In this document: positions 1 through 64,000 of the stretch, one piece after another
Position numbering within the stretch: the stretch's first letter is position 1
Layout: every line of letters begins with the position of its first letter
Assembly: GCA_013115135.1 (NCBI GenBank)
Contig: JABANP010000012.1
Location: 264,758 to 328,757, forward strand
Origin: Perkinsus olseni
Lineage: Eukaryota; Perkinsozoa; Perkinsida; Perkinsidae
Length of the DNA: 64,000 nucleotides
Direction: 5' to 3'
The notes under the pieces: generated by a model
The model's database searches: none
Seen by the model: only the letters and a program-made list of their open reading frames with translations
Told to the model about the DNA's origin: nothing
Translations under genes and position numbers: made by a program

Positions 1-685
1 CACCTAGGCTTTCCTACCGTCAAGGGTAAAACGACTGAATGGATGGTACGTCCTACGGCGGACGAGTAATCCTATCTATCTTGCGGTCTAATCTACGGAT
101 GAAAAGTTCCACGCTTTCAGTGGAGCGATTGAGTCGTAGAGGAAAACATGACTCGAAAACATCTCAATACCGATCATCGGGCTTGAACGAACTCTATCCG
201 AGCGGATCCTCCCGGAGGATTCCTCCGAGCCCAGAGCCCTCCAAAACCGACAGGACGAGCTACGTCACACCGGAAGCCCCACCCACCGCATGAGCCTCCC
301 GCTGCGACGCCAGCATCTCTGAGCCGTGCGTGGAATATGTCAGAAGGCGATATTTGCGGGGTACTCCATCCTCTCCCTCACCACCCTCGATGACCTGACA
401 GACAGTATGCGAGGAAGAAGCCTCTCAGAGAGTCTCACCGAGCTAGAGTCCATCGTGATAGGTTCTCACCGACCGTCCCGGTATCCGGCTGAGCCTGCTC
501 TCTGCTGACCGGCTCACAGTGATGGCCGCTCCTTGTAGGAATTGGGGGTCTCCTACTCCCTCGCGGCCGAGAAACTGCATGCCTTGACCTTATGGGCAAA
601 TCACGTGGTGGTTCGAGGTGGGTGGGAACGAGCACCTAACGCAAGCACAGCGACTCGGCATCGTGCTCAACCCTCAGCCATCAAC
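1..685. other. No gene assigned
   Basis: Short open frames exist on both strands but none shows a recognisable domain or a convincing exon chain. At 660-735 there is an imperfect short direct repeat (copies of a TATCATNCACGT-type unit) that lies in or just past the last exon of the minus-strand SAM/FHA gene. I see no RNA gene here. Confidence 0.4.
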
Positions 686-3600
686 TATCATCCACGTTGA
701 CGCTGTAGCTATCATACACGTCGAAGCTGTATTTATCAGGCTGTAGCACCGGAGGAGCAATCTTGCCCTCTTGCATTCTCTCAACGCCGCCGCCCTACCA
801 ATGAGCTCGCTCCACTCGCGTCGCCAGCAGCCTCCGATTGGTCGTCCAAATCAGCCGGAACGCCCGACCATGCAAGTCGATCGAAGAGTACGAACGCTAC
901 CTCACCCGCCTGATGGACAATCACATTTTACCCTGACAAATTCCCGCGAGCGACTCAGGGCTCCAAGCTCGAACAATCTGCCGTCCACCGAAATCAAATT
1001 GGAAAGCAGAAGAATTTAGAAATTAGAATACATTCAAGTCAGCTGAATTGGCTAAAATTACGTAAAATTGAACTTTATTCCGATTTTCCTGCATGAAGCT
1101 TTTGATCTGCGATAAGCTTTCGCTTTCTTTCGAGGGTACACCAAGGAGGAACGCTTGGAGCCGCCCGCTTCTATAGAGAACAGACTAGTGATTCGCACAA
1201 CATGGCTCAACGGGGGCACTGCAAAAGCTACTGACCTTAATAACATCCCCAGCATAGATCGGGTACGGTGGGAGCTCCTGCTCACTGCTCAAATGCCCCA
1301 CTCGATGCCATGTTCCTGAGCACCGCGATACGCTCCATCAGTAGTCGTTGTAGGCTCACGATTAGTGCTGGAGAAGTCTCTTATCCGCACCATCCCCTCG
1401 TTCGCTGGGTCCCATACGATCTCACCTGAGTTCCCACCAAAAGCCCCCTCTACCCGGCTATCGAGCAAGATTCCGCATTCTGTCGTCCTTGCTCCGCACA
1501 GCACAGGATTATACTTACAATGGACGCTGCTGACTTGAGGATCTGTCAACACCACCGAGCATCGTTCGGGGTCCCTTCCGGCTATCAGGGATACACTTTC
1601 GCCGTCGTCTCGACACGGGAATGGACCGAACACTGAACACGCGAAGAGAGTAATAACCCTCACGACCATCAACCATTCATTTATTCTCATAAGGAGAAGG
1701 CAGCTTTAGGGTAACGATAGCTCTTTGACTTGTCGATCGATAGAGCTTCAATCAACTCGTGGGAGAAGACTGCATTGCATTAGATTTTTCTCCGGAGCAT
1801 CAAATCAGGCAACCCTTCGAGTGTTCCTATCAACGTAGGACTTGTCTGCATTCGGATCATCCGACTCATCAACAAAGGTGAAAAACTTCTCATCCACCCA
1901 CGGAAGGCATTTTCCGGCAAGTGATTGAGTGTTCGATGACGATCTTCCGGAGGTACACAATACGCTCCCGCTTGTATAGAAAAACCCACAGTACACTGTT
2001 GAGACTAATGAGCTCACTAACGCAGCAATTTCAACTTCAATCACGGGAATTCTACCGGAAATTTTTCGCAATTTTCGAAGGGGAAGCTCTGTCTCTGCTC
2101 GCAGCTGGGATAGACGAGATACCTCCCTGATACACTCCTCGAGCCACTCACGAGCTAGCACTTTCCCCGACTACCGCCGACCCACCACTGCCAGCGTCCT
2201 CTCCCAAAGCCTATCTCCACTTCAACACAGATCCCTAACCTATCTTCATCATCCTCACATACTCGGGTACATACATACACATCCGTACCTGAGACATCAC
2301 TCAACTTGAGTGACTCAAGACACGGTCAATGACAGGGCTCGGCTGTGCTGTGAAGGCTGCCACCTCACATGATGCCACGCGAGCAGAGAACGTAAGCTTT
2401 TACAACGGCAGATACGTCCGCCCGGTCGCCACCATTCGTCACTGCGCCACGAAATTCAAACGCCGCCCCGCACGTCGCTAGTGTGCTGCCTCGTGACGAT
2501 GGAAGCATCTTCCTCGGCCTTTATTGCCACCGGGACGCTTACGCCATCCCAACCGCAGTCGTGCTGGCAATTCACACTCGAAGTCCTCAATATCATCAGC
2601 CTCGACTCGGGCGTAGGGCACCATGATGAACGTCCCCGTGGAGCTACCCATGTCTCTCACCTGATAACGACATGACCAACAGGATGCGCTGCTTCGAGCG
2701 ACTAGGATTCTTCTAATACCTAGCCAAAAACCACGATTATCAGAGAAGAGTTCTTCACGCCTTCAAAAGAAAACTATGCTGAATACCACACGCTGCCGTA
2801 TTCCTCTACAAACAACTCCAGCCCGGGGACACGAACCACGTAATCGAATAACAGCAGGCATGATCAGCCTCACACAGCCTCTGTCAGCGATACCTACGAA
2901 TGCGGTGTCAGACTCCATGCTTTCTATCTCCACCTGGAAGTGCCGGCGGCTCATAGTACCTGAAAAGGAGGAGACCTAGGGCGAGAAAGAGTCCACGGAT
3001 TTGCACACCGCCACGCTGGAACGAGCGAATAGCAGGGAAGCCGCTTATAGCGCAGTCACCGGGAATCGAACCCACAACCTCGGGAATGACAGCGAGCTAC
3101 CCGGCACCGCCTTGAAGTAGGCAACAAGAAATACATACCAAAAGGGGCTATGAACTCAACGGCCGCATGCCACGTCCGGACGATCTTCAGTAGCGATCAT
3201 GATCTTCCATCGTATCCGCCCCTAAACTTACTATCAAAGACCACTACGTCATTCCCTGATCGACTTCGTCCACACCGCAGTTGGTTATTTCGAAACTCAA
3301 AGGTATCGCACAACCTCAGCTGATCGAGCGTAACTGAATAGAAAATCACGGGGAACGCCCAGCATAATCATGAACCAACTATTCTGCGAAAGGCTCCACG
3401 AACGTCTAGCCTCACCGAATGACTTCCACGAAAAGCGGATAGGAGGGTGTTGATGGTACTCGTGTGAAGGGACCTACCTTCACCACTAACAGCGCCGTTC
3501 TCCAGTTGACCCAACATCAGTCTGCTGCTTCGCTCCGCTACGACCCCTGCTTCCAGCGGCGAGCATTGCAACCCCTGAACCTACAGTGAGGGCTAACTTG

Positions 3601-5154
3601 CAGCGTGCCTCCATAAAGTGACGCTGTGAGTTGGCTGCAACGTATAATACCTGCTGACTGCGGACCGCCGTACGAGGGCTGAATCCGCCACCACGCAAGG
3701 TAACAAATAGACCGGTCGATTCATCAGAGCTGATAGGAGGCTTCTCGAAAATTCACCAGCGAGTCGCCCAACAGGCTACCAAGCCCATACTCACATCCGA
3801 CCAAATGTGCGATTACCGAAGGTAGGATACTCTCCCCAACTTCTCCCCCCTACCTTCTTCTTCAGCGCCTCTTCCACTCTCGCAAGGGTCTCCGGACCAA
3901 CCCCCGTCTCCCGAAAGGGGCTCTCAGGTATAGCCGACATCATATACAGGAGTTCCAGCCCTTTCACCTAGCAGCACACGGCATTCCATTTGCTCAGGCG
4001 ACTGGCGACTTGGAGTTGAGCAGCGGCCCCGTCTTGTTATGATAGGTGACTCACTAAGTCAGGGCTTACGAAAATTTTATCGGCCGATTACCAAGAAAGT
4101 GATGCCAAGCACATTCCGCGTCGAAGAGCGAACAACCAAAAGCCTGCTCATCTATGGACTTCAGAGCCCAATTTTGTCGCCTCCGACAGCGGAGCGAAGC
4201 ACGTCGGTCAACGTAGAACCATCAGCAGCGCACGTCCTATGCACAAAAAGTGATGACCATCCAATTTAAGGGAGTTCCGTTAGAGCGATCGACAGAGATG
4301 GGGCGTATTTCCATCGAACCATTTCATCCTAGGCCGATCCCTCGCAAATACAGGAATGGTCGATCGCCACCACGTGATGATTATCAAACTCAATCTCGTA
4401 TCCCCCACCCGGATTCACCACTTCTCTATCGTCAACGGCCCGACCCGAGTCCTCCTACCTTGGCAGCTTTCAATGCTGGTCCGTATTTTTCCTTCAACCC
4501 AAGGTACCCCAGCCAGTCCTGAACCTCCTCAACATTCCAATCGCAGATCCCCTTAGCGGCCAGTGACCGCGGGAACGAGGATGGTCCGCTCCGATGGGCC
4601 TGGATATACGATCTCTCTCCCCACTTCAAAATAATACCCCCACCTCGAGCAAGGGTCTCAGTGCCTCCTCCAGAAGGCTCCGAACGCCAGTGCTCACCGA
4701 TGATCCAAACACGTTACCATCAACGTCCGCTGTCAACCGGATAAGCTTCGCTCCGTCGACCTAGTGAGACAATTTTACCATCTTAAAACCAAACCAAGGT
4801 ATATTTCAGCCTATCTATCTGATTTGAAGTGCATTCCACTAGTGCGAAGTACCGCTCAGTTCCAATTTCATATTTTCTCTTCCCTCCTGGTGAGTTATTT
4901 CGATCGACCAGGCGGGCGAGCTTGGACTCTCTCAGAACCCTTCAAATCGCACTACACTCGCCAAGCTCCTTATCCCTTTCCATTCGTCCCGGGCTGAGGT
5001 CTGCTACTACCTTGGCCGCTTTCAATGCTTCGCCGTATTCCCGCTTGAGATTGACGAACTCTAGCCAGGTCTGGACATCATCGACTGACCATAGCCCAAC
5101 ACATTGCGTTAAAGAGGATGGAAACATCCTGACGACGCAATGTCTCTCGCACAA
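686..5154 (-). CDS. Multi-exon SAM-SAM-FHA-FHA domain protein
   Basis: The model is assembled from exon pieces read on the minus strand. Two SAM domains come first. Exon 5154-5014 carries LWSVDDVQTWLEF and exon 4600-4480 carries DWNVEEVQDWLGY. Both end at the same place, after ALKAAK, with a GTAGNAG donor. Their second halves are exons near 4740-4640 (GVRSLLEEALRPLLE) and 3975-3855 (ETGVGPETLARVEEAL). Two FHA domains follow. The first has SRRHFQVEIE near 2950 and RDMGSSTGTF near 2650. The second has GRDPERCSVVLTDPQVSS near 1600, RDFSSTN near 1375, and YPIYAGDVIK near 1250. FHA domains bind phosphothreonine peptides and SAM domains mediate oligomerisation, so a signalling adaptor is likely. 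No kinase domain was seen. The tail, ending in DSYSVNVDDS with a stop near 686, is less certain. The start and several splice sites are guesses. Confidence 0.6.
2437..2456 (-). repeat. GCGCCACGAAATTC box in an FHA-gene intron
   Basis: It carries the same CACTGCGCCACGAAATTC as the EMC1 intron, here opposite to gene direction. Related copies are at about 22842-22857 and 24729-24742. Confidence 0.5.
3040..3115 (-). repeat. tRNA-like sequence inside an intron of the FHA gene
   Basis: Read on the minus strand it has an A-box-like GTAGCTCGCTG, then CCCGAGGTT, then GTGGGTTCGATTCCCGG, which matches a tRNA T-arm (B box GGTTCGANNCC). The two boxes are too close for a full tRNA and no acceptor stem closes. 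The CTGTCATNCCCGA..GGTTCGAT pattern is shared with the intron at 5762-5815. Confidence 0.5.
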
Positions 5155-5209
5155 CCCTTCAACCGTGAACTCATATACCGCCCTAATACGACGCTGTCAG
5201 TAGCATCCT

Positions 5210-5600
5210 CAACCCAGCCGACGACCACATTGACAGATAACTAAACGCGTGCACTTCTCAGAGCCAGCAAAGACTACCATCTAGAGCGCTACAAGAGAAA
5301 GAGGGCGGCGGCCCTTCGCGACGGTCATTTCGAGAAGAAGATGAGAATCGACGGACGGCTGTACGGGGAAAAGCTAGCTAATGAGCTCTCAGCTGGTGAG
5401 AGAATACAGCAAACAGGTTGGGAGAAGCAAGTCTCTGTAGGATAGCCATGGGCGTATCCTGTCAACCTCTGGAGAGACAGCGTCGACCTATTTCACACGT
5501 AGAAAATACCTCAGTCACCAAAAAGCCGGCTCCAGCGTTCCACCATAGCACCGTCCGTACAACAGTAAAAAGAGAGATCAGTAGAAGGGAATATTACAAC
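5210..5600. other. No gene assigned
   Basis: This lies between the SAM/FHA gene and the end of the TIR-like gene. It could hold the first exon or promoter of the SAM/FHA gene. No domain or RNA was recognised. Confidence 0.3.
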
Positions 5601-5602
5601 TG

Positions 5603-8426
5603 TTAATGCACCGTGGGTGCGCATCTATCAATCGGCGGAGGCATACCGGACGGCCACAGACTCCGATGCAACCATGCCACGGCGAAGGCATGGAGCAACG
5701 CAGAGGCCATAACCAATGGGAACCACTTCGGCCCGGCTGTCGAACATTTACGAACGAAGGTCTGAAAGACGGCTGTCATCCCGAAGGTCCACGGTTCGAT
5801 CCCCGCAGTCATTACTTGTGCCACACATGCTCCTAATGTGAGCACGAAGGCTATTACGAACTTCGACTTGATGCACCTTCGGACTCTTATCATGAGGCTC
5901 ACTGCGATCGGATAGGTCACATTGATATAGACCGTGGTCATCAACAACTCGGCTGCTATGAAAATGCCGGGATGATTGATCTGATACCATCACAAATCGA
6001 TCACAATGGCGCGCGCCAACTCCAGTTGCGTATCACCTCTCCCAATGTGACCCATTCCACAGTTTTCTCCAGAGCAAGCCAGAACATGGGGATCGACATC
6101 GCGACGCACGTCAAACAGGGAACTCTCAAGTGAGCGTCAATCAGCGATTGACTCACACGCTCGCGGATGAAGTTCTCGAACAGACTCATCTGAGGGTTGC
6201 GAAATTCCGAAAAACTTTGCCGGCAATTTTGTCCACTCACCCGTCCATAGTCGTGCTCGATATTATCGTAGATGTACTGTCTATCGCTTTCGAAAGCACA
6301 CTGTGTCTCAGAAATCTTGAATGATCGCAGGGGTGTCTGGCAAGATAGACGACGGTAGGACGCAGGTTCGACCCCCGCACCCCACATTACCGCAATGCTC
6401 TGGCTTAGAGTCCTCGAGGTGTAGTCCGACAATTCACAGACTGCAATCATATCGATCAGTAGCCATACAAGGCCGGTCATGATGGACACGAGATAATCCC
6501 TCGGCTGAAAGGAAGACTTCGACCCGGTCACTACTACTAAGTAGGACTCCGATAGCGCTGATGGCCAAAATAGGGACCTATTTCGCACTGTCTTCTCAGA
6601 TCGATCGAAACCAGTCACGCTGAGCCCCAGGAGTCGATGAATAATAACAGAAGGACTTACCCCCTCTACAAAACTGCCTTTGATAAGCTTCAAAAAGATC
6701 ACCAGAATCGGTCCCAACAGACATAGTGTCGCCCCTTGAGGTGATATGATATGCACATCCTTGGGCTTGTGCCGTCTTAGAAAGCAGGCAAACTCGTAGA
6801 CGCACCAGAGACGAGAAAAGTAGTCCGAGTGTAGAACCACTAACAGCGTGGATGAATGCTCCAGATAATCACCTATGAACACCGTTAAAATCTTACAGAA
6901 ACAAATCAGCATTTTGGAAGGTAGCGAGTCTATTGCGTTCTACGTGGGCGAACGACACTTCCGAACATTTCCCGAACCTTGTACTGCCTTGACACGTGCG
7001 GCAAACGAAATACTACTGCGTGAAAGAATATCTTCTACCATCCCAAAGGGGGTTGGGTTAACTCACTGGGTAGTGATGTTATACTGCTAGTACACTGCCT
7101 TTTCAGTAATACTTCTGCCCGTTCAGTAAGAGTTGGTATGAGCGCGTCTGGTTTATTAACAGCGATAGAACTATCATCATCTCGACTGGACCACGCTAAG
7201 GGTGCCATGCTATTTCGTCAGATCATTATTGGCAGACTTCTCAAATAGAATTGTCGCAGCCAGCTGATACAATCCGGTCCAAATTTATCATAGCTGATCT
7301 CATCCATCTAAGGTTTGAATGCCGGAACGAGAGACCACACTCACTAAAGCAGAAATTTGGAGAGCTTTCGGATGGTGTAGGTTACGCGCAACAGCTCTAG
7401 CCTCTCATCGAGATGGATGGTTCCTAGAACTGTTTGGCCGCCACGCGTTGATATCTGCAGTACTTGCCCACAGAAATTTTTGCGGGAATTTTGACCGAAT
7501 TTGGTAACGATCCAGGCCAGTTTTTCCAATCTTCTTTGACCGGACCGCAGTCCGAAACAAGCGTATTCCTTCCTTTCTCATACTACCTATTTTCTCTATG
7601 CCTGCCTTCATCTCGAGGCATGCAGGACAGTCGGCAGAATCGAACCTCACTCGGCTCCCGGAAGACAGCGTACCATGACCGGCACTGGAGAGGACTGTGG
7701 TTTCTTCCGGGTGCTGGTCTGCATCGTGCTGGGCCCGGCATTGGCGTATACAGGCCTTGTCGAGAAAAATGGTTTTACTGCGTGTAGGCAGCAACCAGTG
7801 ACCGAAGAACATCCCAATAAAGTACCCCACCAGCTGAAAGAAGGACAGAGTGGTAATACTGAGCAGACACATCGCTCACTATCATGGACAGGAGGCATCA
7901 TTGACTGCCTCTTTCAGACGGTACTACTGACCCAGTAAGGGCTCATCTCAGAAGAAGAGTGCTCCCCGAACAGCGGTGGATTTGGTCTCAACACGCATCA
8001 CTACCACTCACACTGGCCGGCAAGCCCTTATATCAATCGGAGAACGAGCGCGCCTCGAATAACGGTAAGATTGCCACTACTACCACCACTACTAATACTT
8101 ACTCCTGCATTAACAGGCCCAGGCACGAAGGACAGGAGGAGACCATCGTATCCGTTCATGTAGGCGCCCAGCTTCGAACGCCGCTACAAAGAGGGCTGAG
8201 AGCGTAGATACGACGATCATGGCCTTCCTGTTGAAGTGTACTAGCAGGAAGAGCGTCTTCTGAAGCGACGACATCGTCTGACGAGTAGAAGAACATAAGG
8301 GAAACAACAGGGTATCCCGCAGGCACTCACCCAAGCATGTGATAGGAAATAATCAAGCCCAGGATCCTCCTCGCATTCACTAGATAAATCGTAAGAATCA
8401 TCTTGACATGAATTTATAAAATGCAA
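5603..8426 (-). CDS. TIR-like multi-pass membrane protein
   Basis: Exon pieces read on the minus strand give the order of a family common in dinoflagellates and relatives. DYFLSHAW (near 8340, just before a GTGAGT donor) is a TIR-like start. A hydrophobic exon follows near 8277-8227, then IFLDKACIRQ (near 7770), KAGIEKIG (near 7600) and HSDYFSRLWCVYEFACFL (near 6810). After that come several hydrophobic segments, for example SIMTGLVWLLIDMIAV near 6470 and FVIAFVLTLGACVAQ near 5840. The stop is at 5603-5605. TIR-like folds can act in signalling or as NAD-cleaving enzymes, but the substrate here is unknown. Introns at 5762-5815, about 6316-6390 and about 7612-7673 each carry a T-arm-like TCGAACC box. 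An N-terminal extension upstream of 8426 is possible. Confidence 0.6.
5762..5815 (-). repeat. 54-nt intron with T-arm-like box
   Basis: On the host strand it begins GTAATGACTGCGGGGATCG, continues AACC, and ends CTTTCAG. The reverse strand reads as the 3' part of a tRNA (ACGGTTCGATCCCCGC). Its start closely matches the intron at about 6316-6390. Confidence 0.6.
6316..6390 (-). repeat. Intron with T-arm-like box, sister of 5762-5815
   Basis: On the host strand it begins GTAATGTGGGGTGCGGGGG followed by TCGAACCTGCG, and ends ATTCAAG. The GTAATG...TGCGGGG.TCGAACC layout matches the previous intron of the same gene. Confidence 0.55.
7612..7673 (-). repeat. Intron with T-arm-like box
   Basis: This intron of the TIR-like gene contains GAGGTTCGATTCTGCC on the host strand and ends CCTCGAG before the exon coding MKAGIEKIG. 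The donor, GTACGC, is less certain. Confidence 0.4.
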
Positions 8427-8429
8427 CCT

Positions 8430-9690
8430 TCAACCTTGGATACCATTACCTTCACCATCCGTTCTAAATACTCTACTGGCCTTGTGTAGTAGAGTGCCCA
8501 ACTTCACTCCACGCAGTTGTATCTGAACCGAGCCACAGGACTGTCGAGGCCGCATCAGCTAATCGATATTACGCCCTGGCACGCCTCGCCCTTTTTGGGC
8601 GACCTCAGCGGCCTTTCAGCAGTCCTGTTCCACTCGCACTCTTCAATCTCCGCCTCCCCTTTATGAGTGATCAAGCGAGGGGCTTCAGAATCGGACCACC
8701 GGCTTGCTGCCGGTGGAGTAGGCATCGGGTGACGAAGGTCTTCTCGCGCCAACGAGAAACAGCAAATATCTGCATCGCGACAGTACCAGTACCAAACTAT
8801 AGGTATTCGCGAACGCTGAGAAGCTGAAAATTTCGGGATCGTGCAAAAAACAATTCTGGATTTAAAAATCGATTCTGAAACCGCATTTCACGCGAAAAAA
8901 TCAATTCCAGAGTGGCTTCTAAGTTTTGAAGTTAGTTTATTGAACAGGGGGATGCTATTCAGCCGATCGTATATCGCTCTTCCTCCGCGAGCACGTGCGA
9001 ACATTCTCGAGTTGATGAGCAATTTTCACGGCCTACTGGAGAAAACGTGAGCAAAGCATCAAAGGCCCGTGTATGAGCCAGAGATGCCCCTGGTCGAAGA
9101 ACATACTTCGCACCAACCACCCGAGGACGGCTGTGGAGGGATGGTGAAGACTGCAGACTGAATCGTCGGAGTAATACGAAGCACTTGAACACATCTTGCG
9201 AAGACCTAAATCTTGTCAATCTTGTCAATCTTACACATTCTTCCATTTTCTCAACGCAGTCTACACGCAAGCATACATAGCCAACGCATGCGCAAGCGAA
9301 GCATACCCTTCTCTCCCACGAATGTGGCGAATTCTCTCTAGGAGACCCCTTCCCAATATAGAATTCGATTCACAAGTTGCAAAACGCAACCTTTTCGAAA
9401 AATTGAATGAACGTTTGGGCTGGGTCCTCTACAAACTCGTGTGAAAGTGTTGGCTTTACACAGTTCAACTGATTGAGGTGGTCCTGCGCCTTGCTCTGCG
9501 TCGCCCTCACTGTAACGCTCTCTCAACGCGATCTTCGTATCATGGGCGAACCATACTTGCCCGTACGACATCATTGGCGGAGACTTGTATATATGCTAAC
9601 AAGGATGATATCACGAGCAGCACGGTCCGCTGTGGAAGGTGATCCAATTTTTGGAACCAGGCTGCGCCCTTAGCGCTGGCCCGGGCAAAT
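8430..9690. other. No gene assigned
   Basis: Only short frames without domains occur here. The region may hold upstream exons or the promoter of the TIR-like gene. A short direct repeat, TCTTGTCAA twice, lies near 9213-9232. Two small hairpins with CGCC/GGCG and CCGGC/GCCGG arms lie near 8586 and 8700. Confidence 0.35.
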
Positions 9691-9699
9691 GCTTACAAG

Positions 9700-9776
9700 A
9701 AGTGTGATGGTAAACCACTGATGGTACGGCATACGAAGCAGACGTGATACCTCTAAACCACGCACCTCATCATAAA
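9700..9776 (-). pseudogene. Decayed tRNA-Ala-like copy
   Basis: Read on the minus strand it carries GCGTGGTTTAGAGGTATCAC then GTCTGCTTCGTATGC. These line up with the D-arm and anticodon arm of the intact tRNA-Ala about 75 bp away (GTGTGGTGTAGTGGTATCAC, GTCTGCTTTGCATGC). The T-arm and acceptor closure are lost, so it is a relic or partial duplicate. Confidence 0.6.
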
Positions 9777-9847
9777 GGGTCCTTTGCCATCTCCGTATGT
9801 AGATCTTTCATTAGCTGATGTTCATGGGCTATCGCTTATTAAGAGCA

Positions 9848-9919
9848 TGGACGTGCCGAGGATTGAACTCGGGGCCTTCTGCATGCAAAGCAGACGTGAT
9901 ACCACTACACCACACGCCC
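9848..9919 (-). tRNA. tRNA-Ala, anticodon UGC
   Basis: The 72-nt minus-strand sequence folds as a full cloverleaf. The acceptor arm GGGCGTG pairs with CACGTCC and includes a G3:U70 pair, the classic identity element of alanine tRNA. The D arm contains GTGTAGTGGTATCAC (A box). The anticodon arm is TCTGC-TTTGCAT-GCAGA with anticodon TGC. The T arm is CCGAG-TTCAATC-CTCGG. The discriminator base is A. CCA is not encoded and no intron is present. No strong T-run terminator is visible directly downstream. Confidence 0.95.
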
Positions 9920-10583
9920 GATACGAGGTATGGTCTCAACTCGCCTCCCGCGCTGATATTTCACCAACATATATCACGACGTACTTGGACGTGATAGAGA
10001 CTCAGTCGTTGTATGATTCTCTCTCTTCTCAGCACCAAGAGAGAGCATCACTTCTTCGACAATACTCGTAGATGTCGTAGTGTGGAAGATCCCGAGACCG
10101 GGCTTAGTGGAGCCCCCCAACGGAGTGCTGCCTCCAATCGTGATCGCTACTGCTACGTAATATGATCGTGTGCACCAGAGCACCGTCCAAGAGGACGCGT
10201 TCGACTCGTGACGATCTAGAAAGTTTCAGTTAAAGCGTTACTACTCCCAGTTCAGTGCGCGGCGGCATGGCTGTCGCGTTGGAGAATCTCCCGTTAAAGA
10301 TTTCAACGTTCAACTCCTGGTAGGAACTGTAAGACACTCACAGTGAATGACACTACATGCTAAATGCGACGCAAGTGAGGAACTTACAAGGATTGACACG
10401 AAGAAACACTCGAGTACATTTCAACCCGTTAACATCGTTCACAGGGGTTAGTTATGCATGAGCGTTCGAGGAGAATACAGGTTCTTATCGAATCATGCTA
10501 ACCGGCGAGGGTGGCTCAGTTGAATAGCCTCTCGTGTTGTCTTCATCTACGGGCCGCGAAGTCGCTTGGACACCCCTTCTGAA
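9920..10583. other. No gene assigned
   Basis: Only short unrecognised frames occur between the tRNA and the hairpin at 10584. Confidence 0.35.
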
Positions 10584-10640
10584 TATTGGTAACCCGAGGT
10601 CGTACTTAAAGGCATTAAGCACGACCTCAGGTTACCAATA
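10584..10640. repeat. Long hairpin, 20-bp arms and 17-nt loop
   Basis: Left arm 10584-10603 (TATTGGTAACC-C-GAGGTCGT) and right arm 10621-10640 (ACGACCTC-A-GGTTACCAATA) are complementary except at one position. GGGCCGCGAAGT occurs on both sides of this region, near 10550 and 10766. It may be a transcript terminator, an origin of a small foldback element, or a cruciform site. Confidence 0.7.
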
Positions 10641-10775
10641 CTCATACCCTTTCCAACACTAGTGCTTCAAGTTAGAACACTTCCACCTTCATGGCAGCAC
10701 TCCCTCGAGTTGAAGAGTCGAGTTGAAAGCCCGCCCGATCGCCTTCATCGCACGAACAGCTAGCGGGCCGCGAAG

Positions 10776-11348
10776 TTGCAACGGTCTGTAACGGACCGTC
10801 AGGCTCTGTCATTCCTCCGATGGACAGCTCCTATCACCAGGGTCTTCGATCAGGAGCCCGAACCCACTGAACCAGTCACCACGATTTCACACGACACTGT
10901 TAGCTTCAGCCCTGGAGTTCGCTTAAGGCTCCGTAAAGAGCTTCTCAACCCTAAGCTTAAAGTTCCGCCGTACGCGTGCGAGCATGTGAACACAGCAGCG
11001 CAAATACAGTATTTGAACTACTGGTCCATCAACGGTATATGGAGCCACGACGCGCTTTCTGCACTGCATAATAAGCACGGCAGTTATCTTCGAGGGAGTA
11101 TTGTCAGATTGTCCCATACTGAACAGCCGAGAGGCCTTGCCACAGAATGCCACCATTTCGTTGTGCGATACGTGAACCGCACGTCCTCCGTCCCTGTAAT
11201 CCTCGTCATCCCAGTGAACAAACCTTCTTCGATATCACTACCCTACGAGCCAGTCCCAAGCTACCCTACTGAAATGGACGTTAGGTCTCGAGCGGTCGCA
11301 TTACACTGGAGGCCCTACCCCTTCATTCGTCGTATCGAGACACGATGA
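10776..11348 (+). CDS. Hypothetical protein, about 190 residues, unrecognised
   Basis: This is an uninterrupted frame longer than most spurious frames here, ending about 55 bp before the carboxypeptidase start. It is not hydrophobic, has no signal peptide and shows no motif I recognise. The start codon lies right after the second GGGCCGCGAAGT copy. It could be a real single-exon gene, an exon of a larger gene, or chance. Codon use was not measured. Confidence 0.35.
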   Translation: MQRSVTDRQALSFLRWTAPITRVFDQEPEPTEPVTTISHDTVSFSPGVRLRLRKELLNPKLKVPPYACEHVNTAAQIQYLNYWSINGIWSHDALSALHNKHGSYLRGSIVRLSHTEQPRGLATECHHFVVRYVNRTSSVPVILVIPVNKPSSISLPYEPVPSYPTEMDVRSRAVALHWRPYPFIRRIETR

Positions 11349-11403
11349 CGCTCTCCCATCCCTGATAGACTGGACCGTTCAGATCTTTTTAGCAGCGTTT
11401 CCG

Positions 11404-13759
11404 ATGCTCATCATCAGCGCCATCGCCCTGCAGCTCATCCTGGTGGTCCTATCTCAATCGTTGAAGGGTGAATGGCAGCAGAACCAGCGACACCATTTTC
11501 TTCAACTTCAATTTCTCTCAGCCACACCGGAGAGCGCAAGTCTCCCTCGACAGAGCGCAACAGAGGCAATACAAGCCAGGACCTCTGCGATCCGGACGTG
11601 AAGCAGATACACGGCTATTACAATGGCCAGAAGGGGAGAAAGTGAGTATTTCCTGGGCATCGCCCGATGGATATACGCTCGTGTACGGTGAGTAATTTCA
11701 GATTGTTCTTCTGGTTCTTCGAATCTCGGTCCAACCCGGCTGACGACCCGATCATCCTCTGGCTCAACGGCGGGCCCGGCTGCAGCGGAATGACGGGCGT
11801 CTTCTTAGAAATTGGTCCCTGTATACTCAACGACAATGGGACTGGCACTGACCTCAACCCGTAAGAGTTCTTCGGACCATCACCGGAGGGTGGCGTTTCG
11901 GAGGTCTTCAGATACTCCTGGAACGCCCGATCCAACCTCCTCTTTGTAGACCAGCCGACAGGAGCAGGCTTCTCCGAAGGCCCTTTCGTCACCAATGGCA
12001 CATTCGAGGCGACCGATGACCTGTAGAAGGGACTCGTGAATCACTCGTGCAGCCGTCCGTTATTCGTGTGGCGACAAGGTACACGGCTTTACAAGAATTC
12101 TTCCAAAAACATACACAGTACAAAGGGAAGGACTTCTACGTCGGTGGCGAGTCGTATGGTGGTAAGCATCGAAGAACATCGATGGCCTTGGTTAATCGTG
12201 ATTGCTGTTCAGGTCACTTCGTACCAGCTATAGCCCAGAAAATCCACCGAGAGAATATCAAGGGCGCCGAGCCACGCATAGAGATCCGTGGCATAGCCAT
12301 TGGAAATGGTTACATGAACCCTGCGATCCAGTAAGAGACTCTGCGAGATACGCCCTCGGTGGGGCGGCGAGTTCTCCGTGTCGATTCTCAGAGTCCTCTC
12401 CTACCCCGAGATGGCCTATCAGAGCGGCACCGCACCGGATGTCATCACTTACGCAGAGTACGAATACTTTTGCAAGCTCCTGTGTACCACTCCTTCCAGG
12501 TATCTGACGTTGGAAAGGGAGATGGTAGCTTGTTCCAGAAATGTTACGAGATGCTTGGCCGGTGACAGTAGGCACGGTGATGGCGCCGTGCCGTTCGACA
12601 CATCCCAGGGCTTCGCGTTCCCAGCCTTACGATTCACCAACTCCCAGACGTCTGGCTGGGTTGTTGAAGCAATTCCCCCGACTTCTAATGCGCCCATAGC
12701 ATCTGTCTCCCTCTTTGCAGATTCGACTTGCGAAGACGCCAACTTCTGCAGATTTATGGGCGCAGTGGTCCCCCTTCGCAGAAGGGGTATCAGCATGTGA
12801 GTTCCCATTCAAATTCACAGTGCCTTGCGGTGATTATTGGACGTGTTATGTTACTTCAGGTTTGATATGAGGATCACCCAGAAACTCTCCGGGCCAGGTC
12901 CCGCCATCCCCTGCACCCTACCAGGGAGGGACGACGCGGTGAGTGGTCCTACGCGTCTTGCTTTTTCCGCGCGTCATAACAGCGAAAGTTGTACCATAAC
13001 CTTCTCGCTCTGGCAAGGGCTGCGTTCTCTCTCAGCTGGACCGTTATTTGAACCAGAAGGAGGTACAGCGTAAACTTGGGGTCAATAAGCGATTCCAGTC
13101 CGGCTCCCCGGTAAGGCCTTTTTGCATACCCTTTATCTCCCAATGCTTCTCGGCTCAGGCGGGAGACTTCGGCAGAGACGCCCTCTTCCCATTTGAAACA
13201 CTTTTGCCAGAGCTGCTTGAGGCGGAAATAAGGGTAATTTCGAGCACAGATAACCGATTGGAATAGCATTTTTCGAGATCCGCATTTATTCTATTGCCAG
13301 TATGTGTTCTAACTGCATGTCTACTTTTAAGGTCCTGTTGTTCGACGGCGACCAAGACTTCGTCTGCAACTGGATTGGCTTCGAGCGTGTGGCGAATGAG
13401 ATCGATTGGCCCGGACGTGCTGCATTCGTCAGGGCCCCGCGTCAGGAATACGAGGTGGGAAAATGATGATCTCCTCTCTTGTGATCGAAGGCGCCCCCCT
13501 TGCAGGGCGATGATGGCATTTCTATTGGCCAACTCCGTGTTGTCGGATATAAAGATAAGGGAATGTTAAGGTTCCTCCAAGTAGGGCACAAGGGAACGGG
13601 CCTTCCCCGATCTCTTTCTTGCAGGTTTACCGAACCGGCCATTTTGCCGCTGTGGGTCAGCCAGCAGCTGCACAACTCATCATCAATGATTTTATCAGCG
13701 GCGTCCTCGGGCCCGTTTCATCTACGGCCGCATCAGAGGATGAAGACGTTAACGAATGA
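11404..13759 (+). CDS. Serine carboxypeptidase (peptidase family S10)
   Basis: A signal peptide-like start ([19 protein letters not shown]) marks a secreted or vacuolar enzyme that removes C-terminal residues from peptides. Exons then carry [14 protein letters not shown], the oxyanion-hole motif [10 protein letters not shown] (near 11760), [13 protein letters not shown], the nucleophile motif GGESYGG (split by an intron at 12161-12211, G/GHFVPAIA), [14 protein letters not shown] with the catalytic Asp (near 13335), and [12 protein letters not shown] with the catalytic His (near 13640). The stop is at 13757-13759. All three catalytic residues are present. About ten short introns are inferred from GT..AG sites, and exon edges near 12500-13320 are uncertain. 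Confidence 0.9.
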
Positions 13760-13952
13760 TGAGATGAAACTACGGATTTGGCTTCTGTTCGGAGCCCTGT
13801 CGGAGCTTCCAGTGCCCGTATTTTGAGAGCCTTTTGTTTGTTCCGAGCTGCTCATCCGTAGATCTGAGAGATCTCAGCTGACGCCTTTTTGCGTCACTCT
13901 CCAAGAATTTCCAGTGTGTAGTGAATATCAAGTCGTTCTTCAGCTATTTTCT

Positions 13953-14868
13953 TCAGCTTCCGACATACTTTTCGTCTCGAAGAAACCTTCCCTGGATTGA
14001 GTTAGTAACCACGTTCATGTGACACGCACTCAACGTTGATGAGATGATCACTGTACGGGTTGGCGCCTGCCTGGTGAATGCTTCCTCCACGACCGACAAT
14101 CGTGACTGGATACACTCCATCTGCGGCGGGTCATCGACCCCGTCTAGACGAGCTCGCCAATGACGATGCTTCCCCAAGTCCTCGCGAGCGGGAGTCGCCG
14201 ATGCACAGCGTGATTCGTCATATCAACGCGTGATGCATCTCCCTATTCAGCATTTGTTGCGGGAGGGGGGTCTGCAAGGGCCGGCCAAAAGGTCTTTAGG
14301 AGCAAGTTAGCAACGTCGTAATCAATAACAAAGCGGATGGGGTCGGGGTAGCACAACTTGGTTGAGAAACGAGAAAGCTACGCGGCGTAACCGATACAGC
14401 CGGTGCGGCACAAGTGGTGCCCACGCCGTCCCGCATGAGATGAGGTATGCTCAACGATCTAATTCCTTCAAGACTACGTATTGTAGAATCACGGGAATGC
14501 AACGATGGCTCCACCCAAGTCGGATACGTTATTTTCGGACCTATGGTGCTGTGACCTATGGTGCTGTGACCTGTCTTATGGGCTCCATAGAAGACTCAGC
14601 CCACAAGCCATTTCATTCGTCCGTCAATAATCAGTGCCGTATGAGACTTCGACTGGGTTCGGAGGACGCCTGAGTCGGCCCGAGAACGGTGCGCAGAATT
14701 GACGAATGCCTTCCCACCACACCGCTAGCTCATCCAGTTCCTCAGGTCGAACAGATCGACCCCAAGCCCGAAGATACCGTCTCTCAAGAGGGAGTTCGCA
14801 TTCGTCATCGTGGCCGCCCGCTCCAGGCTGAAACTAAGCCTTCTCGACTGACAAGTTGTCAGCGACGA
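13953..14868 (-). CDS. Unrecognised multi-exon gene
   Basis: Two minus-strand stretches look coding. One near 14826-14630 includes PEELDELAVWWEGIRQF and may be preceded by a start near 14893 (MSDVAAVTVV). The other, at 14160-14053, includes GKHRHWRARLDGVDDPP and LSVVEEAFTRQ and ends at a GTGATC donor. No family was recognised. The part between, 14300-14530, is uncertain. The direct repeat at about 14545-14572 (GACCTATGGTGCT twice) lies inside. Confidence 0.35.
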
Positions 14869-15135
14869 CAGTAACTGCCGCTACGTCGGACATGGAGAGA
14901 AAACACCGAGAGTCCAGACATGGCCTTGATAAGGCAACACCAATGCCCAGGTTGGCAACTATTGAATACACCAATCCCGAACAACAACGCAACAGGGCTC
15001 CCGCTTTAAAAACGTAAATAAGCGATATACGAGGCAGCCGAATGATGCTGATTCAATACGATGATACGGTGTTACGACAGTGCAGCAGAAGATCCCTCAG
15101 TGGAGCTAGTGTAGCAGGAATATCTTCGCGGCGGC

Positions 15136-17428
15136 TTAGAAAGTATCAGCCAACGCTTTAACTTCCTCATCAATACTCATGTCCTTGAAGTGCTCAATTT
15201 CCGCCTTCTTCACGGCCACGAAATTCTTAATTATAGTCTTCCCAAATGCCCTCCAATCACAGTGTCCGACTTCAGACGGTCAACCGCGGTGCCCAAATCT
15301 CGTGGTAGCGACTCGTACTGCGCAGCACGGTCAGCCAAGTCACATCGGACCGGCGAAGGCAAAGGGCTGCCCTTGTTGATACCATCCAAACCGCATGCAA
15401 TGATAGCGGCCATCGCAAGATACGGGTTACAGGTGGCGTCCATGCACTTCACCTCGAAGTTGTTAGGCAGACCTGTAGCATTAGCAGCCAACGTGTCGAT
15501 GCCACACAGTCTAATAGGGGCCTCCTTGTCCTCGTATCCCCAGCAACGGTAAGTGCCAGCCCAATAGCCATCGACCATCCTGCGAAAGGAGTTCGTTGTC
15601 GGCATTGTGACAGCAGTGAGAGCACACAGGTGGTCCAACACGCCCGCCATGAACTGACCGCCCTTTGCAGACAAGCCGTACGGGCCGCTCGGAGAGACGA
15701 GGGCGTTGGCGGATCCGCTGAGCGGCCTTCCTCCCGAGTCAACCTCATAGAAACTCCAGTGAGAATGCAAACCAGAACCAACCGCAGTCTCGCTCAGCTT
15801 CGGCAAGAGACATAGACCAAGGCCATGCTTATCGGCAAGTCTACGCAGCGTCTGTCGAATAGTAACAACCGAGTCCGCCATTTTCACGGGCTCATCGCAG
15901 TACTTCACAGCAAGCTCGTATTGGCCCCATGAGGCCTCGGCGTGACACACGTCAATCGGACGGCACCCATTGGGTTGGTCCTTCAAGGAGGCGAGAAGAT
16001 CAGCGACAAAGCTCTCGAGGCGTGGCTCGGACATCGCAGCATCATCAGCGAAATTACACCGCCGTCCAAGGGGCTTGAAGGGCATACCAGTCGGGGCCTC
16101 TGCGCCCTTCTCGAAGAGCATAAACTCGATCTCAACGCCACACTGGATGCGAAGGCCGAACTCCTTCTCAGCTCGTAGGCACTGTTCTGCTAGCACAGAC
16201 CGCGGGCACAGTCCAGGCCGTCCGGATAGAGGATCGAACAGGTTACCGTAGACATAAGCGACCTTCCGAGAGGTCCCGGGTTCGACCCTAGGACCCGGCA
16301 GTATGCCAAGAGTAGAGAAATCACCGAGCAAATTGTGGGAGCCCTGGGCCGAAGCGTCTCCGCAGATAACATCTCCAAAGCTAGGCAAGGCGTTCACGCA
16401 GGAAACAAAAGGCACCCCTTTGAGAAGGTCTGTCACAGTGCAGCTGTCGTGCAAGACAACCGACTTGCTTCTGATCTGGCCACCGACATCACAGGTCACA
16501 TACCGCAACATCCCCACATCCATGACCCGAAGGGAGTGCAGTAGTGCCTGGCCGAGACCAAACTGGTCACCAGAAAACTCCATCTTCGACGGGAGGAAGT
16601 ACTTGTAGTTGCACTCAATCTCAGGAAGGGCATTCAAAACACCAACACTAGTCTTTGTCGAGACCGGAGCGGCCACCACATCGGTCTTGGTCTCACGATC
16701 AGTGCCAGCCGAGCATGGACTATCGGCGAGCTCCATCAAGACATCGGTCGTCGTGATAATCCTCGCAAACCCTGCCATGTTCTTGAGGCCAGTGATATGG
16801 TCCTCCTCACTAAGGGCGACGCAGGCATCTTCCACCACCGTCACGAGGTACCCCAGGTCGGCAGCATCACGGACACAGGACTCCACACATTGGTTGGTCA
16901 GCTGACCGACGACCAACAAGTGCTTCACACCGAGGTTGCGGAGGACGTAGTCGATGTTAGTGCTTTGGAACACCGAGCAAGGATGATTTTGGGCAACAAA
17001 ATGTCATCGGCTTCCGGGTTTGATTTGGGGAAGGATCTGAGCCCCTGGGCTGCCTTTGGGAACAAGCAACGGGGCCGCGAGGGAGCCACCAGACAGCTTG
17101 TAGTCCAGACTAGCATCTCGGCAGTCACTCGTGAGGGCCTCTACGTACGTGTAGACAACCTCGTTCTTCACCTTGTTCTCTGAGCACATCGCAGCAACTG
17201 GGCGATGTTGGTTACCATCGAATCGAGCTTGTCGAAAAAGTAGGGGGAGTCAGAAGGCTGGAGGTCCGCCCAGACGCCCTCCCCGCGGACCGAGCATTGA
17301 CGCTGGACGTCGATGACCAAAACCGCACTCTTGCCGTAGGAACCAAGAGGCACATTACGATCGGATGGAGTGAGGGCATCCCAATCAGCACGACCAGGGA
17401 CAACTTGGGCAGAGCAATGGGCTGTCAT
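15136..17428 (-). CDS. Isochorismatase-like domain fused to glutamine synthetase, frame-broken
   Basis: The N-terminal part (SAVLVIDVQ near 17310; YTYVEALTSDCRDASLDYKL near 17130; GQLTNQCVES with the catalytic Cys near 16890) is an isochorismatase/nicotinamidase-like hydrolase. It runs into a glutamine synthetase, which makes amide bonds from glutamate-like substrates and ammonia with ATP. Its motifs are GVEIEFMLFE (16120), AEASWGQYELA (15920), GSGLHSHWSF (15760), TNSFRRM (15595) and the end NFVAVKKAEIEHF near 15200. The 15231-16973 part is one open frame. To join all parts, single-base corrections are needed near 17012, 16988, 16980 and 15245, plus one shift near 17190. It is either a recent pseudogene or affected by assembly errors. 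The enzyme resembles FluG/GS-I-type synthetases and the substrate is unknown. Confidence 0.75.
16263..16295 (-). repeat. 33-nt T-arm-like insert inside the glutamine synthetase frame
   Basis: The stretch encodes GPRVEPGTSRK on the gene strand and contains GGGTCGAACCCGGGACC, a perfect B-box-like core read on the opposite strand (CGGGTTCGACCC). It keeps the reading frame and interrupts the otherwise normal join between ILP and VAYVYGNLFDP. Confidence 0.4.
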
Positions 17429-17429
17429 T

Positions 17430-18480
17430 TGATAAAAACGGTACACTGTGAGGAAAGGGACAGTTAGTCTCGGGTAAACGATAGTCGGACAGCTAAACAT
17501 CTTAAAAGGACGATGTCCGCAGTGACCACAAAATGCACGCCCACATAACAGGACCGCTCACTGTCGAGCGCACGGAGCGTCACAAGGTAGCGGTTGAGTC
17601 GCACTAGCTACCCAAGAGAAGGTGCTTCAACGCACCCGTCCTGAACCGGCCTCGCGGGAGCGGTTTAACAACACTGTACGCCGACTAGCCCACAACGATG
17701 GATCCTGGTTGCTCAAATTATGATGGTGCATCTCCTGGTTGCAATCGACGAGATCACTACCAAGTACTGAAGGGTTGGCCGACGCAACTTTTCGCTCGGG
17801 TCTAAGGGAAGCAGCATCAGTCGGCAACGTGCTCGAGCAATCAGCATCGGAATGGCTAGAGGCTGCGCAAGAGAGCCTGACAACTTATCCGGAAATTTTT
17901 GCGACTGGTTTCAGCTCGTCTCCGAACCAGTGAGTATAATCAATTGTCTCATTCGACTTCGAGTTTCACTGAGTGCGAAGCCTGTCGAAATCTTTCTAGC
18001 CCGAGTTCAGCTACGAGTTGGTAGCAGCATGAGAGACATACGCTTCCTCCGAGGTATTGAGTGACGCCAATTTCTGCCCATGGCCGCTGGTGAGCCTTTA
18101 GCACTTCTTTGCGATGCTCCACAACCGCGAGAAGCGCAATTCTTGAATGCCCGTCAACTCTCGCACTCATTCCCATCTTCGACCCCCACGCGGAACACTC
18201 AGGAGCAACTGACGCCGCTTCGAAGACTCGTTCCTTGCCTCTGATACACGGTATTCCATAGAATCACAGACGATTCGACCAGATGCCCGATGGAATTAAC
18301 CGGAAATGTGGTATCAATTCGAGTGGCTGAAACCATCCGCCACAGATCACTTGTCACCACAAGACTACATCAAGCTCCAGGCGTCGGCGTTCGCCTCCGG
18401 AGCAACAACTTACTAAACCCAACACAATGTCGCCATCAGAAACTAGCAGCAGTATAAGTTCAAGTGTACTCATCGGCCTT
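17430..18480. other. No gene assigned
   Basis: Short frames on both strands show no domain. The region includes the promoter side of the isochorismatase-GS gene (17430-17520). Confidence 0.3.
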
Positions 18481-18675
18481 CTACTGTCTCGGGTTCTCCG
18501 GCATCTCCAACTCGTCACCGAAGCGTATCATCAAGTAGATAGAGAGTGCGAAGCCAACAGCCCTGACAGAAGTGCTTCGACACAATCGAGCCGGTCGGGC
18601 CTACCTCAGTGGGGCCTTGTACTTCGGGGCGATGTACTCCTTAGGAGGAGGTGCCATCATGCCAGGGAACATCAT
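18481..18675 (-). CDS. Small single-pass membrane protein, 50 residues, two exons
   Basis: Exon 1 is 18675-18605 and exon 2 is 18562-18481, joined over a 42-nt GTAGGC..TGTCAG intron. The product begins MMFPGMMAPPPKEYIAPKY, has one hydrophobic segment AVGFALSIYLMI, then an acidic tail ending MPENPRQ. The frame is open through the splice and ends in TAG. Size and layout (Pro-rich head, one membrane span, charged tail) resemble small accessory subunits of mitochondrial respiratory complexes, but no family was identified. Confidence 0.55.
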
Positions 18676-18812
18676 TATTGGTAGGGGTAGTGGTAACGGA
18701 AAAGTGCTGATAACACTCGAGGCCGTACACAAACTCAACACAGCTGATCCATGATTCATCTCAATGTTACACCGCGCACGCCATAGGAAACCACGCTGTT
18801 GAATGACTGTCA

Positions 18813-21800
18813 TCAAGAGCCGCTCTGCTGGGTGCCTCCGAGAGAGGACTGCTGAGAGTACAAGTCGCCACAGAGAGTCACCACACTCCGCGACTCGGAC
18901 GTGAAGTCTCCGTTCGCACCGTCCATGCTGTCTTCCACCTTGACAAGTATCTCACTGCCGCCCTGATGAACGACACCCAGGTTCGATCCCACCCTCTACC
19001 ATTTCTCCCGTCATTTACCTGCACTCCAGTGCTATCAAACGACGCTATCTTCTCTGCATCCTTGATACAGTTACCGCCTAGCCACAGGCTAACCTGCCCG
19101 AATACCCCATCACCACACACCAGGAAAACCCGAAATAAACTCACCCTCGCTCCGCTAGCCCCCGTGGAAACCGCCGTCAGCAAGCGATTGGCGCAGACGT
19201 CGGTGAGGTGATTTTCCGACAAGTCCAGGGATAGCGTCGGATGCCGAAGCACGTACCTGCGTAGTAGCGAAGGTATACAGCATGAACCTAGAGACTGCAG
19301 TAGCCCCGAGTGGCTCCAGCTGACAGCCATCAAGACTTGCTCGCACTCACGTCATAATGAACTCAGAAAGCACATCGGTCATGTTATCAGTCAGGCCGAG
19401 ATTCCGGAGAGTTATGGTATCCACTGTCGTCCCCAGCCGAAGCGTAGTCAAGAGGATCTTCGCCACCAAGGGCATCTTGCAGTTAGTCACAACCTGCACA
19501 CCTTACCGTACTGACACCATAGACGCCCCACCGAAAAGTACCAAATTCTTGATCCGTTGTCCGCCGGGCATGAGCTTGGTGCCGACCCCCACGCCGAGGC
19601 CCATGCCCCCCACGGACTTCGACAGCTCCTCTCGATCCATCTCGCCGTCCACAGTCACTAAGGCATCATACGGTACCTGAGGCGGAGCGATGGAATGAGG
19701 ACCGAATGAGGAGGTATTATTACATCATTGAGTTGCTCGTTGAGGAACTGCACTAGACTGCCGGGTTGCTTGGAGTCCACTGAGGCCTCCTCAGCGCGGA
19801 AGGACTCAGGCACCACTGGTCCGATAACCTGGGTAGGGAGGGTCGGAAAAATGCCGGCCCCGGGGAGTCGAACCAGGGACCTACCTGCCATCCCTTCTGC
19901 TGCAAGGCCTTCGCCCTCAGCACAGTCCAGCCAGTTTTTTGATACCGTTTGGTGTGAACGTTAAACAAGGCATCGGGCTCGACTACGATGGCAGTCTACC
20001 AGAATAACTATAATTTCCGAGCTCTGACGAGCAACATGAATGAACTTGCCTACCATATACTGCGGCAAAGCCATGTCGGCGTTCACCACGCCATCCACTA
20101 CATAGTCGGTCGTCACCGACTCCGAGGAGTACCTCAAACGCGAAGAAAATGGTGCAACCGCTATCCGAACCAACAACCTTTCCGTGTACAAACGGGGATC
20201 TTAACAGGATGAACTAAATGAGCCTTCCAGTCGCTAAGGCCCCCCTTTTACCCCAACAACGTGATGGCCTCTCGAACCCTTTGAACGCCCGATGGCACGA
20301 TCTTCTCCTTGCCCCGAGCCTCCTCCATACCCTTCCTCAAAACATTCAGCGCAGCCGTGTCGCTCGGCAGCAAGCACAACCACACCAACATGCGCTTCCA
20401 CGACGGAGCCTGTCGATGACGGATACACTGACTTCGTCAAATGCAGGACCAGGAGCAGCGTACCTGGTCCTCGGGTAGGTCCAAAATCCTTTGTCTGTGC
20501 TGCCTTAGCAACAGTGTGGCCTCTGGGCTACCTGTACCATGCTCGGCAGCTGAAACGACAGAGCATCCACACACAGCGAAAGCGATACGACTGGTCTGAT
20601 TGGTTCGCACTCTAACGCGCACCATCAATACACGTTACAACGGCCCCGCAGGAGATCCAGCAGCAGATGGCGTTCGACAATCTCCAGCGGCTCCTGGTCA
20701 CTTCCACTGACAATTTCCTTCGACAAATCCCCTATGACATCCGTTTTCAATTGCGAGCCCAAACTAGCTAGAGTGGCGGCAGCGCCCGAAAGCCAACATC
20801 ACTACACAGAACGTACAATGAACCCCTTCTTGTAGTACCGGTAACAGCACTTGCCGAAAGAACTGCGAAGATCGCCTTAGCGTCACTCTCGTAAAGCGAC
20901 CTTTTCTCAGCAAAAAGCCTCTTGCAAGTGTTGGACCTGCAGACGTACCATCACCGCCCTACCCAGTCCCTCGGTTCCTACCTAGGATCGGTAGCCAAAG
21001 CGATGGCCTCGGCCAGCTCCTCGACGTCCGAGGCTCTCTCCAACTTCGTCAAGGGACGCTTGCTGACCAACTGACGCAGAGGGAGAGTGGAGAATGCTCA
21101 CTAGGACTAGCACTGGCGTACCGAATCATGAGTGGTCCCCAGAGACATCAGCGCCCTGATTGCACCAGGTACTGATATCGGGCCTGCGAGGATGAACAGA
21201 GTTCAACTCGGGACGACCAGTCACAACGATTCACCTTGCCCTCTGACAATCCTGTCTGTCAATGTTGTCCAAAGGCTAACCGAACCCCCACCAGCGATCG
21301 CTATGCCCTGTCCCGTCACCGCGCCGGACGCCTGGAAGGAGATCGATTCAGCGATGCGTGAATGCAGTTATGGAACCCTCACCCTTGCCCGTTTCGTCAG
21401 CAACCTCGCTAGGTGCTTGGCCAGCTGTTGAGTATCCGCGGGCCTCGCTGCTGAGTTCTTTAACGGCCTTCTCCGTCATGTTGGCGAGGGCCGTCACGAG
21501 CGGCTGGTCAACTTCCGGCAGACACGCTACTGCCCTTATTATCTGAGTTCACACAGAGCCACTCATAATAGATGAACTCTCGAAAGAACGAGGCCGGTAC
21601 TGCGCGCGTTGAAGCAATAGAAATACGATCGACCCGAGGAGCCTGTACTATGAGACAAAATCCCGAGAAAAAGAAGATACACTTTGATACCAGGGAATCG
21701 CTGGGGAGCGTAAGCTTATCAGGAAAAATTTTACCAGTTTCGGTGGAATCCTAGGAGCATTATTTCCTGAGTATAATGACTATACTGCGCGCGATGATGT

Positions 21801-23785
21801 GGCAACGAAATGCATCAAATTATTTCTCTAGTTGCTAAGGGAGAAAAGACGCAGCTCGGAAGAATTGCTGTCATGCCGGGGAGAAGGAAGGCCAACTCGC
21901 AATCGACGATGAAGTAATGCGAATTCCGCAGCGCCGTTGAAGCCCAATGGTGCTCACCTGCCACAGAGCTCGGGCTCGAGATAATTGGTCATACACTCCC
22001 CCAGGGTGCCATCGCAGCGCTGCTGTGGACACCGTGAGTTGGTACGACCAGATTGCTCTCCAACCAGTCAACCAGATGGTGAAGGAAGATACTCCCTGAC
22101 GTCTTGTCGGGGCAATCATCAGCTTCCATACTAGCCGCTACGTAATTAGCAACCTAAAATTGGTAAACAATCACCGCTTCGCTCCGCCTACCGGATCCTT
22201 ACATCAATAACATCCTTAACCACCCATGCAGTCCCTCCAGGCACTCCAGTGGGCCCGACCGACACCATCGCGTCAGCGGCATGCTTAGCGCAGAGCCTCA
22301 GCAAGGAGGCGCTCTGTACCAGTCCGTGCAGATCATCTCCGCTGGGGTGCTGCCGTCCACCCGGCATCGCTGTGTGTGGAGGGGCGCAGGTCGCTGCCAG
22401 CAGCGCCACCAACCTCGGAGAGCAGAACTCAGAAGACGCTTCAACTCGATTGCAGATAAGCGGTAGGATCTTCCTTCGGGCCGCATAGGTGAACTTCCAG
22501 TGGGAGCAGGTAGCGGTCGCGATCTCTTCCAAGTGACCCGAGTTCAAATCCGGCGCCTCGCACATTTTTCTCGCCATTTTCGTAGCGCAATTAACATCAT
22601 CCACCGCAGGCGTCGAGAACACACTGACCATCAGCGAAGCCGAGCCAGCGTCCATCCTGACGCTCGGCAGAGCGTGACTAGCCCGATCCAAAATCAGGCG
22701 GAGCGAAGCTGGCAATTTTGACGATACTCCCAAAACGTTCGTAGGTGGCGGGGACGGACTGACGACCAAATTGAATAGACACTGGCTGAGCGTCGATATC
22801 TCTATGTCCTCCAGGTTGGCCAGGAGGGCCCTGGAAAGACCGCTGCGCCACGAAATTCCGAGCGGGCCAGAAGGGTTGGGTCCGATGCCCAAGGACTTGG
22901 TCGACGTGGGAGTATGCAGGATGCTAGTAGAGGCAGTAGGGCTCACAGGCGCCGAAGAGACAGGTGTGCCTAGAAGAAGTAAAAGGATTGCGTATTTGTG
23001 CATACCACTCCTCCCGCAAATCAGAAGCAAGTCCAGTGCGAACGACAAGCGCCCCGTCGACATTACCTGGCCGTAGAGGCGCGGGCCCTCCGGGTGGAGT
23101 ACCGGGCGGACTAGCTTGCGCTGCAGCTCCTTCCAAACTCGCAAAGCTGCCCCCGCTATGGTCGACAATATTCTGACACCACTAGCTACGGAAAGGCAAC
23201 ACAATGAACATCAACTTACTCTGGACGTAGGAGGGGCCCTAACAAGCTGACCTGTGCTGCTACCGCACCCGCAAGCTCGGACAGAATCCTTGGATGTACC
23301 ACCAGCATAGATCTACCGCAGGAAGATGAACAACCCACAAGGCGACCCATGGATCGTACTTGTTCCGCGCAGCCACCACTACTAGTGCTGCTAGAGCAGG
23401 CCCGTCCAGGTCCGGTATGATCGGGATGGATGCCTCGAATAGCTTTTCCGCCACCTCGATGGGGAGACTCGAGGTCTCCTCATTTTGCAGCAGGTTGTGA
23501 AGCAATGCCACTAGATCTCCCTGATCATTGAGAGGAATCGGAACTCGAAAGGGGTTGGTCCGATATTACCAGGTCCGATTCCTCCGAGATCGGCGAAGAG
23601 CTCAGGCCCCTGCGGAAGAGGGCGAGTGGGCGGGGGGACCAGGGATAGGGCAGGATCCCAACAGTTGTCGATTGTAGTGGACGCCGAGGAGGAATTTGGG
23701 GAGAGTTCAGCGTTGAGAAGGGACTCTGAAGGATGACGTATGATACCACATTTTCACCAACTTTGACGGTGAGGATTAATTCCAT
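18813..23785 (-). CDS. RAP-domain protein with C-terminal leucine-rich repeats
   Basis: The N-terminal exon (23700-23530) includes LALFRRGLSSS, a mitochondrial presequence-like run. Helical-repeat exons follow: LFEASIPIIPDLDGPALAAL near 23430 and a long open stretch 23204-22188. Exons near 20130-19830 spell a RAP domain (VVNADMALPQYM; then VEPDALFNVHTKRY; TGWTVLRAKALQQKGWQ; VIGPVVPESF). RAP proteins usually act in organellar RNA processing or translation. The frame appears to continue into leucine-rich repeat exons (RIKNLVLFGGASM near 19560; TITLRNLGLTDN near 19420; LDLSENHLTDVCANRLL near 19220; LWLGGNCIKDAEKI near 19070) and a stop at 18813-18815. Exons between 20200 and 22180 are poorly resolved. 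Two separate genes remain possible. Confidence 0.5.
18963..19018 (-). repeat. 56-nt intron with T-arm-like box
   Basis: On the host strand it begins GTAAATGACGGGAG, contains GGGATCGAACCTGGGTG and ends TTCATCAG. The reverse strand reads CCAGGTTCGATCCC, a B-box match. It splits the leucine-rich exons from the last exon. Confidence 0.6.
19829..19884 (-). repeat. 56-nt intron with T-arm-like box in sense orientation
   Basis: On the host strand it begins GTAGGTCCCTGGTTCGACTC, continues CCCGGGG and ends CCTACCCAG. It interrupts the RAP domain after GWQ. Here the box lies in the same direction as the gene, unlike 18963-19018. Confidence 0.6.
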
Positions 23786-24017
23786 CAGTAGTGAAAGGGT
23801 GATTAGGAACCATACAAACTCATACTGCAAAGATGGTCCCTTTGACACGTCAAAAATAACGTCATTTTGGGTGAAGAAGAGGACGTTCACTCTTAGAGGA
23901 AACCCGCCACACGCAGCAGACTACACCACACCTCAGTGTGAGAGAACTTGGTACGATTTAAACTTGCTCACGATAACGACTGAGGCCAATACAGGTTGCG
24001 CTGACACTGCTACCTCG

Positions 24018-24898
24018 CTACTTGCAAGATTGCGCGGCTAAGGCCTTTTGGGTATAACTACCAGTGCCTTCATGCAGACTCTGACTCAGGTCTGATTCAA
24101 CTAATACTGACCCTAGCGCTATCACTACTCTAGTGAATGGCCTACCAGCCCCCTTACCCAAGTCCTTAGCCTTGGACGGCGACCCCTTCCCCCGTCTGCC
24201 CTTCAAATCATCAGCTCGGTCCAAATCCTCGTATTGAACTGAGTCGACCGACGCTCCCAGTAGGCTGGCCACTGGTGAAAGAAGAAGGTATCTTTTTACT
24301 CGTGAGAGACCATAGTTACCTTGCCCTAGCTCCGCCTCTAGATCCGCTATCTGCTGCTCGAGGTCAGGGATCGATACTGCCATTCCACGTAGGACGGTGG
24401 GTAACTTCGCAAACTGATACGCGTTGAGGAAATGTAAGTGATCGCAAGTGAGCAAGATTCTTGGGGTACGAGTTTGTAATCGCGGAAGAAACCTATGATA
24501 ACTTTATCGATGATAATGTGGATGCAATTTGTCGATGGTGAGTGGGAAGCGTATCTTTCGGTCATGCTGGCAATAAGGAGGTTAACCTCCGTCGTCCAAG
24601 CTGCAAAAGATACTCATCAGCACCTCTATTTTCCGCAGGCTACGAGCCGCCTCCACGCGCTGTCGAGCGGACCCCATGCCTAGCGGACACCGAGGATATC
24701 CGATCCCTCAGCCCTTCAATAAGTAGTCACGCGCCACGAAATTACGCTGCAGTCGTGGACAGAATCACCGTTCCTTCCGAGAGGGGGACCCGGACCAGCC
24801 CTGGGACCTGCCCGGAGCGCTGGGGGAGGTGCCGTTGTGGTTGCGGGTGCGTCGACGATACCGAAGGTATCTTTGGGCTGCAGCTCGACCTTGGTTGT
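24018..24898 (-). CDS. Unrecognised gene with Pro/Ala-rich start and short coiled coil
   Basis: A minus-strand start near 24898 gives MTTKVELQPKDTFGIVD and a Pro/Ala/Gly-rich run, ending at an intron that begins GTAATTTCGTGGCGCGTGAC. Later exons include SIPDLEQQIADLEAELG (near 24345, coiled-coil-like) and, after a 49-nt intron, VDSVQYEDLDRADDL and a Lys-rich run (near 24200). It could belong to the start of the RAP gene or be separate. No family was recognised. Confidence 0.35.
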
Positions 24899-25114
24899 CA
24901 TAGGGGAGGTTAGATACCGAAATGCTGGAGTATGGTCAACCAGCTCGGGACTTGAAGGAGGTGGGTGGATAAAGGCGTATCTTTTGACCTGAGTGATGCA
25001 AGCTTCAACCTCATGATACCATCCAGGTTCCCGAGAACTGTTGGCTCAGTGGCTTCCTAGAGGCCATGCCCGACTCCGAGACGAGAAGCAGCCCTTGCCC
25101 TCGGCATCAACAGC

Positions 25115-25335
25115 ATGTGCGTGTGTAACGACGTGGAGACCTGCGGATGTAAAAACGTAAGGCTGAGTAGTGTGATGAGACAGGGGAGGGCTTCCTACTT
25201 TAGCAGGGCCCCGACCCATCAGATTGCTGTGGATGCTCTTACTGTGGATCGTTCGACAAGGGGGCCTTCTGTTGCTGTGGTGATTGCCGGGAGTGCCCGC
25301 CTGGCCACTGCTGTCCAGGAGACTGTAAAAAGTAA
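25115..25335 (+). CDS. Metallothionein-like cysteine-rich protein, 57 residues
   Basis: Exon 1 (25115-25156) gives MCVCNDVETCGCKN. A 47-nt GTAAGG..TTTAG intron (25157-25203) follows. Exon 2 (25204-25335) gives QGPDPSDCCGCSYCGS, then FDKGAFCCCGDC, then RECPPGHCCPGDCKK and a TAA stop. Sixteen of 57 residues are Cys, in CXC, CC and CXXC groups with almost no aromatic or bulky residues, as in metallothioneins that bind Zn, Cu or Cd. An alternative is another small disulfide-rich protein, but no signal peptide is seen. An upstream non-coding exon ending near 25060 (TTCCTAG) is possible. Confidence 0.65.
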
Positions 25336-26046
25336 TAACTGCACCTTTCTAATTTGGAAAGAGGATCTCCGTCGGCTCGTCGTTAGCCTGCATGCCTACC
25401 AATAACTGTATACTCACGTGGGTCAATTTGACCGCTGAAAATAAAACTAAATTATCAGAGTAACGGTTACAGGGAGGAGTCCTTTATACTCGGCAGTTCG
25501 TACCGGACCGGAAAGTTGGGAGCTTGCACGGCGTTGGCTCGAGCCGGTATCCTGCAGGTTACGATTAGAAAAATTGTGGCCCATTCACGATTGATTGGAA
25601 TGCTTCGTGTTTTTATGCGCCAAAGCGCCCTCAGTGAGATTAATGGGCCTCTGCATTCACCATGACCGCTGACCATAGAAGTATCCTTCCAGCTAGTCAG
25701 TACCGATCTCCGTAGTCCAACGGTCGAAAGGTTTTCATCAACACCGATGTCTTTGGAACTATATTCTGATCGGGAAAATAAGACATCCAATTTGGACGTC
25801 GTACTGGCTCCTATCAAGTGGTTTTCTTTAAACTTAATATCAACTGCTGAAAGTCGATTACTTGAGTTGACGGAACTGGGGAGGAAAGGGACAGGGGCGC
25901 TACAGCGAAATTAATTTATTTTCGCTGTGTTATAATTGCCGGTAAGTAAACGCCGTGGCGATAATTCGTATAATAACGTTTTACATGAAGCATGAAGACA
26001 ACTATCTCGCGGTCCTGTCATAGCAGGCTGCTTCTTCCTCGAGCAG

Positions 26047-26301
26047 GTATGAGTGCCCTCTTGGCACGTACAATGAAGGACCACCGAACTACTGGTATAA
26101 TAGACACCAGGCTTTGGGGTATTCAGCGGCGCCCTCTGCGATACCAGAAGAGATTTGGGAGCCCCAGTATCACCCCTACAACCCTGTGAGTGAGTGTCAA
26201 TGGCCTTACCCTATGGGCTTGGGCTTATGCTATGGTGACAGGTATTGGAGGATGCTATTGGTGATGAGGAGGAGGACACGGGTGGGTTGAAACGGTTGTA
26301 G
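26047..26301 (+). CDS. 3' exons of an unassigned gene
   Basis: Exon 26047-26185 follows a CGAGCAG acceptor and encodes YECPLGTYNEGPPNYWYNR, then HQALGYSAAPSAIPEEIW and HPYNP, rich in Tyr, Trp and Pro. After a 56-nt GTGAGT..GACAG intron, exon 26242-26301 encodes VLEDAIGDEEEDTGGLKRL and a TAG stop. Phases agree across the splice. The 5' exons were not found; a GTAAGTAAAC donor near 25940 may end one. The composition recalls small mitochondrial complex subunits, but no family was recognised. Confidence 0.45.
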
Positions 26302-27832
26302 GTGTGTCGGTAGCATAAAATTCGAACCGTAAGCTGCCAGTGTGGTAGCCGAATTAATGTCTCGTCTGAGCGCAGCACTACCGTTATAGGAACTAAGTCT
26401 CTCGATAGAGTATATTGCGAAATAGCGGACAGTATATTGAGAATTAGTCCTGACCGATGGGTGTTGCTTTTCGACCGTACGTAGCACGTCTAGTCATTAG
26501 GATTTTTGCGCTCCTCAGTAGGCTGTGTTGTCTCTTCTAGACGCCATTCCGTTCGAGCCGCGCCAGGTCAACTCACCATTCGGATCTCCATTATCACTCA
26601 GACTGGGAGACAACAGCAGCCGACCTTTCCCAGTGTCGGCCTTGCCCGAATGCTTCCAAGCTTTATCGCAAAGATATGCGGGGAGCGACTAATGTAGCAC
26701 ATCAAAGATATGAGTATCTTTGGTCGGACCTCGGTTGTGGCGAAATTACTCCGAGAGGGAGGAAGATTCTTGTCACTTGGCTGATCCGCTGAGCGCCAAG
26801 TGTCAGGTGGATGACTGTCGGCGATGGGAATGCCGAGATGATGATTTTGGAATCTCGCGCGCCCTGCCGGGGGTACCCAACTGTCGAGTGGCGTGTGAAA
26901 ATTTCCGACGGAGCGAAGCTGGAGGGTAGGTCCGGCCTTGTGAAAGAGGGAGGTAGGGTGGCTCAGGTCTATGAAGGATCCCAAGGTTGAGGAGATTTAT
27001 TGCCCAGTCTCTTGTAAGTGCGGGATAGGAATCTTAGGTTGCAGCTTGTACTGGATGAGTTGAGAAGATTCTTGCTCATGCTAGAGTCGGTCTCAGGTGG
27101 TTATTGTGCGGCGAGTCCCTCCCAGCCCACATGCCCCGTGACCATCAAATCAGCGGCAGTTCTTTCGTCAGTGTGGAGCCTAGCAGTACCAACCATCGCC
27201 TTATTCATGCAACTCGGCATGTGAAACTGTTAGTGGATTATCATAATCATTTCTGGATCTACCCGAAGCATTTGTTTGATAAATTTGGATGGCGTTGGTT
27301 CGGGATTTGGGGTAATTGGGTCGGTTGTACGGTAGCCGACATCTCCTCGTGGGGGTCACAGACGAGACGCTGTTTCGTAGTCATTTTTATAAACGTGTAG
27401 AATTGCTTTCGGACTCACGGGTGTCAAATCGGTACGGAATAGTGGGAAAAACTCGGCGGGTGGTAGATTTTCAAGGAGTAATACGGAGAGTCGGAATAGA
27501 GGAGACAGAATACGAAAACGTATTGATTCTGATTTGTACTGAATACATATCTGATTCTGTTCAGAATCAGAATCCATATCGAAAGCTTGGCGATTGGCGA
27601 AATGGCATCCGCGTGAAGTTACCGAGGATTCAACGGGCCCTCTGAACTCGTTCGTTTTCATCTTAGCCGGAACCACCCCTTCCGACAAGGTTCGTCAGCG
27701 CTTTTCCAGCTAAGAACTCGAATTTGGGATTTTATTCACGATAGAATGATTTGCGAACCGCGGACTACTTGGGTGAAAATCTCTCTCAGATGGCATTCTA
27801 CATTTTAATGCCTCCTACCTGCAGACCCTGAC
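26302..27832. other. No gene assigned
   Basis: Short frames without domains occur on both strands. A GACGGAGCGAAGC box lies at about 26910, probably inside an unrecognised intron. Confidence 0.3.
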
Positions 27833-29023
27833 ATGTTCAACGTCGTCGCATCAACGATTCTGGTGCGTCTCATGAGCGAAGCTGCAACGCCGGTGTTTGG
27901 GGCTCGGAACAAGACTATCTGCCGTGCCGGTCGATGAAGGCTTTACCTCTGTCATGATTGACGGTCAGGAGGTTGAGCTGCTCGTTGATTCTGGGTCGTG
28001 GGACCTTATTGTGATTGATGGTCACTGGTATGAAGAAAAGTTTGGCGAAGTTGCTTGCGGAAAGCCGCACTCCGGCTGCTTTTTCTGTCCCGTCGAGGCA
28101 CCCTGTGACTTCGACGAGGAACAAACGGTGACGACAACATTCGCAGATGATGTCGTTATTGAACGTATCTTTCGTACTGGGCGACTGGTATTGGCCGGTA
28201 ATGAAGTTACTCGCTTCGTGTACAGCATCGCAAGGTTGACAGGAAATGCCACGGAAAGGTCTGCAATCGGGTATTTTGGCTTGGCATTGCGACCCCCCGG
28301 CTCGGAACAGTTTGAATCGCCACTCTATCAGCGGAGCGTTCTCGAGACTCTTTTCCAACGCAACCTCATTGGACGCTTGTCGTACACTACCCGAAGCAAT
28401 GGGAACCAGGATTCACCTTTTCTTTCCGGTCAAGTGACGCTGGGTGACACGATAGACGAGTCTGATTTGACCAACTACATGTTCCCCCAGTGGACTGATG
28501 ACGGGATACATCATCGAGCCTTCGCCGCTGTCTCTGTGCTGTCGGTGGAGGTCCTCCATGCGCGACGCGTGGCTCGAGGGGAGCCGACCTGCGAAGTCCT
28601 TCCTGGACTTCTCTGGCCGCCGCACAAACCAGAGCGCGTTTCGGGCGCAAATTGACACGGGCTTTACTGGCTTATACTTGCTCTACCCAGATCTTTTTGA
28701 GGAAATCAAGAAAAAGTTGAAAAGAGCTTTGAGACGAGCGGGTCACAAAGAGCTGATTTGGGGACGAAATGAGTACGGAGTTGCTTATGTTCCCGAGGGG
28801 GTTCGCCCTTTTTTGCCGGTGTTGAGGCTGCGATTGGGCGGCGGAGGGAATTCTATACCGATCAATATATTTCCCCGAGCATTACTGTCTACGCACTGGT
28901 CAAGGATACGACGTCATTCTAGCTGGCCATGCTGCTCACGGTGCGCTCGGTACACCGTTTTTCCGGGCGTTTAGTGTTCACGTTGACTACAGCGCGAATC
29001 GGATAGGTCTGCTTAAGGTTTGA
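27833..29023 (+). CDS. Pepsin-type aspartyl protease (family A1), frame-broken
   Basis: Both active-site motifs of a bilobed aspartyl protease are present: LLVDSGSWDLIV (DSG, near 27985) and AQIDTGFTGLYLLYP (DTG, near 28655). The usual C-terminal motif, GHAAHGALGTPFFRAF then SANRIGL, ends at a TGA at 29021-29023. These enzymes cut proteins in acidic or secretory compartments. The gene has no obvious introns. The full product is open only if one base is dropped at each of three 4-nt runs: GGGG at 27899, GGGG at 28578 and CCCC at 28873. That suggests homopolymer errors or a young pseudogene. The N-terminus, from MFNVVASTIL, is weakly hydrophobic. Confidence 0.8.
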
Positions 29024-30065
29024 AGCGGCGTCGATGCGAGAATGTGATACGTATATAGATGTGCTTTTGTCCGTTGGATCTGACCGCGTGCAGCTGATGT
29101 CGATCTTTCGGATGTTGCGTTGAAGTTGGGAGAATGACATCAGTAATGAGATCGTGAGTGATCTTACGTTCGGGACCAACTCACGACGGTGGTCGAGCGA
29201 TGAAACTGATCATAATCGATAGGTCGCACTGTGAGCGTCCGACCTAGAAGGTGAGAGGACGGCCGGCTCTGTCCCGGGGAGCAGGATATGAGACTTATAT
29301 TATGAGTGTATCGCCACGACTTTGAGAATCTTTGAGAGACAGTCTCGATTCTGTCACGTAACATAGATACAGGAGTAACACCGAAGTTGACGCTTGAGGC
29401 GAACAATTCAATATCTTGAGACTACCCGAAGGGCCGCCGATGCCCTGGTGGTCACCGCCAGGATCTCTGGCGGTTTGCTTAACGGGTGCAGGCTGACTTA
29501 ATAGTGACAGTAATATTATGCAGCCACGGCGCCGCTCTCGTCCTCACCCTCTTGTTGGCTTCTCATGTGCAGTCGTGAGTGCTGTCTACCCGTTTATTTT
29601 TATTGACCGTCGTCATGGGTGGAAGCGCAAGGGAGTTATCGAGCGCTCCCTCATGATACTAAAATTTTTCGTCGGATAGACTGTATTAATCGCTCATTTC
29701 CAGCGTCTTCAACCCCTTCCTCTTAATGTCCCGGATCAACGACAACGGCAGCGGCATCTCGATAGGTAGCGAAATGTATGGTATTGGAGGATAGTTAGGC
29801 CACTGTCAGGCTCTGCAGAGAGAGCTTCGGTGGTCGGGATGCCGACGGTCTACGACGAAGAGGTAAGCGGCGCAATACTCGTGTTAAAGAAAATGAATCT
29901 CCGCGAGTCTCGAGACAGTAGTTCGTAGTGATTGATACAATTCAAGTTGGAGACAATTTCTACACTTGTCCTCTGAGTGAATAAGAGTGCCGAAGCTGCT
30001 CCAAGATACTCAGAGCGGACAACAACTCGGATATCGAGGTTACGGAAGATACTTCGCTCCTTTCC
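29024..30065. other. No clear gene
   Basis: A secretory-like hydrophobic run, AALVLTLLLASHVQS, ends at a GTGAGT donor near 29575. An exon-like piece, VFNPFLLMSRINDNGSGIS, begins after a CCAG acceptor near 29703. They could be exons of one plus-strand gene, but no family or start codon was found. A short hairpin (CCGCCAG/CTGGCGG arms, 5-nt loop) lies near 29454. Confidence 0.3.
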
Positions 30066-30299
30066 ATGGAAGCTCTGCAGCCACATGAACTGCAACAGGA
30101 AGCTCTAGTGGGTGGAGCAGAGTCCCTCGACTCTTTCGCCCTTCTCATGTTACATGTAGGGTCCGCCTGGTACCAGCGTAGAGGAGCTGCAGCGAGGAAG
30201 GCAAAGGCGAAGACGGGTCGCAGATACCGCGAATGGGGTAAGAGGTCCCGGGGTCGAATCCTGGTAAGGGTTTTTCTTTTCAGGCCATGCCATATACTG
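30066..30299 (+). CDS. Small unassigned frame split by a T-arm intron
   Basis: A frame starting MEALQPHELQQEALVGG and running to KAKAKTGRRYREWG is followed by a canonical 46-nt intron (30238-30283), then a short end HAIY and a stop near 30299. It is short, basic at its end and unrecognised. Upstream exons are likely if it is real. Confidence 0.3.
30238..30283 (+). repeat. 46-nt intron with T-arm-like box
   Basis: It begins GTAAGAGGTCCCGGGGTCG, continues AATCCTGG and ends TTTTTCTTTTCAG. The GGTCGAATCC core fits the tRNA B box. Confidence 0.6.
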
Positions 30300-30649
30300 A
30301 AGAGCTCAGGAGGGAAGAGGGTAACGGCACTTGAGCGGCCACTTCGAGTCGGAGATTCCATCTTCAGAGCTTCCTGGGCAATGGTCGATGATAACCCACA
30401 ACAGCGGAGTGCCCCCTCGGGCGAGGAGCCTTCATGTTAGCGTTGTGGTAGACGATTCGATGTAAGGCCTCCTCGCGTACTGCAGTCTGTAACGATAAAA
30501 CATGACGCGAAAACGAGGCCACTGTACCACGCGGCGACACGCACGTACTTTGTGACTGCTTTGATCGCTCGAATGCCGTTCTCGCGGCTCGTGGCAAATC
30601 AGTGGATAATCAGTACTAGCAATTCATTTTTATAATGTAACAGTTCGAC

Positions 30650-33600
30650 GACCGCCGCTTTTGCGCCACGGCATGGTGGCTTCAGTTTATTTTCATACGG
30701 GATAGCTAGGCCGTCGTTCTCGAGGCATTCCGTGTCCAGGATAGTTGCAGATTGTGTTGTCCGATCGTACTTCTTGTGAAGGTACGTCTTTGGTGGCTAC
30801 GACGGCAGCAATCGTGTGAATGATTTTTATAAGTAACCACCTCGACCTCAAGATATGTCCTCATTCTCTGCGCGTAGGTATCACTTCCCTACTAAGGCCT
30901 GGTCGACCGTCTCGTAAGTCACTATTCGGGGTCTCCCTCATCACCCTAACCATGTCCACTCGGCATTCTGGGCCGTGCGCAAGGCATCCAAGCATCTCTT
31001 CACGCATACATTGAAAATTCTTGGTCAGAAATCGTGATTCATTTCTTCTCAACTTTCAATACCGCGGAGACATTTACAGTGTGAATCACCTCTAAGAACG
31101 ACAGAGCATCATCAAAGGCGTCGTGCAGAGTATAAGCATTGCGGTACTCGAGGCCCAGGACATCATTGCATCCTCTATTAGTCAGAAATAGCGATTAATC
31201 CCTTCTAAATCTCTATTACCGCGGAGACACTTCCAGTGTGAATCAGCTCTCATAAGGGAGAGTGTCATCAAAGGCGTCGTGCAGAGTATAAGCATTGCGA
31301 TACTCGATGTCTACGACACATCGGAGCTCTCCCCGCATATCCCGCCTCCTCATGCAGGTGGCGAATGCTGCTATGGGCGCTCTACCAACTCTCTGCCCAG
31401 CTGTGGCCATAGTCCACCTCCTCCTCCCTCAGGTACTACTCTCCTCGACCGTCAGCCCGAGATCGTCATGTCGCCGTGGCTTATCGAGGGAATATATACA
31501 TTTTCGGCGGCTACGACGGTTCTACAAGGTCAATCGCGGTAATCTCGCTCACCAACTCGACTATGTTACTTCATCAGGGTGAACGACTTCTGGCTGTACG
31601 ACACGCAAGCCCAGTCCTGGGCGCTGGTTGCTCACGCGGTAGGCCGGGTCTACGTCTATTCTCCCCTTCAACTGTGACATCTCATGCGACGCCCCGCTGT
31701 TGATACTCCGATACTCTCGCTATGTGTCTTGTCATCTTTCTCACAAGATAGGAAGATAACGAGTGTTTTCAGAGTTTATCAAACGGGCTTTGAATGCGGT
31801 AGCTGATCGTCTCATGGAATTTTCGCTTACTTTTCCTATGAAGAGAAGATGTGGATCATATTTTGGAATTTAGGAATTTGTGAATTTTAATGTTTCCGTT
31901 CTCACTGGGAAAGTAGGAGCCTAGAATTCTAGACCCGGCAATTATTCTCTTCTTGTTACACATGTCATTTTCGTTGCTTCAGGGCCAGGTTCCGAGTGCA
32001 CGGCACAGCCACAGCGCGGTGGAGTATAACGGATCGATGTGAGACTCGCTGTTTCCCTCTCACTTGTTGCCAAGGAGTGCTGATTATTATTCAATGGAAT
32101 TCATAGCGAATCACTCCGATAAGTAGAAGCACGCTAACTATTTCTCAAATTACATTACTGGGATATGATCTTCATGCTGAGCAAATAAACTATGATCTAT
32201 TTTTGGAGGGTCATCTGTTGATAGACACACATAAGCTGCCGTGGATATTTTATGTAAATCGTCCTCTTGCAAGCTGCAAACCTTTGAATGGGTCGAGAAT
32301 GTACTGTGATTTCCATGCCTCGCTCCGCTAGGTATGTCTTTGGTGGCTATGACGGGAACTATCGTAATGACTTTCATGCTTTCAACTTCGTCGCTGAGAA
32401 GTGGAGCCCTGTGGAGGTGAGTCGAAGGCCTTGGTGTTAGGGAATCCTTTCTTCCCTGCGGGCGATGCGCATACGTTTTGATGCCTCATTTGTCGCAGGT
32501 CAACAACGCTGGTGGCTCTGGGCCGAGGGCACGATACCGTGAGGGAGGATCGAACCTTCGCGTGTTGCCATGCTGTTTTCTTTGCCAGGGACCTCAGCGG
32601 TGGTTCACAAGGACAGTATGTTGGTCTTCGGTGGCCATGATGGATCAAAGCATCTCAATGACTTCTACATGTTCGACTTCTTCACCAGTACATGGGCCCT
32701 AGTAGAGCCTAGTCTGTCCTCAAAGGTCGTGCAAGGAGCGAGCCCTGACTTCTACTTTGCATAGCACTTCACTTTTGAGGCCTCCGGTCGTATGCGAAGT
32801 GACCTGATGGGCGTGACATATTCGGGCCGCCGTGAGAAAGCGATCATAGTGTATTCGAGAAGTGTGAATTTCGACGGAAAAATTTGGGAGAGTTTGTATT
32901 GCTCGGAAAATTTGTAGAGGTAGACTCGGACCAGCTCAGAGTGCTTGCCGATTAATGTGGAAATCTACGAATTCTATTTGCCGCTTTCTTCAGGTGCCCC
33001 CACCGACCCCTCGAGACTCTCATATTGCCGCTGTCTACGGTGACAGCATGTAGGGTGGGGAGAGTCTCCTGCTGGATGGGACGCCGGTGTTGTAGGTACG
33101 TCTTTGGTGGTAGCACGGGGACTGCACGCAACGACTTGTATGAGTTCAACCTTATCACTGGGGGATGGAACGAGCTCAGGCGGACGTCTGGTGAGACCAT
33201 CATTCGGTGGAGGCCTCGGAAGAAGGCTATGGCCTCGAGCGTGACGCAGTCGACGTGTGAGGCACAGAATGCTGTATTCTAAAGGCATCTACTACATCTT
33301 GTATACTTTCATATCTTTACTGTACTTTGAATCTTACGTCTCGCGGTTTCATCGTGAAACGGTTGCAGACCCCTCCTAAGCAATGCCTGTATGCATCCTG
33401 AGTGTATATAAAAGTTTCAAGTCCTTTGCACGACCAGTTCCCCTCCCTAGATGTCCCGTACCGTACGCATGGCCAGCTTGAAGGATCGATTTTCTTTGTT
33501 TTCTTGAATAGCTTGGAGATCGATCGGTGGCGGTAACAATCCCGACGGCCCGGCTGGTGGCGAGGATGGCATGGTTGACCACGGCGAAGTGAGACCTTGC

Positions 33601-34855
33601 CCGAGGTACCTTCCCTTCAGCTACACCTGGTTACTCTGTACGCCATCCCTAGGTTCTGTCACACCGGAGTGGTCTACCGCGGTGCTCTGTGCGTGTTCGG
33701 CGGGTATGATGGACAGAATCGGCTGAATGATTTCCGAAGATACACGCTGGGCTCGGAAGTAGTTGAGCTGCGGGGGTGCCAGAAAACAAAGTGCTTTGAG
33801 AGAAAATCTTATTATAGAATTAATGCCTTGAATTCATCCGAAAAAACATCGATATTTGCTACCATTGGCTCACATTCAACGTTCGCACTTTGTCCCGTTT
33901 TTATTCTTGAGAAAATCTGATGTAAAAAATCGGAAAACTGTAATTTTTCTGTAAAATCCCCGCACTGTATTTTTGCCACACCGCGTGACGTATCTTAGGT
34001 TAACGTTGACATACCTGCATCAACCTTGCTGGAAGATCTTCGAGGTATGGTCGATGATCCGACATGGTCTGATGTGGTCTTCGAAGTTGAGGGAAAGAAG
34101 GTAGGAAATATACCGCATGCAGTTTCCATACCAACTTTTCCCCAAATCAGGTGTACGCACACAAGATGATGTGCGTCAGATGTCCGTACTTCCAGTGAGT
34201 CCCTCCATTCCGATCAGCGGTCCAGCCCAATCCTCAGAGCGATGTTCTCGCCTGCGATGAATATGAAGGAAGCCAGCATGCCGATGACCGAGTGTATCCC
34301 GATACAGGGAGGAGTCGCCCATAGGGCCTTCAAAGGGGTGCTGGAGTTCCTCTACACTGATGAAGTGCACGAGGTCGGTGTGTGGGTTTACAGTCCAACG
34401 CCGATTCCGGCTTAGTGAGACGAGGCCAGTGCTAATAGAAGGTGTATTAAGTTAAAGAAGCGCGTGAAGATGTGAACGGAATTATTCGTTTGATGAACGG
34501 ATGTTAAAGCAAAGAAGATGCACAACCTGAACCGCTAGTTTAACTTAGTTGACTGTGGACTCGGCGATGGACCTCTTCGTCACGGCGGACCAATTCGGCA
34601 TTGATAGACTGAAGAAGATCTGTGAGAAAGAGATTCTGCAGAGTATCAACATCGACAACGCTCCTACTATAATGCAAGTAAGGCGATGAAAGCGATGGTG
34701 TTCATCTGCATCGCTCCGCCTTTTTTCAGGCAGCAGATATGCACGCGGCAAGCGGATTGCGAAAGCGTTGCCTGGACTTCATCTTACGCAATTTCGACGC
34801 CATTAGTAGCACGTCGGCGTCATCTGTCTTGAGTGAATTTACTGTTGTCAGGTAA
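30650..34855 (+). CDS. Kelch-repeat BTB/POZ protein (LZTR1-like layout)
   Basis: At least six Kelch units occur in separate exons: YVFGGYDGSNRVNDFYK (30783), YIFGGYDGSTR then VNDFWLYD (31495, 31580), YVFGGYDGNYRNDF (32338), LVFGGHDGSKHLNDFYMFD (32615), YVFGGSTGTARNDLYEF (33101) and CVFGGYDGQNRLNDF (33690). A BTB domain follows: WSDVVFEVEGKKVYAHKMM (34070-34170), AHRAFKGVLEFLYTDEV (34325) and the helical tail DLFVTADQFGIDRLKKICEK (34565-34640), ending near a TAA at 34853. Kelch then BTB is the LZTR1 order. Such proteins usually recruit substrates to CUL3 ubiquitin ligases. The first exon and start are uncertain. Confidence 0.8.
31018..31329. repeat. Tandem duplication, about 156 bp, two copies
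   Basis: Copies at about 31018-31173 and 31174-31329 share long blocks such as AAGGCGTCGTGCAGAGTATA and AGCATTGCG, spaced 156 bp apart. They lie in an intron of the Kelch gene. The minus strand of both copies reads like a coding fragment (YRNAYTLHDAFDDAL), so an exon fragment of another gene may have been duplicated. Confidence 0.75.
32539..32588 (+). repeat. 50-nt intron with T-arm-like box
   Basis: It begins GTGAGGGAGGATCGAACCTT and ends TTTCTTTGCCAG inside the Kelch gene. The reverse strand reads AAGGTTCGATCC. Confidence 0.6.
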
Positions 34856-35397
34856 AACAGCGGCTTTTGAAGAGATGGGCCGAAACAATGTAGAGCTGTT
34901 ATTAGAGATCTTACGCATGCGATGATTTTACGATTTATTAGCAACCTTTCACCGAGTGGGAAGAATTGCGTTGAACCTCACAGCATGAGTGCACATCTTC
35001 AACAGTAATCTAAATTGGTAAACCTCTCTGGCTAGTAAGTATGGACTTGTTTGACCTTGCATGCTGAATATTGTGAACGACAGCCGAGCGGGCGAGTATT
35101 TCGATACTGGCAGTCCCTACCATTGACCGTAAACGTACCTGAACCTTGACCGCCCGACTAGCACTAGGACAGAGTACTGTATTCTCCTGAAGATCCATCA
35201 GCATGCAACTCCGTCGAAATAAGATTATTGGAGTTGAAACAATAAGATCAGCGGATGGAAAGAATAGTCCCGAATCCCGATTTACAACACTTCAAACTCA
35301 AGAGAAGAAAGTCCTCGAGATGACCTCCAGCCAAAGTGCTCTGCGGCGAACCGTGTAGTAAGCAATGGAAAGTGCTCCTTATCATCCTGGTACCACC
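34856..35397. other. No gene assigned
   Basis: This lies between the Kelch-BTB stop and the convergent RPL27A stop. It probably holds both 3' ends. No other feature was seen. Confidence 0.4.
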
Positions 35398-35934
35398 TTA
35401 GGCGGTGAGGACGCAGACGCCACCGACGGCCTGGATCTTCTCCTCAGCCTTCTTCGAGAAGTAACGAGCCTTCACGATGACGGGCTGCTTGGGGAGGTTA
35501 CCCTTGCCGAGGACCTTGAAGTAGCCGGCCTTAGTGCAGTCGATTACGGGGGCCTTGTCCTTCTTGTCGGCGTACTGAAGGCGGGTCTGCTCGGAAACGA
35601 GGGTCCACAGCTTCTCAACGTTAACTTCGGGGCGGTAGAACCTGAAATTAAACACCATCAAACCCAGAGAGAAATCATCCCGAGCGCCACTAGCGAGTAT
35701 CCAAGGTCGACCCCTTGCCCTTCCCGAATATTACTTGTTCTTCTGGAGATGGAAGTAACGCATACCGACCTTACCGAAGTAACCGGGATGGTACTTATCG
35801 AAGTTAATACGATGATGATGCTGACCACCGGCGTTACCGTGTCCACCGGGATGCTTACGGTGCTTGCCGATACGGCCGTGACCGTGGGACACGTTTCCTC
35901 TATGCTTACGGGTCTTCTTAAGGCAGGCAGTCAT
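35398..35934 (-). CDS. RPL27A: Large-subunit ribosomal protein uL15 (RPL27A)
   Basis: Exon 1 (35934-35735) begins [20 protein letters not shown] and continues with the family motifs [15 protein letters not shown] and [17 protein letters not shown] 93-nt GTAATA..TTTCAG intron (35734-35642) splits a Lys codon. Exon 2 (35641-35398) gives [12 protein letters not shown] to the end [10 protein letters not shown]. The length of 147 residues matches the eukaryotic family. It is a structural protein of the 60S ribosomal subunit. The plus-strand frame opposite this gene is a shadow. Confidence 0.97.
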
Positions 35935-36093
35935 CTTCAGTCGAGACGCACTTAACCGAGGGCTCGGACTCACCTTCCTCACGCCAAATCGATCAGGCTA
36001 TATTTTGGTCACGTTGAGGAAATGCAAGATTGAGGCAAGACTGCAAGATTTTTTCTCGAAAGTCGCGTCTGGACCCTCAGCACAGTACTCTAA

Positions 36094-38280
36094 ATGAATC
36101 GTTCCTGTCGATGCCTCAACAGCGTAGTAGCAACAGCCCACCGGCGAGTAGAAGGAAAAATACCGGTCGTACGGCTGAGCGAAATCGGACAGAAAAGGAT
36201 GACCAGCTCTCCTATAGCGGTAGGCGTAGCGGAACTGAGGAGGGAACCACTTACTTCGTTACAGCCCGTCATACTGCAAGCAAACGACATTCAGAAGAAG
36301 AGAGCCAAGCACCGGGACGTCGGCCTGGTGGAGGTTGTCGATCCATCGGGGACCTCCTACGGTGTCGCTTCTTATAATCCATCAGCTTATATGTCTTGCA
36401 GGTAGTGGACATATCTTTCAACCTCTTTCGTATCTAACGCGGTCAACCTCAGGATACTCCATCGTAACTCTCAAGCTCGCATCGATCAAGATTTTTTCTT
36501 TGACGTATTCAGTAGAGCACTTCAAGCACGCATAGCAGCCTTAGGAGGCATGCCGGGGCTGCGCAAGCGAGCCTTTCGCGTGAGATCCCTCCCACCCCTC
36601 CACGAGTATCTTCCCGTTTCAGCTCATCAATGGTGAAGGTGACCATCTTCCAGGACTGTAGGGTGTGTAAAGCCAGCTTCAACCTAAGATACCATTAGAT
36701 ACGTCGACATCCTCTCGCCAACCACTGCTTGTGTGAATCCATCCACGGCTTTCATGGACCGTCAGATCGACCTGATAGTGTCTGCCTTGAGAGCCCTCCT
36801 CCCTAGTCTGAAGGAAGTAGTACCGCTACTCCCGACGGTCCCCATCAGTGGCTTCCTATAGGTGTATCTCCGACATGACGATCACGTTACTCGTTCCCTT
36901 GAGTTCCTTCCCACCATCCGACCTCATCTCCTCTGGTCAGCCGGTCAGGGAGCCTCTGCAAGGCATCGGCCTCCCCGGCGGAGCGAAGGTCAGGATGGAC
37001 CCCGCGAGTGGATTATCCCTGCCCGGTAATGAGTGTCTTCCATGGGAAGCGGGTGATCTCCATGGCAGCTCATCCGATGAGAAGCGCTGAGTTGATACGT
37101 CGACTGCCGACTCTGCTGCGCTTGGCCCGGCCCGAGGCGACCCGAAGGAAGGTCTTGGCGGTCCACGCGGCTGCTGCAGAGTTGGCTGTTTCGATGGCCA
37201 AGTTGGCGGAGGAAGGGGAAAATGACGCCAACGATCGGGTAATGAACGGGCCATTCTTCGCCTGTGTTTACGAGAATCGTAGCTTGATCATCGCATCGAG
37301 CAGAGTGAGCGGGAGCCTCTTGAAGCGATTCACTTGGTGGACCGCGGGTAGAATAGTAGTGCGGCAGGATCGCCACAAAGTATTGATACTCATTATAATG
37401 GAAGCTTCTCGGATATGATCTGACCTTCTCCGTCGCCCTGTTGTTTCGGCGCTGAGCGTCCGTGAGTGAGTTCGTCGATATCCTCCAGGATGGCCTCTTG
37501 CCGTTCTCTCCGCTCAGGTCATGGTCCTTGCGGTAGAGCAATCGAAACAGCTGTGCGAAGCGCTGGAGGGTACGATAGGAATTAATGGTATCCGAAGTCG
37601 CATTATGGTTCAACACGATGTTCCACGACTGTGGCTGCGGGACAGGGGAGATGAAGATGGTAGTATGTGGGGAAGGGCGGATTACATCGCAGCTCGGCTG
37701 CCGGTACTGCGGTATGAGACCGGCCATTGAGATTTCATTGGAACCTCTGACGAATGCCGGGGTGCCTATGGACTAGCACATGGATCCACCGCAGTCGGTA
37801 GACGAGTCGCCGTCGAGACCCTTCCTTGGCCTCGCGATTCCCTTTCCGATGCATCGTCCGCGGTGCGGGCACTGATCGAACTATTGGATTTGCCTCATTT
37901 CGTATGAGGCTGGTGAGTTACTATTGGAGTGGTACCTGTAGATAACTCACCGACAATACATTTTCTCAGCATCGTGGTTTCCCTGACCGGTGCGTCATTG
38001 AACGGAACTCATTTCGAATCAGGCCGGCGAGTTCGATTTGGCCATCGTCTCTCCGCCGCCATCCACGGGCTCCGACGTGGAGGCTTTGAAGGAGCTTCTG
38101 ACTCTGGCGGCCAGTCAACTCGTGCCTGGAGGAGTGATGGTCCTCTGTGGTGTTGATGAAGTACCCCGGTGCCTCTGCTGAGCTTCGCTCCGCCATTTTT
38201 CCCCTTCAGATGAGGTACATTCGTTTTCAGAAGCTCCTACTGCAGGCTCTGGCACCCCGGCGCAGCACTCTGATGTAGGT
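36094..38280 (+). CDS. Class I methyltransferase-like protein, multi-exon
   Basis: Linked plus-strand exon pieces give an N-terminal part without a known domain: KIPVVRLSEIGQKRM (36155), DFFFDVFSRALQARI (36490), DRQIDLIVSALRALLPSL (36760), VYLRHDDHVTRSLEF (36862) and ELIRRLPTLLRLARP (37092). Downstream, FHDCGCGTGEMKM (37610) matches the S-adenosylmethionine-binding motif I. GEFDLAIVSPPP (38028) and LVPGGVMVLCGVDE (38115) match the later D..PP and PGG motifs of Rossmann-fold methyltransferases. The end, RYIRFQKLLLQALAPRR, lies near 38220-38280. The substrate is unknown. Whether the first exons belong to the same gene is not certain. Confidence 0.5.
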
Positions 38281-38284
38281 CCCC

Positions 38285-38788
38285 TCCTGAGCGCTCGATA
38301 GTAAATTCTCAGTGTAATATACTACTATCCTTGATATGGATATTTTACAAGGTTGGTTAACAACAGTAATATTAAAATAACAACATATATAATATCCACA
38401 TGTAGTCCAATAAATTTGGTACCGCACTTTCCAATACTCGTTGAAGTAATTTATCCTGTCATATACGTGCATTATTACTAATAATTTATTGGGTGTTATG
38501 CCATACCAATTTTTTCCCGTCCTAGATACGAATCCACCGGCTGTGCAGATTTTCCCATCCCGTTGGTATCTTCTGGTCGGGATAGCTGCGCCCATCGAAT
38601 CTTGGCTGTGCGTGTTGGAGAAGATATGGATGAATTATAGCATGCTGATGATGTTTCCGTTGTTACCGTTTCTTCATGGTGTGGCATTGTGTTCGAGTAG
38701 GGTATGGTTTCACGAGAGGTGAGCTTACCGGAAGAAGCTGCCTTTGTTGCAGTGTTTTTTACTGTCCAATCTAGTGGTGGTGGTCTAG
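38285..38788. other. AT-rich intergenic block
   Basis: About 38300-38500 is strikingly richer in A and T than its surroundings, with runs such as AATATTAAAATAAC and TATATAATATCC. It lies just upstream of EMC1 and could be its promoter, an organelle-derived insert or a short unassigned gene. A hydrophobic plus-strand frame (38489-38722) was seen but has no recognised family. Confidence 0.45.
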
Positions 38789-41700
38789 ATGTTCGTCAGC
38801 TTGTTTAGAGTGGCGATAGTGTTCCAAGTGCTGTTCGTCTGCACCCTAGGACTGCACCCAGATGAGGCTAGAAAGTAGTATCTTCGGCTTGACCATGCAA
38901 GATACAAAATAGGTCAAGTTGTGGCACGCGTGATCGATGCTCGTTGCTTAAGGTACGATTGGTTCATGCGTAACATAGGAGGTGTATCAGCCGTACCTGA
39001 AGTCCTCCCAAGCGGGGACGTCTTCCTTGGCACCGATGAGGGTGTCATCGCCGTACTAACTTCAGGCCTGTGTTCATCAGATCTCATCTCCACCTGCTCA
39101 GGTCCTCGCCAAGGACACTGGTCTCCTTCAGTGGCGCACGATAGTATCCCCTAAGTCACAGGTGCTGGACGTTCACGCTATCGGAAAGTCCAACGTCGGC
39201 CTAGTGCAGACCGCGAAGGGCCAGGTGCGGTTGTTGGGACTGTTGTATATTCATTTCTCTACTGTTTTCGGGTAGCGCTCTTGATGACCAGTCTCCTCCA
39301 TGGTGCTGTATGCTCGTCCCCGTGGGGTTGAGGATTGGTTCCTCTCTCTCACACTCCTGGCTGGACAATGTTATCTTTCCGTACAGTTTTATTTCTTGTT
39401 CAGCTCTTCGCCGTAGACCTCAAGAACGGTAACATTATTCGTGAGCTCACTACATCGAGGGTTATCAACTTTGACGTCTGCGAGAGTTCGAAGAAGCAGC
39501 AGCCTCTCATCCATGTTGGCTGCGTCGACGGCCACTGTAAGTCTAGCAATGATCATCATCACTCCACCCTGCGTACGCCTTATTTACTCAGATATCTTCG
39601 ACCTTGAGAATGCCGAGCTGAAGCAGCCTGAGAACAATAGCATTCCGACAGCGGTAGTATTTCAAGATTCGCTGCGAAAGACTTGACCGATAATTTTGTT
39701 GTAGGTCTCTTGCCCTAGACAGAAGGGCAAGTCTGCTGTAGTGTTCTCGAACGAAGCCCTTGCTGAGGCGACCGCTGTGTTCGTAGATGGGGATGCACTG
39801 CACGCTCGAGTCAGCCCTACCCAGGTAGACGAGTTGCGGATGAGTTGGTATCGTTGCAAATATACTGCTTGTAGATCCGAAGATATATGATGTCTAGCGG
39901 CAAGCCGATGCCTTCGATCAACACGACTACCTCTGAGGAAGCGGACTTCATAATGAGAGAGCTCAAGTTCCCAACCCTAACCAGGGGACACGAGTTCGAG
40001 GTGGGGGAAATGTGGTATTAGGAAATGCATTCGCGAGTAGCCAAAATGTCGCTTTTCTCCGAGTCTTCTATTAGTATCGATAATATCCCTCTGTGAGCTG
40101 TACCAAAATTTATGCAGCCCTTCTGGGATGAAAGTGCACTTGAGATCGTTCGAAGAGTCTGACAACGAGATCGCATCTCTCCCTTCGCCCTGATGACAGA
40201 ATTTTGACGGCTTCTCGATAAACCAAAAGCAACGCTGAGAAGTCGTATCGAAGTTCCAAGGAGATTGCGTGACAGATGCTCGAGCAGCCGAAGAGCTTCA
40301 TGAAGGGTGACCATGTGTATACCATGAAAGTTGGCAATGATAGGCAGTTCGAAATAAACTTCTGGATGGTAATAATACCCACCTGCCTGGATAGAACCGG
40401 GGACCTTCGGATTACTCAGATCTCTCATTGCGCATGAAGAAGGGCAAGGAAGTTCTATGGACTCGAGAGGAGAGTCTGTCGAAGCCGGCTCAAGTGGTGA
40501 CTCTCACTGAAGGTGATAATATCGGTCTCTGAGCTCTTCCATTGTCTCGGACAATCGCTTCCGCCAGGCTGTTGATTCAATCCTTCGCTGGTCACGCGTG
40601 TCGTTTGTGCTGCTCTTTTTCATGCCATAATTTCCTCAGCTCGGTCTGGTAACGGCGCCTCTGTTGGCGGCCTCATGGACATCATCCCCACATCCTCCGC
40701 TGAACTACAAGTGCTTCTGGCCAAGGCGGGTGAGTGGTTTGATAACAAAGTGCAGAGTAAGACGTTACTGCACTCCACCGTTCTTACCGAGGATGGCTCG
40801 CTATGGTGTAGGCATCGGCCAGCAGCAGCAACAGCCCTTCTCCAGCGAGCCTGCGCCTCTCGAGACGGCGATCAACGGGGTAGTCCTCGGCAGGCAGCCG
40901 GGCAATGAGGTAGCGGTAACGCTCGATTTTTGTAGTGATGGTGATGTTGTTTAGCGTCAATTGGCTAACCTGATCGGCCCTCATTTGAAGATCGGCGTGG
41001 TTCTGTCTGAGACGGGAAAGCTTTTCGCTCTTGATTTGGCTACATCAGAGATTCTATGGTCGAGGATGGAGAGCAAGGATTGCGTCATTGATCGGTAATG
41101 ATGGTCGCGGGTTCGATCCCTGGTAGCTGCCTTTTTTCAGCGTCAAGAATGGCCCTAAGATCTGGTTGCGAGTATCGCACTCGAATGGAAAATATGACTT
41201 CATCGAACCCACGACAGGTGATAATACCTCGGCCTCTGTCCGCCAGCTGTCAATCGTTGAAGATCGGGCTTGTTGCGTGGCTTGGACGGATCCCTACCCA
41301 AGCTTCCTCTATGGAAGTTTAGTCGAGCGGCGCGACTAAAGTTAGATATGAAGTTCCTATGAGAAAAGTATTGCCTGGATCGCGTCCTATCGTGAGCTAG
41401 AGTTTGAGAATGTGTGCGTTCTCTGCTACCTTTCAAGATGTCTATTTTGATCGGATCGTTCGATCGAAATACACATATCATGGAACGTCTGGCGTCATAT
41501 CATCAACGGATATCGGGTTCGAATGACTTCAACGTTGTACCATTCTGGGAAGCTTATCTGGCTCGGGAACAGCGGATTTTGCGGCTTTGTGAATGCACGC
41601 CCCGACGTTGCATCATGCTGTCGTGATGAGCCTATTGTCCTCTGTAATTTCGCTGCGAAATTTTCGCAAACCGAGGTCTGATTTCAAAAATTTAATTTTC

Positions 41701-43899
41701 GAAATTTTTGCAAACCATCGTACGATATTTCGGATCAAACTCATTTATTGACTTTGTTTGTGTAGGGAAGGTTGCTCAATCCGGCGATCTCCCCAGCAGC
41801 TCCAGCGGCCACACGTATGCTCTCAATGGTACCAACTTTGTCGGCTACTATGCTGGCAAGGAAGCCTGGACGCTTCGATTCAACGGTGAGGGGTTGCTCG
41901 TGGCCTCGCCGGGCGGCTGCCACGTTGTTGTTGGCAGATGAATCGGAGAAGATAGTGTCCGTAGTGGAGCCAAGACAGGATTACTTCGCCCATGTGCCTG
42001 TGGTGGTGAAGAGTGATGCCTCGGTCCTGTACCGATATATCAATGCTAATGTTATTGGTAATGAGGAGAGGGCTTGCCGCTTTCTTTGTGTTTCTTAGCT
42101 TCATACGTCACTGACTCACATGACAGTAGTTTTTTCCTCGAAAATTTACCATGTAGCCCAATCGGTGTCGCCGTGCTAGGACAAGTCGACGTCGCACTTG
42201 GTTCACGGATACCTTGATATAATTTCCGCGTCTTTCATGTGGCTTCTCTGAATTCTCTTCTCCGTAAAACTCGGCTGGTCACTGGTTCACATAACAGTAG
42301 ATTTTCCCTCGCAAATTAAGCATCACCCTCAGTGGGAGTGGCTGTGTCGGGACGATTGGCCGCGTGCTCGATGGTGTCGGGCAAGTCGTCGTCTCTCTTG
42401 ATTCATAGAAACGTTTATGTGATTTTCGAGTCTCGTACGACGAATGATGTACTTCTCGCAAAAAAAATCCTGTACTTGCTACCGATTGTCAGGCGTGGTG
42501 ACGGAGAACTCGGAAGGGTATCTTTTCGTGAGGATAATCGATTCAGTCACGGGTGCCTTGGTCTACGAGACGAAGGTGAGAAGCGCGGATTTTTCCAATT
42601 TTGGGATCTCGAGTCAGATCCCCCACGCCTCGGACCCTATCATGGTCCTCTTCGACAACTCTGCTGTAGTGTACTACCGTAACGAGAAGGCCAACAGGTA
42701 TTTTGTGCTACTTTTACAGCGGCAACGAGTCTCGATGACAGATACGAGTTGTTGGTGGTTGATCTGTTCAAGGACAGGGACGACCATGGATTCTGGGAGA
42801 CTATGAAAATGTCGCAGAAAGCGAGGGAGGACGGTGCTGTTGAAGGTAAGCATTGATGGTATCTTAGGTTGATCATGGTTGATTATAGGAAACGCCACGA
42901 GAGTATCGGCTTATGCCTTGGAGATGCCCATTGCTGCGGCACAGCAGTTTGTATTCCCCCAGCCTGGTAGTGAAGGGTGTCTTTTCTGTCTACCGGCCTC
43001 TCGTCGATGCCCTCGTGCGTTGCTCCAGCATGTCGCGCATAAGTGAATTCTCCCCTTGCATGACTTCTGTCCGGTACTGGTTGATGGAGGCATCCCTGTT
43101 TCGAAGCGTCTTTACTCACTCTCCTCTCAGTCACCAGTATTGGAGTGAGTACAACCCAGAAGGGCGTCACACCGCGAAGCGTCCTCTTCGGGTTGGCATC
43201 AGGGAAGGTCCTCGCCGTCAACAAGGATACAGTCCTCAACCCTCGTCGGCAGACATCGTGAGTCGCTCTAGCTTCTCCTCTCCCGCTCAAGAGTCACTGT
43301 TGGCGCCCTTCAGTAAACCTGTGAGTGATCGACCGGGCCGTCTACAGAACGTAGCGTCGGACAAGGACCATGATGCTTCCCTTCCAGCGTAGGTGCCGAG
43401 CGGCTGCATGAGAACCTCCGCACCACTTTCTCGTCATGCACAGACTCCGTTGTTCGCAGGTACGCGCCCCTAGTGCCGATGAAAGCCAATGACGTTGTTA
43501 CCTACAATAATGAGGTGGAAGGGCTCAAGTTCATACGCACAAGTGAGCCAACGGATGATGTTGCTCACTGGGCGCTTTATGCTTCGTCGTCATCAGCTCC
43601 TACTCATTTCGAGTCGACATCCCTGTTGGTCCTCTTCGGTTTGGCTATGTACATGACCCCTACAAACACGGCTCAAAGATACGATGTGAGCGTCACTGCG
43701 CCACGAAATTCGGGCCATGCTTTCTGTTCAGTTGCTCGGTCCAGATTTCGACTACCCGCTCCTGACTGTTAGCATTGCAGTTGGTAAGGCTGACCATGGT
43801 GTTGCTCATGGAGAAAGATTCTTCTGTTCAGTTCTGGCGACAATATTCATCACCACGAGAATGGCGTCCCGCAAGGCTCTGGAGAATCGATGGAAATAA
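38789..43899 (+). CDS. EMC1: ER membrane protein complex subunit 1 (EMC1)
   Basis: It starts with a signal peptide (MFVSLFRVAIVFQVLFVCTL). Beta-propeller exons follow: DVFLGTDEGVIAVL (39020), KDTGLLQWRTIVSPKSQVLD (39108), LFAVDLKNGNIIRELTTS (39405) and GVVLSETGKLFALDL (40995). The conserved DUF1620 region comes next: QDYFAHVPVVVKSD (41975), YLFVRIIDSVTGALVYET (42520), YELLVVDLFKDRDDHGFWET (42747), GVSTTQKGVTPRSVLFGLAS (43144), PTHFESTSLLVLFGLAMYMT (43600) and a tail RMASRKALENRWK with TAA at 43897-43899. EMC inserts tail-anchored and multi-pass proteins into the ER membrane, and subunit 1 forms its lumenal face. About twenty short introns are implied. The N-terminal splices and 39680-40430 are unclear. 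Confidence 0.88.
41095..41140 (+). repeat. 46-nt intron with T-arm-like box
   Basis: It begins GTAATGATGGTCGCGGGTTC, continues GATCCCTGG and ends CTTTTTTCAG, inside EMC1. The GTAATGAT start is shared with the intron at 5762-5815, although the box is in the opposite orientation. Confidence 0.65.
43686..43731 (+). repeat. 46-nt intron with GCGCCACGAAATTC box
   Basis: This EMC1 intron contains CACTGCGCCACGAAATTC and ends TTCTGTTCAG. The box, with three further bases (CGT) upstream, is identical to 2437-2456 in the FHA gene, on the plus strand in both cases, but sense to EMC1 and antisense to the FHA gene. Confidence 0.6.
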
Positions 43900-44098
43900 G
43901 CGGTCACTATTACGGCAAAGTTGATACTGAATGTTTCTACCTATCATAAACTTCTTGCGTTCCTCAAGGGAATCTTCGCTGTGCGTGGAGACGACGGAGC
44001 CGGATTCTCCATCCCATTGCTCATGACGCACTGCTGACATTTTAGCCCAGTCTCGCGGTTCCCGCGGGTGGTCACAGCGGATATCGGCCGTCTAATGG
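43900..44098. other. Intergenic
   Basis: This is the end of EMC1 and the start of the secreted-family array. No feature was seen. Confidence 0.4.
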
Positions 44099-44335
44099 TA
44101 ATTCCGAGGTGCACGTTAGGCGCTATGATTGTGTTCCGTTGTCATAGCCGTCCGGCAGTACGCCACACTGTTATCAGAAGGTTCAATTGTCCGTCTCCTG
44201 AGCATCCGAGAAGACCAGCGTTCAATATGGTATCTTGTGCCCTCTTCAGGCGTTCCCACGAGGGTCAGCTCATGCTCGCTGCTCACGACCTCTTCTTGCC
44301 ATGCCAGCATGAAGGCGAGTGTGGGTGATGTTTCA
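44099..44335 (-). pseudogene. Secreted-family fragment, copy 0 (N-terminal piece)
   Basis: A minus-strand start near 44335 gives a hydrophobic leader (TLAFMLAWQEEVVSSEH). Then comes LTLVGTPEEGTRYHIERWSS, clearly related to VGESENGTRYYIEAWPP of the full copies. Similarity stops soon after MLRRRTIE and nothing of the C-terminal two thirds remains. It is the most decayed member and marks the edge of the array. Confidence 0.6.
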
Positions 44336-44570
44336 TGAAAAAGAGCACTCAGGGAGAATGTGTAGGCTGGGAGATCGTAGGACGTCCGAGGATCTACTCT
44401 AAGCCTCAAGAAGGCGAGCTCCACGACTCTAACTCAGTGTGTGCCTAGGCTTCGATGCTCTGATGTCAAATCAGAGGCGCGCGAGTATTTCTCACCAAGA
44501 AATCCTTGGGGGTAGGGTATCACTCTGCGCCTTCCCGAGATGAGGCTCTACCCCTCTCGTATTTGCACCA

Positions 44571-44587
44571 CCTCCCTCTGAGGGAGG
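44571..44587. repeat. 17-bp palindrome with 1-nt centre
   Basis: CCTCCCTC-T-GAGGGAGG. This is the leftmost clear example of the single-nucleotide-centre class, at the edge of the array. A second, ACGCGGA-T-TCCGCGT, is at 44730-44744. Confidence 0.85.
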
Positions 44588-45427
44588 GCGTACTGAGACC
44601 AGTGAAATTCGAAGTTCGGTCCGGCTGAGCGGTAATCACTGTTCTAGAGGGGCCGGTGAAAGGGTTGTACAGCATCAGCGATTGAAGATACTCAATTTGG
44701 ACCCGAGCCATCGGATATAAGTCTCCGCGACGCGGATTCCGCGTGGGATGACAATACTGCGGTGATAAGATGCTTGATCCTCGCCATTGTGTTGTCATTG
44801 AGATACACCGTGAGTGACTATCACTATGGAGGGGGAACACTGGTCGTCACAGCGGCCATTCGGAAATGCCCAGGGAACTATGATGAACAATAGTGATGCG
44901 TAGTATACATGATATAGTGACATCTTCAAACACTATAACGCTATTAGGAATCCTAACTCAGGAGACCCCGTATGCAAAGTTCCAGGTCGGTATGAGATCT
45001 TGATAAGGAGTTTCGCTGGTGACACGAGAACCGCTCTCTAGAGTGCGCCTACTGTACACGGCCTGGTTGGATACGGGGTATCAACTTAGATCGTTTATCC
45101 AGCCGTTTTTTCCGGCTTTCGGCGGAAAATTCCGACTGCCAAAACGTCCAATGCAAACTGCAACGAGAGAGCGATGATAAAGTAACAGCAGCATACGGCA
45201 TTAGTCATGAAGGACGCGAAATCGAAATTGCCCGTTTTCCAATGATCGCCACGTATCAATAATATGACATCGTAAATATATCGTTACCAACTTTCTGCCT
45301 CAAATTGTCTACTTCGCCGGCCTCTACGGGAATATAAAGACGTTGGCATGACGAACGAATCCCACAAAAGTTTTCGGCTCTCCTCCGCCTAATCAGTCAA
45401 CATGAGGCCCGGCCCATCATCGGGCAT

Positions 45428-46327
45428 TCACTCTGCATCAGTTCCCTCGAGGAGTCCATACTTGAGAAAGTCCTTCCCGTACCTGCGGGAACTAGACAGA
45501 GATTTGCGGAGATAATCTAAGCGTCGCACAACGCGGGAGCTAGCAGCCTTGAGTTTGCTCTTAGTGGTCAAGAGGTCTGGTAGCCTCTCGATAGCGAATG
45601 GCTCGCCCTCAATGGTGTTGATTCTAGCATTCAAGAAGCTCTCTCTAGAACCGTTGAACTTCTCACGGTCAACAGGTTCCAGTAAGAGATGAGCTCCGCC
45701 AGATGGGTTCCGGTCTTTGTAGAAGGAACCTTGTATCGCCTTGCCAACCATCGCGTAGATAAACTCGTTGTAACGACCTCGGTTGGAAGCGTCCAACTTG
45801 ACGCCTGTTAATTGTGACGCTCCATCGAACTCTACCGTTGCTTCCACTCCATCTTCATTGAACCCGTAGTATACACCGTTAGGAGCAGGCTCCTCAGCAT
45901 CAGCCAGCAATAGCTGGTTTCCGGTCCACAGACTCTGTAAGATGGGGAGGGTGAGGTTACCCAGAAACCGTTGCCCCAGAGGCGAGAGGACAAAGAAAGG
46001 GAATGGGTGGTTGGTGTTGCCTTGTGCCCGATAGCTTTTAGTGCCTTCCATGTCATCCACGCGGTATACAGCCAGATTGACTGCTTCAGGGTCTCGGCGA
46101 GGTCTCAGGCTATGTCTCACATACTCACAGGAGAGCCCATCTACAGTTTGACGACCTAGCCTTTTCGCATAAAGGGACCCGTCCTCGGTCAGAGGTTCGA
46201 AATAATATCTCGTTCCCGCACCAGACTCGCCTACAATGACCGGATTCCGATGGCCTCTCACTACCTCCCCCTCTAGGGCCAGCAGCAGAGTGAGGCTGAG
46301 GAAGGGGATCTGGCGATGCTGTGGCAT
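45428..46327 (-). CDS. Secreted-family protein, copy 1, intact, 299 residues
   Basis: This is an intronless gene. A signal peptide (MPQHRQIPFLSLTLLLALEG) is followed by the family core: PVIVGESGAGTRYYFEPL, TVDGLSCEYVRHSL, YRVDDMEGTKSY, PNGVYYGFNEDGVEATVEF, YAMVGKAIQGSFY, LLLEPVDREKF, RINTIEGEPFAIERLP, and a basic tail (RRLDYLRKSLSSSRRYG). There is no membrane anchor and there are few Cys residues. Function is unknown. A leader plus mature domain plus basic tail, in a tandem family, suggests a secreted or host-directed protein. A GGCGAGCG box lies about 165 bp upstream (46493-46501). Copy 2 is its closest relative. Confidence 0.8.
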   Translation of the reverse strand: MPQHRQIPFLSLTLLLALEGEVVRGHRNPVIVGESGAGTRYYFEPLTEDGSLYAKRLGRQTVDGLSCEYVRHSLRPRRDPEAVNLAVYRVDDMEGTKSYRAQGNTNHPFPFFVLSPLGQRFLGNLTLPILQSLWTGNQLLLADAEEPAPNGVYYGFNEDGVEATVEFDGASQLTGVKLDASNRGRYNEFIYAMVGKAIQGSFYKDRNPSGGAHLLLEPVDREKFNGSRESFLNARINTIEGEPFAIERLPDLLTTKSKLKAASSRVVRRLDYLRKSLSSSRRYGKDFLKYGLLEGTDAE

Positions 46328-47226
46328 AAAACTGTGTGAAAGTGGAGACTAGGAGGATTTGGGTATTGCCCTTCGCACAGCACCCTTCTAGAGAGCCCGC
46401 CTTTTGGACTAGGCAGATACCCGGCCTGACGTGCACTACTGATTTGGTGAGACGCAGAAAAACTTGGTTACCCGAAAACGTAAGCGTCTCCCAGGCGAGC
46501 GCGATACCCCTCGCGCTTGCCGTGAGTGATGCCTGCGCGAGGCTGCAGCGCAGTCTTCGAAGGTGTTGCCGAATTCTGAAGGCCGCAAGTCTTCTTACCC
46601 AGTTCATGGTACTGTCGATGCTCTAGGAGTCGCTGGCTGCGCCCTCTGAAGGCTTCTCATTCCGGTGCGTACCGATACCTCACCTTGCTTGAACTCTGTC
46701 CTGCAGAGGGCCTGTGCCACAGGCATCGCACATCCATTGTGTCGTCACTGAGATACACCGTATCACCCTAGGGAGGGGACGGAGGCCCTCGCAGCGGTCA
46801 GGGCCCATTCGCAAATGCTCAGGAATTGTAATAGATATTTGTGATGTACAGTATACAGGGCCTGTGAAAACACTCTTCGGTCGTTCCTCTAGCCGTTATC
46901 TTTGGCTACTGTAACGTCTAGGGTGTCCCTATACCCTAGTAGGGTCTACTGCAACCCGACAGCGATGAGAGGGTAACAACAGCATGTGGCGATGGTCATG
47001 AAGTGAAATCGAAATCACCCGTTCTTTTGTTAATCGCTTTGTTATGACGGATACAGACTAATAATGACATTATTCTCATTCCAACCTTCCGCATCAAATT
47101 GTCTCCATTCACCGCCTGGACGGTGATATAACGATGGAACATGGGATAATATAATGAAAGGGAAATATAGATGTTGGCATGATGAGCGGATCCCACACGA
47201 AAGTTTGGTAACTCTCCTCCATCTTA

Positions 47227-48178
47227 TCAGTCAAGGCCTGGTCCATGATCGGGAACGCACTCCTCTGCATGATCCTCCCCGAGGAGACTGTTTTTGAGAC
47301 CGTCCTTCCCGTGCCTGTTGAATCTAGAAATAGGGTTCCGAAGATAACTCAAGCGTCGTACAACGCGGGAGCCGATAACCTTCAGTTTGCTCTTGGTATT
47401 CAGAAGGTCTGCTAGCCTCTCGATAGCGAATGGCCAGCCCTCGATGGTGTTCAATCTAGCATGTGGGAAGCTCTTTCTCGAACCGTCGAATTTTTCCCGA
47501 TCAACAGGTTCCAATAAGAGATGAGCTGCGTCAGATGAGTTCCGGTCTTTGTAGAAGGAACCGCGTATCGCCTTCCCGGCCATCGCGTAGATGAACTCGT
47601 TGTAACGGCCTTGGTTGGAAGCGTCCAACTTGACGCTTGTTAATTGTGACGTTCCATCGAACTCTACCGTTGCTTCCACCCCATCTTCATTGAACCCGTA
47701 GTATACACCGTTAGGGAGCAGGCTCCTCAGCATCAGCCAGCAATAGCTGGTTATCTGTCCATAGGCTCTCTGCGGTGGAGAGTACCGGGTTACCGCGCAA
47801 CAGCGGCTGCCCCTGCCACCCTCGCCTTAGAGGAATGAAGTCTACGAAACGGAATCGGTGATCGATACTGGCCCGTGCCCAATACTGTTTGGAACCTTCT
47901 ACTGCGTCCACACGGTAAACAGCCATTTCAACGCCTCTGGAGTCTCGGCGAGGTCTCAGGCTATGTCTCACATGCTCGCAGTAGAATCCATCCACAGTGC
48001 GACGTTCTAGCCTTTCTGCATAAAAGGACCCGTCCTCGGTCAAAGGTTCGAAATAATATCTCGTTCCCGCAACAGACTTGCCTACAAAGACCGGACTCCG
48101 ATGGCATCTCGCTGCCTCCCCTTGTAGGGCCAGCAGCAGAGTGAGGCTGAGGAAGGGGATCTGGCGATGCTGTGGCAT
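47227..48178 (-). pseudogene. Secreted-family protein, copy 2, one frame break
   Basis: It is nearly identical in layout to copy 1, with the same leader (MPQHRQIPFLSLTLLLALQG). One extra base in a CCC run on the coding strand (plus 47714-47716) breaks the frame after EEPAP. The downstream part, NGVYYGFNEDGVEATVEF through the basic tail to a stop near 47227, is otherwise intact. Gene plus flanks repeat copy 1 with a period of about 1.85-1.95 kb, so this is a recent tandem duplication. The break could be a real mutation or a sequencing error. Confidence 0.7.
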
Positions 48179-49208
48179 AAAACTGTGTGAAAGTGGAGGC
48201 TAGGAGGGTTTGGGTATTGCCCTTCGCACATCTCCCTTCTAGAGAGCCTGCCTTTTGGGGCCGATTAAGCAGACACGCGGCCTGAGGTCTACTATTGATT
48301 CGGTGAGACACAGGAAAAACTCATGTGCCCGATAACTTTGGCGTCTCCGAGGCCGCCCCAGCGAGGCGATGGCGAATCCCTTCGCCCTTGCGAGACTGTA
48401 GCGCAGCTTTCCGAGGTGTTGGCGAACTCTGAAGGCCTCAAGACTTGAGGCTCAAGTCTTCTCAGCCAGCTCGTGAAACCTTCGAAGTTCAAGGAGTCAC
48501 TGGTTGCGGCGCAGCCGCTGCGCCCTCAGAGGGCGCTACAGTCCTGTACGCTACGCTCCAGCCTTCAGAGGGGGCGGCCCTCTTCCGGTGCGTGCCGGTA
48601 CCTCACCTTGCTTCAAGCAAGTTGCTTGAACTCTGTCCTGCACAGGGCCTGTGTCAGTGGCCTGAGAGGTGCGATGCCTGTGGCACAGTGCCACAGGCAT
48701 CGCACCTCTCAGGTTGGCCACCCGAGGTGGCGAGATGTTTCTCCGGCCCAGTTCAATCATCCGTTTACGTTCGTCCGCAAAGATGCTTCGTTGGAGTGTT
48801 TAGGTGGCAGAGATGAAACTCGATACAACCATGGTAATCGCCGATTACTAATCGGTCCACAAATACTCTAACGAGACAACAGCCCAACTCACACACGGTG
48901 TGTGACACACCGCAGTTCAACACACCACTGTTCAACAACACCGTTAATCACGGTCCGTGATACCTCTACAAATTATTCCTCCGCAGCTTTATCATTCATG
49001 TTATTGATATGAATTATACAGCATTGAAAAATGGGCTTCTAGAAACGATATCATGAAAGTTCTGGAATACGGCAGACTGTTGATTTCGCATTATCCATAC
49101 CTGTCAGGTATTACCTGGCAAGGATGTAGGCATCCGCGAAAATTCTTCGAATTTTTGCGGGCTATCCTGCTGCCGGCAGGATAATCTCACGTCACGATAC
49201 TGCTTGAG
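48179..49208. repeat. Spacer dense in 1-nt-centre palindromes
   Basis: No gene was seen. Palindromes in this spacer include 48436-48450, 48440-48460 (AAGACTTGAG-G-CTCAAGTCTT), 48508-48524 (GGCGCAGC-C-GCTGCGCC), 48520-48536, 48607-48621, 48612-48630 (TTCAAGCAA-G-TTGCTTGAA), 48661-48713, 48841-48855, 48889-48905 and 48897-48911, plus 49106-49118. Neighbouring ones overlap by sharing an arm. Confidence 0.85.
48661..48713. repeat. Perfect 53-bp palindrome, 26-bp arms, 1-nt centre
   Basis: The left arm 48661-48686 starts CCTGAGAGGTGCG and ends CCTGTGGCAC. The centre is A at 48687. The right arm 48688-48713 is its exact reverse complement. It is the longest perfect example in the window. Confidence 0.95.
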
Positions 49209-50182
49209 CTACTCCATCTTTTCAGCCATTGCGTCGCATTGATCGTCATCGGAACCACCTTCTTCTGAGGCATTCCCGGAGAGGAGTTTGGTTGCCAGTC
49301 CATCTCTACTCTTGCGGAAAAGTGGATGCAGCATGTCGGATGGTCTTGAAGATTCTCGAAATACGAGATCTGGTACTCTTCAATGGCTCAAACGAGTTAA
49401 GACTCAGAGCTTCATAAACTTCTTCTGCCTTGCCGTGCCAACCCACAATGGTATTAATTCGAGCACGCGAGAAACTCTCTTTCGAGCCGTCGAACTTTTC
49501 CGGGTCAACGGGCTCCAAGATCACGCCGAATTGAGCTTTCGGTTTGGAGGAGTAGAAGAAACCAACAATCGCCTTCCCGAGCATAGTGTACTCGAAGGTT
49601 TCGCAGGATTCGGCATTCACTCTGACTTTCCTCACTTGCGAGGTTTCATCGAACTGGACTGTTGCTTGCAAGCCTTCCTCATTGAAGCCAAAATACATGG
49701 CGTTCGGAGCGGGCTTGTCTGCATTTTCGGTGACATACATCCGGTCTTTACTGATAAGATCCTTCACATTTTTGAGGCCAGTTGTCTGTACCCTACACCA
49801 GGCGAAACCGCTACCTGTGAATGGGTCGGTTTGAAGAGGGTTCCCTCCTTTGCGGTTTCAAATACTGTTTCGAGCCTTTAACATCGTCCACAGTGTAAAC
49901 CCACCACTGCCATCCTTTCTGCCATTCACGTTTATCTTTGGCGTGGTTCCGTGACAGATACGGTCTCATGAACGCGCAAGCGATCCCGTCCACAGTGTGC
50001 CTTCTTATACCCTCTGTATTCCTTCTCATAAGTGGGGGCCAAGCTTCGATATAGTACCTTGTACCATTCTCAGATTCTCCGACTACTACTGGCTCATGCT
50101 GTCCTCTTATGAAAGTCGTCTGTAATGCCAAGATGATGGTGAGGCTGAGGGAAGCAGCATGACGGTGATATCTCATAGAAGT
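49209..50182 (-). pseudogene. Secreted-family protein, copy 3, two frame breaks
   Basis: The leader MRYHRHAASLSLTIILALQ and core VVVGESENGTRYYIEAWPP are followed by TVDGIACAFMRPYLS and YTVDDVKGSKQY. The frame breaks near 49850, resumes with GSGFAW..VKDLISKDRMYVTEN, PNAMYFGFNEEGLQATVQF and SRARINTIVGW, and breaks again at an A run (49319-49322). A typical tail, SRDGLATKLLSG..SDDDQCDAM, ends at 49209. It is closest to copy 5. A GGCGAGCGAAA box lies about 235 bp upstream (50416-50427). Confidence 0.7.
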
Positions 50183-51906
50183 AATCGGACAAAATAGGTA
50201 GGCTAAAGGAACCCGGAAGGTATCAGGCCCATTACCTCTCAAGAAGGCTATCTGTCAGAGACTGGTCTCCTTAAGAGACCCTCCTGTGAGTAACTGAGCC
50301 AGCAGCTAGTCCGGGTGCGGGTACTTCGATAGGACGTCACGTCAGTAAGTGGGGCGGCGGAAGCCGAGACGGCTCAATGTTGTCCGTCTCCTTGCATGTG
50401 CCCTCTTCGCCTTCGAGGCGAGCGAAATTTACGTTGGTGGGGATATACAGGCTTTATAGTACAGGGTATCGGATGCAGCGGGTTTTCGGGAAGGCAGCTA
50501 TTCTGAGTAGCTGAACAGCGTTTTCGTGAGGGTTACAGATCTCCGAGATCTGATCTCGGGGACCGGCGCAAGGTCGGCTGCAAGACTAATCGCAATCACG
50601 GAACTCAACGGTGATTCGCCGACGACGAAAAATTCTCTCGAAAAGGCTTTTCGATCGACGCCTCGGTTCTACTGAGTCGGTAGAAGTTGGTGAAGTCCGC
50701 TAATCGCTAGTTACTAGTGCTACTGTAGCGCGAGGCCACAATTAGGGTACGAATCGAGCTGGTTTCTTTCAGATGGGCTCCCTGAGGGTCCAGTCCGCCA
50801 GGCCCTGGCGGCCAGGGATCCGCATTAGAGGGAGCTATTCTCGTGTGAGCAGCATCTGCCGTCAGCCTCTGACGTTGACGACGCGACTCGTGAAGGAAGT
50901 TGCCTTACTGCATCGCATTACTGACAAGAAGCGACTTGGTGTCAGGACAGCAATGCTGCAGTCTTAGTGACGTCTTAGAAGGTCGAACTAAAAGACACTC
51001 TTCTTTGACCAGGAGCTGAATCCTTGGGGCTGTGCGTGGGACGCATTGCGCATCACAATCACATGCGTCTCGCCCAGGTGCGTCACCTCCATCTCCGGAA
51101 CTCGGCACTCTCAATGAATGGACACTGCGAATATTCTACACGTCCTCTCGGGTATCATAGTTCAAAACTGAGAGATCGACATGCACGAATGAAGGCGTCT
51201 TCGCCCGCTCGACGATTCTGCCTTGTTCAATCTATCAGTAAGATGTCCATCGATGGTCATTCATCAATGGCGGTAACCACCAGGCGTTTGAGACTTACAC
51301 TTTGAGTTCCCCTCGGACTGAGGGCCTCAGTCGCGTCACCAATAGCAGAGGTTCCACTCACCCTGAAGAACGACCCCTCGATATCCCGCTCGGTTAGGAT
51401 GGATACTAGTGTGGCTAGGATGGGATTTCCATCATGGAAACCCTGATCGCTGTCGTTTCCAAGTTTCGCGTGGCGTCATCGTCGAACTCATGTACCCTAC
51501 GGCCCGTGTTGGTAGAATGATATCTCGACGAGATAATCTCGCTCTACATTAGCGGAGATGACGGGTTCACACTGTGAACAGTTTTCACTCCCAGGGACTC
51601 CCTGGGAGTGAAAACGCATTGAGCGAAGAGGCAGGATACTTCTATTTTCGATAGCGAGGGTTCACTAGAGTCCACTGAGTTGACCATTGACACCTGCAGT
51701 AGGCGCGTACTAGTGTGCACTCCAACAAGACAACAGTTATCAGGTAACAACATTAAAAGATTGTTTTAAAGAACAGTGGCGTCTCCGGGAATTGGTTATT
51801 CTCACACGGTTGACTAACATCGACATCTTTCAGCCTGTGCCTTCCTGCCGTTTTCCCAACACCGTAATGAGCCAAGATCCGGCTGCCGAAAGATCTTCTG
51901 CTGCGC
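50183..51906. repeat. Spacer with many 1-nt-centre palindromes
   Basis: No gene was recognised. Palindromes: 50536-50552 (CAGATCTC-C-GAGATCTG), 50543-50559 (CCGAGATC-T-GATCTCGG), 50795-50811 (CCGCCAGG-C-CCTGGCGG), 50803-50817 (CCCTGGC-G-GCCAGGG), 51316-51332 (GACTGAGG-G-CCTCAGTC), 51529-51541, 51565-51579 (GTTCACA-C-TGTGAAC) and 51581-51615. The downstream box of copy 4, CCAACAAGACAACAG, is at about 51722. Confidence 0.85.
51581..51615. repeat. Perfect 35-bp palindrome, 17-bp arms, 1-nt centre
   Basis: Left arm GTTTTCACTCCCAGGGA, centre C at 51598, right arm TCCCTGGGAGTGAAAAC. It directly follows the 15-bp palindrome at 51565-51579. Confidence 0.95.
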
Positions 51907-52875
51907 CTACTCGATGGACCCGGAACTGGAGCGATCATCGTCCTCTTCTGTGTCATCCTCTGTGACGAGGATGTCATTAAGGCCATCCTTGCCACGTCTC
52001 CGAAACCTAGATACGGCATTTCGGATGGCTTTGGATGCTCTCGCGATACGTGATCTGGCAGCGTTGAACCGCCTAGTTCGACGCAGTCCGAGGAGGTCTG
52101 GTAGTTGGCCGCTTTCGACGGGCCAGCCCTCGATGGTGTTCATCCGAGCCCGCGAGAAGGTCTGTCTCGAGCCATCAAATTTTGTAGGGTCGACTGGTTC
52201 GAGGATGAGGTAGACGCTGAATTCTTGCGCCCTGCCGAAAGCTCCCATCAGGGCTTTTCCTAGCATTGTGTAGTTCAGTTCATTGTACCTCCTTGCTTGC
52301 GGACCTCTCACCTCGACGTTCTTCACTTGTGAGTTATCATCGAATTCAATAGTCGCTCGCAGACCATGCTTGATGAAGCCGTGGTAGACACCGTTCGGGA
52401 CAGGCTTCGCCTCATTCTCAGTGGCAAATAATTGCTCTTCGCTGAGCAGACGGTTGGCAGCGGAAACTATTGGGTCGTCGGCCCGTACTGGACTTTCGAA
52501 ATCTTCTTGTGCTGCGGGCGTGAAGGACTTGAAAAGGAGCTTCCTACGGGCGGGCGCCACGTATATCCTCGAACCCTCCACGTCGTCCATAGTGTACATC
52601 CACATTTGGCATCGTGCATGCCATGCATCGTCTTCATAATCTGCACACGCTTCCAAGTGTGGTTCCTTGTACATGCACTTGAAGCCATCTACAGTTTGGT
52701 GTCGGGTACCCTCTCTATTTCTGATCATCCATTCGGGCCAGAGCTCGAAGTAGTATCTTCTCCCTCTATCGGACTCCCCTACAAGGATCGGCTGCTGATG
52801 TCCTTCTATGATCTGCAGTCGTAACGACAGCATTAGGCCGACAGTCAGACGAAGAGCGTGATGCTGTAGTCTCAT
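51907..52875 (-). CDS. Secreted-family protein, copy 4, intact, 322 residues
   Basis: The leader MRLQHHALRLTVGLMLSLRL is followed by ILVGESDRGRRYYFELWP, TVDGFKCMYKEPHL, YTMDDVEGSRIY, PNGVYHGFIKHGLRATIEF, YTMLGKALMGAF, LILEPVDPTKFDGSRQTFSR and MNTIEGWP. The tail is basic then acidic (RFRRRGKDGLNDI, TEEDDDRSSSGS). It is the longest intact member. No clear GGCGAGCG box was seen upstream, unlike the neighbours; a GGCGGCGAGG variant lies at about 52990. Function is unknown. Confidence 0.8.
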   Translation of the reverse strand: MRLQHHALRLTVGLMLSLRLQIIEGHQQPILVGESDRGRRYYFELWPEWMIRNREGTRHQTVDGFKCMYKEPHLEACADYEDDAWHARCQMWMYTMDDVEGSRIYVAPARRKLLFKSFTPAAQEDFESPVRADDPIVSAANRLLSEEQLFATENEAKPVPNGVYHGFIKHGLRATIEFDDNSQVKNVEVRGPQARRYNELNYTMLGKALMGAFGRAQEFSVYLILEPVDPTKFDGSRQTFSRARMNTIEGWPVESGQLPDLLGLRRTRRFNAARSRIARASKAIRNAVSRFRRRGKDGLNDILVTEDDTEEDDDRSSSGSIE

Positions 52876-53581
52876 TGAAAATGATAAGCTGAGAGATGTC
52901 GAGAGATGCCAACTCTTTCATTCGGCCCAAGAAAATTCACGTCACGGAGGCAACACCTATACAGAGACAGACTGTATGGGGACACTCACTGGGCGGCGAG
53001 GACGCCATGGAAGAGTATGGTCGCCCGATAACCGAGACTTCCCGGAAGTGGACGCATTATCGGATAAGCACGATAAGCGGGGAAAATGTGTATCCCAGCT
53101 TGTCGTGCTTTTGGTGACAGAAAGTGGTCACGGAATGAAAGCGGCAAATTCGTGTTGGATCTGTTGAAATGACGATGTCATATTAACATTACAACATTAC
53201 TGTCCCAAACTCGCGCAGAGAGAACTCTGCGCTAGTGCTTTCTTCGGCTGCTCGAGAGGTAGTCATTTAGGAAGATCCCAATAAAATCGTCTGATCGGCT
53301 CATAAGTACTTCAGCGAGACAGCAACCGTATTGTAACACCACAACTTACTTTTTAACAACGCAGTTATACAAAGCATTATTCGACTTATCATTCTTATTA
53401 TTGATACACGTTATACAGGATAACCATAATTTAGGTTTTTCATCAAACGATATTGTGAGCCTTCGGAATTACGGCTGACCATCTATTGCACATCTGCCAA
53501 ACCTGACAGACCTGTGTGGACGTTGGGAAAATAGTCGAAATAGCGAGATAGCCTCGCGTCAAGATATGGTTTCTGTTTGAG
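52876..53581. other. Spacer between copies 4 and 5
   Basis: No gene was recognised. It holds a hairpin GCGCAGAG-agaa-CTCTGCGC near 53214 and the CAGCGAGACAGCAACC downstream box of copy 5 near 53311. Confidence 0.5.
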
Positions 53582-54544
53582 CTACTTCTTCTTTTCAGAC
53601 ACCGCGTGGCATTGATCGTCATCGGAACTATACTCTTCTGTGTCACCCTCCGTGAGAAGGTGGCCCTTGAGGCCATCTTTAGCCCTCCTGCGAAAGCGAG
53701 ATGCAGCGTTTCGGACGCTTCTGAAGACCCTCGAAATTGCTTCTAATGGCTTGAAGCTGGAAGCCCCTAGAGCTTCATAAAGTGCTTCTTTGCCGCCTTT
53801 CCAACCTTCAATGGTATTGATTCGAGCACGCGAAAAACTCTCTGTTGAACCGTCGAACTTATCTGGGTCGACGGGCTCCAGGATGAGGCCGAGTTGGAAG
53901 CTCGGTTTGGAGAAGAAGCCGACCACCGCCTTCCCCAGCATAGTGTAGTGAAAGCCGTTGCAGCCTCTCAAGTTCACTCTGACCCGCTTCACTTGTGAGG
54001 TTGCATCGAAGTAGACAGTTGCTCTGAAACCTTCCTCATTAAAGCCATAATATATGCCGTTCGGAGCTGGCTTGGCCGCATTCTCAGTGACGTACATTCG
54101 GTCTCTCTTGATAAGATCCTTCACAAGTTTCAGGTCAATTGTCTGTAGTGTAGGATTCCAAGCGAAGCCGCTTCCCGAATTGGGGGGAAACCGCCAGCCG
54201 TGGACGGCGGGCGCTCCCTCCGCGGTCATGTACTGTTTCGAGCCTTCGACGTCATCGACTATGTAAGTCCACCATTGCCACCCTTTCTGCCATTCAGCCT
54301 TACCTTTGGCATCGTTTCGCGATTGATACGGTCTCATAAACATGCACTCGATGCCGTCCACAGTGTGCCTTCTTATACCCTCTGTATTTCTTCTCATACA
54401 CGGAGGCCAAGCTTCGACGTAGTACCTTGTACCGTTCTCTGACTCGCCCACTACTACTGGCTCATGCTGTCCTCTTATGATATTTATCTGTGATGCCAAC
54501 ATGAGGTTGAGGCCAAGGCAAGCCGCTTGACGATGATATATCAT
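53582..54544 (-). CDS. Secreted-family protein, copy 5, intact, 320 residues
   Basis: The leader MIYHRQAACLGLNLMLASQ leads into VVVGESENGTRYYVEAWPP, TVDGIECMFMRPYQS, YIVDDVEGSKQYM, PNGIYYGFNEEGFRATVYF, YTMLGKAVVGFF, LILEPVDPDKFDGSTESFSR, RINTIEGW, and the basic tail ASRFRRRAKDGLKGHL followed by an acidic end. A GGCGAGCGAAA box, inside an AAGGCGAG-cgaaa-CTCGCCTT hairpin, lies about 172 bp upstream (54716-54727). It is closest to copies 3 and 7. Function is unknown. Confidence 0.8.
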   Translation of the reverse strand: MIYHRQAACLGLNLMLASQINIIRGQHEPVVVGESENGTRYYVEAWPPCMRRNTEGIRRHTVDGIECMFMRPYQSRNDAKGKAEWQKGWQWWTYIVDDVEGSKQYMTAEGAPAVHGWRFPPNSGSGFAWNPTLQTIDLKLVKDLIKRDRMYVTENAAKPAPNGIYYGFNEEGFRATVYFDATSQVKRVRVNLRGCNGFHYTMLGKAVVGFFSKPSFQLGLILEPVDPDKFDGSTESFSRARINTIEGWKGGKEALYEALGASSFKPLEAISRVFRSVRNAASRFRRRAKDGLKGHLLTEGDTEEYSSDDDQCHAVSEKKK

Positions 54545-54715
54545 AGAAGTAATCGGACAGGAAAGGTAAGCTGAGGGAACCCAAGAAATTCTAGGCCCGC
54601 TACCTCTCAGAGCGGCCGCCTCTCAGTCTGGGAAGCGGGTATTTCGCTACAGCCTCACGAAGCGAGGTGCCGGAAAACGAGGCGTCTCGAAGGCGATACC
54701 TAAGACATCACACCA

Positions 54716-54727
54716 AGGCGAGCGAAA
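54716..54727 (-). promoter_or_regulatory. Shared upstream GGCGAGCG box (copy 5 example)
   Basis: AGGCGAGCGAAA on the plus strand (TTTCGCTCGCCT on the gene strand), about 172 bp before the copy 5 start. Matching boxes precede copies 1 (46493), 3 (50416), 6 (59761), 7 (62077) and 8 (63715); copy 2 has a weaker GAGGCGATGGCGA (48363). The fixed place and orientation suggest a promoter element or a conserved part of the duplicated unit. Confidence 0.55.
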
Positions 54728-57186
54728 CTCGCCTTCTTGTCAGCGATGGAGACGTGCGGATTTTCGCTCGCTAAGATAGCAATCCACGGACTCACAGACC
54801 TCGGAGCGGCGGAGGTCGATCGAGGAGGTCGATGGCCATCGATGCCATCGATGGCCTCCGTCGATGCCATAAGGCATCTAGGGAGAAGACTTCCGTAGAG
54901 ACTCCGGTAGAGTCTGGTGTAGTCTACTGATCGACGAAGCGCCCGGCGTTTCGTGAGGGAAATCGACATTGAGTGGGGGAAACCGTTTCGGCATCTTGTC
55001 TTCACAGAAACAAAACCCTGCAACGAGGCCTCAGCGAGTGTGTTCATTGGTTGCACCGGATATTCTCCCCAGGTTCGGAGGCAATATTTTCCAGGTTGAT
55101 GAGAAATCGAAAATCTTCTCGAATATCACGCAGCAAATTCTTAGAAACTCACGGCTTAACGCGGACACCGGAAGTCCCATTTTTGAGCAGTAAAGTGCAA
55201 TTGAATTGAATTACAGTAATTCAGATTCTGATTAGACCCGAATATCGTATGGCAATTGAGAGAGCGCCTAATAACTAGCTTGCTGCAGGAAAGTCAAACC
55301 CCAATTCGGAAGTGTTAAGGACTGATACAGGGACATTAGCACCTCTGGTTCCGCGCACTGTTTTACAGTGTAAAATTTACACGGGAAATTGGCTTTTTTC
55401 GGGGATTTTTTAACTCTGGTAGTCGTCGAATTCCTGTGTTCAAGAAGTCTCCTTGTGCGTAGCCTCTAGTAGCGGGGTTTCATGATGAGTAACACACTGC
55501 CTGCTCTCGAGGATGCAACGAGCCACGCAGCAGAAGTTCAGTGTGATGTCACGGATGACAGTGGGTACTCTAGGAAGGCGCTCTTTTCCACACGTGTGTC
55601 GATAAGTCTATTTGCCATGTTTGAGGGGCGCGCGAAGTGACATGGTCGGACTCACAGATCGTGTATCACAGAGATGCTGTAGTGTTGCTCAGTATCAACA
55701 TTTGAAGAGCACGTTTGTACCAAATCTTGCTGTAGTCTTGCACTACTATTGCCTACATAATCTAGGTCCTAGGAATGACTCATTCCGAATGAGGGAGACA
55801 CTGCCGAACAGAGCTTGTGTGAGGTACGAGTTTAGTACCTGGTACCTGTGCATGCCTTTGACGCTCCTCTGGTCATCTCGAATCGGCGCTTGTTTTATGG
55901 ACATGGGATTTCTTTTAACCCTTGTCTATTGTAGTCAATCCTTCCTAGTAGGAATCCTTCCATTTCTTGACATCTCCAAGCGGCACCTGACGAGGTGTCT
56001 GTGGTCGTATTCTGAGAGTATTCGAGTTGACTTTAAAGGCATCAGAAAAAGTCTGATCTCCCCGCAATATGTTGCCGACCGACGCTCTGATGACTCGACG
56101 CTATTGAAGCACTGTTATTCCAATCTGTTTCGCATGAGGAACGCAAAGCCTCGAAGAGCCGGAGCGAATCAGAAAGCAAACTCTTGACCAGGTTGATACT
56201 CAGCTTTCCTACCCGTAACCTGTCTGTTGCGTTATTTGCAATATTCTCTTCGCGTGCACTGAGGTTTGTGAGATCTTTCTATTCCACTGCGGAATGTGGT
56301 CTGACTCCTCCTTCTTGCCCGCGCCCTTCCCCTTCACATTCGTTGCAGAGGGCCATGCTGGGACTAATGTAAGTCGGGTGAGCGTAGCGACAAGGTACTA
56401 CCTCCCTGTAGGAGGCTAACTCAACCTCAACTCCCACCGTCGCTGATATGCTGGCGCCAGTTGTGCGGTACGAGCGATTGGAGGACGACTATGCTGGTGG
56501 TGATTACGCATTCGAGTCAACGGATGGTAATACAAGTATGCGCCTGAGGTCTTGTGATATTAGGAGACTATTTATCGAGTTGGTGATTCGGTAGAACTCA
56601 CGGGGTTTCTGCAGCGTCGTAAATCTCGGATCACAATCGCTGTTGGTCACTAGTGATCTCGTAGTTCTGTTACTCGCCTGCCGCTCAGGGAACCTCTCGG
56701 CGGCGACCAGCGCTTCGGGTATGTCTTATGATTATGACGATCAGAAAGAAGGAAGAACGATCGAATGGAACTCGGGGGATGGTAATGGCACTGTCATCAT
56801 GGCAGTCACTGCGGAGATGGTTGGCGCCTTGCTCGGTCCTCCGCGTATTTGGGAAAAGGATCGCACAGAAGAATTAGGCCACGACAGGTCGAAGCCGGCG
56901 CAACCCTTTTTCAGTTGTCTTAAGAGTTTACGATTCATACGCTCTAGAATCCCGAACTTATCCATGACAATGAGCTAGGAGAAGGGCAATCGTTGAGTCG
57001 GGGGTCCGTGATCGTGCCTGGCAATCGATGGTGTAGAGTCGATCAGAACTCTCATATTGCCCTACGTTGATTACTGTGGGGCGCGCGTTATTCTCTTGCA
57101 GTAGCTATGGACAGATAGTAGGTCTCCTTCGTCCTCACCACAGCTTCTGGTGGTCATGTTATTTCGAGGGCATACGTCTCCCGCAG

Positions 57187-57374
57187 GTGATTCCCCTACT
57201 ACCCGACCCAAAAGAAAGTATCACGAATTGGACCCTCTGCAGGCCACTGGGGCTCCTTATCTCGGTGTGTACGGCCCGGGGTATGACGGATGGATTCCCT
57301 CCTGGTCAGGCGTCGAGAGCCTCTATTTGCTCACGGCCCCAAAGCGACGAACGTTAGAACAAGAATATCGATAG
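57187..57374 (+). CDS. Possible last exon of an unrecognised gene
   Basis: After a CCGCAG acceptor the frame encodes PKRKYHELDPLQATGAPYL then GVYGPGYDGWIPSWSG and LTAPKRRTLEQEYR with a TAG stop. Its composition looks like real protein rather than chance, but no family was recognised and upstream exons are not settled. Confidence 0.35.
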
Positions 57375-57852
57375 ATCAGTCGTTTTACTACAGCCTTAGA
57401 ATATATCATCTGGTGAAGTACTATGAACATAATATGGATTGCCTCGTGTGCGTCCGTATTTCCTCTGATCTTAGTCTGCCTGTGCTGTTAAATCTGATCG
57501 ACATTGATTCTATCGAATCACGTGCTTCGCCGTTTTAGCTATCGTAGCTCTACAGTACATCCTTGGGCGATATCGTTTTCGTAAGTCATCACATGGGGAG
57601 TCCTTGCCTGGTCGGCAGGCCGACCCCCGCAATCATGATGCCACATCATTGGTCATCGATAGTCATTTTCATTGATTCTGTCTCACATAGTGGTGTATTG
57701 CGTTCCTTGGTTCGTCGGACCGGTCCATTAGCCGGCCTCTCCTCCAGCTGCCAGTATGTCCCATTGGATGTAGTGCGAACATACGACGGTATATATTTCG
57801 CGAGATGACATCACCGAGTCATTGCTTCTTCTATCTGCTGGAATGTTGTCAG

Positions 57853-58006
57853 AATTATTTACTCGTTTATGCTCAGACTCTGAGCACAAACGAGTAAATA
57901 ATTAAGCCACTCTAAGCCTTAGAGTGCTTTGCTACCTTCATTGTCCTCTCATGAGTTGCTCGTTTTTTTCTCCTGATGTCGCTCGAGCTCCTTCATTCAA
58001 TGAAGG
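57853..58006. repeat. Cluster of three 1-nt-centre palindromes
   Basis: 57853-57903 is a 51-bp palindrome with 25-bp arms, centre C at 57878 and one mismatch (57869 against 57887). 57908-57926 is CACTCTAAG-C-CTTAGAGTG. 57990-58006 is CCTTCATT-C-AATGAAGG. The first two are only 4 bp apart. Confidence 0.92.
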
Positions 58007-58562
58007 TGATATGAGGACGGCTGGATAACAAGAGGTAATAACATTATTGGGCGCTGTCCCTAGAAGTATCTTCTGAAATACCGCGAAGAGAGCCTTCCGT
58101 AATCTCTCAATCCTTTTGGGAGTCTAGTATCATTCATTTTCAACCACTTCAAAGCTGGCCCACCCCGGCGCGTCGTCCAGGAGCTCCATCTCCTTGGGAT
58201 GATCAGATCAATGCCCCTTGGCCTCGATGGGGAGCATACCTTTCTGGACGCTTCAATTTTCAATTTTTCAGGTGTAGCAGGAGGTTCCTGCCAGGAGCCC
58301 TGAAGTGATGCCTCATTCGCGGGCTCGAGGCGATTTAGTGTACAAGACGATGCCGTGGTTTCATTACACTTGACTTGTACTCCAACAAGATAGTATCCTC
58401 TAGGCAACAACAGAATGGGCTCCATAGAATCCATGATCATCGCTTGATCGTGAGTAATTCTTCATGTTTTCCTGTCACACATACTTTGAACAACATTCTA
58501 GCGGGAATTGAGCGGTATCGCAGTCCAGCAACCTATAACCCTTCCATGATTAAGCTAGCTAC

Positions 58563-59572
58563 TCAGAGAGCATGGGCCGTGGTCCATTCCCGGAGTTCCC
58601 CTTCTGTGCATTGTCCTCTGCAAGGAGGCTGTATGTGGGGCCATCTTTTCCTTGAGTGCGGACCACAGAAGCCGTGTTCCTGATCGCCCTTAACCCCCTC
58701 ACAATCTGGGACCGGACACCCTCGAGCTTGCTGAGCTTGGTCGGGCTGAGAATCTCTCGTAGGCTGCTCCTGTCGACGCGCCAGCCCCCTAACGGTGTTA
58801 ATTCGAGCACGCGAGAAGCTCTCCCTCGTTCCATCGAAGTCACTGGGGTCTACAGGCTCAAGGAGAAAGTATATTCTCCTGGCGCTTCTCTTGGTAAGTA
58901 AGGTACCAATGATCACTTTTCCAAGTATCATGTAGTGCATTCTCTTATAGCGCAGTCCCCGGGAATTAACCACCTTAACGTCTTCTACTCGTGAGTTCAC
59001 ATCGAACCTCCTCACAACTTGCACATCGTAATTTCCATTCTTATTAAAGCCGTAGTACACACTGTTCGGAGGTGGCTTATCGTCACTCTCGATGACGTAT
59101 AACTGGTTTTCGTCGAACAAACGATTTGCAGTAGAGAGTATGGGGTCGCTCGGTAGCAGCGGACTCATCTCCTCCCCCGCGCAACCTATGGGTTGGAATG
59201 TCTTGAACTGCTGTATAATATACCGCATGGCCATATACAGTGTATATGGCCATGCGTAGTTGGCTTCCAAGGCTGCTTATAAAACCTGTAACCCTTCACG
59301 TCGTCCATGGTGTACAACCATATTCTGTGTTCGCCGTTCATGGCATCTTCAGAGCGGGCTAGATACGAGGACCCGTAGCTGCAGTTGATACCGTCAACAA
59401 CGCGGCTAGTCGTAAACCGGTCCACGTCTGGTCATCCACTTCGGGCGGTAATCAAAGTAGTATCTCGTACCGTCAGACTTGCCCACGAGGACGGAATGAT
59501 TTTGACCTCTGGCGATCTCTCCTTGTAACGCAAGGACGATTGTCAGGCTGAGGCCAGAAGGTGGAATCTCAT
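58563..59572 (-). pseudogene. Secreted-family protein, copy 6, several frame breaks
   Basis: It starts MRFHLLASA and then needs frame changes to continue as LSLTIVLALQGEIARG, VGKSDGTRYYFDYRP and VVDGINCSYGSSYLA..YTMDDVKGYRFY. A further change gives PLLPSDPILSTANRLFDE, PNSVYYGFNKNG, YMILGKVIIGTL, FLLEPVDPSDFDGTRESFSR and a stop near 58563. A perfect 33-bp palindrome (59224-59256) sits inside the coding region where one break occurs. The upstream GGCGAGCGC box is at 59761-59771. Confidence 0.7.
59224..59256. repeat. Perfect 33-bp palindrome inside copy 6, 1-nt centre
   Basis: Left arm CGCATGGCCATATACA, centre G at 59240, right arm TGTATATGGCCATGCG. It lies between YRFYKQPWK and the resumed frame, at a position where intact copies have a variable linker. 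Confidence 0.93.
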
Positions 59573-60889
59573 AGTCTACTTTATGAGAAGAAAAAAGACT
59601 TAGACAACATTAAGCATCGGCAATCATGGTGCTTCCCTGATGAGGCAACTATCATATGGCAGACGCCGTGAGATATTTTCTGATGCGAGGAGATGTCCGT
59701 ATCTTTCATGCGTTGCTATGCGTGGAAAAGCAAAGTCGTTCGATTATTGAGATGTCTTCAAGGCGAGCGCAACTCAGATAGAGCGCTATCTATGGGGAGA
59801 AAGGGTAGCCTGAGAGATCCCCCTAGCTTGCAGAAGACCCAGTTAGAATGTCAGAAGAGCGAGAATAATGTTTCAGAGCGAGCAACCGCCTCGACTGATA
59901 CGCACTGCCCGTCAGTGATGGTGTAATACTGACGAGAGTGTTGGTCTTGTACCTAGGGCCTTGTTCGCTTTCAAAGCTGGCTGATCCATGCCTCCCGTGA
60001 CGGGAGTCCCGTCGAATGGTCCTGTCTTAGCTTGAGTCCTTAGGAAGAATCTTCCTGGAAGATAGTATCTTCAAGATACTGAGCATTTAGTTGTTTCATC
60101 TGATCGCATTCAAGTGCTCCCGGGCTCTTGTGGTATGAATTATAAGCTTGAAGGAGGTGAAGTTCACATCCTAGGGAGGTAAACGGGAAAGTAAAGCCGT
60201 CAGTAAAGCGCGGAGGTAACAGGTAAACAGTCTGTTAACCTGGTAAACAGTCATTTGTTGGTGCTAGAGTCTCTAGCCTAGAGAGTAACGTGGCTCGACG
60301 TTGGAGCGCTCACGCGTACGAATCCCGGCAGGACTACGCTGACCACACTGACGAGATGCATCGCTGAGGTGTGCCGGAATAGCCGTCCATTGAGAGTGTG
60401 GTAGTCCTTCGAGAGTGCGGCACAGTCGTGATTCATGATTCGTGAATCTTGTGACTCTCCGATAGGCACACAAACCTCTCACCCAGAAATCCAATAGAAA
60501 TCCGACATTACTCAGTGACAGCGACTGAGTCTCAGTCGCTTTCTTCTCTCAGTCTGCACTTATCTGGCCTTGGTTGCATTTAAATTCAGTGATTGAATCC
60601 TCCTGTGGTGTCAGGATTACGGGGGCTTTATGAAGCCCCCGGAGTATTCCCAGGGGGGACTTGGTAAATGCAATGGATTGATGTCTACTTCAACAAGATA
60701 GCAGCCACGAGGTGAGAGCACGGGCTTGGTATCATTCACAAATATCGGGAGTTTTATTCTCTGATTCTATCATCTCCAATGATTGCTATAATAATTTCTG
60801 TCATCATACTTCACTCTGAACGATCCTCGGGATTGCATCGTCCGTATCTGAAGGGCAACTGGTGGTCGTCAAGTGCGCGCAACTTCCTT
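59573..60889. repeat. Spacer with dense overlapping palindromes
   Basis: No gene was recognised. Palindromes: 59992-60006 (CTCCCGT-G-ACGGGAG), 59999-60013 (GACGGGA-G-TCCCGTC), 60042-60056 (AGGAAGA-A-TCTTCCT), 60058-60072 (GAAGATA-G-TATCTTC), 60064-60080 (AGTATCTT-C-AAGATACT), 60264-60276, 60270-60284 and 60520-60540 (AGCGACTGAG-T-CTCAGTCGCT). A GGGGGCTT-tatg-AAGCCCCC hairpin lies near 60623. The copy 7 downstream box, CAACAAGATAGCAGCC, is at about 60688. Confidence 0.85.
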
Positions 60890-60914
60890 CATGGTTCAGC
60901 CGACGATGAAGCAG

Positions 60915-61885
60915 TCGCACCTATTCATCTGGCATGTAGGGTGCGCCCTCCTGGTCGTCGGAGTTATCCCCTTCCGTATCACCCTTTGTGAGGAGTCTAT
61001 CCTTGAGGCCATCTTTCCCCTTCCTACGGAACCTGGATGCTGCGTTTCTGATTGATCTGAAGGCTCTTGAAATACGGCAGCTGGCGGCCTTGAAGAGGTC
61101 AAAGCTAGCCAGCCCCAGAGCATCTAGGAGTTGACCGCGTTCCACGTGCCAGCCCTCGATGGTGTTTATACGAGCCCGCGAGAAGCTCTCCCTCGAACCG
61201 TCGAATGTTTTCGGATCGATAGGCTCGAGGATGAGACTAATCCCCGCTCCATCCGTTCCTGCCGAAGAGACCCATCACGGCCTTGCCCACCATGGTGTAG
61301 CTCAACTCGTCGAATTCCCTTGATATTCACCTTTACGTGCTTCACTTGTGAGGTCGCGTCGAACTCTATCTTCGCTCTGAAACCAGCCTCATTGAAGCCG
61401 TAGTACATACCACTCGGTTCTGGCTTAGCCGCGTTCTCAGTCACGAATACTCGCTTCGTCTTGAGCAAACGTCTCACATCGCAGACTCTCGGATGGTCAG
61501 CTGGCAGCCATGTTTCCCGTTCGTAGCCGCTTTCTATAGATTTCGCGGTCCCAAACAACCTATATCCTGATGTCGAGCATTGCTTTGCGCCCCTCATGTC
61601 ATCCACGGTATAAATCGTCAAGTGGCACTCTCCATGCCATGCCGCTTCGCTCCTAGCCGGCGACAGATATGGTCGCATGAAGTAGCAGTCGAAGCCATCA
61701 ACAGTGTGCCTTCTTATACCTTCCATATTTCTCTCCATGTAAGGTGGCCAAGGTTCGATGTAGTATCTCGTACCCTCTTCCGACTCGCCCACGATGATCG
61801 GCTCGTGCTGGCCTTGCAAGCTCTTAAGCTGCGATGCCAGCATCAGCGTGAAGCAGAGGTGAGAAGCCCAACGGCAATATACCAT
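60915..61885 (-). pseudogene. Secreted-family protein, copy 7, two frame breaks
   Basis: The leader MVYCRWASHLCFTLMLASQ and core IIVGESEEGTRYYIEPWPP, TVDGFDCYFMRPYLS, YTVDDMRGAKQ, PSGMYYGFNEAGFRAKIEF are open. The frame breaks near 61313 (after VNIKG) and again at a CCCC run (61242-61245, GGGG on the coding strand). It then runs through LILEPIDPKTFDGSRESFSR, RINTIEGWHVERGQLLD and the tail ASRFRRKGKDGLKDRLLTKG to a stop near 60918. The GGCGAGCGAAA box is at 62077-62088, about 195 bp upstream. Confidence 0.7.
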
Positions 61886-62029
61886 AGGACTGTTTGTACG
61901 GGTAACAGGGGCAGCCTGAGAGAAGCTCTCACAGAGAACCCAAGGGTTTCACTGCGTCTCGATTCGAGACTTTCGAACGAGCAGGACGTAGCCCCGGGCA
62001 CGCTGACGACATCAGCCTGACGTAGCACA

Positions 62030-62637
62030 CTGAGCGGACAGCCAGTCCGAGACAGCCGTGGGCCCAGCCGTCTCGGAGGCGAGCGAAACTATCGTGTCGT
62101 CGGCGAGGGAGGCGTACCGGGGATACTATCTCCTGGATAAAAACAGTGTGAAATTCGCAGAGTTGAGCGAGACCTTCCGGGAAGAAGCAGTATTACTCAC
62201 CAATCCTTCAACTCATACTAATTGCGGAAAGCTATTTCCCGGAAGTTGGAATCAATGTCCTGTAAGGCTTTTGAGCACATACTCTTGAGCTGCGGTATCA
62301 CAATCACTCAAGAGACGGTATACGAGTACGAAGGACGCGATTCACCTACTATTTGCGGAGGGGTATAGCTGACCCATTACAGATCACCGAGCCAGTGAAG
62401 AAAACTGCTGTTTTATCCCCCTGCTAAGTGGCTGGATGCTTGCGATTGATTCCGATTCAGATCTTCTGAACATCTCGGTGTGACCAAGATCGTCGCCGGC
62501 GACTCCGTGAAATGATGGAGCTTATCGATGGCAGAAATCAGATGTCCACTTCGTACACGACAGCAGTCATATGGTAACAGCAACGAAATCAACAACAACT
62601 AAGGAAATTCTGGATAGACATACGTTGGCTGGATCGG
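62030..62637. other. Spacer between copies 7 and 8
   Basis: No gene was recognised. It holds the copy 7 upstream box at 62077-62088 and the copy 8 downstream box (ACGACAGCAGTCATATGGTA, about 62557). Confidence 0.5.
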
Positions 62638-63543
62638 CTATTTCCTCGCCAGAGAACCAGGACGGAGTTTAGAAGCCATTTTTGAGACCGCCCTGAAGCT
62701 TTTCCTGACATTGGATTTGAACGCCTTAATCTTGCCAGAGGCATCCAGGCCGAGGATCTTAGGGAGGTCGTTACTGTCGAAGGGTTCACCATGGATGGTG
62801 TTCATTCGAGTTTGACGGAAACTCCGTGTCGAATCACGGAACTCGTCGGGGTGGACAGGCTCAAGGATGAGTGCAGCTCCTTCGGAGCTTTTATGCTTGC
62901 TGAAGAAACCACGAATCGCCTCCCCAAGCATGGTGTAGATGAACTCGTCGTACCCCACATGTCCCGGATCATGGAGCGTTACTTGCTTCAGTTGTGACTT
63001 GTCATCGAAGACAATGGTAGCCCCCAGACCACCTTCGACAAAGCCGTAGTATACACCGTTGGGTGTTGGCCTCTCCTGACTCGTAGCGAGCATTAACTGA
63101 TTCTCCTTCAGTAGGCGGTTGGCGTTTGCGACTATCGGGTCATTCGATGGCAGGGGACTTGCCTCGGTATCCCAAGACATCCTGCCGTCCCCGACAGGCC
63201 GGAATGCCTCGAAACCCTTCCCGGAACATGTCTTTCCTGGTGCCCAATGCTGTTTGGAACCTTTCACGTCATCCACAGTGTACATCCAGAGACGACAGTC
63301 CTTAGAATCTTTACATGGTTCTTGATGAGGTCTCACATAGAGGCAGTCGAAGCCGTCTACTGTATGATGTTCCATATCACCCGTATTAATGGTCGTGCCT
63401 TTAGGCCAAGGTTCGAAATAATATCTCGTCCCCTCCTCAGACTGGCCCAATAGAATCGGCTGCGGCTGGCCCCTCATGGCCCTCCCTTGACATGCCAGTA
63501 CCAGAAGGAGGCTGCGGACAGGAGCCTGATGATGTAATCTCAT
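62638..63543 (-). CDS. Secreted-family protein, copy 8, intact, 301 residues
   Basis: The leader MRLHHQAPVRSLLLVLACQG is followed by ILLGQSEEGTRYYFEPWPKG, TVDGFDCLYVRPHQE, YTVDDVKGSKQHW, PNGVYYGFVEGGLGATIVF, YTMLGEAIRGFF, LILEPVHPDEF, TRMNTIHGEP and a basic tail (FKSNVRKSFRAVSKMASKLR). It lacks the acidic end of copies 4 and 5. The GGCGAGCGTAA box is at 63715-63726, about 175 bp upstream. Function is unknown. Confidence 0.8.
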   Translation of the reverse strand: MRLHHQAPVRSLLLVLACQGRAMRGQPQPILLGQSEEGTRYYFEPWPKGTTINTGDMEHHTVDGFDCLYVRPHQEPCKDSKDCRLWMYTVDDVKGSKQHWAPGKTCSGKGFEAFRPVGDGRMSWDTEASPLPSNDPIVANANRLLKENQLMLATSQERPTPNGVYYGFVEGGLGATIVFDDKSQLKQVTLHDPGHVGYDEFIYTMLGEAIRGFFSKHKSSEGAALILEPVHPDEFRDSTRSFRQTRMNTIHGEPFDSNDLPKILGLDASGKIKAFKSNVRKSFRAVSKMASKLRPGSLARK

Positions 63544-64000
63544 TGTAAAGTCTCAAGGGAAGGAATGAGTGGACTGAAAAGGGCTCGGATGTACCAGGCC
63601 TACACTACGGCTCCGAAAGACGAGCTTAACATCACAGGCGCAACGAATACTGAGTCTGGAAAGAGATAGGCAAGACGGGGAAAACATAGACGCCCGAAAG
63701 TTCTAGTTGCCCGAAGGCGAGCGTAATCTCTCGCGTCATCTCGCGCGCCTGGCGTAACGGATGAGGTTGCACGGGACGGAGGAGGACTTGGGTCTTCGGG
63801 AGAGTAACGGGCAACCAAATTGAATTGCTATTCAGAATTGATCTTGGGGTTCCGAGGGTGCAGGAATAGTGAAATTTCGGTGTATCATAGTGTATCATTC
63901 CAAGCCTTGGAATCCAAGGCTCGTTTCCTTTCCCACGGGTAGAGTCTCTAGTAGAGACATCCGCGACTACTGTTACCAGACGAATCATTCGTATTACGAA
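63544..64000. repeat. Upstream region of copy 8 with palindromes
   Basis: It contains the upstream box and palindromes 63897-63913 (ATTCCAAG-C-CTTGGAAT), 63904-63920 (GCCTTGGA-A-TCCAAGGC) and 63944-63958 (GTCTCTA-G-TAGAGAC). The window ends inside it, so the array may continue. Confidence 0.8.

What the first reader, a model, noticed from the sequence alone, without database searches (positions are those of the whole stretch)
44571..63958. Dozens of perfect palindromes with exactly one central nucleotide
Seen directly: at least thirty inverted repeats across the array spacers have arms of 6 to 26 bp that are perfectly complementary (one mismatch in the longest-looped example) and are separated by exactly one base. 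The central base varies (A, C, G and T all occur). Ordinary terminators or foldback elements have variable loops, and restriction-like palindromes have none, so one constant odd-length geometry is unusual. They are unrelated to each other in sequence, so this is a class made by a process, not copies of one element. The class appears from 44.57 kb on and I did not notice it in the first 44 kb. Possible causes are template switching at replication, a self-templated hairpin-extension process, or sites read as cruciforms.
Basis: seen in the sequence. Interest (0 to 1): 0.92.

Follow-up and report, generated by a model that had tools for sequence, protein, structure and literature searches.

The report
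Stereotyped exit scars of jumping genes
Most of the one-base-centred palindromes in this shellfish-parasite genome belong to one exact 22-base layout, which is likely the scar left where jumping genes of the hAT kind cut themselves out and the hairpin-capped wound was probably healed in one stereotyped way.

Summary
In the window, inverted repeats with arms of 7 bp or more number 59 at a 1-nt centre and 1-8 at each other spacing from 0 to 12. Of the 59, 45 are centred inside one kind of 22-bp unit: for an 8-bp sequence X, bases 1-7 of X, the full reverse complement of X, then bases 2-8 of X, a net +14 bp. In 244 kb (window plus sampled stretches) the unit occurs 54 times perfectly, 40 with one and 51 with two mismatches; 20 Markov simulations average 0, 0.05 and 1.35; no other target length or offset tried forms a peak of its own. 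X prefers T at position 2 and A at position 7 (120 of 276; background 24%), the hAT nTnnnnAn preference. Homologous spacers show seven units present in one copy and absent from the other. The genome (Perkinsus olseni) holds hAT transposase domains and hAT-type elements with 8-bp duplications. So these are most likely hAT excision footprints. The kind is known; unusual are the number (about 13,000 perfect copies by extrapolation) and one dominant repair product. An allele still holding the element was not found.

The parts
206..227 (.). full footprint, X = ATCCTCCG, 0 mismatches
2298..2319 (.). full footprint, X = CACTCAAG, 0 mismatches
41647..41668 (.). full footprint, X = ATTTCGCA, 0 mismatches
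44723..44744 (.). full footprint, X = ATCCGCGT, 1 mismatch
48436..48457 (.). full footprint, X = CCTCAAGT; absent from the paralogous spacer at 46.6 kb, shared with contig C702
48502..48523 (.). full footprint, 1 mismatch; site empty in contig C702 (30/32)
48607..48628 (.). full footprint, X = CTTGCTTG; site empty in C702 (32/32) and in the 46.6 kb paralogous spacer (31/32)
48650..48713 (.). asymmetric footprint by reading: left x1-x7 (one mismatch) 48650-48656, 4 templated bases 48657-48660, then the 26-bp-arm palindrome 48661-48713 centred on 48687; X = TGTGCCAC
   Evidence: sequence (6 of 7 bases of the expected left target found); not recovered by the exact scan
48834..48855 (.). full footprint, X = GTAATCGG, shared with C702
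48890..48911 (.). full footprint, X = CACACACC; site empty in C702 (29/32)
49097..49118 (.). full footprint, X = ATACCTGA, 1 mismatch
50537..50558 (.). full footprint, X = AGATCTCG, 0 mismatches
50796..50817 (.). full footprint, X = CGCCAGGG, 0 mismatches
51521..51542 (.). full footprint, X = TATCTCGT, 1 mismatch
55361..55382 (.). full footprint, X = TTTTACAC, 0 mismatches
55772..55793 (.). full footprint, X = GGAATGAG, 0 mismatches
59211..59256 (.). asymmetric footprint, X = CTGTATAT: x1-x7, 6 left plus 17 right templated bases, x2-x8; carries the 16-bp-arm palindrome 59224-59256; overlaps the longest frame of an array gene copy (58563-59270, minus)
59992..60013 (.). full footprint, X = CTCCCGTC; in C702 a further footprint (CCGTGATG) sits at this place
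60042..60063 (.). full footprint, X = AGGAAGAT; site empty in C702 (32/32)
60058..60079 (.). full footprint, X = GAAGATAC, overlapping the previous one; shared with C702
60263..60284 (.). full footprint, X = GCTAGAGA, 0 mismatches
60510..60540 (.). asymmetric footprint, X = ACTCAGTC: x1-x7, 3 left plus 11 right templated bases, x2-x8; carries the 10-bp-arm palindrome 60520-60540
63898..63919 (.). full footprint, X = TTCCAAGG, 0 mismatches
   Evidence: The window's other units with 1-2 mismatches are listed and not repeated here

Best explanation
The palindromes are most likely excision footprints of hAT-superfamily transposons in Perkinsus olseni, probably made when hairpin-capped donor ends were opened and joined by pairing across the duplicated 8-bp target. 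Shown: the 22-bp layout x1..x7 / x8'..x1' / x2..x8, its peak at an 8-bp target and 1-nt offset, the T2/A7 target preference, clean 14-bp presence or absence between homologous copies, and hAT domains and hAT-type elements with 8-bp duplications in the same genome. Inferred: (1) an element inserted and duplicated X; (2) on leaving, the transposase nicked one base into each flank, so that the base of X next to the element left with it on that strand; (3) each free 3' end attacked the other strand, giving flank hairpins that turn at one unpaired base, hence the single central base; (4) the hairpins were opened so far from the tip that the two tails together span the whole of X'; (5) pairing along X', fill-in and ligation gave X(1-7) X' X(2-8). 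Where tails reached further than X' and were joined without that pairing, asymmetric footprints with longer arms arose (59211, 60510; by reading also 48650).
For: Layout: 19 sites in the window have W6-n-W6'-n-W6 with both spacers 1 nt; of the other 24 combinations of spacers 0-4, one gives 1 and the rest 0. The centre bases are templated: complementary to the outer base in 18 of 19 (left) and 17 of 19 (right). In 244 kb: 54/40/51 units with 0/1/2 mismatches against means of 0/0.05/1.35 in 20 Markov replicates. Other lengths and offsets: lengths 7-10 at offsets 0-3 give 0-9 perfect sites, and the 9 (length 10, offset 3) are all the same units read out of register; lengths 4-12 at offset 1. Target: T2/A7 in 120 of 276 positions of 138 non-overlapping units against 24.1% background, p = 1.5e-12; the Hermes consensus is 8 bp, nTnnnnAn (PMC2803484, passages). 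Empty sites: C702 lacks 4 units that the window has, the window lacks 3 that C702 has (empty-site match 29-32 of 32); the 46.6 kb paralogous spacer lacks the units at 48436 (28/32) and 48607 (31/32). Asymmetric footprints: 10 sites with fully templated inserts of 6 or more bases other than 8, against 0 in three Markov replicates. hAT present: 21 PF05699 hits; L034 ORF with DUF4371 and Dimer_Tnp_hAT; L031 537-1967 (duplication GTCCGGAG) and L029 982-2845 (GTCTGATG) with TAGAGA-type inverted ends. [quoted passage not shown] cerevisiae (PMC5873905, passages).
Against: No allele was found that still holds the element where another holds the footprint; two hAT flanks were searched, and the one diverged relative (C775) was not a clean empty site. 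Recognisable hAT copies are few against the number of scars. The target preference of living elements could not be confirmed: of 80 fetched sites with the motif TAGAGATGGGC, 22 continue with A as the hAT ends do, and 34 belong to one unrelated repeat; 16 distinct flanks gave T2 in 4 and A7 in 8, p = 0.06. Of 32 palindromes with arms of 8 or more outside the units, 26 show no full partial target beside them, among them 44571-44587, 51581-51615 and 57853-57903. At the 46.6 kb spacer the third 14-column gap (48502) matched the empty site only 26/32. Dominance of one full-length product is not what the cited hAT footprint studies report.
Confidence: 0.9

Rival explanations
1. Replication template switching: the nascent strand jumps to the complementary strand, copies back a few bases, and returns, leaving an inverted copy between direct copies.
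For: It makes the same order (direct, inverted, direct) and needs no transposon; the units are local copies of their own target.
Against: Switch lengths and loops should vary; here 8 bases and a 1-nt offset dominate, and the target carries the T2/A7 preference (p = 1.5e-12), unexpected for polymerase slips.
Confidence: 0.04
2. The same hairpin chemistry, but by a domesticated hAT transposase or by another superfamily with 8-bp duplications, acting without living hAT transposons (Kat1 of Kluyveromyces is a domesticated hAT enzyme).
For: Few recognisable hAT copies against very many scars; Kat1 makes hairpin-capped breaks on flanking DNA (PMC4763223, passages).
Against: The scar holds a duplicated target, which by established transposition chemistry needs a prior insertion, and the sites are unrelated in sequence, unlike fixed sites of a domesticated enzyme. 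Dada elements, known in P. marinus, duplicate 6-7 bp (PMC3706591, passages).
Confidence: 0.05
3. Sequencing or assembly fold-back artefact.
For: None found beyond the palindromes themselves; raw reads were not at hand.
Against: Constant 8-bp geometry and target preference, units with point changes (53/39/46 non-overlapping units with 0/1/2 mismatches), and units shared between homologous contigs.
Confidence: 0.005

Closest known systems
Ac/Ds (hAT) excision footprints in yeast, Candida and Arabidopsis
   Same: Palindromes centred on the complement of the base next to the transposon end; hairpin intermediate; microhomology-guided joining (PMC5873905 and PMC1978519, passages).
   Different: Those are heterogeneous and mostly short (C. 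albicans at most 3 nt; S. cerevisiae 66 of 140 with arms of 3 nt or more, maximum 20; passages). Here, of 60 fully templated inserts of 6 nt or more, 50 are the same 8-nt form (inserts of 2-5 nt cannot be told from chance or from period-9 repeats there).
Hermes (hAT) insertion sites
   Same: 8-bp target duplication with nTnnnnAn (PMC2803484, passages).
   Different: Preference here is partial (T2/A7 in 43%); a mixture of elements and of old sites may be why.
Introner elements of Amoebophrya
   Same: Short inverted repeats with direct repeats in a related marine alveolate parasite (PMC7789003, passages).
   Different: Those inverted repeats sit at the two ends of introns, with direct repeats of 3-5 nt; here the arms abut one base with nothing else between them.

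Membership tests
hAT transposon excision footprint | 8-bp target duplication | tested here: met
   Only target length 8 peaks among 4-12; elements L029 and L031 have 8-bp duplications
hAT transposon excision footprint | palindrome centred on the complement of the base next to the element (nick 1 nt into the flank) | tested here: met
   For length 8, 54 perfect at offset 1 against 0, 0 and 5 at offsets 0, 2 and 3; centre templated in 18 and 17 of 19
hAT transposon excision footprint | hAT-like target preference nTnnnnAn | tested here: met
   120 of 276 against 24.1%, a partial preference
hAT transposon excision footprint | hAT transposase in the same genome | tested here: met
   21 PF05699 hits; the 14 control genomes are prokaryotes, so their zero says little
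hAT transposon excision footprint | empty site holds the target once | tested here: met
   7 units polymorphic between window and C702, the empty copy holding X once, exact or with 1-2 mismatches
hAT transposon excision footprint | an occupied allele with the element at a footprint site | tested here: inconclusive
   Two element flanks searched, none found
hAT transposon excision footprint | living elements share the footprints' target preference | tested here: inconclusive
   16 distinct flanks, p = 0.06
Template-switch mutation | variable inverted-copy length and loop | tested here: not met
   Fixed 8 and 1
Dada transposon footprint | 6-7 bp target duplication | tested here: not met
   At offset 1, 4 perfect sites at length 6 and 1 at length 7, against 54 at length 8

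The most novel reading that the evidence does not exclude
Perkinsus heals hAT exits through one dedicated route: both hairpins are opened well back from the tip and joined by pairing along the 8-bp inverted target. This runs at a steady rate, so that a fixed +14-bp scar is the main source of insertions in its non-coding DNA and a genome-wide clock of transposon departures, with scars outnumbering living elements by a hundred-fold or more.
Probability: 0.45. Interest if true: 0.75.

Novelty: new variant of a known kind. Interest (0 to 1): 0.56.

Why it matters
The hAT hairpin footprints in the papers seen here come from single experimental donor sites. Here a genome records them by the thousand (extrapolated), readable without the transposon or an experiment: the layout alone gives the target and the cut offset, and, in asymmetric cases, how far the hairpin was opened. 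That makes two open questions testable from sequence: which hairpin-opening and joining route a lineage uses, and how fast cut-and-paste elements turn over when few copies remain. It also warns that odd-centred palindromes and +14-bp indels in such genomes are likely scars, not regulatory hairpins.

Tried and rejected
RNA: Rfam at gathering scores found one tRNA in the window and nothing else. Tyrosine recombinases were looked up first as a possible agent (19 PF00589 hits) and dropped, as by known chemistry they leave no such scar. The motif TAGAGATGGGC was first counted as 97 possible hAT ends; fetching 80 of them showed that 22 continue like hAT ends and 34 belong to one other repeat, so I do not use that count. 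Repair genes: one short Ku match, one DRMBL (Pso2/Artemis type) match, nine DNA_pol_A matches; this does not show that any joining pathway is missing, so the repair route stays inferred. The excess of 3-base inserts (13 against 1.7) coincides with a general period-9 excess and is not claimed as footprints. The 320-bp segment 41203-41522 with a 9-bp direct repeat matched only itself in the genome, so it is no source. An earlier wording of mine, that each hairpin must open at least 8 nt from the tip, was dropped: the two tails need only span X' together.
Full report
What was checked. The window is the last 64 kb of contig C24 (264758-328757) of a 61.48-Mb assembly in 968 contigs. The organism is Perkinsus olseni: the glutamine-synthetase-like ORF is 97% identical to a P. 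olseni protein, and two of the five hits of an array protein are P. olseni entries whose contig has the same length, 328,757 b.

The palindromes. At arms of 7 bp or more the window has 59 with a 1-nt centre and 1-8 for every other spacing from 0 to 12; over 244,058 b (window plus 18 pieces of 10 kb and one of 58 b) there are 207 against 11-20 for spacings 0 and 2-10. They tend to come as overlapping pairs: W, one base, W', one base, W, with W of 6 bp, at 19 places in the window, while the other 24 spacer combinations give 0, and 1 in one case. The two centre bases are complementary to the bases just outside (18 and 17 of 19), so the true unit is 8 bp: X(1-7) X'(1-8) X(2-8), 22 bp in place of 8, net +14. 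Of the 207 palindromes 152, and of the window's 59 palindromes 45, are centred inside such units with up to 2 mismatches.

Specificity. Allowing 0, 1 or 2 mismatches the unit occurs 54, 40 and 51 times in 244 kb; 20 Markov replicates average 0, 0.05 and 1.35, with maxima of 0, 1 and 5. Lengths 7, 9 and 10 at offset 1 give 1, 0 and 0 perfect sites, and length 8 at offsets 0, 2 and 3 gives 0, 0 and 5. The largest other count at length 7 or more is 9 (length 10, offset 3), and all 9 overlap the same units; length 6 at offset 3 gives 92, a layout too short to exclude chance. After merging overlaps 138 units remain, 53/39/46 by mismatch class. The nearly even classes would fit steady production and neutral decay (inference). 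Outside the window, 38 perfect and 97 total units in 180,058 b extrapolate to roughly 13,000 and 33,000 in the genome; the sample is not random (contig starts, neighbours of the window) and uneven, with 0 to 19 units per 10-kb piece, so these are orders of magnitude. Units avoid long stop-free frames: 0 of 138 in frames of 300 codons or more (8.1% of the sequence), 3 of 138 in those of 200 or more (14.6%), 15 of 138 in those of 150 or more (28%).

The target. X has T at position 2 or A at position 7 in 120 of 276 cases against a 24.1% background (p = 1.5e-12), in all three mismatch classes (42/106, 35/78, 43/92). That is the hAT preference nTnnnnAn, reported for Hermes with 8-bp duplications (PMC2803484, passages).

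Empty sites. The spacer at 48.4-48.7 kb aligns with a paralogous spacer at 46.6 kb with three exact 14-column gaps, each at a unit (48436, 48502, 48607), besides one of 42 columns and smaller ones in the poorly aligned end. Contig C702 (20,472 b) carries homologues of two spacers. Four units of the window (48502, 48607, 48890, 60042) are absent from C702, and three of C702 (X = TTCTGAAG, GCCGGTAC, CCGTGATG) are absent from the window; the empty copy holds X once, exact or with one or two mismatches (empty-site match 29-32 of 32). Others are shared (for example 48436, 48834, 60058). The C702 unit CCGTGATG sits within the older unit at 59992. By my count, over the well-aligned parts and leaving out the ends, 7 of 11 length differences are full units; the other four are 4, 10, 13 and 20 nt. 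Two of the seven lie within 30 bases of each other, one in each copy, and show in the alignment as mismatches, not as gaps; one search separates them. This count does not favour long forms, but it is small.

Mechanism. hAT transposases cut the non-transferred strand first and use its 3' end to attack the other strand, leaving hairpins on the flanking DNA (PMC6900584, passages). Footprint studies of Ac/Ds place the palindrome centre at the complement of the base next to the element (PMC5873905, passages). For a duplicated 8-bp target this predicts a left 3' tail x1..x7 x8'..x1' and a right tail whose complement is x8'..x1' x2..x8. They share exactly x8'..x1'; joining along it gives the observed unit letter for letter. 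The same model predicts asymmetric products, and a scan for fully templated inserts finds 10 further sites of 6 or more bases (lengths other than 8) against none in three Markov replicates, next to 50 of length 8. The 26-bp palindrome at 48661-48713 fits by reading: its predicted target TGTGCCAC is present to the left with one mismatch, followed by four templated bases. How far each hairpin is opened, and by which enzyme, is inference; the two tails need only span X' together.

The agent. The genome has 21 hits to the hAT dimerisation domain (a lower bound); L034 encodes a DUF4371 plus Dimer_Tnp_hAT protein; L031 537-1967 and L029 982-2845 are hAT-type elements with 8-bp duplications that themselves fit nTnnnnAn (GTCCGGAG, GTCTGATG). 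I did not find an occupied allele, and the test of target preference on living elements was inconclusive.

What is not explained. Of 32 palindromes with arms of 8 or more outside the units, 26 have no full partial target beside them and 6 do (0.2 in shuffles). Among the 26 are 44571-44587, 51581-51615 and 57853-57903. They may be one-sided or decayed footprints; that is untested.

Novelty. The reaction is known. Not seen in my searches (open-licence papers only, listings plus passages of the papers named) is a genome marked on this scale by one stereotyped hAT footprint, or a report of it in Perkinsus. Most papers of subscription journals are outside that library.

Noticed in passing
window 45428-63543, minus strand: Tandem array of related ORFs, the longer ones about 240-320 aa with hydrophobic N-termini (by eye); no Pfam match for the 5 array ORFs scanned and only five protein hits for the one searched, all named P. 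olseni.
   Followed up: partly
window 15231-16973, minus strand: ORF joining part of an isochorismatase domain to a glutamine synthetase catalytic domain; many relatives carry both domains.
   Followed up: partly
34 of the 80 loci L050-L129: A repeat whose copies begin CCCGCATCT and run into TAGAGATGGGCTGGGG or close variants; identity unknown.
   Followed up: no
window 41203-41522: 320-bp segment with a 9-bp direct repeat (ATGACTTCA) and inverted ends; the genome search returned only itself.
   Followed up: partly
contig C702 (20,472 b), pieces L048 and L049: Diverged homologue of spacers of the gene array in the same assembly, either another haplotype or a segmental copy; useful for dating footprints.
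   Followed up: partly
L002 693-1139 and L007 662-1110: Element-like segment of about 448 bp with 11 of 14 matching end bases and an 8-bp direct repeat TGCGGTGC, near tyrosine-recombinase matches in two contigs.
   Followed up: no
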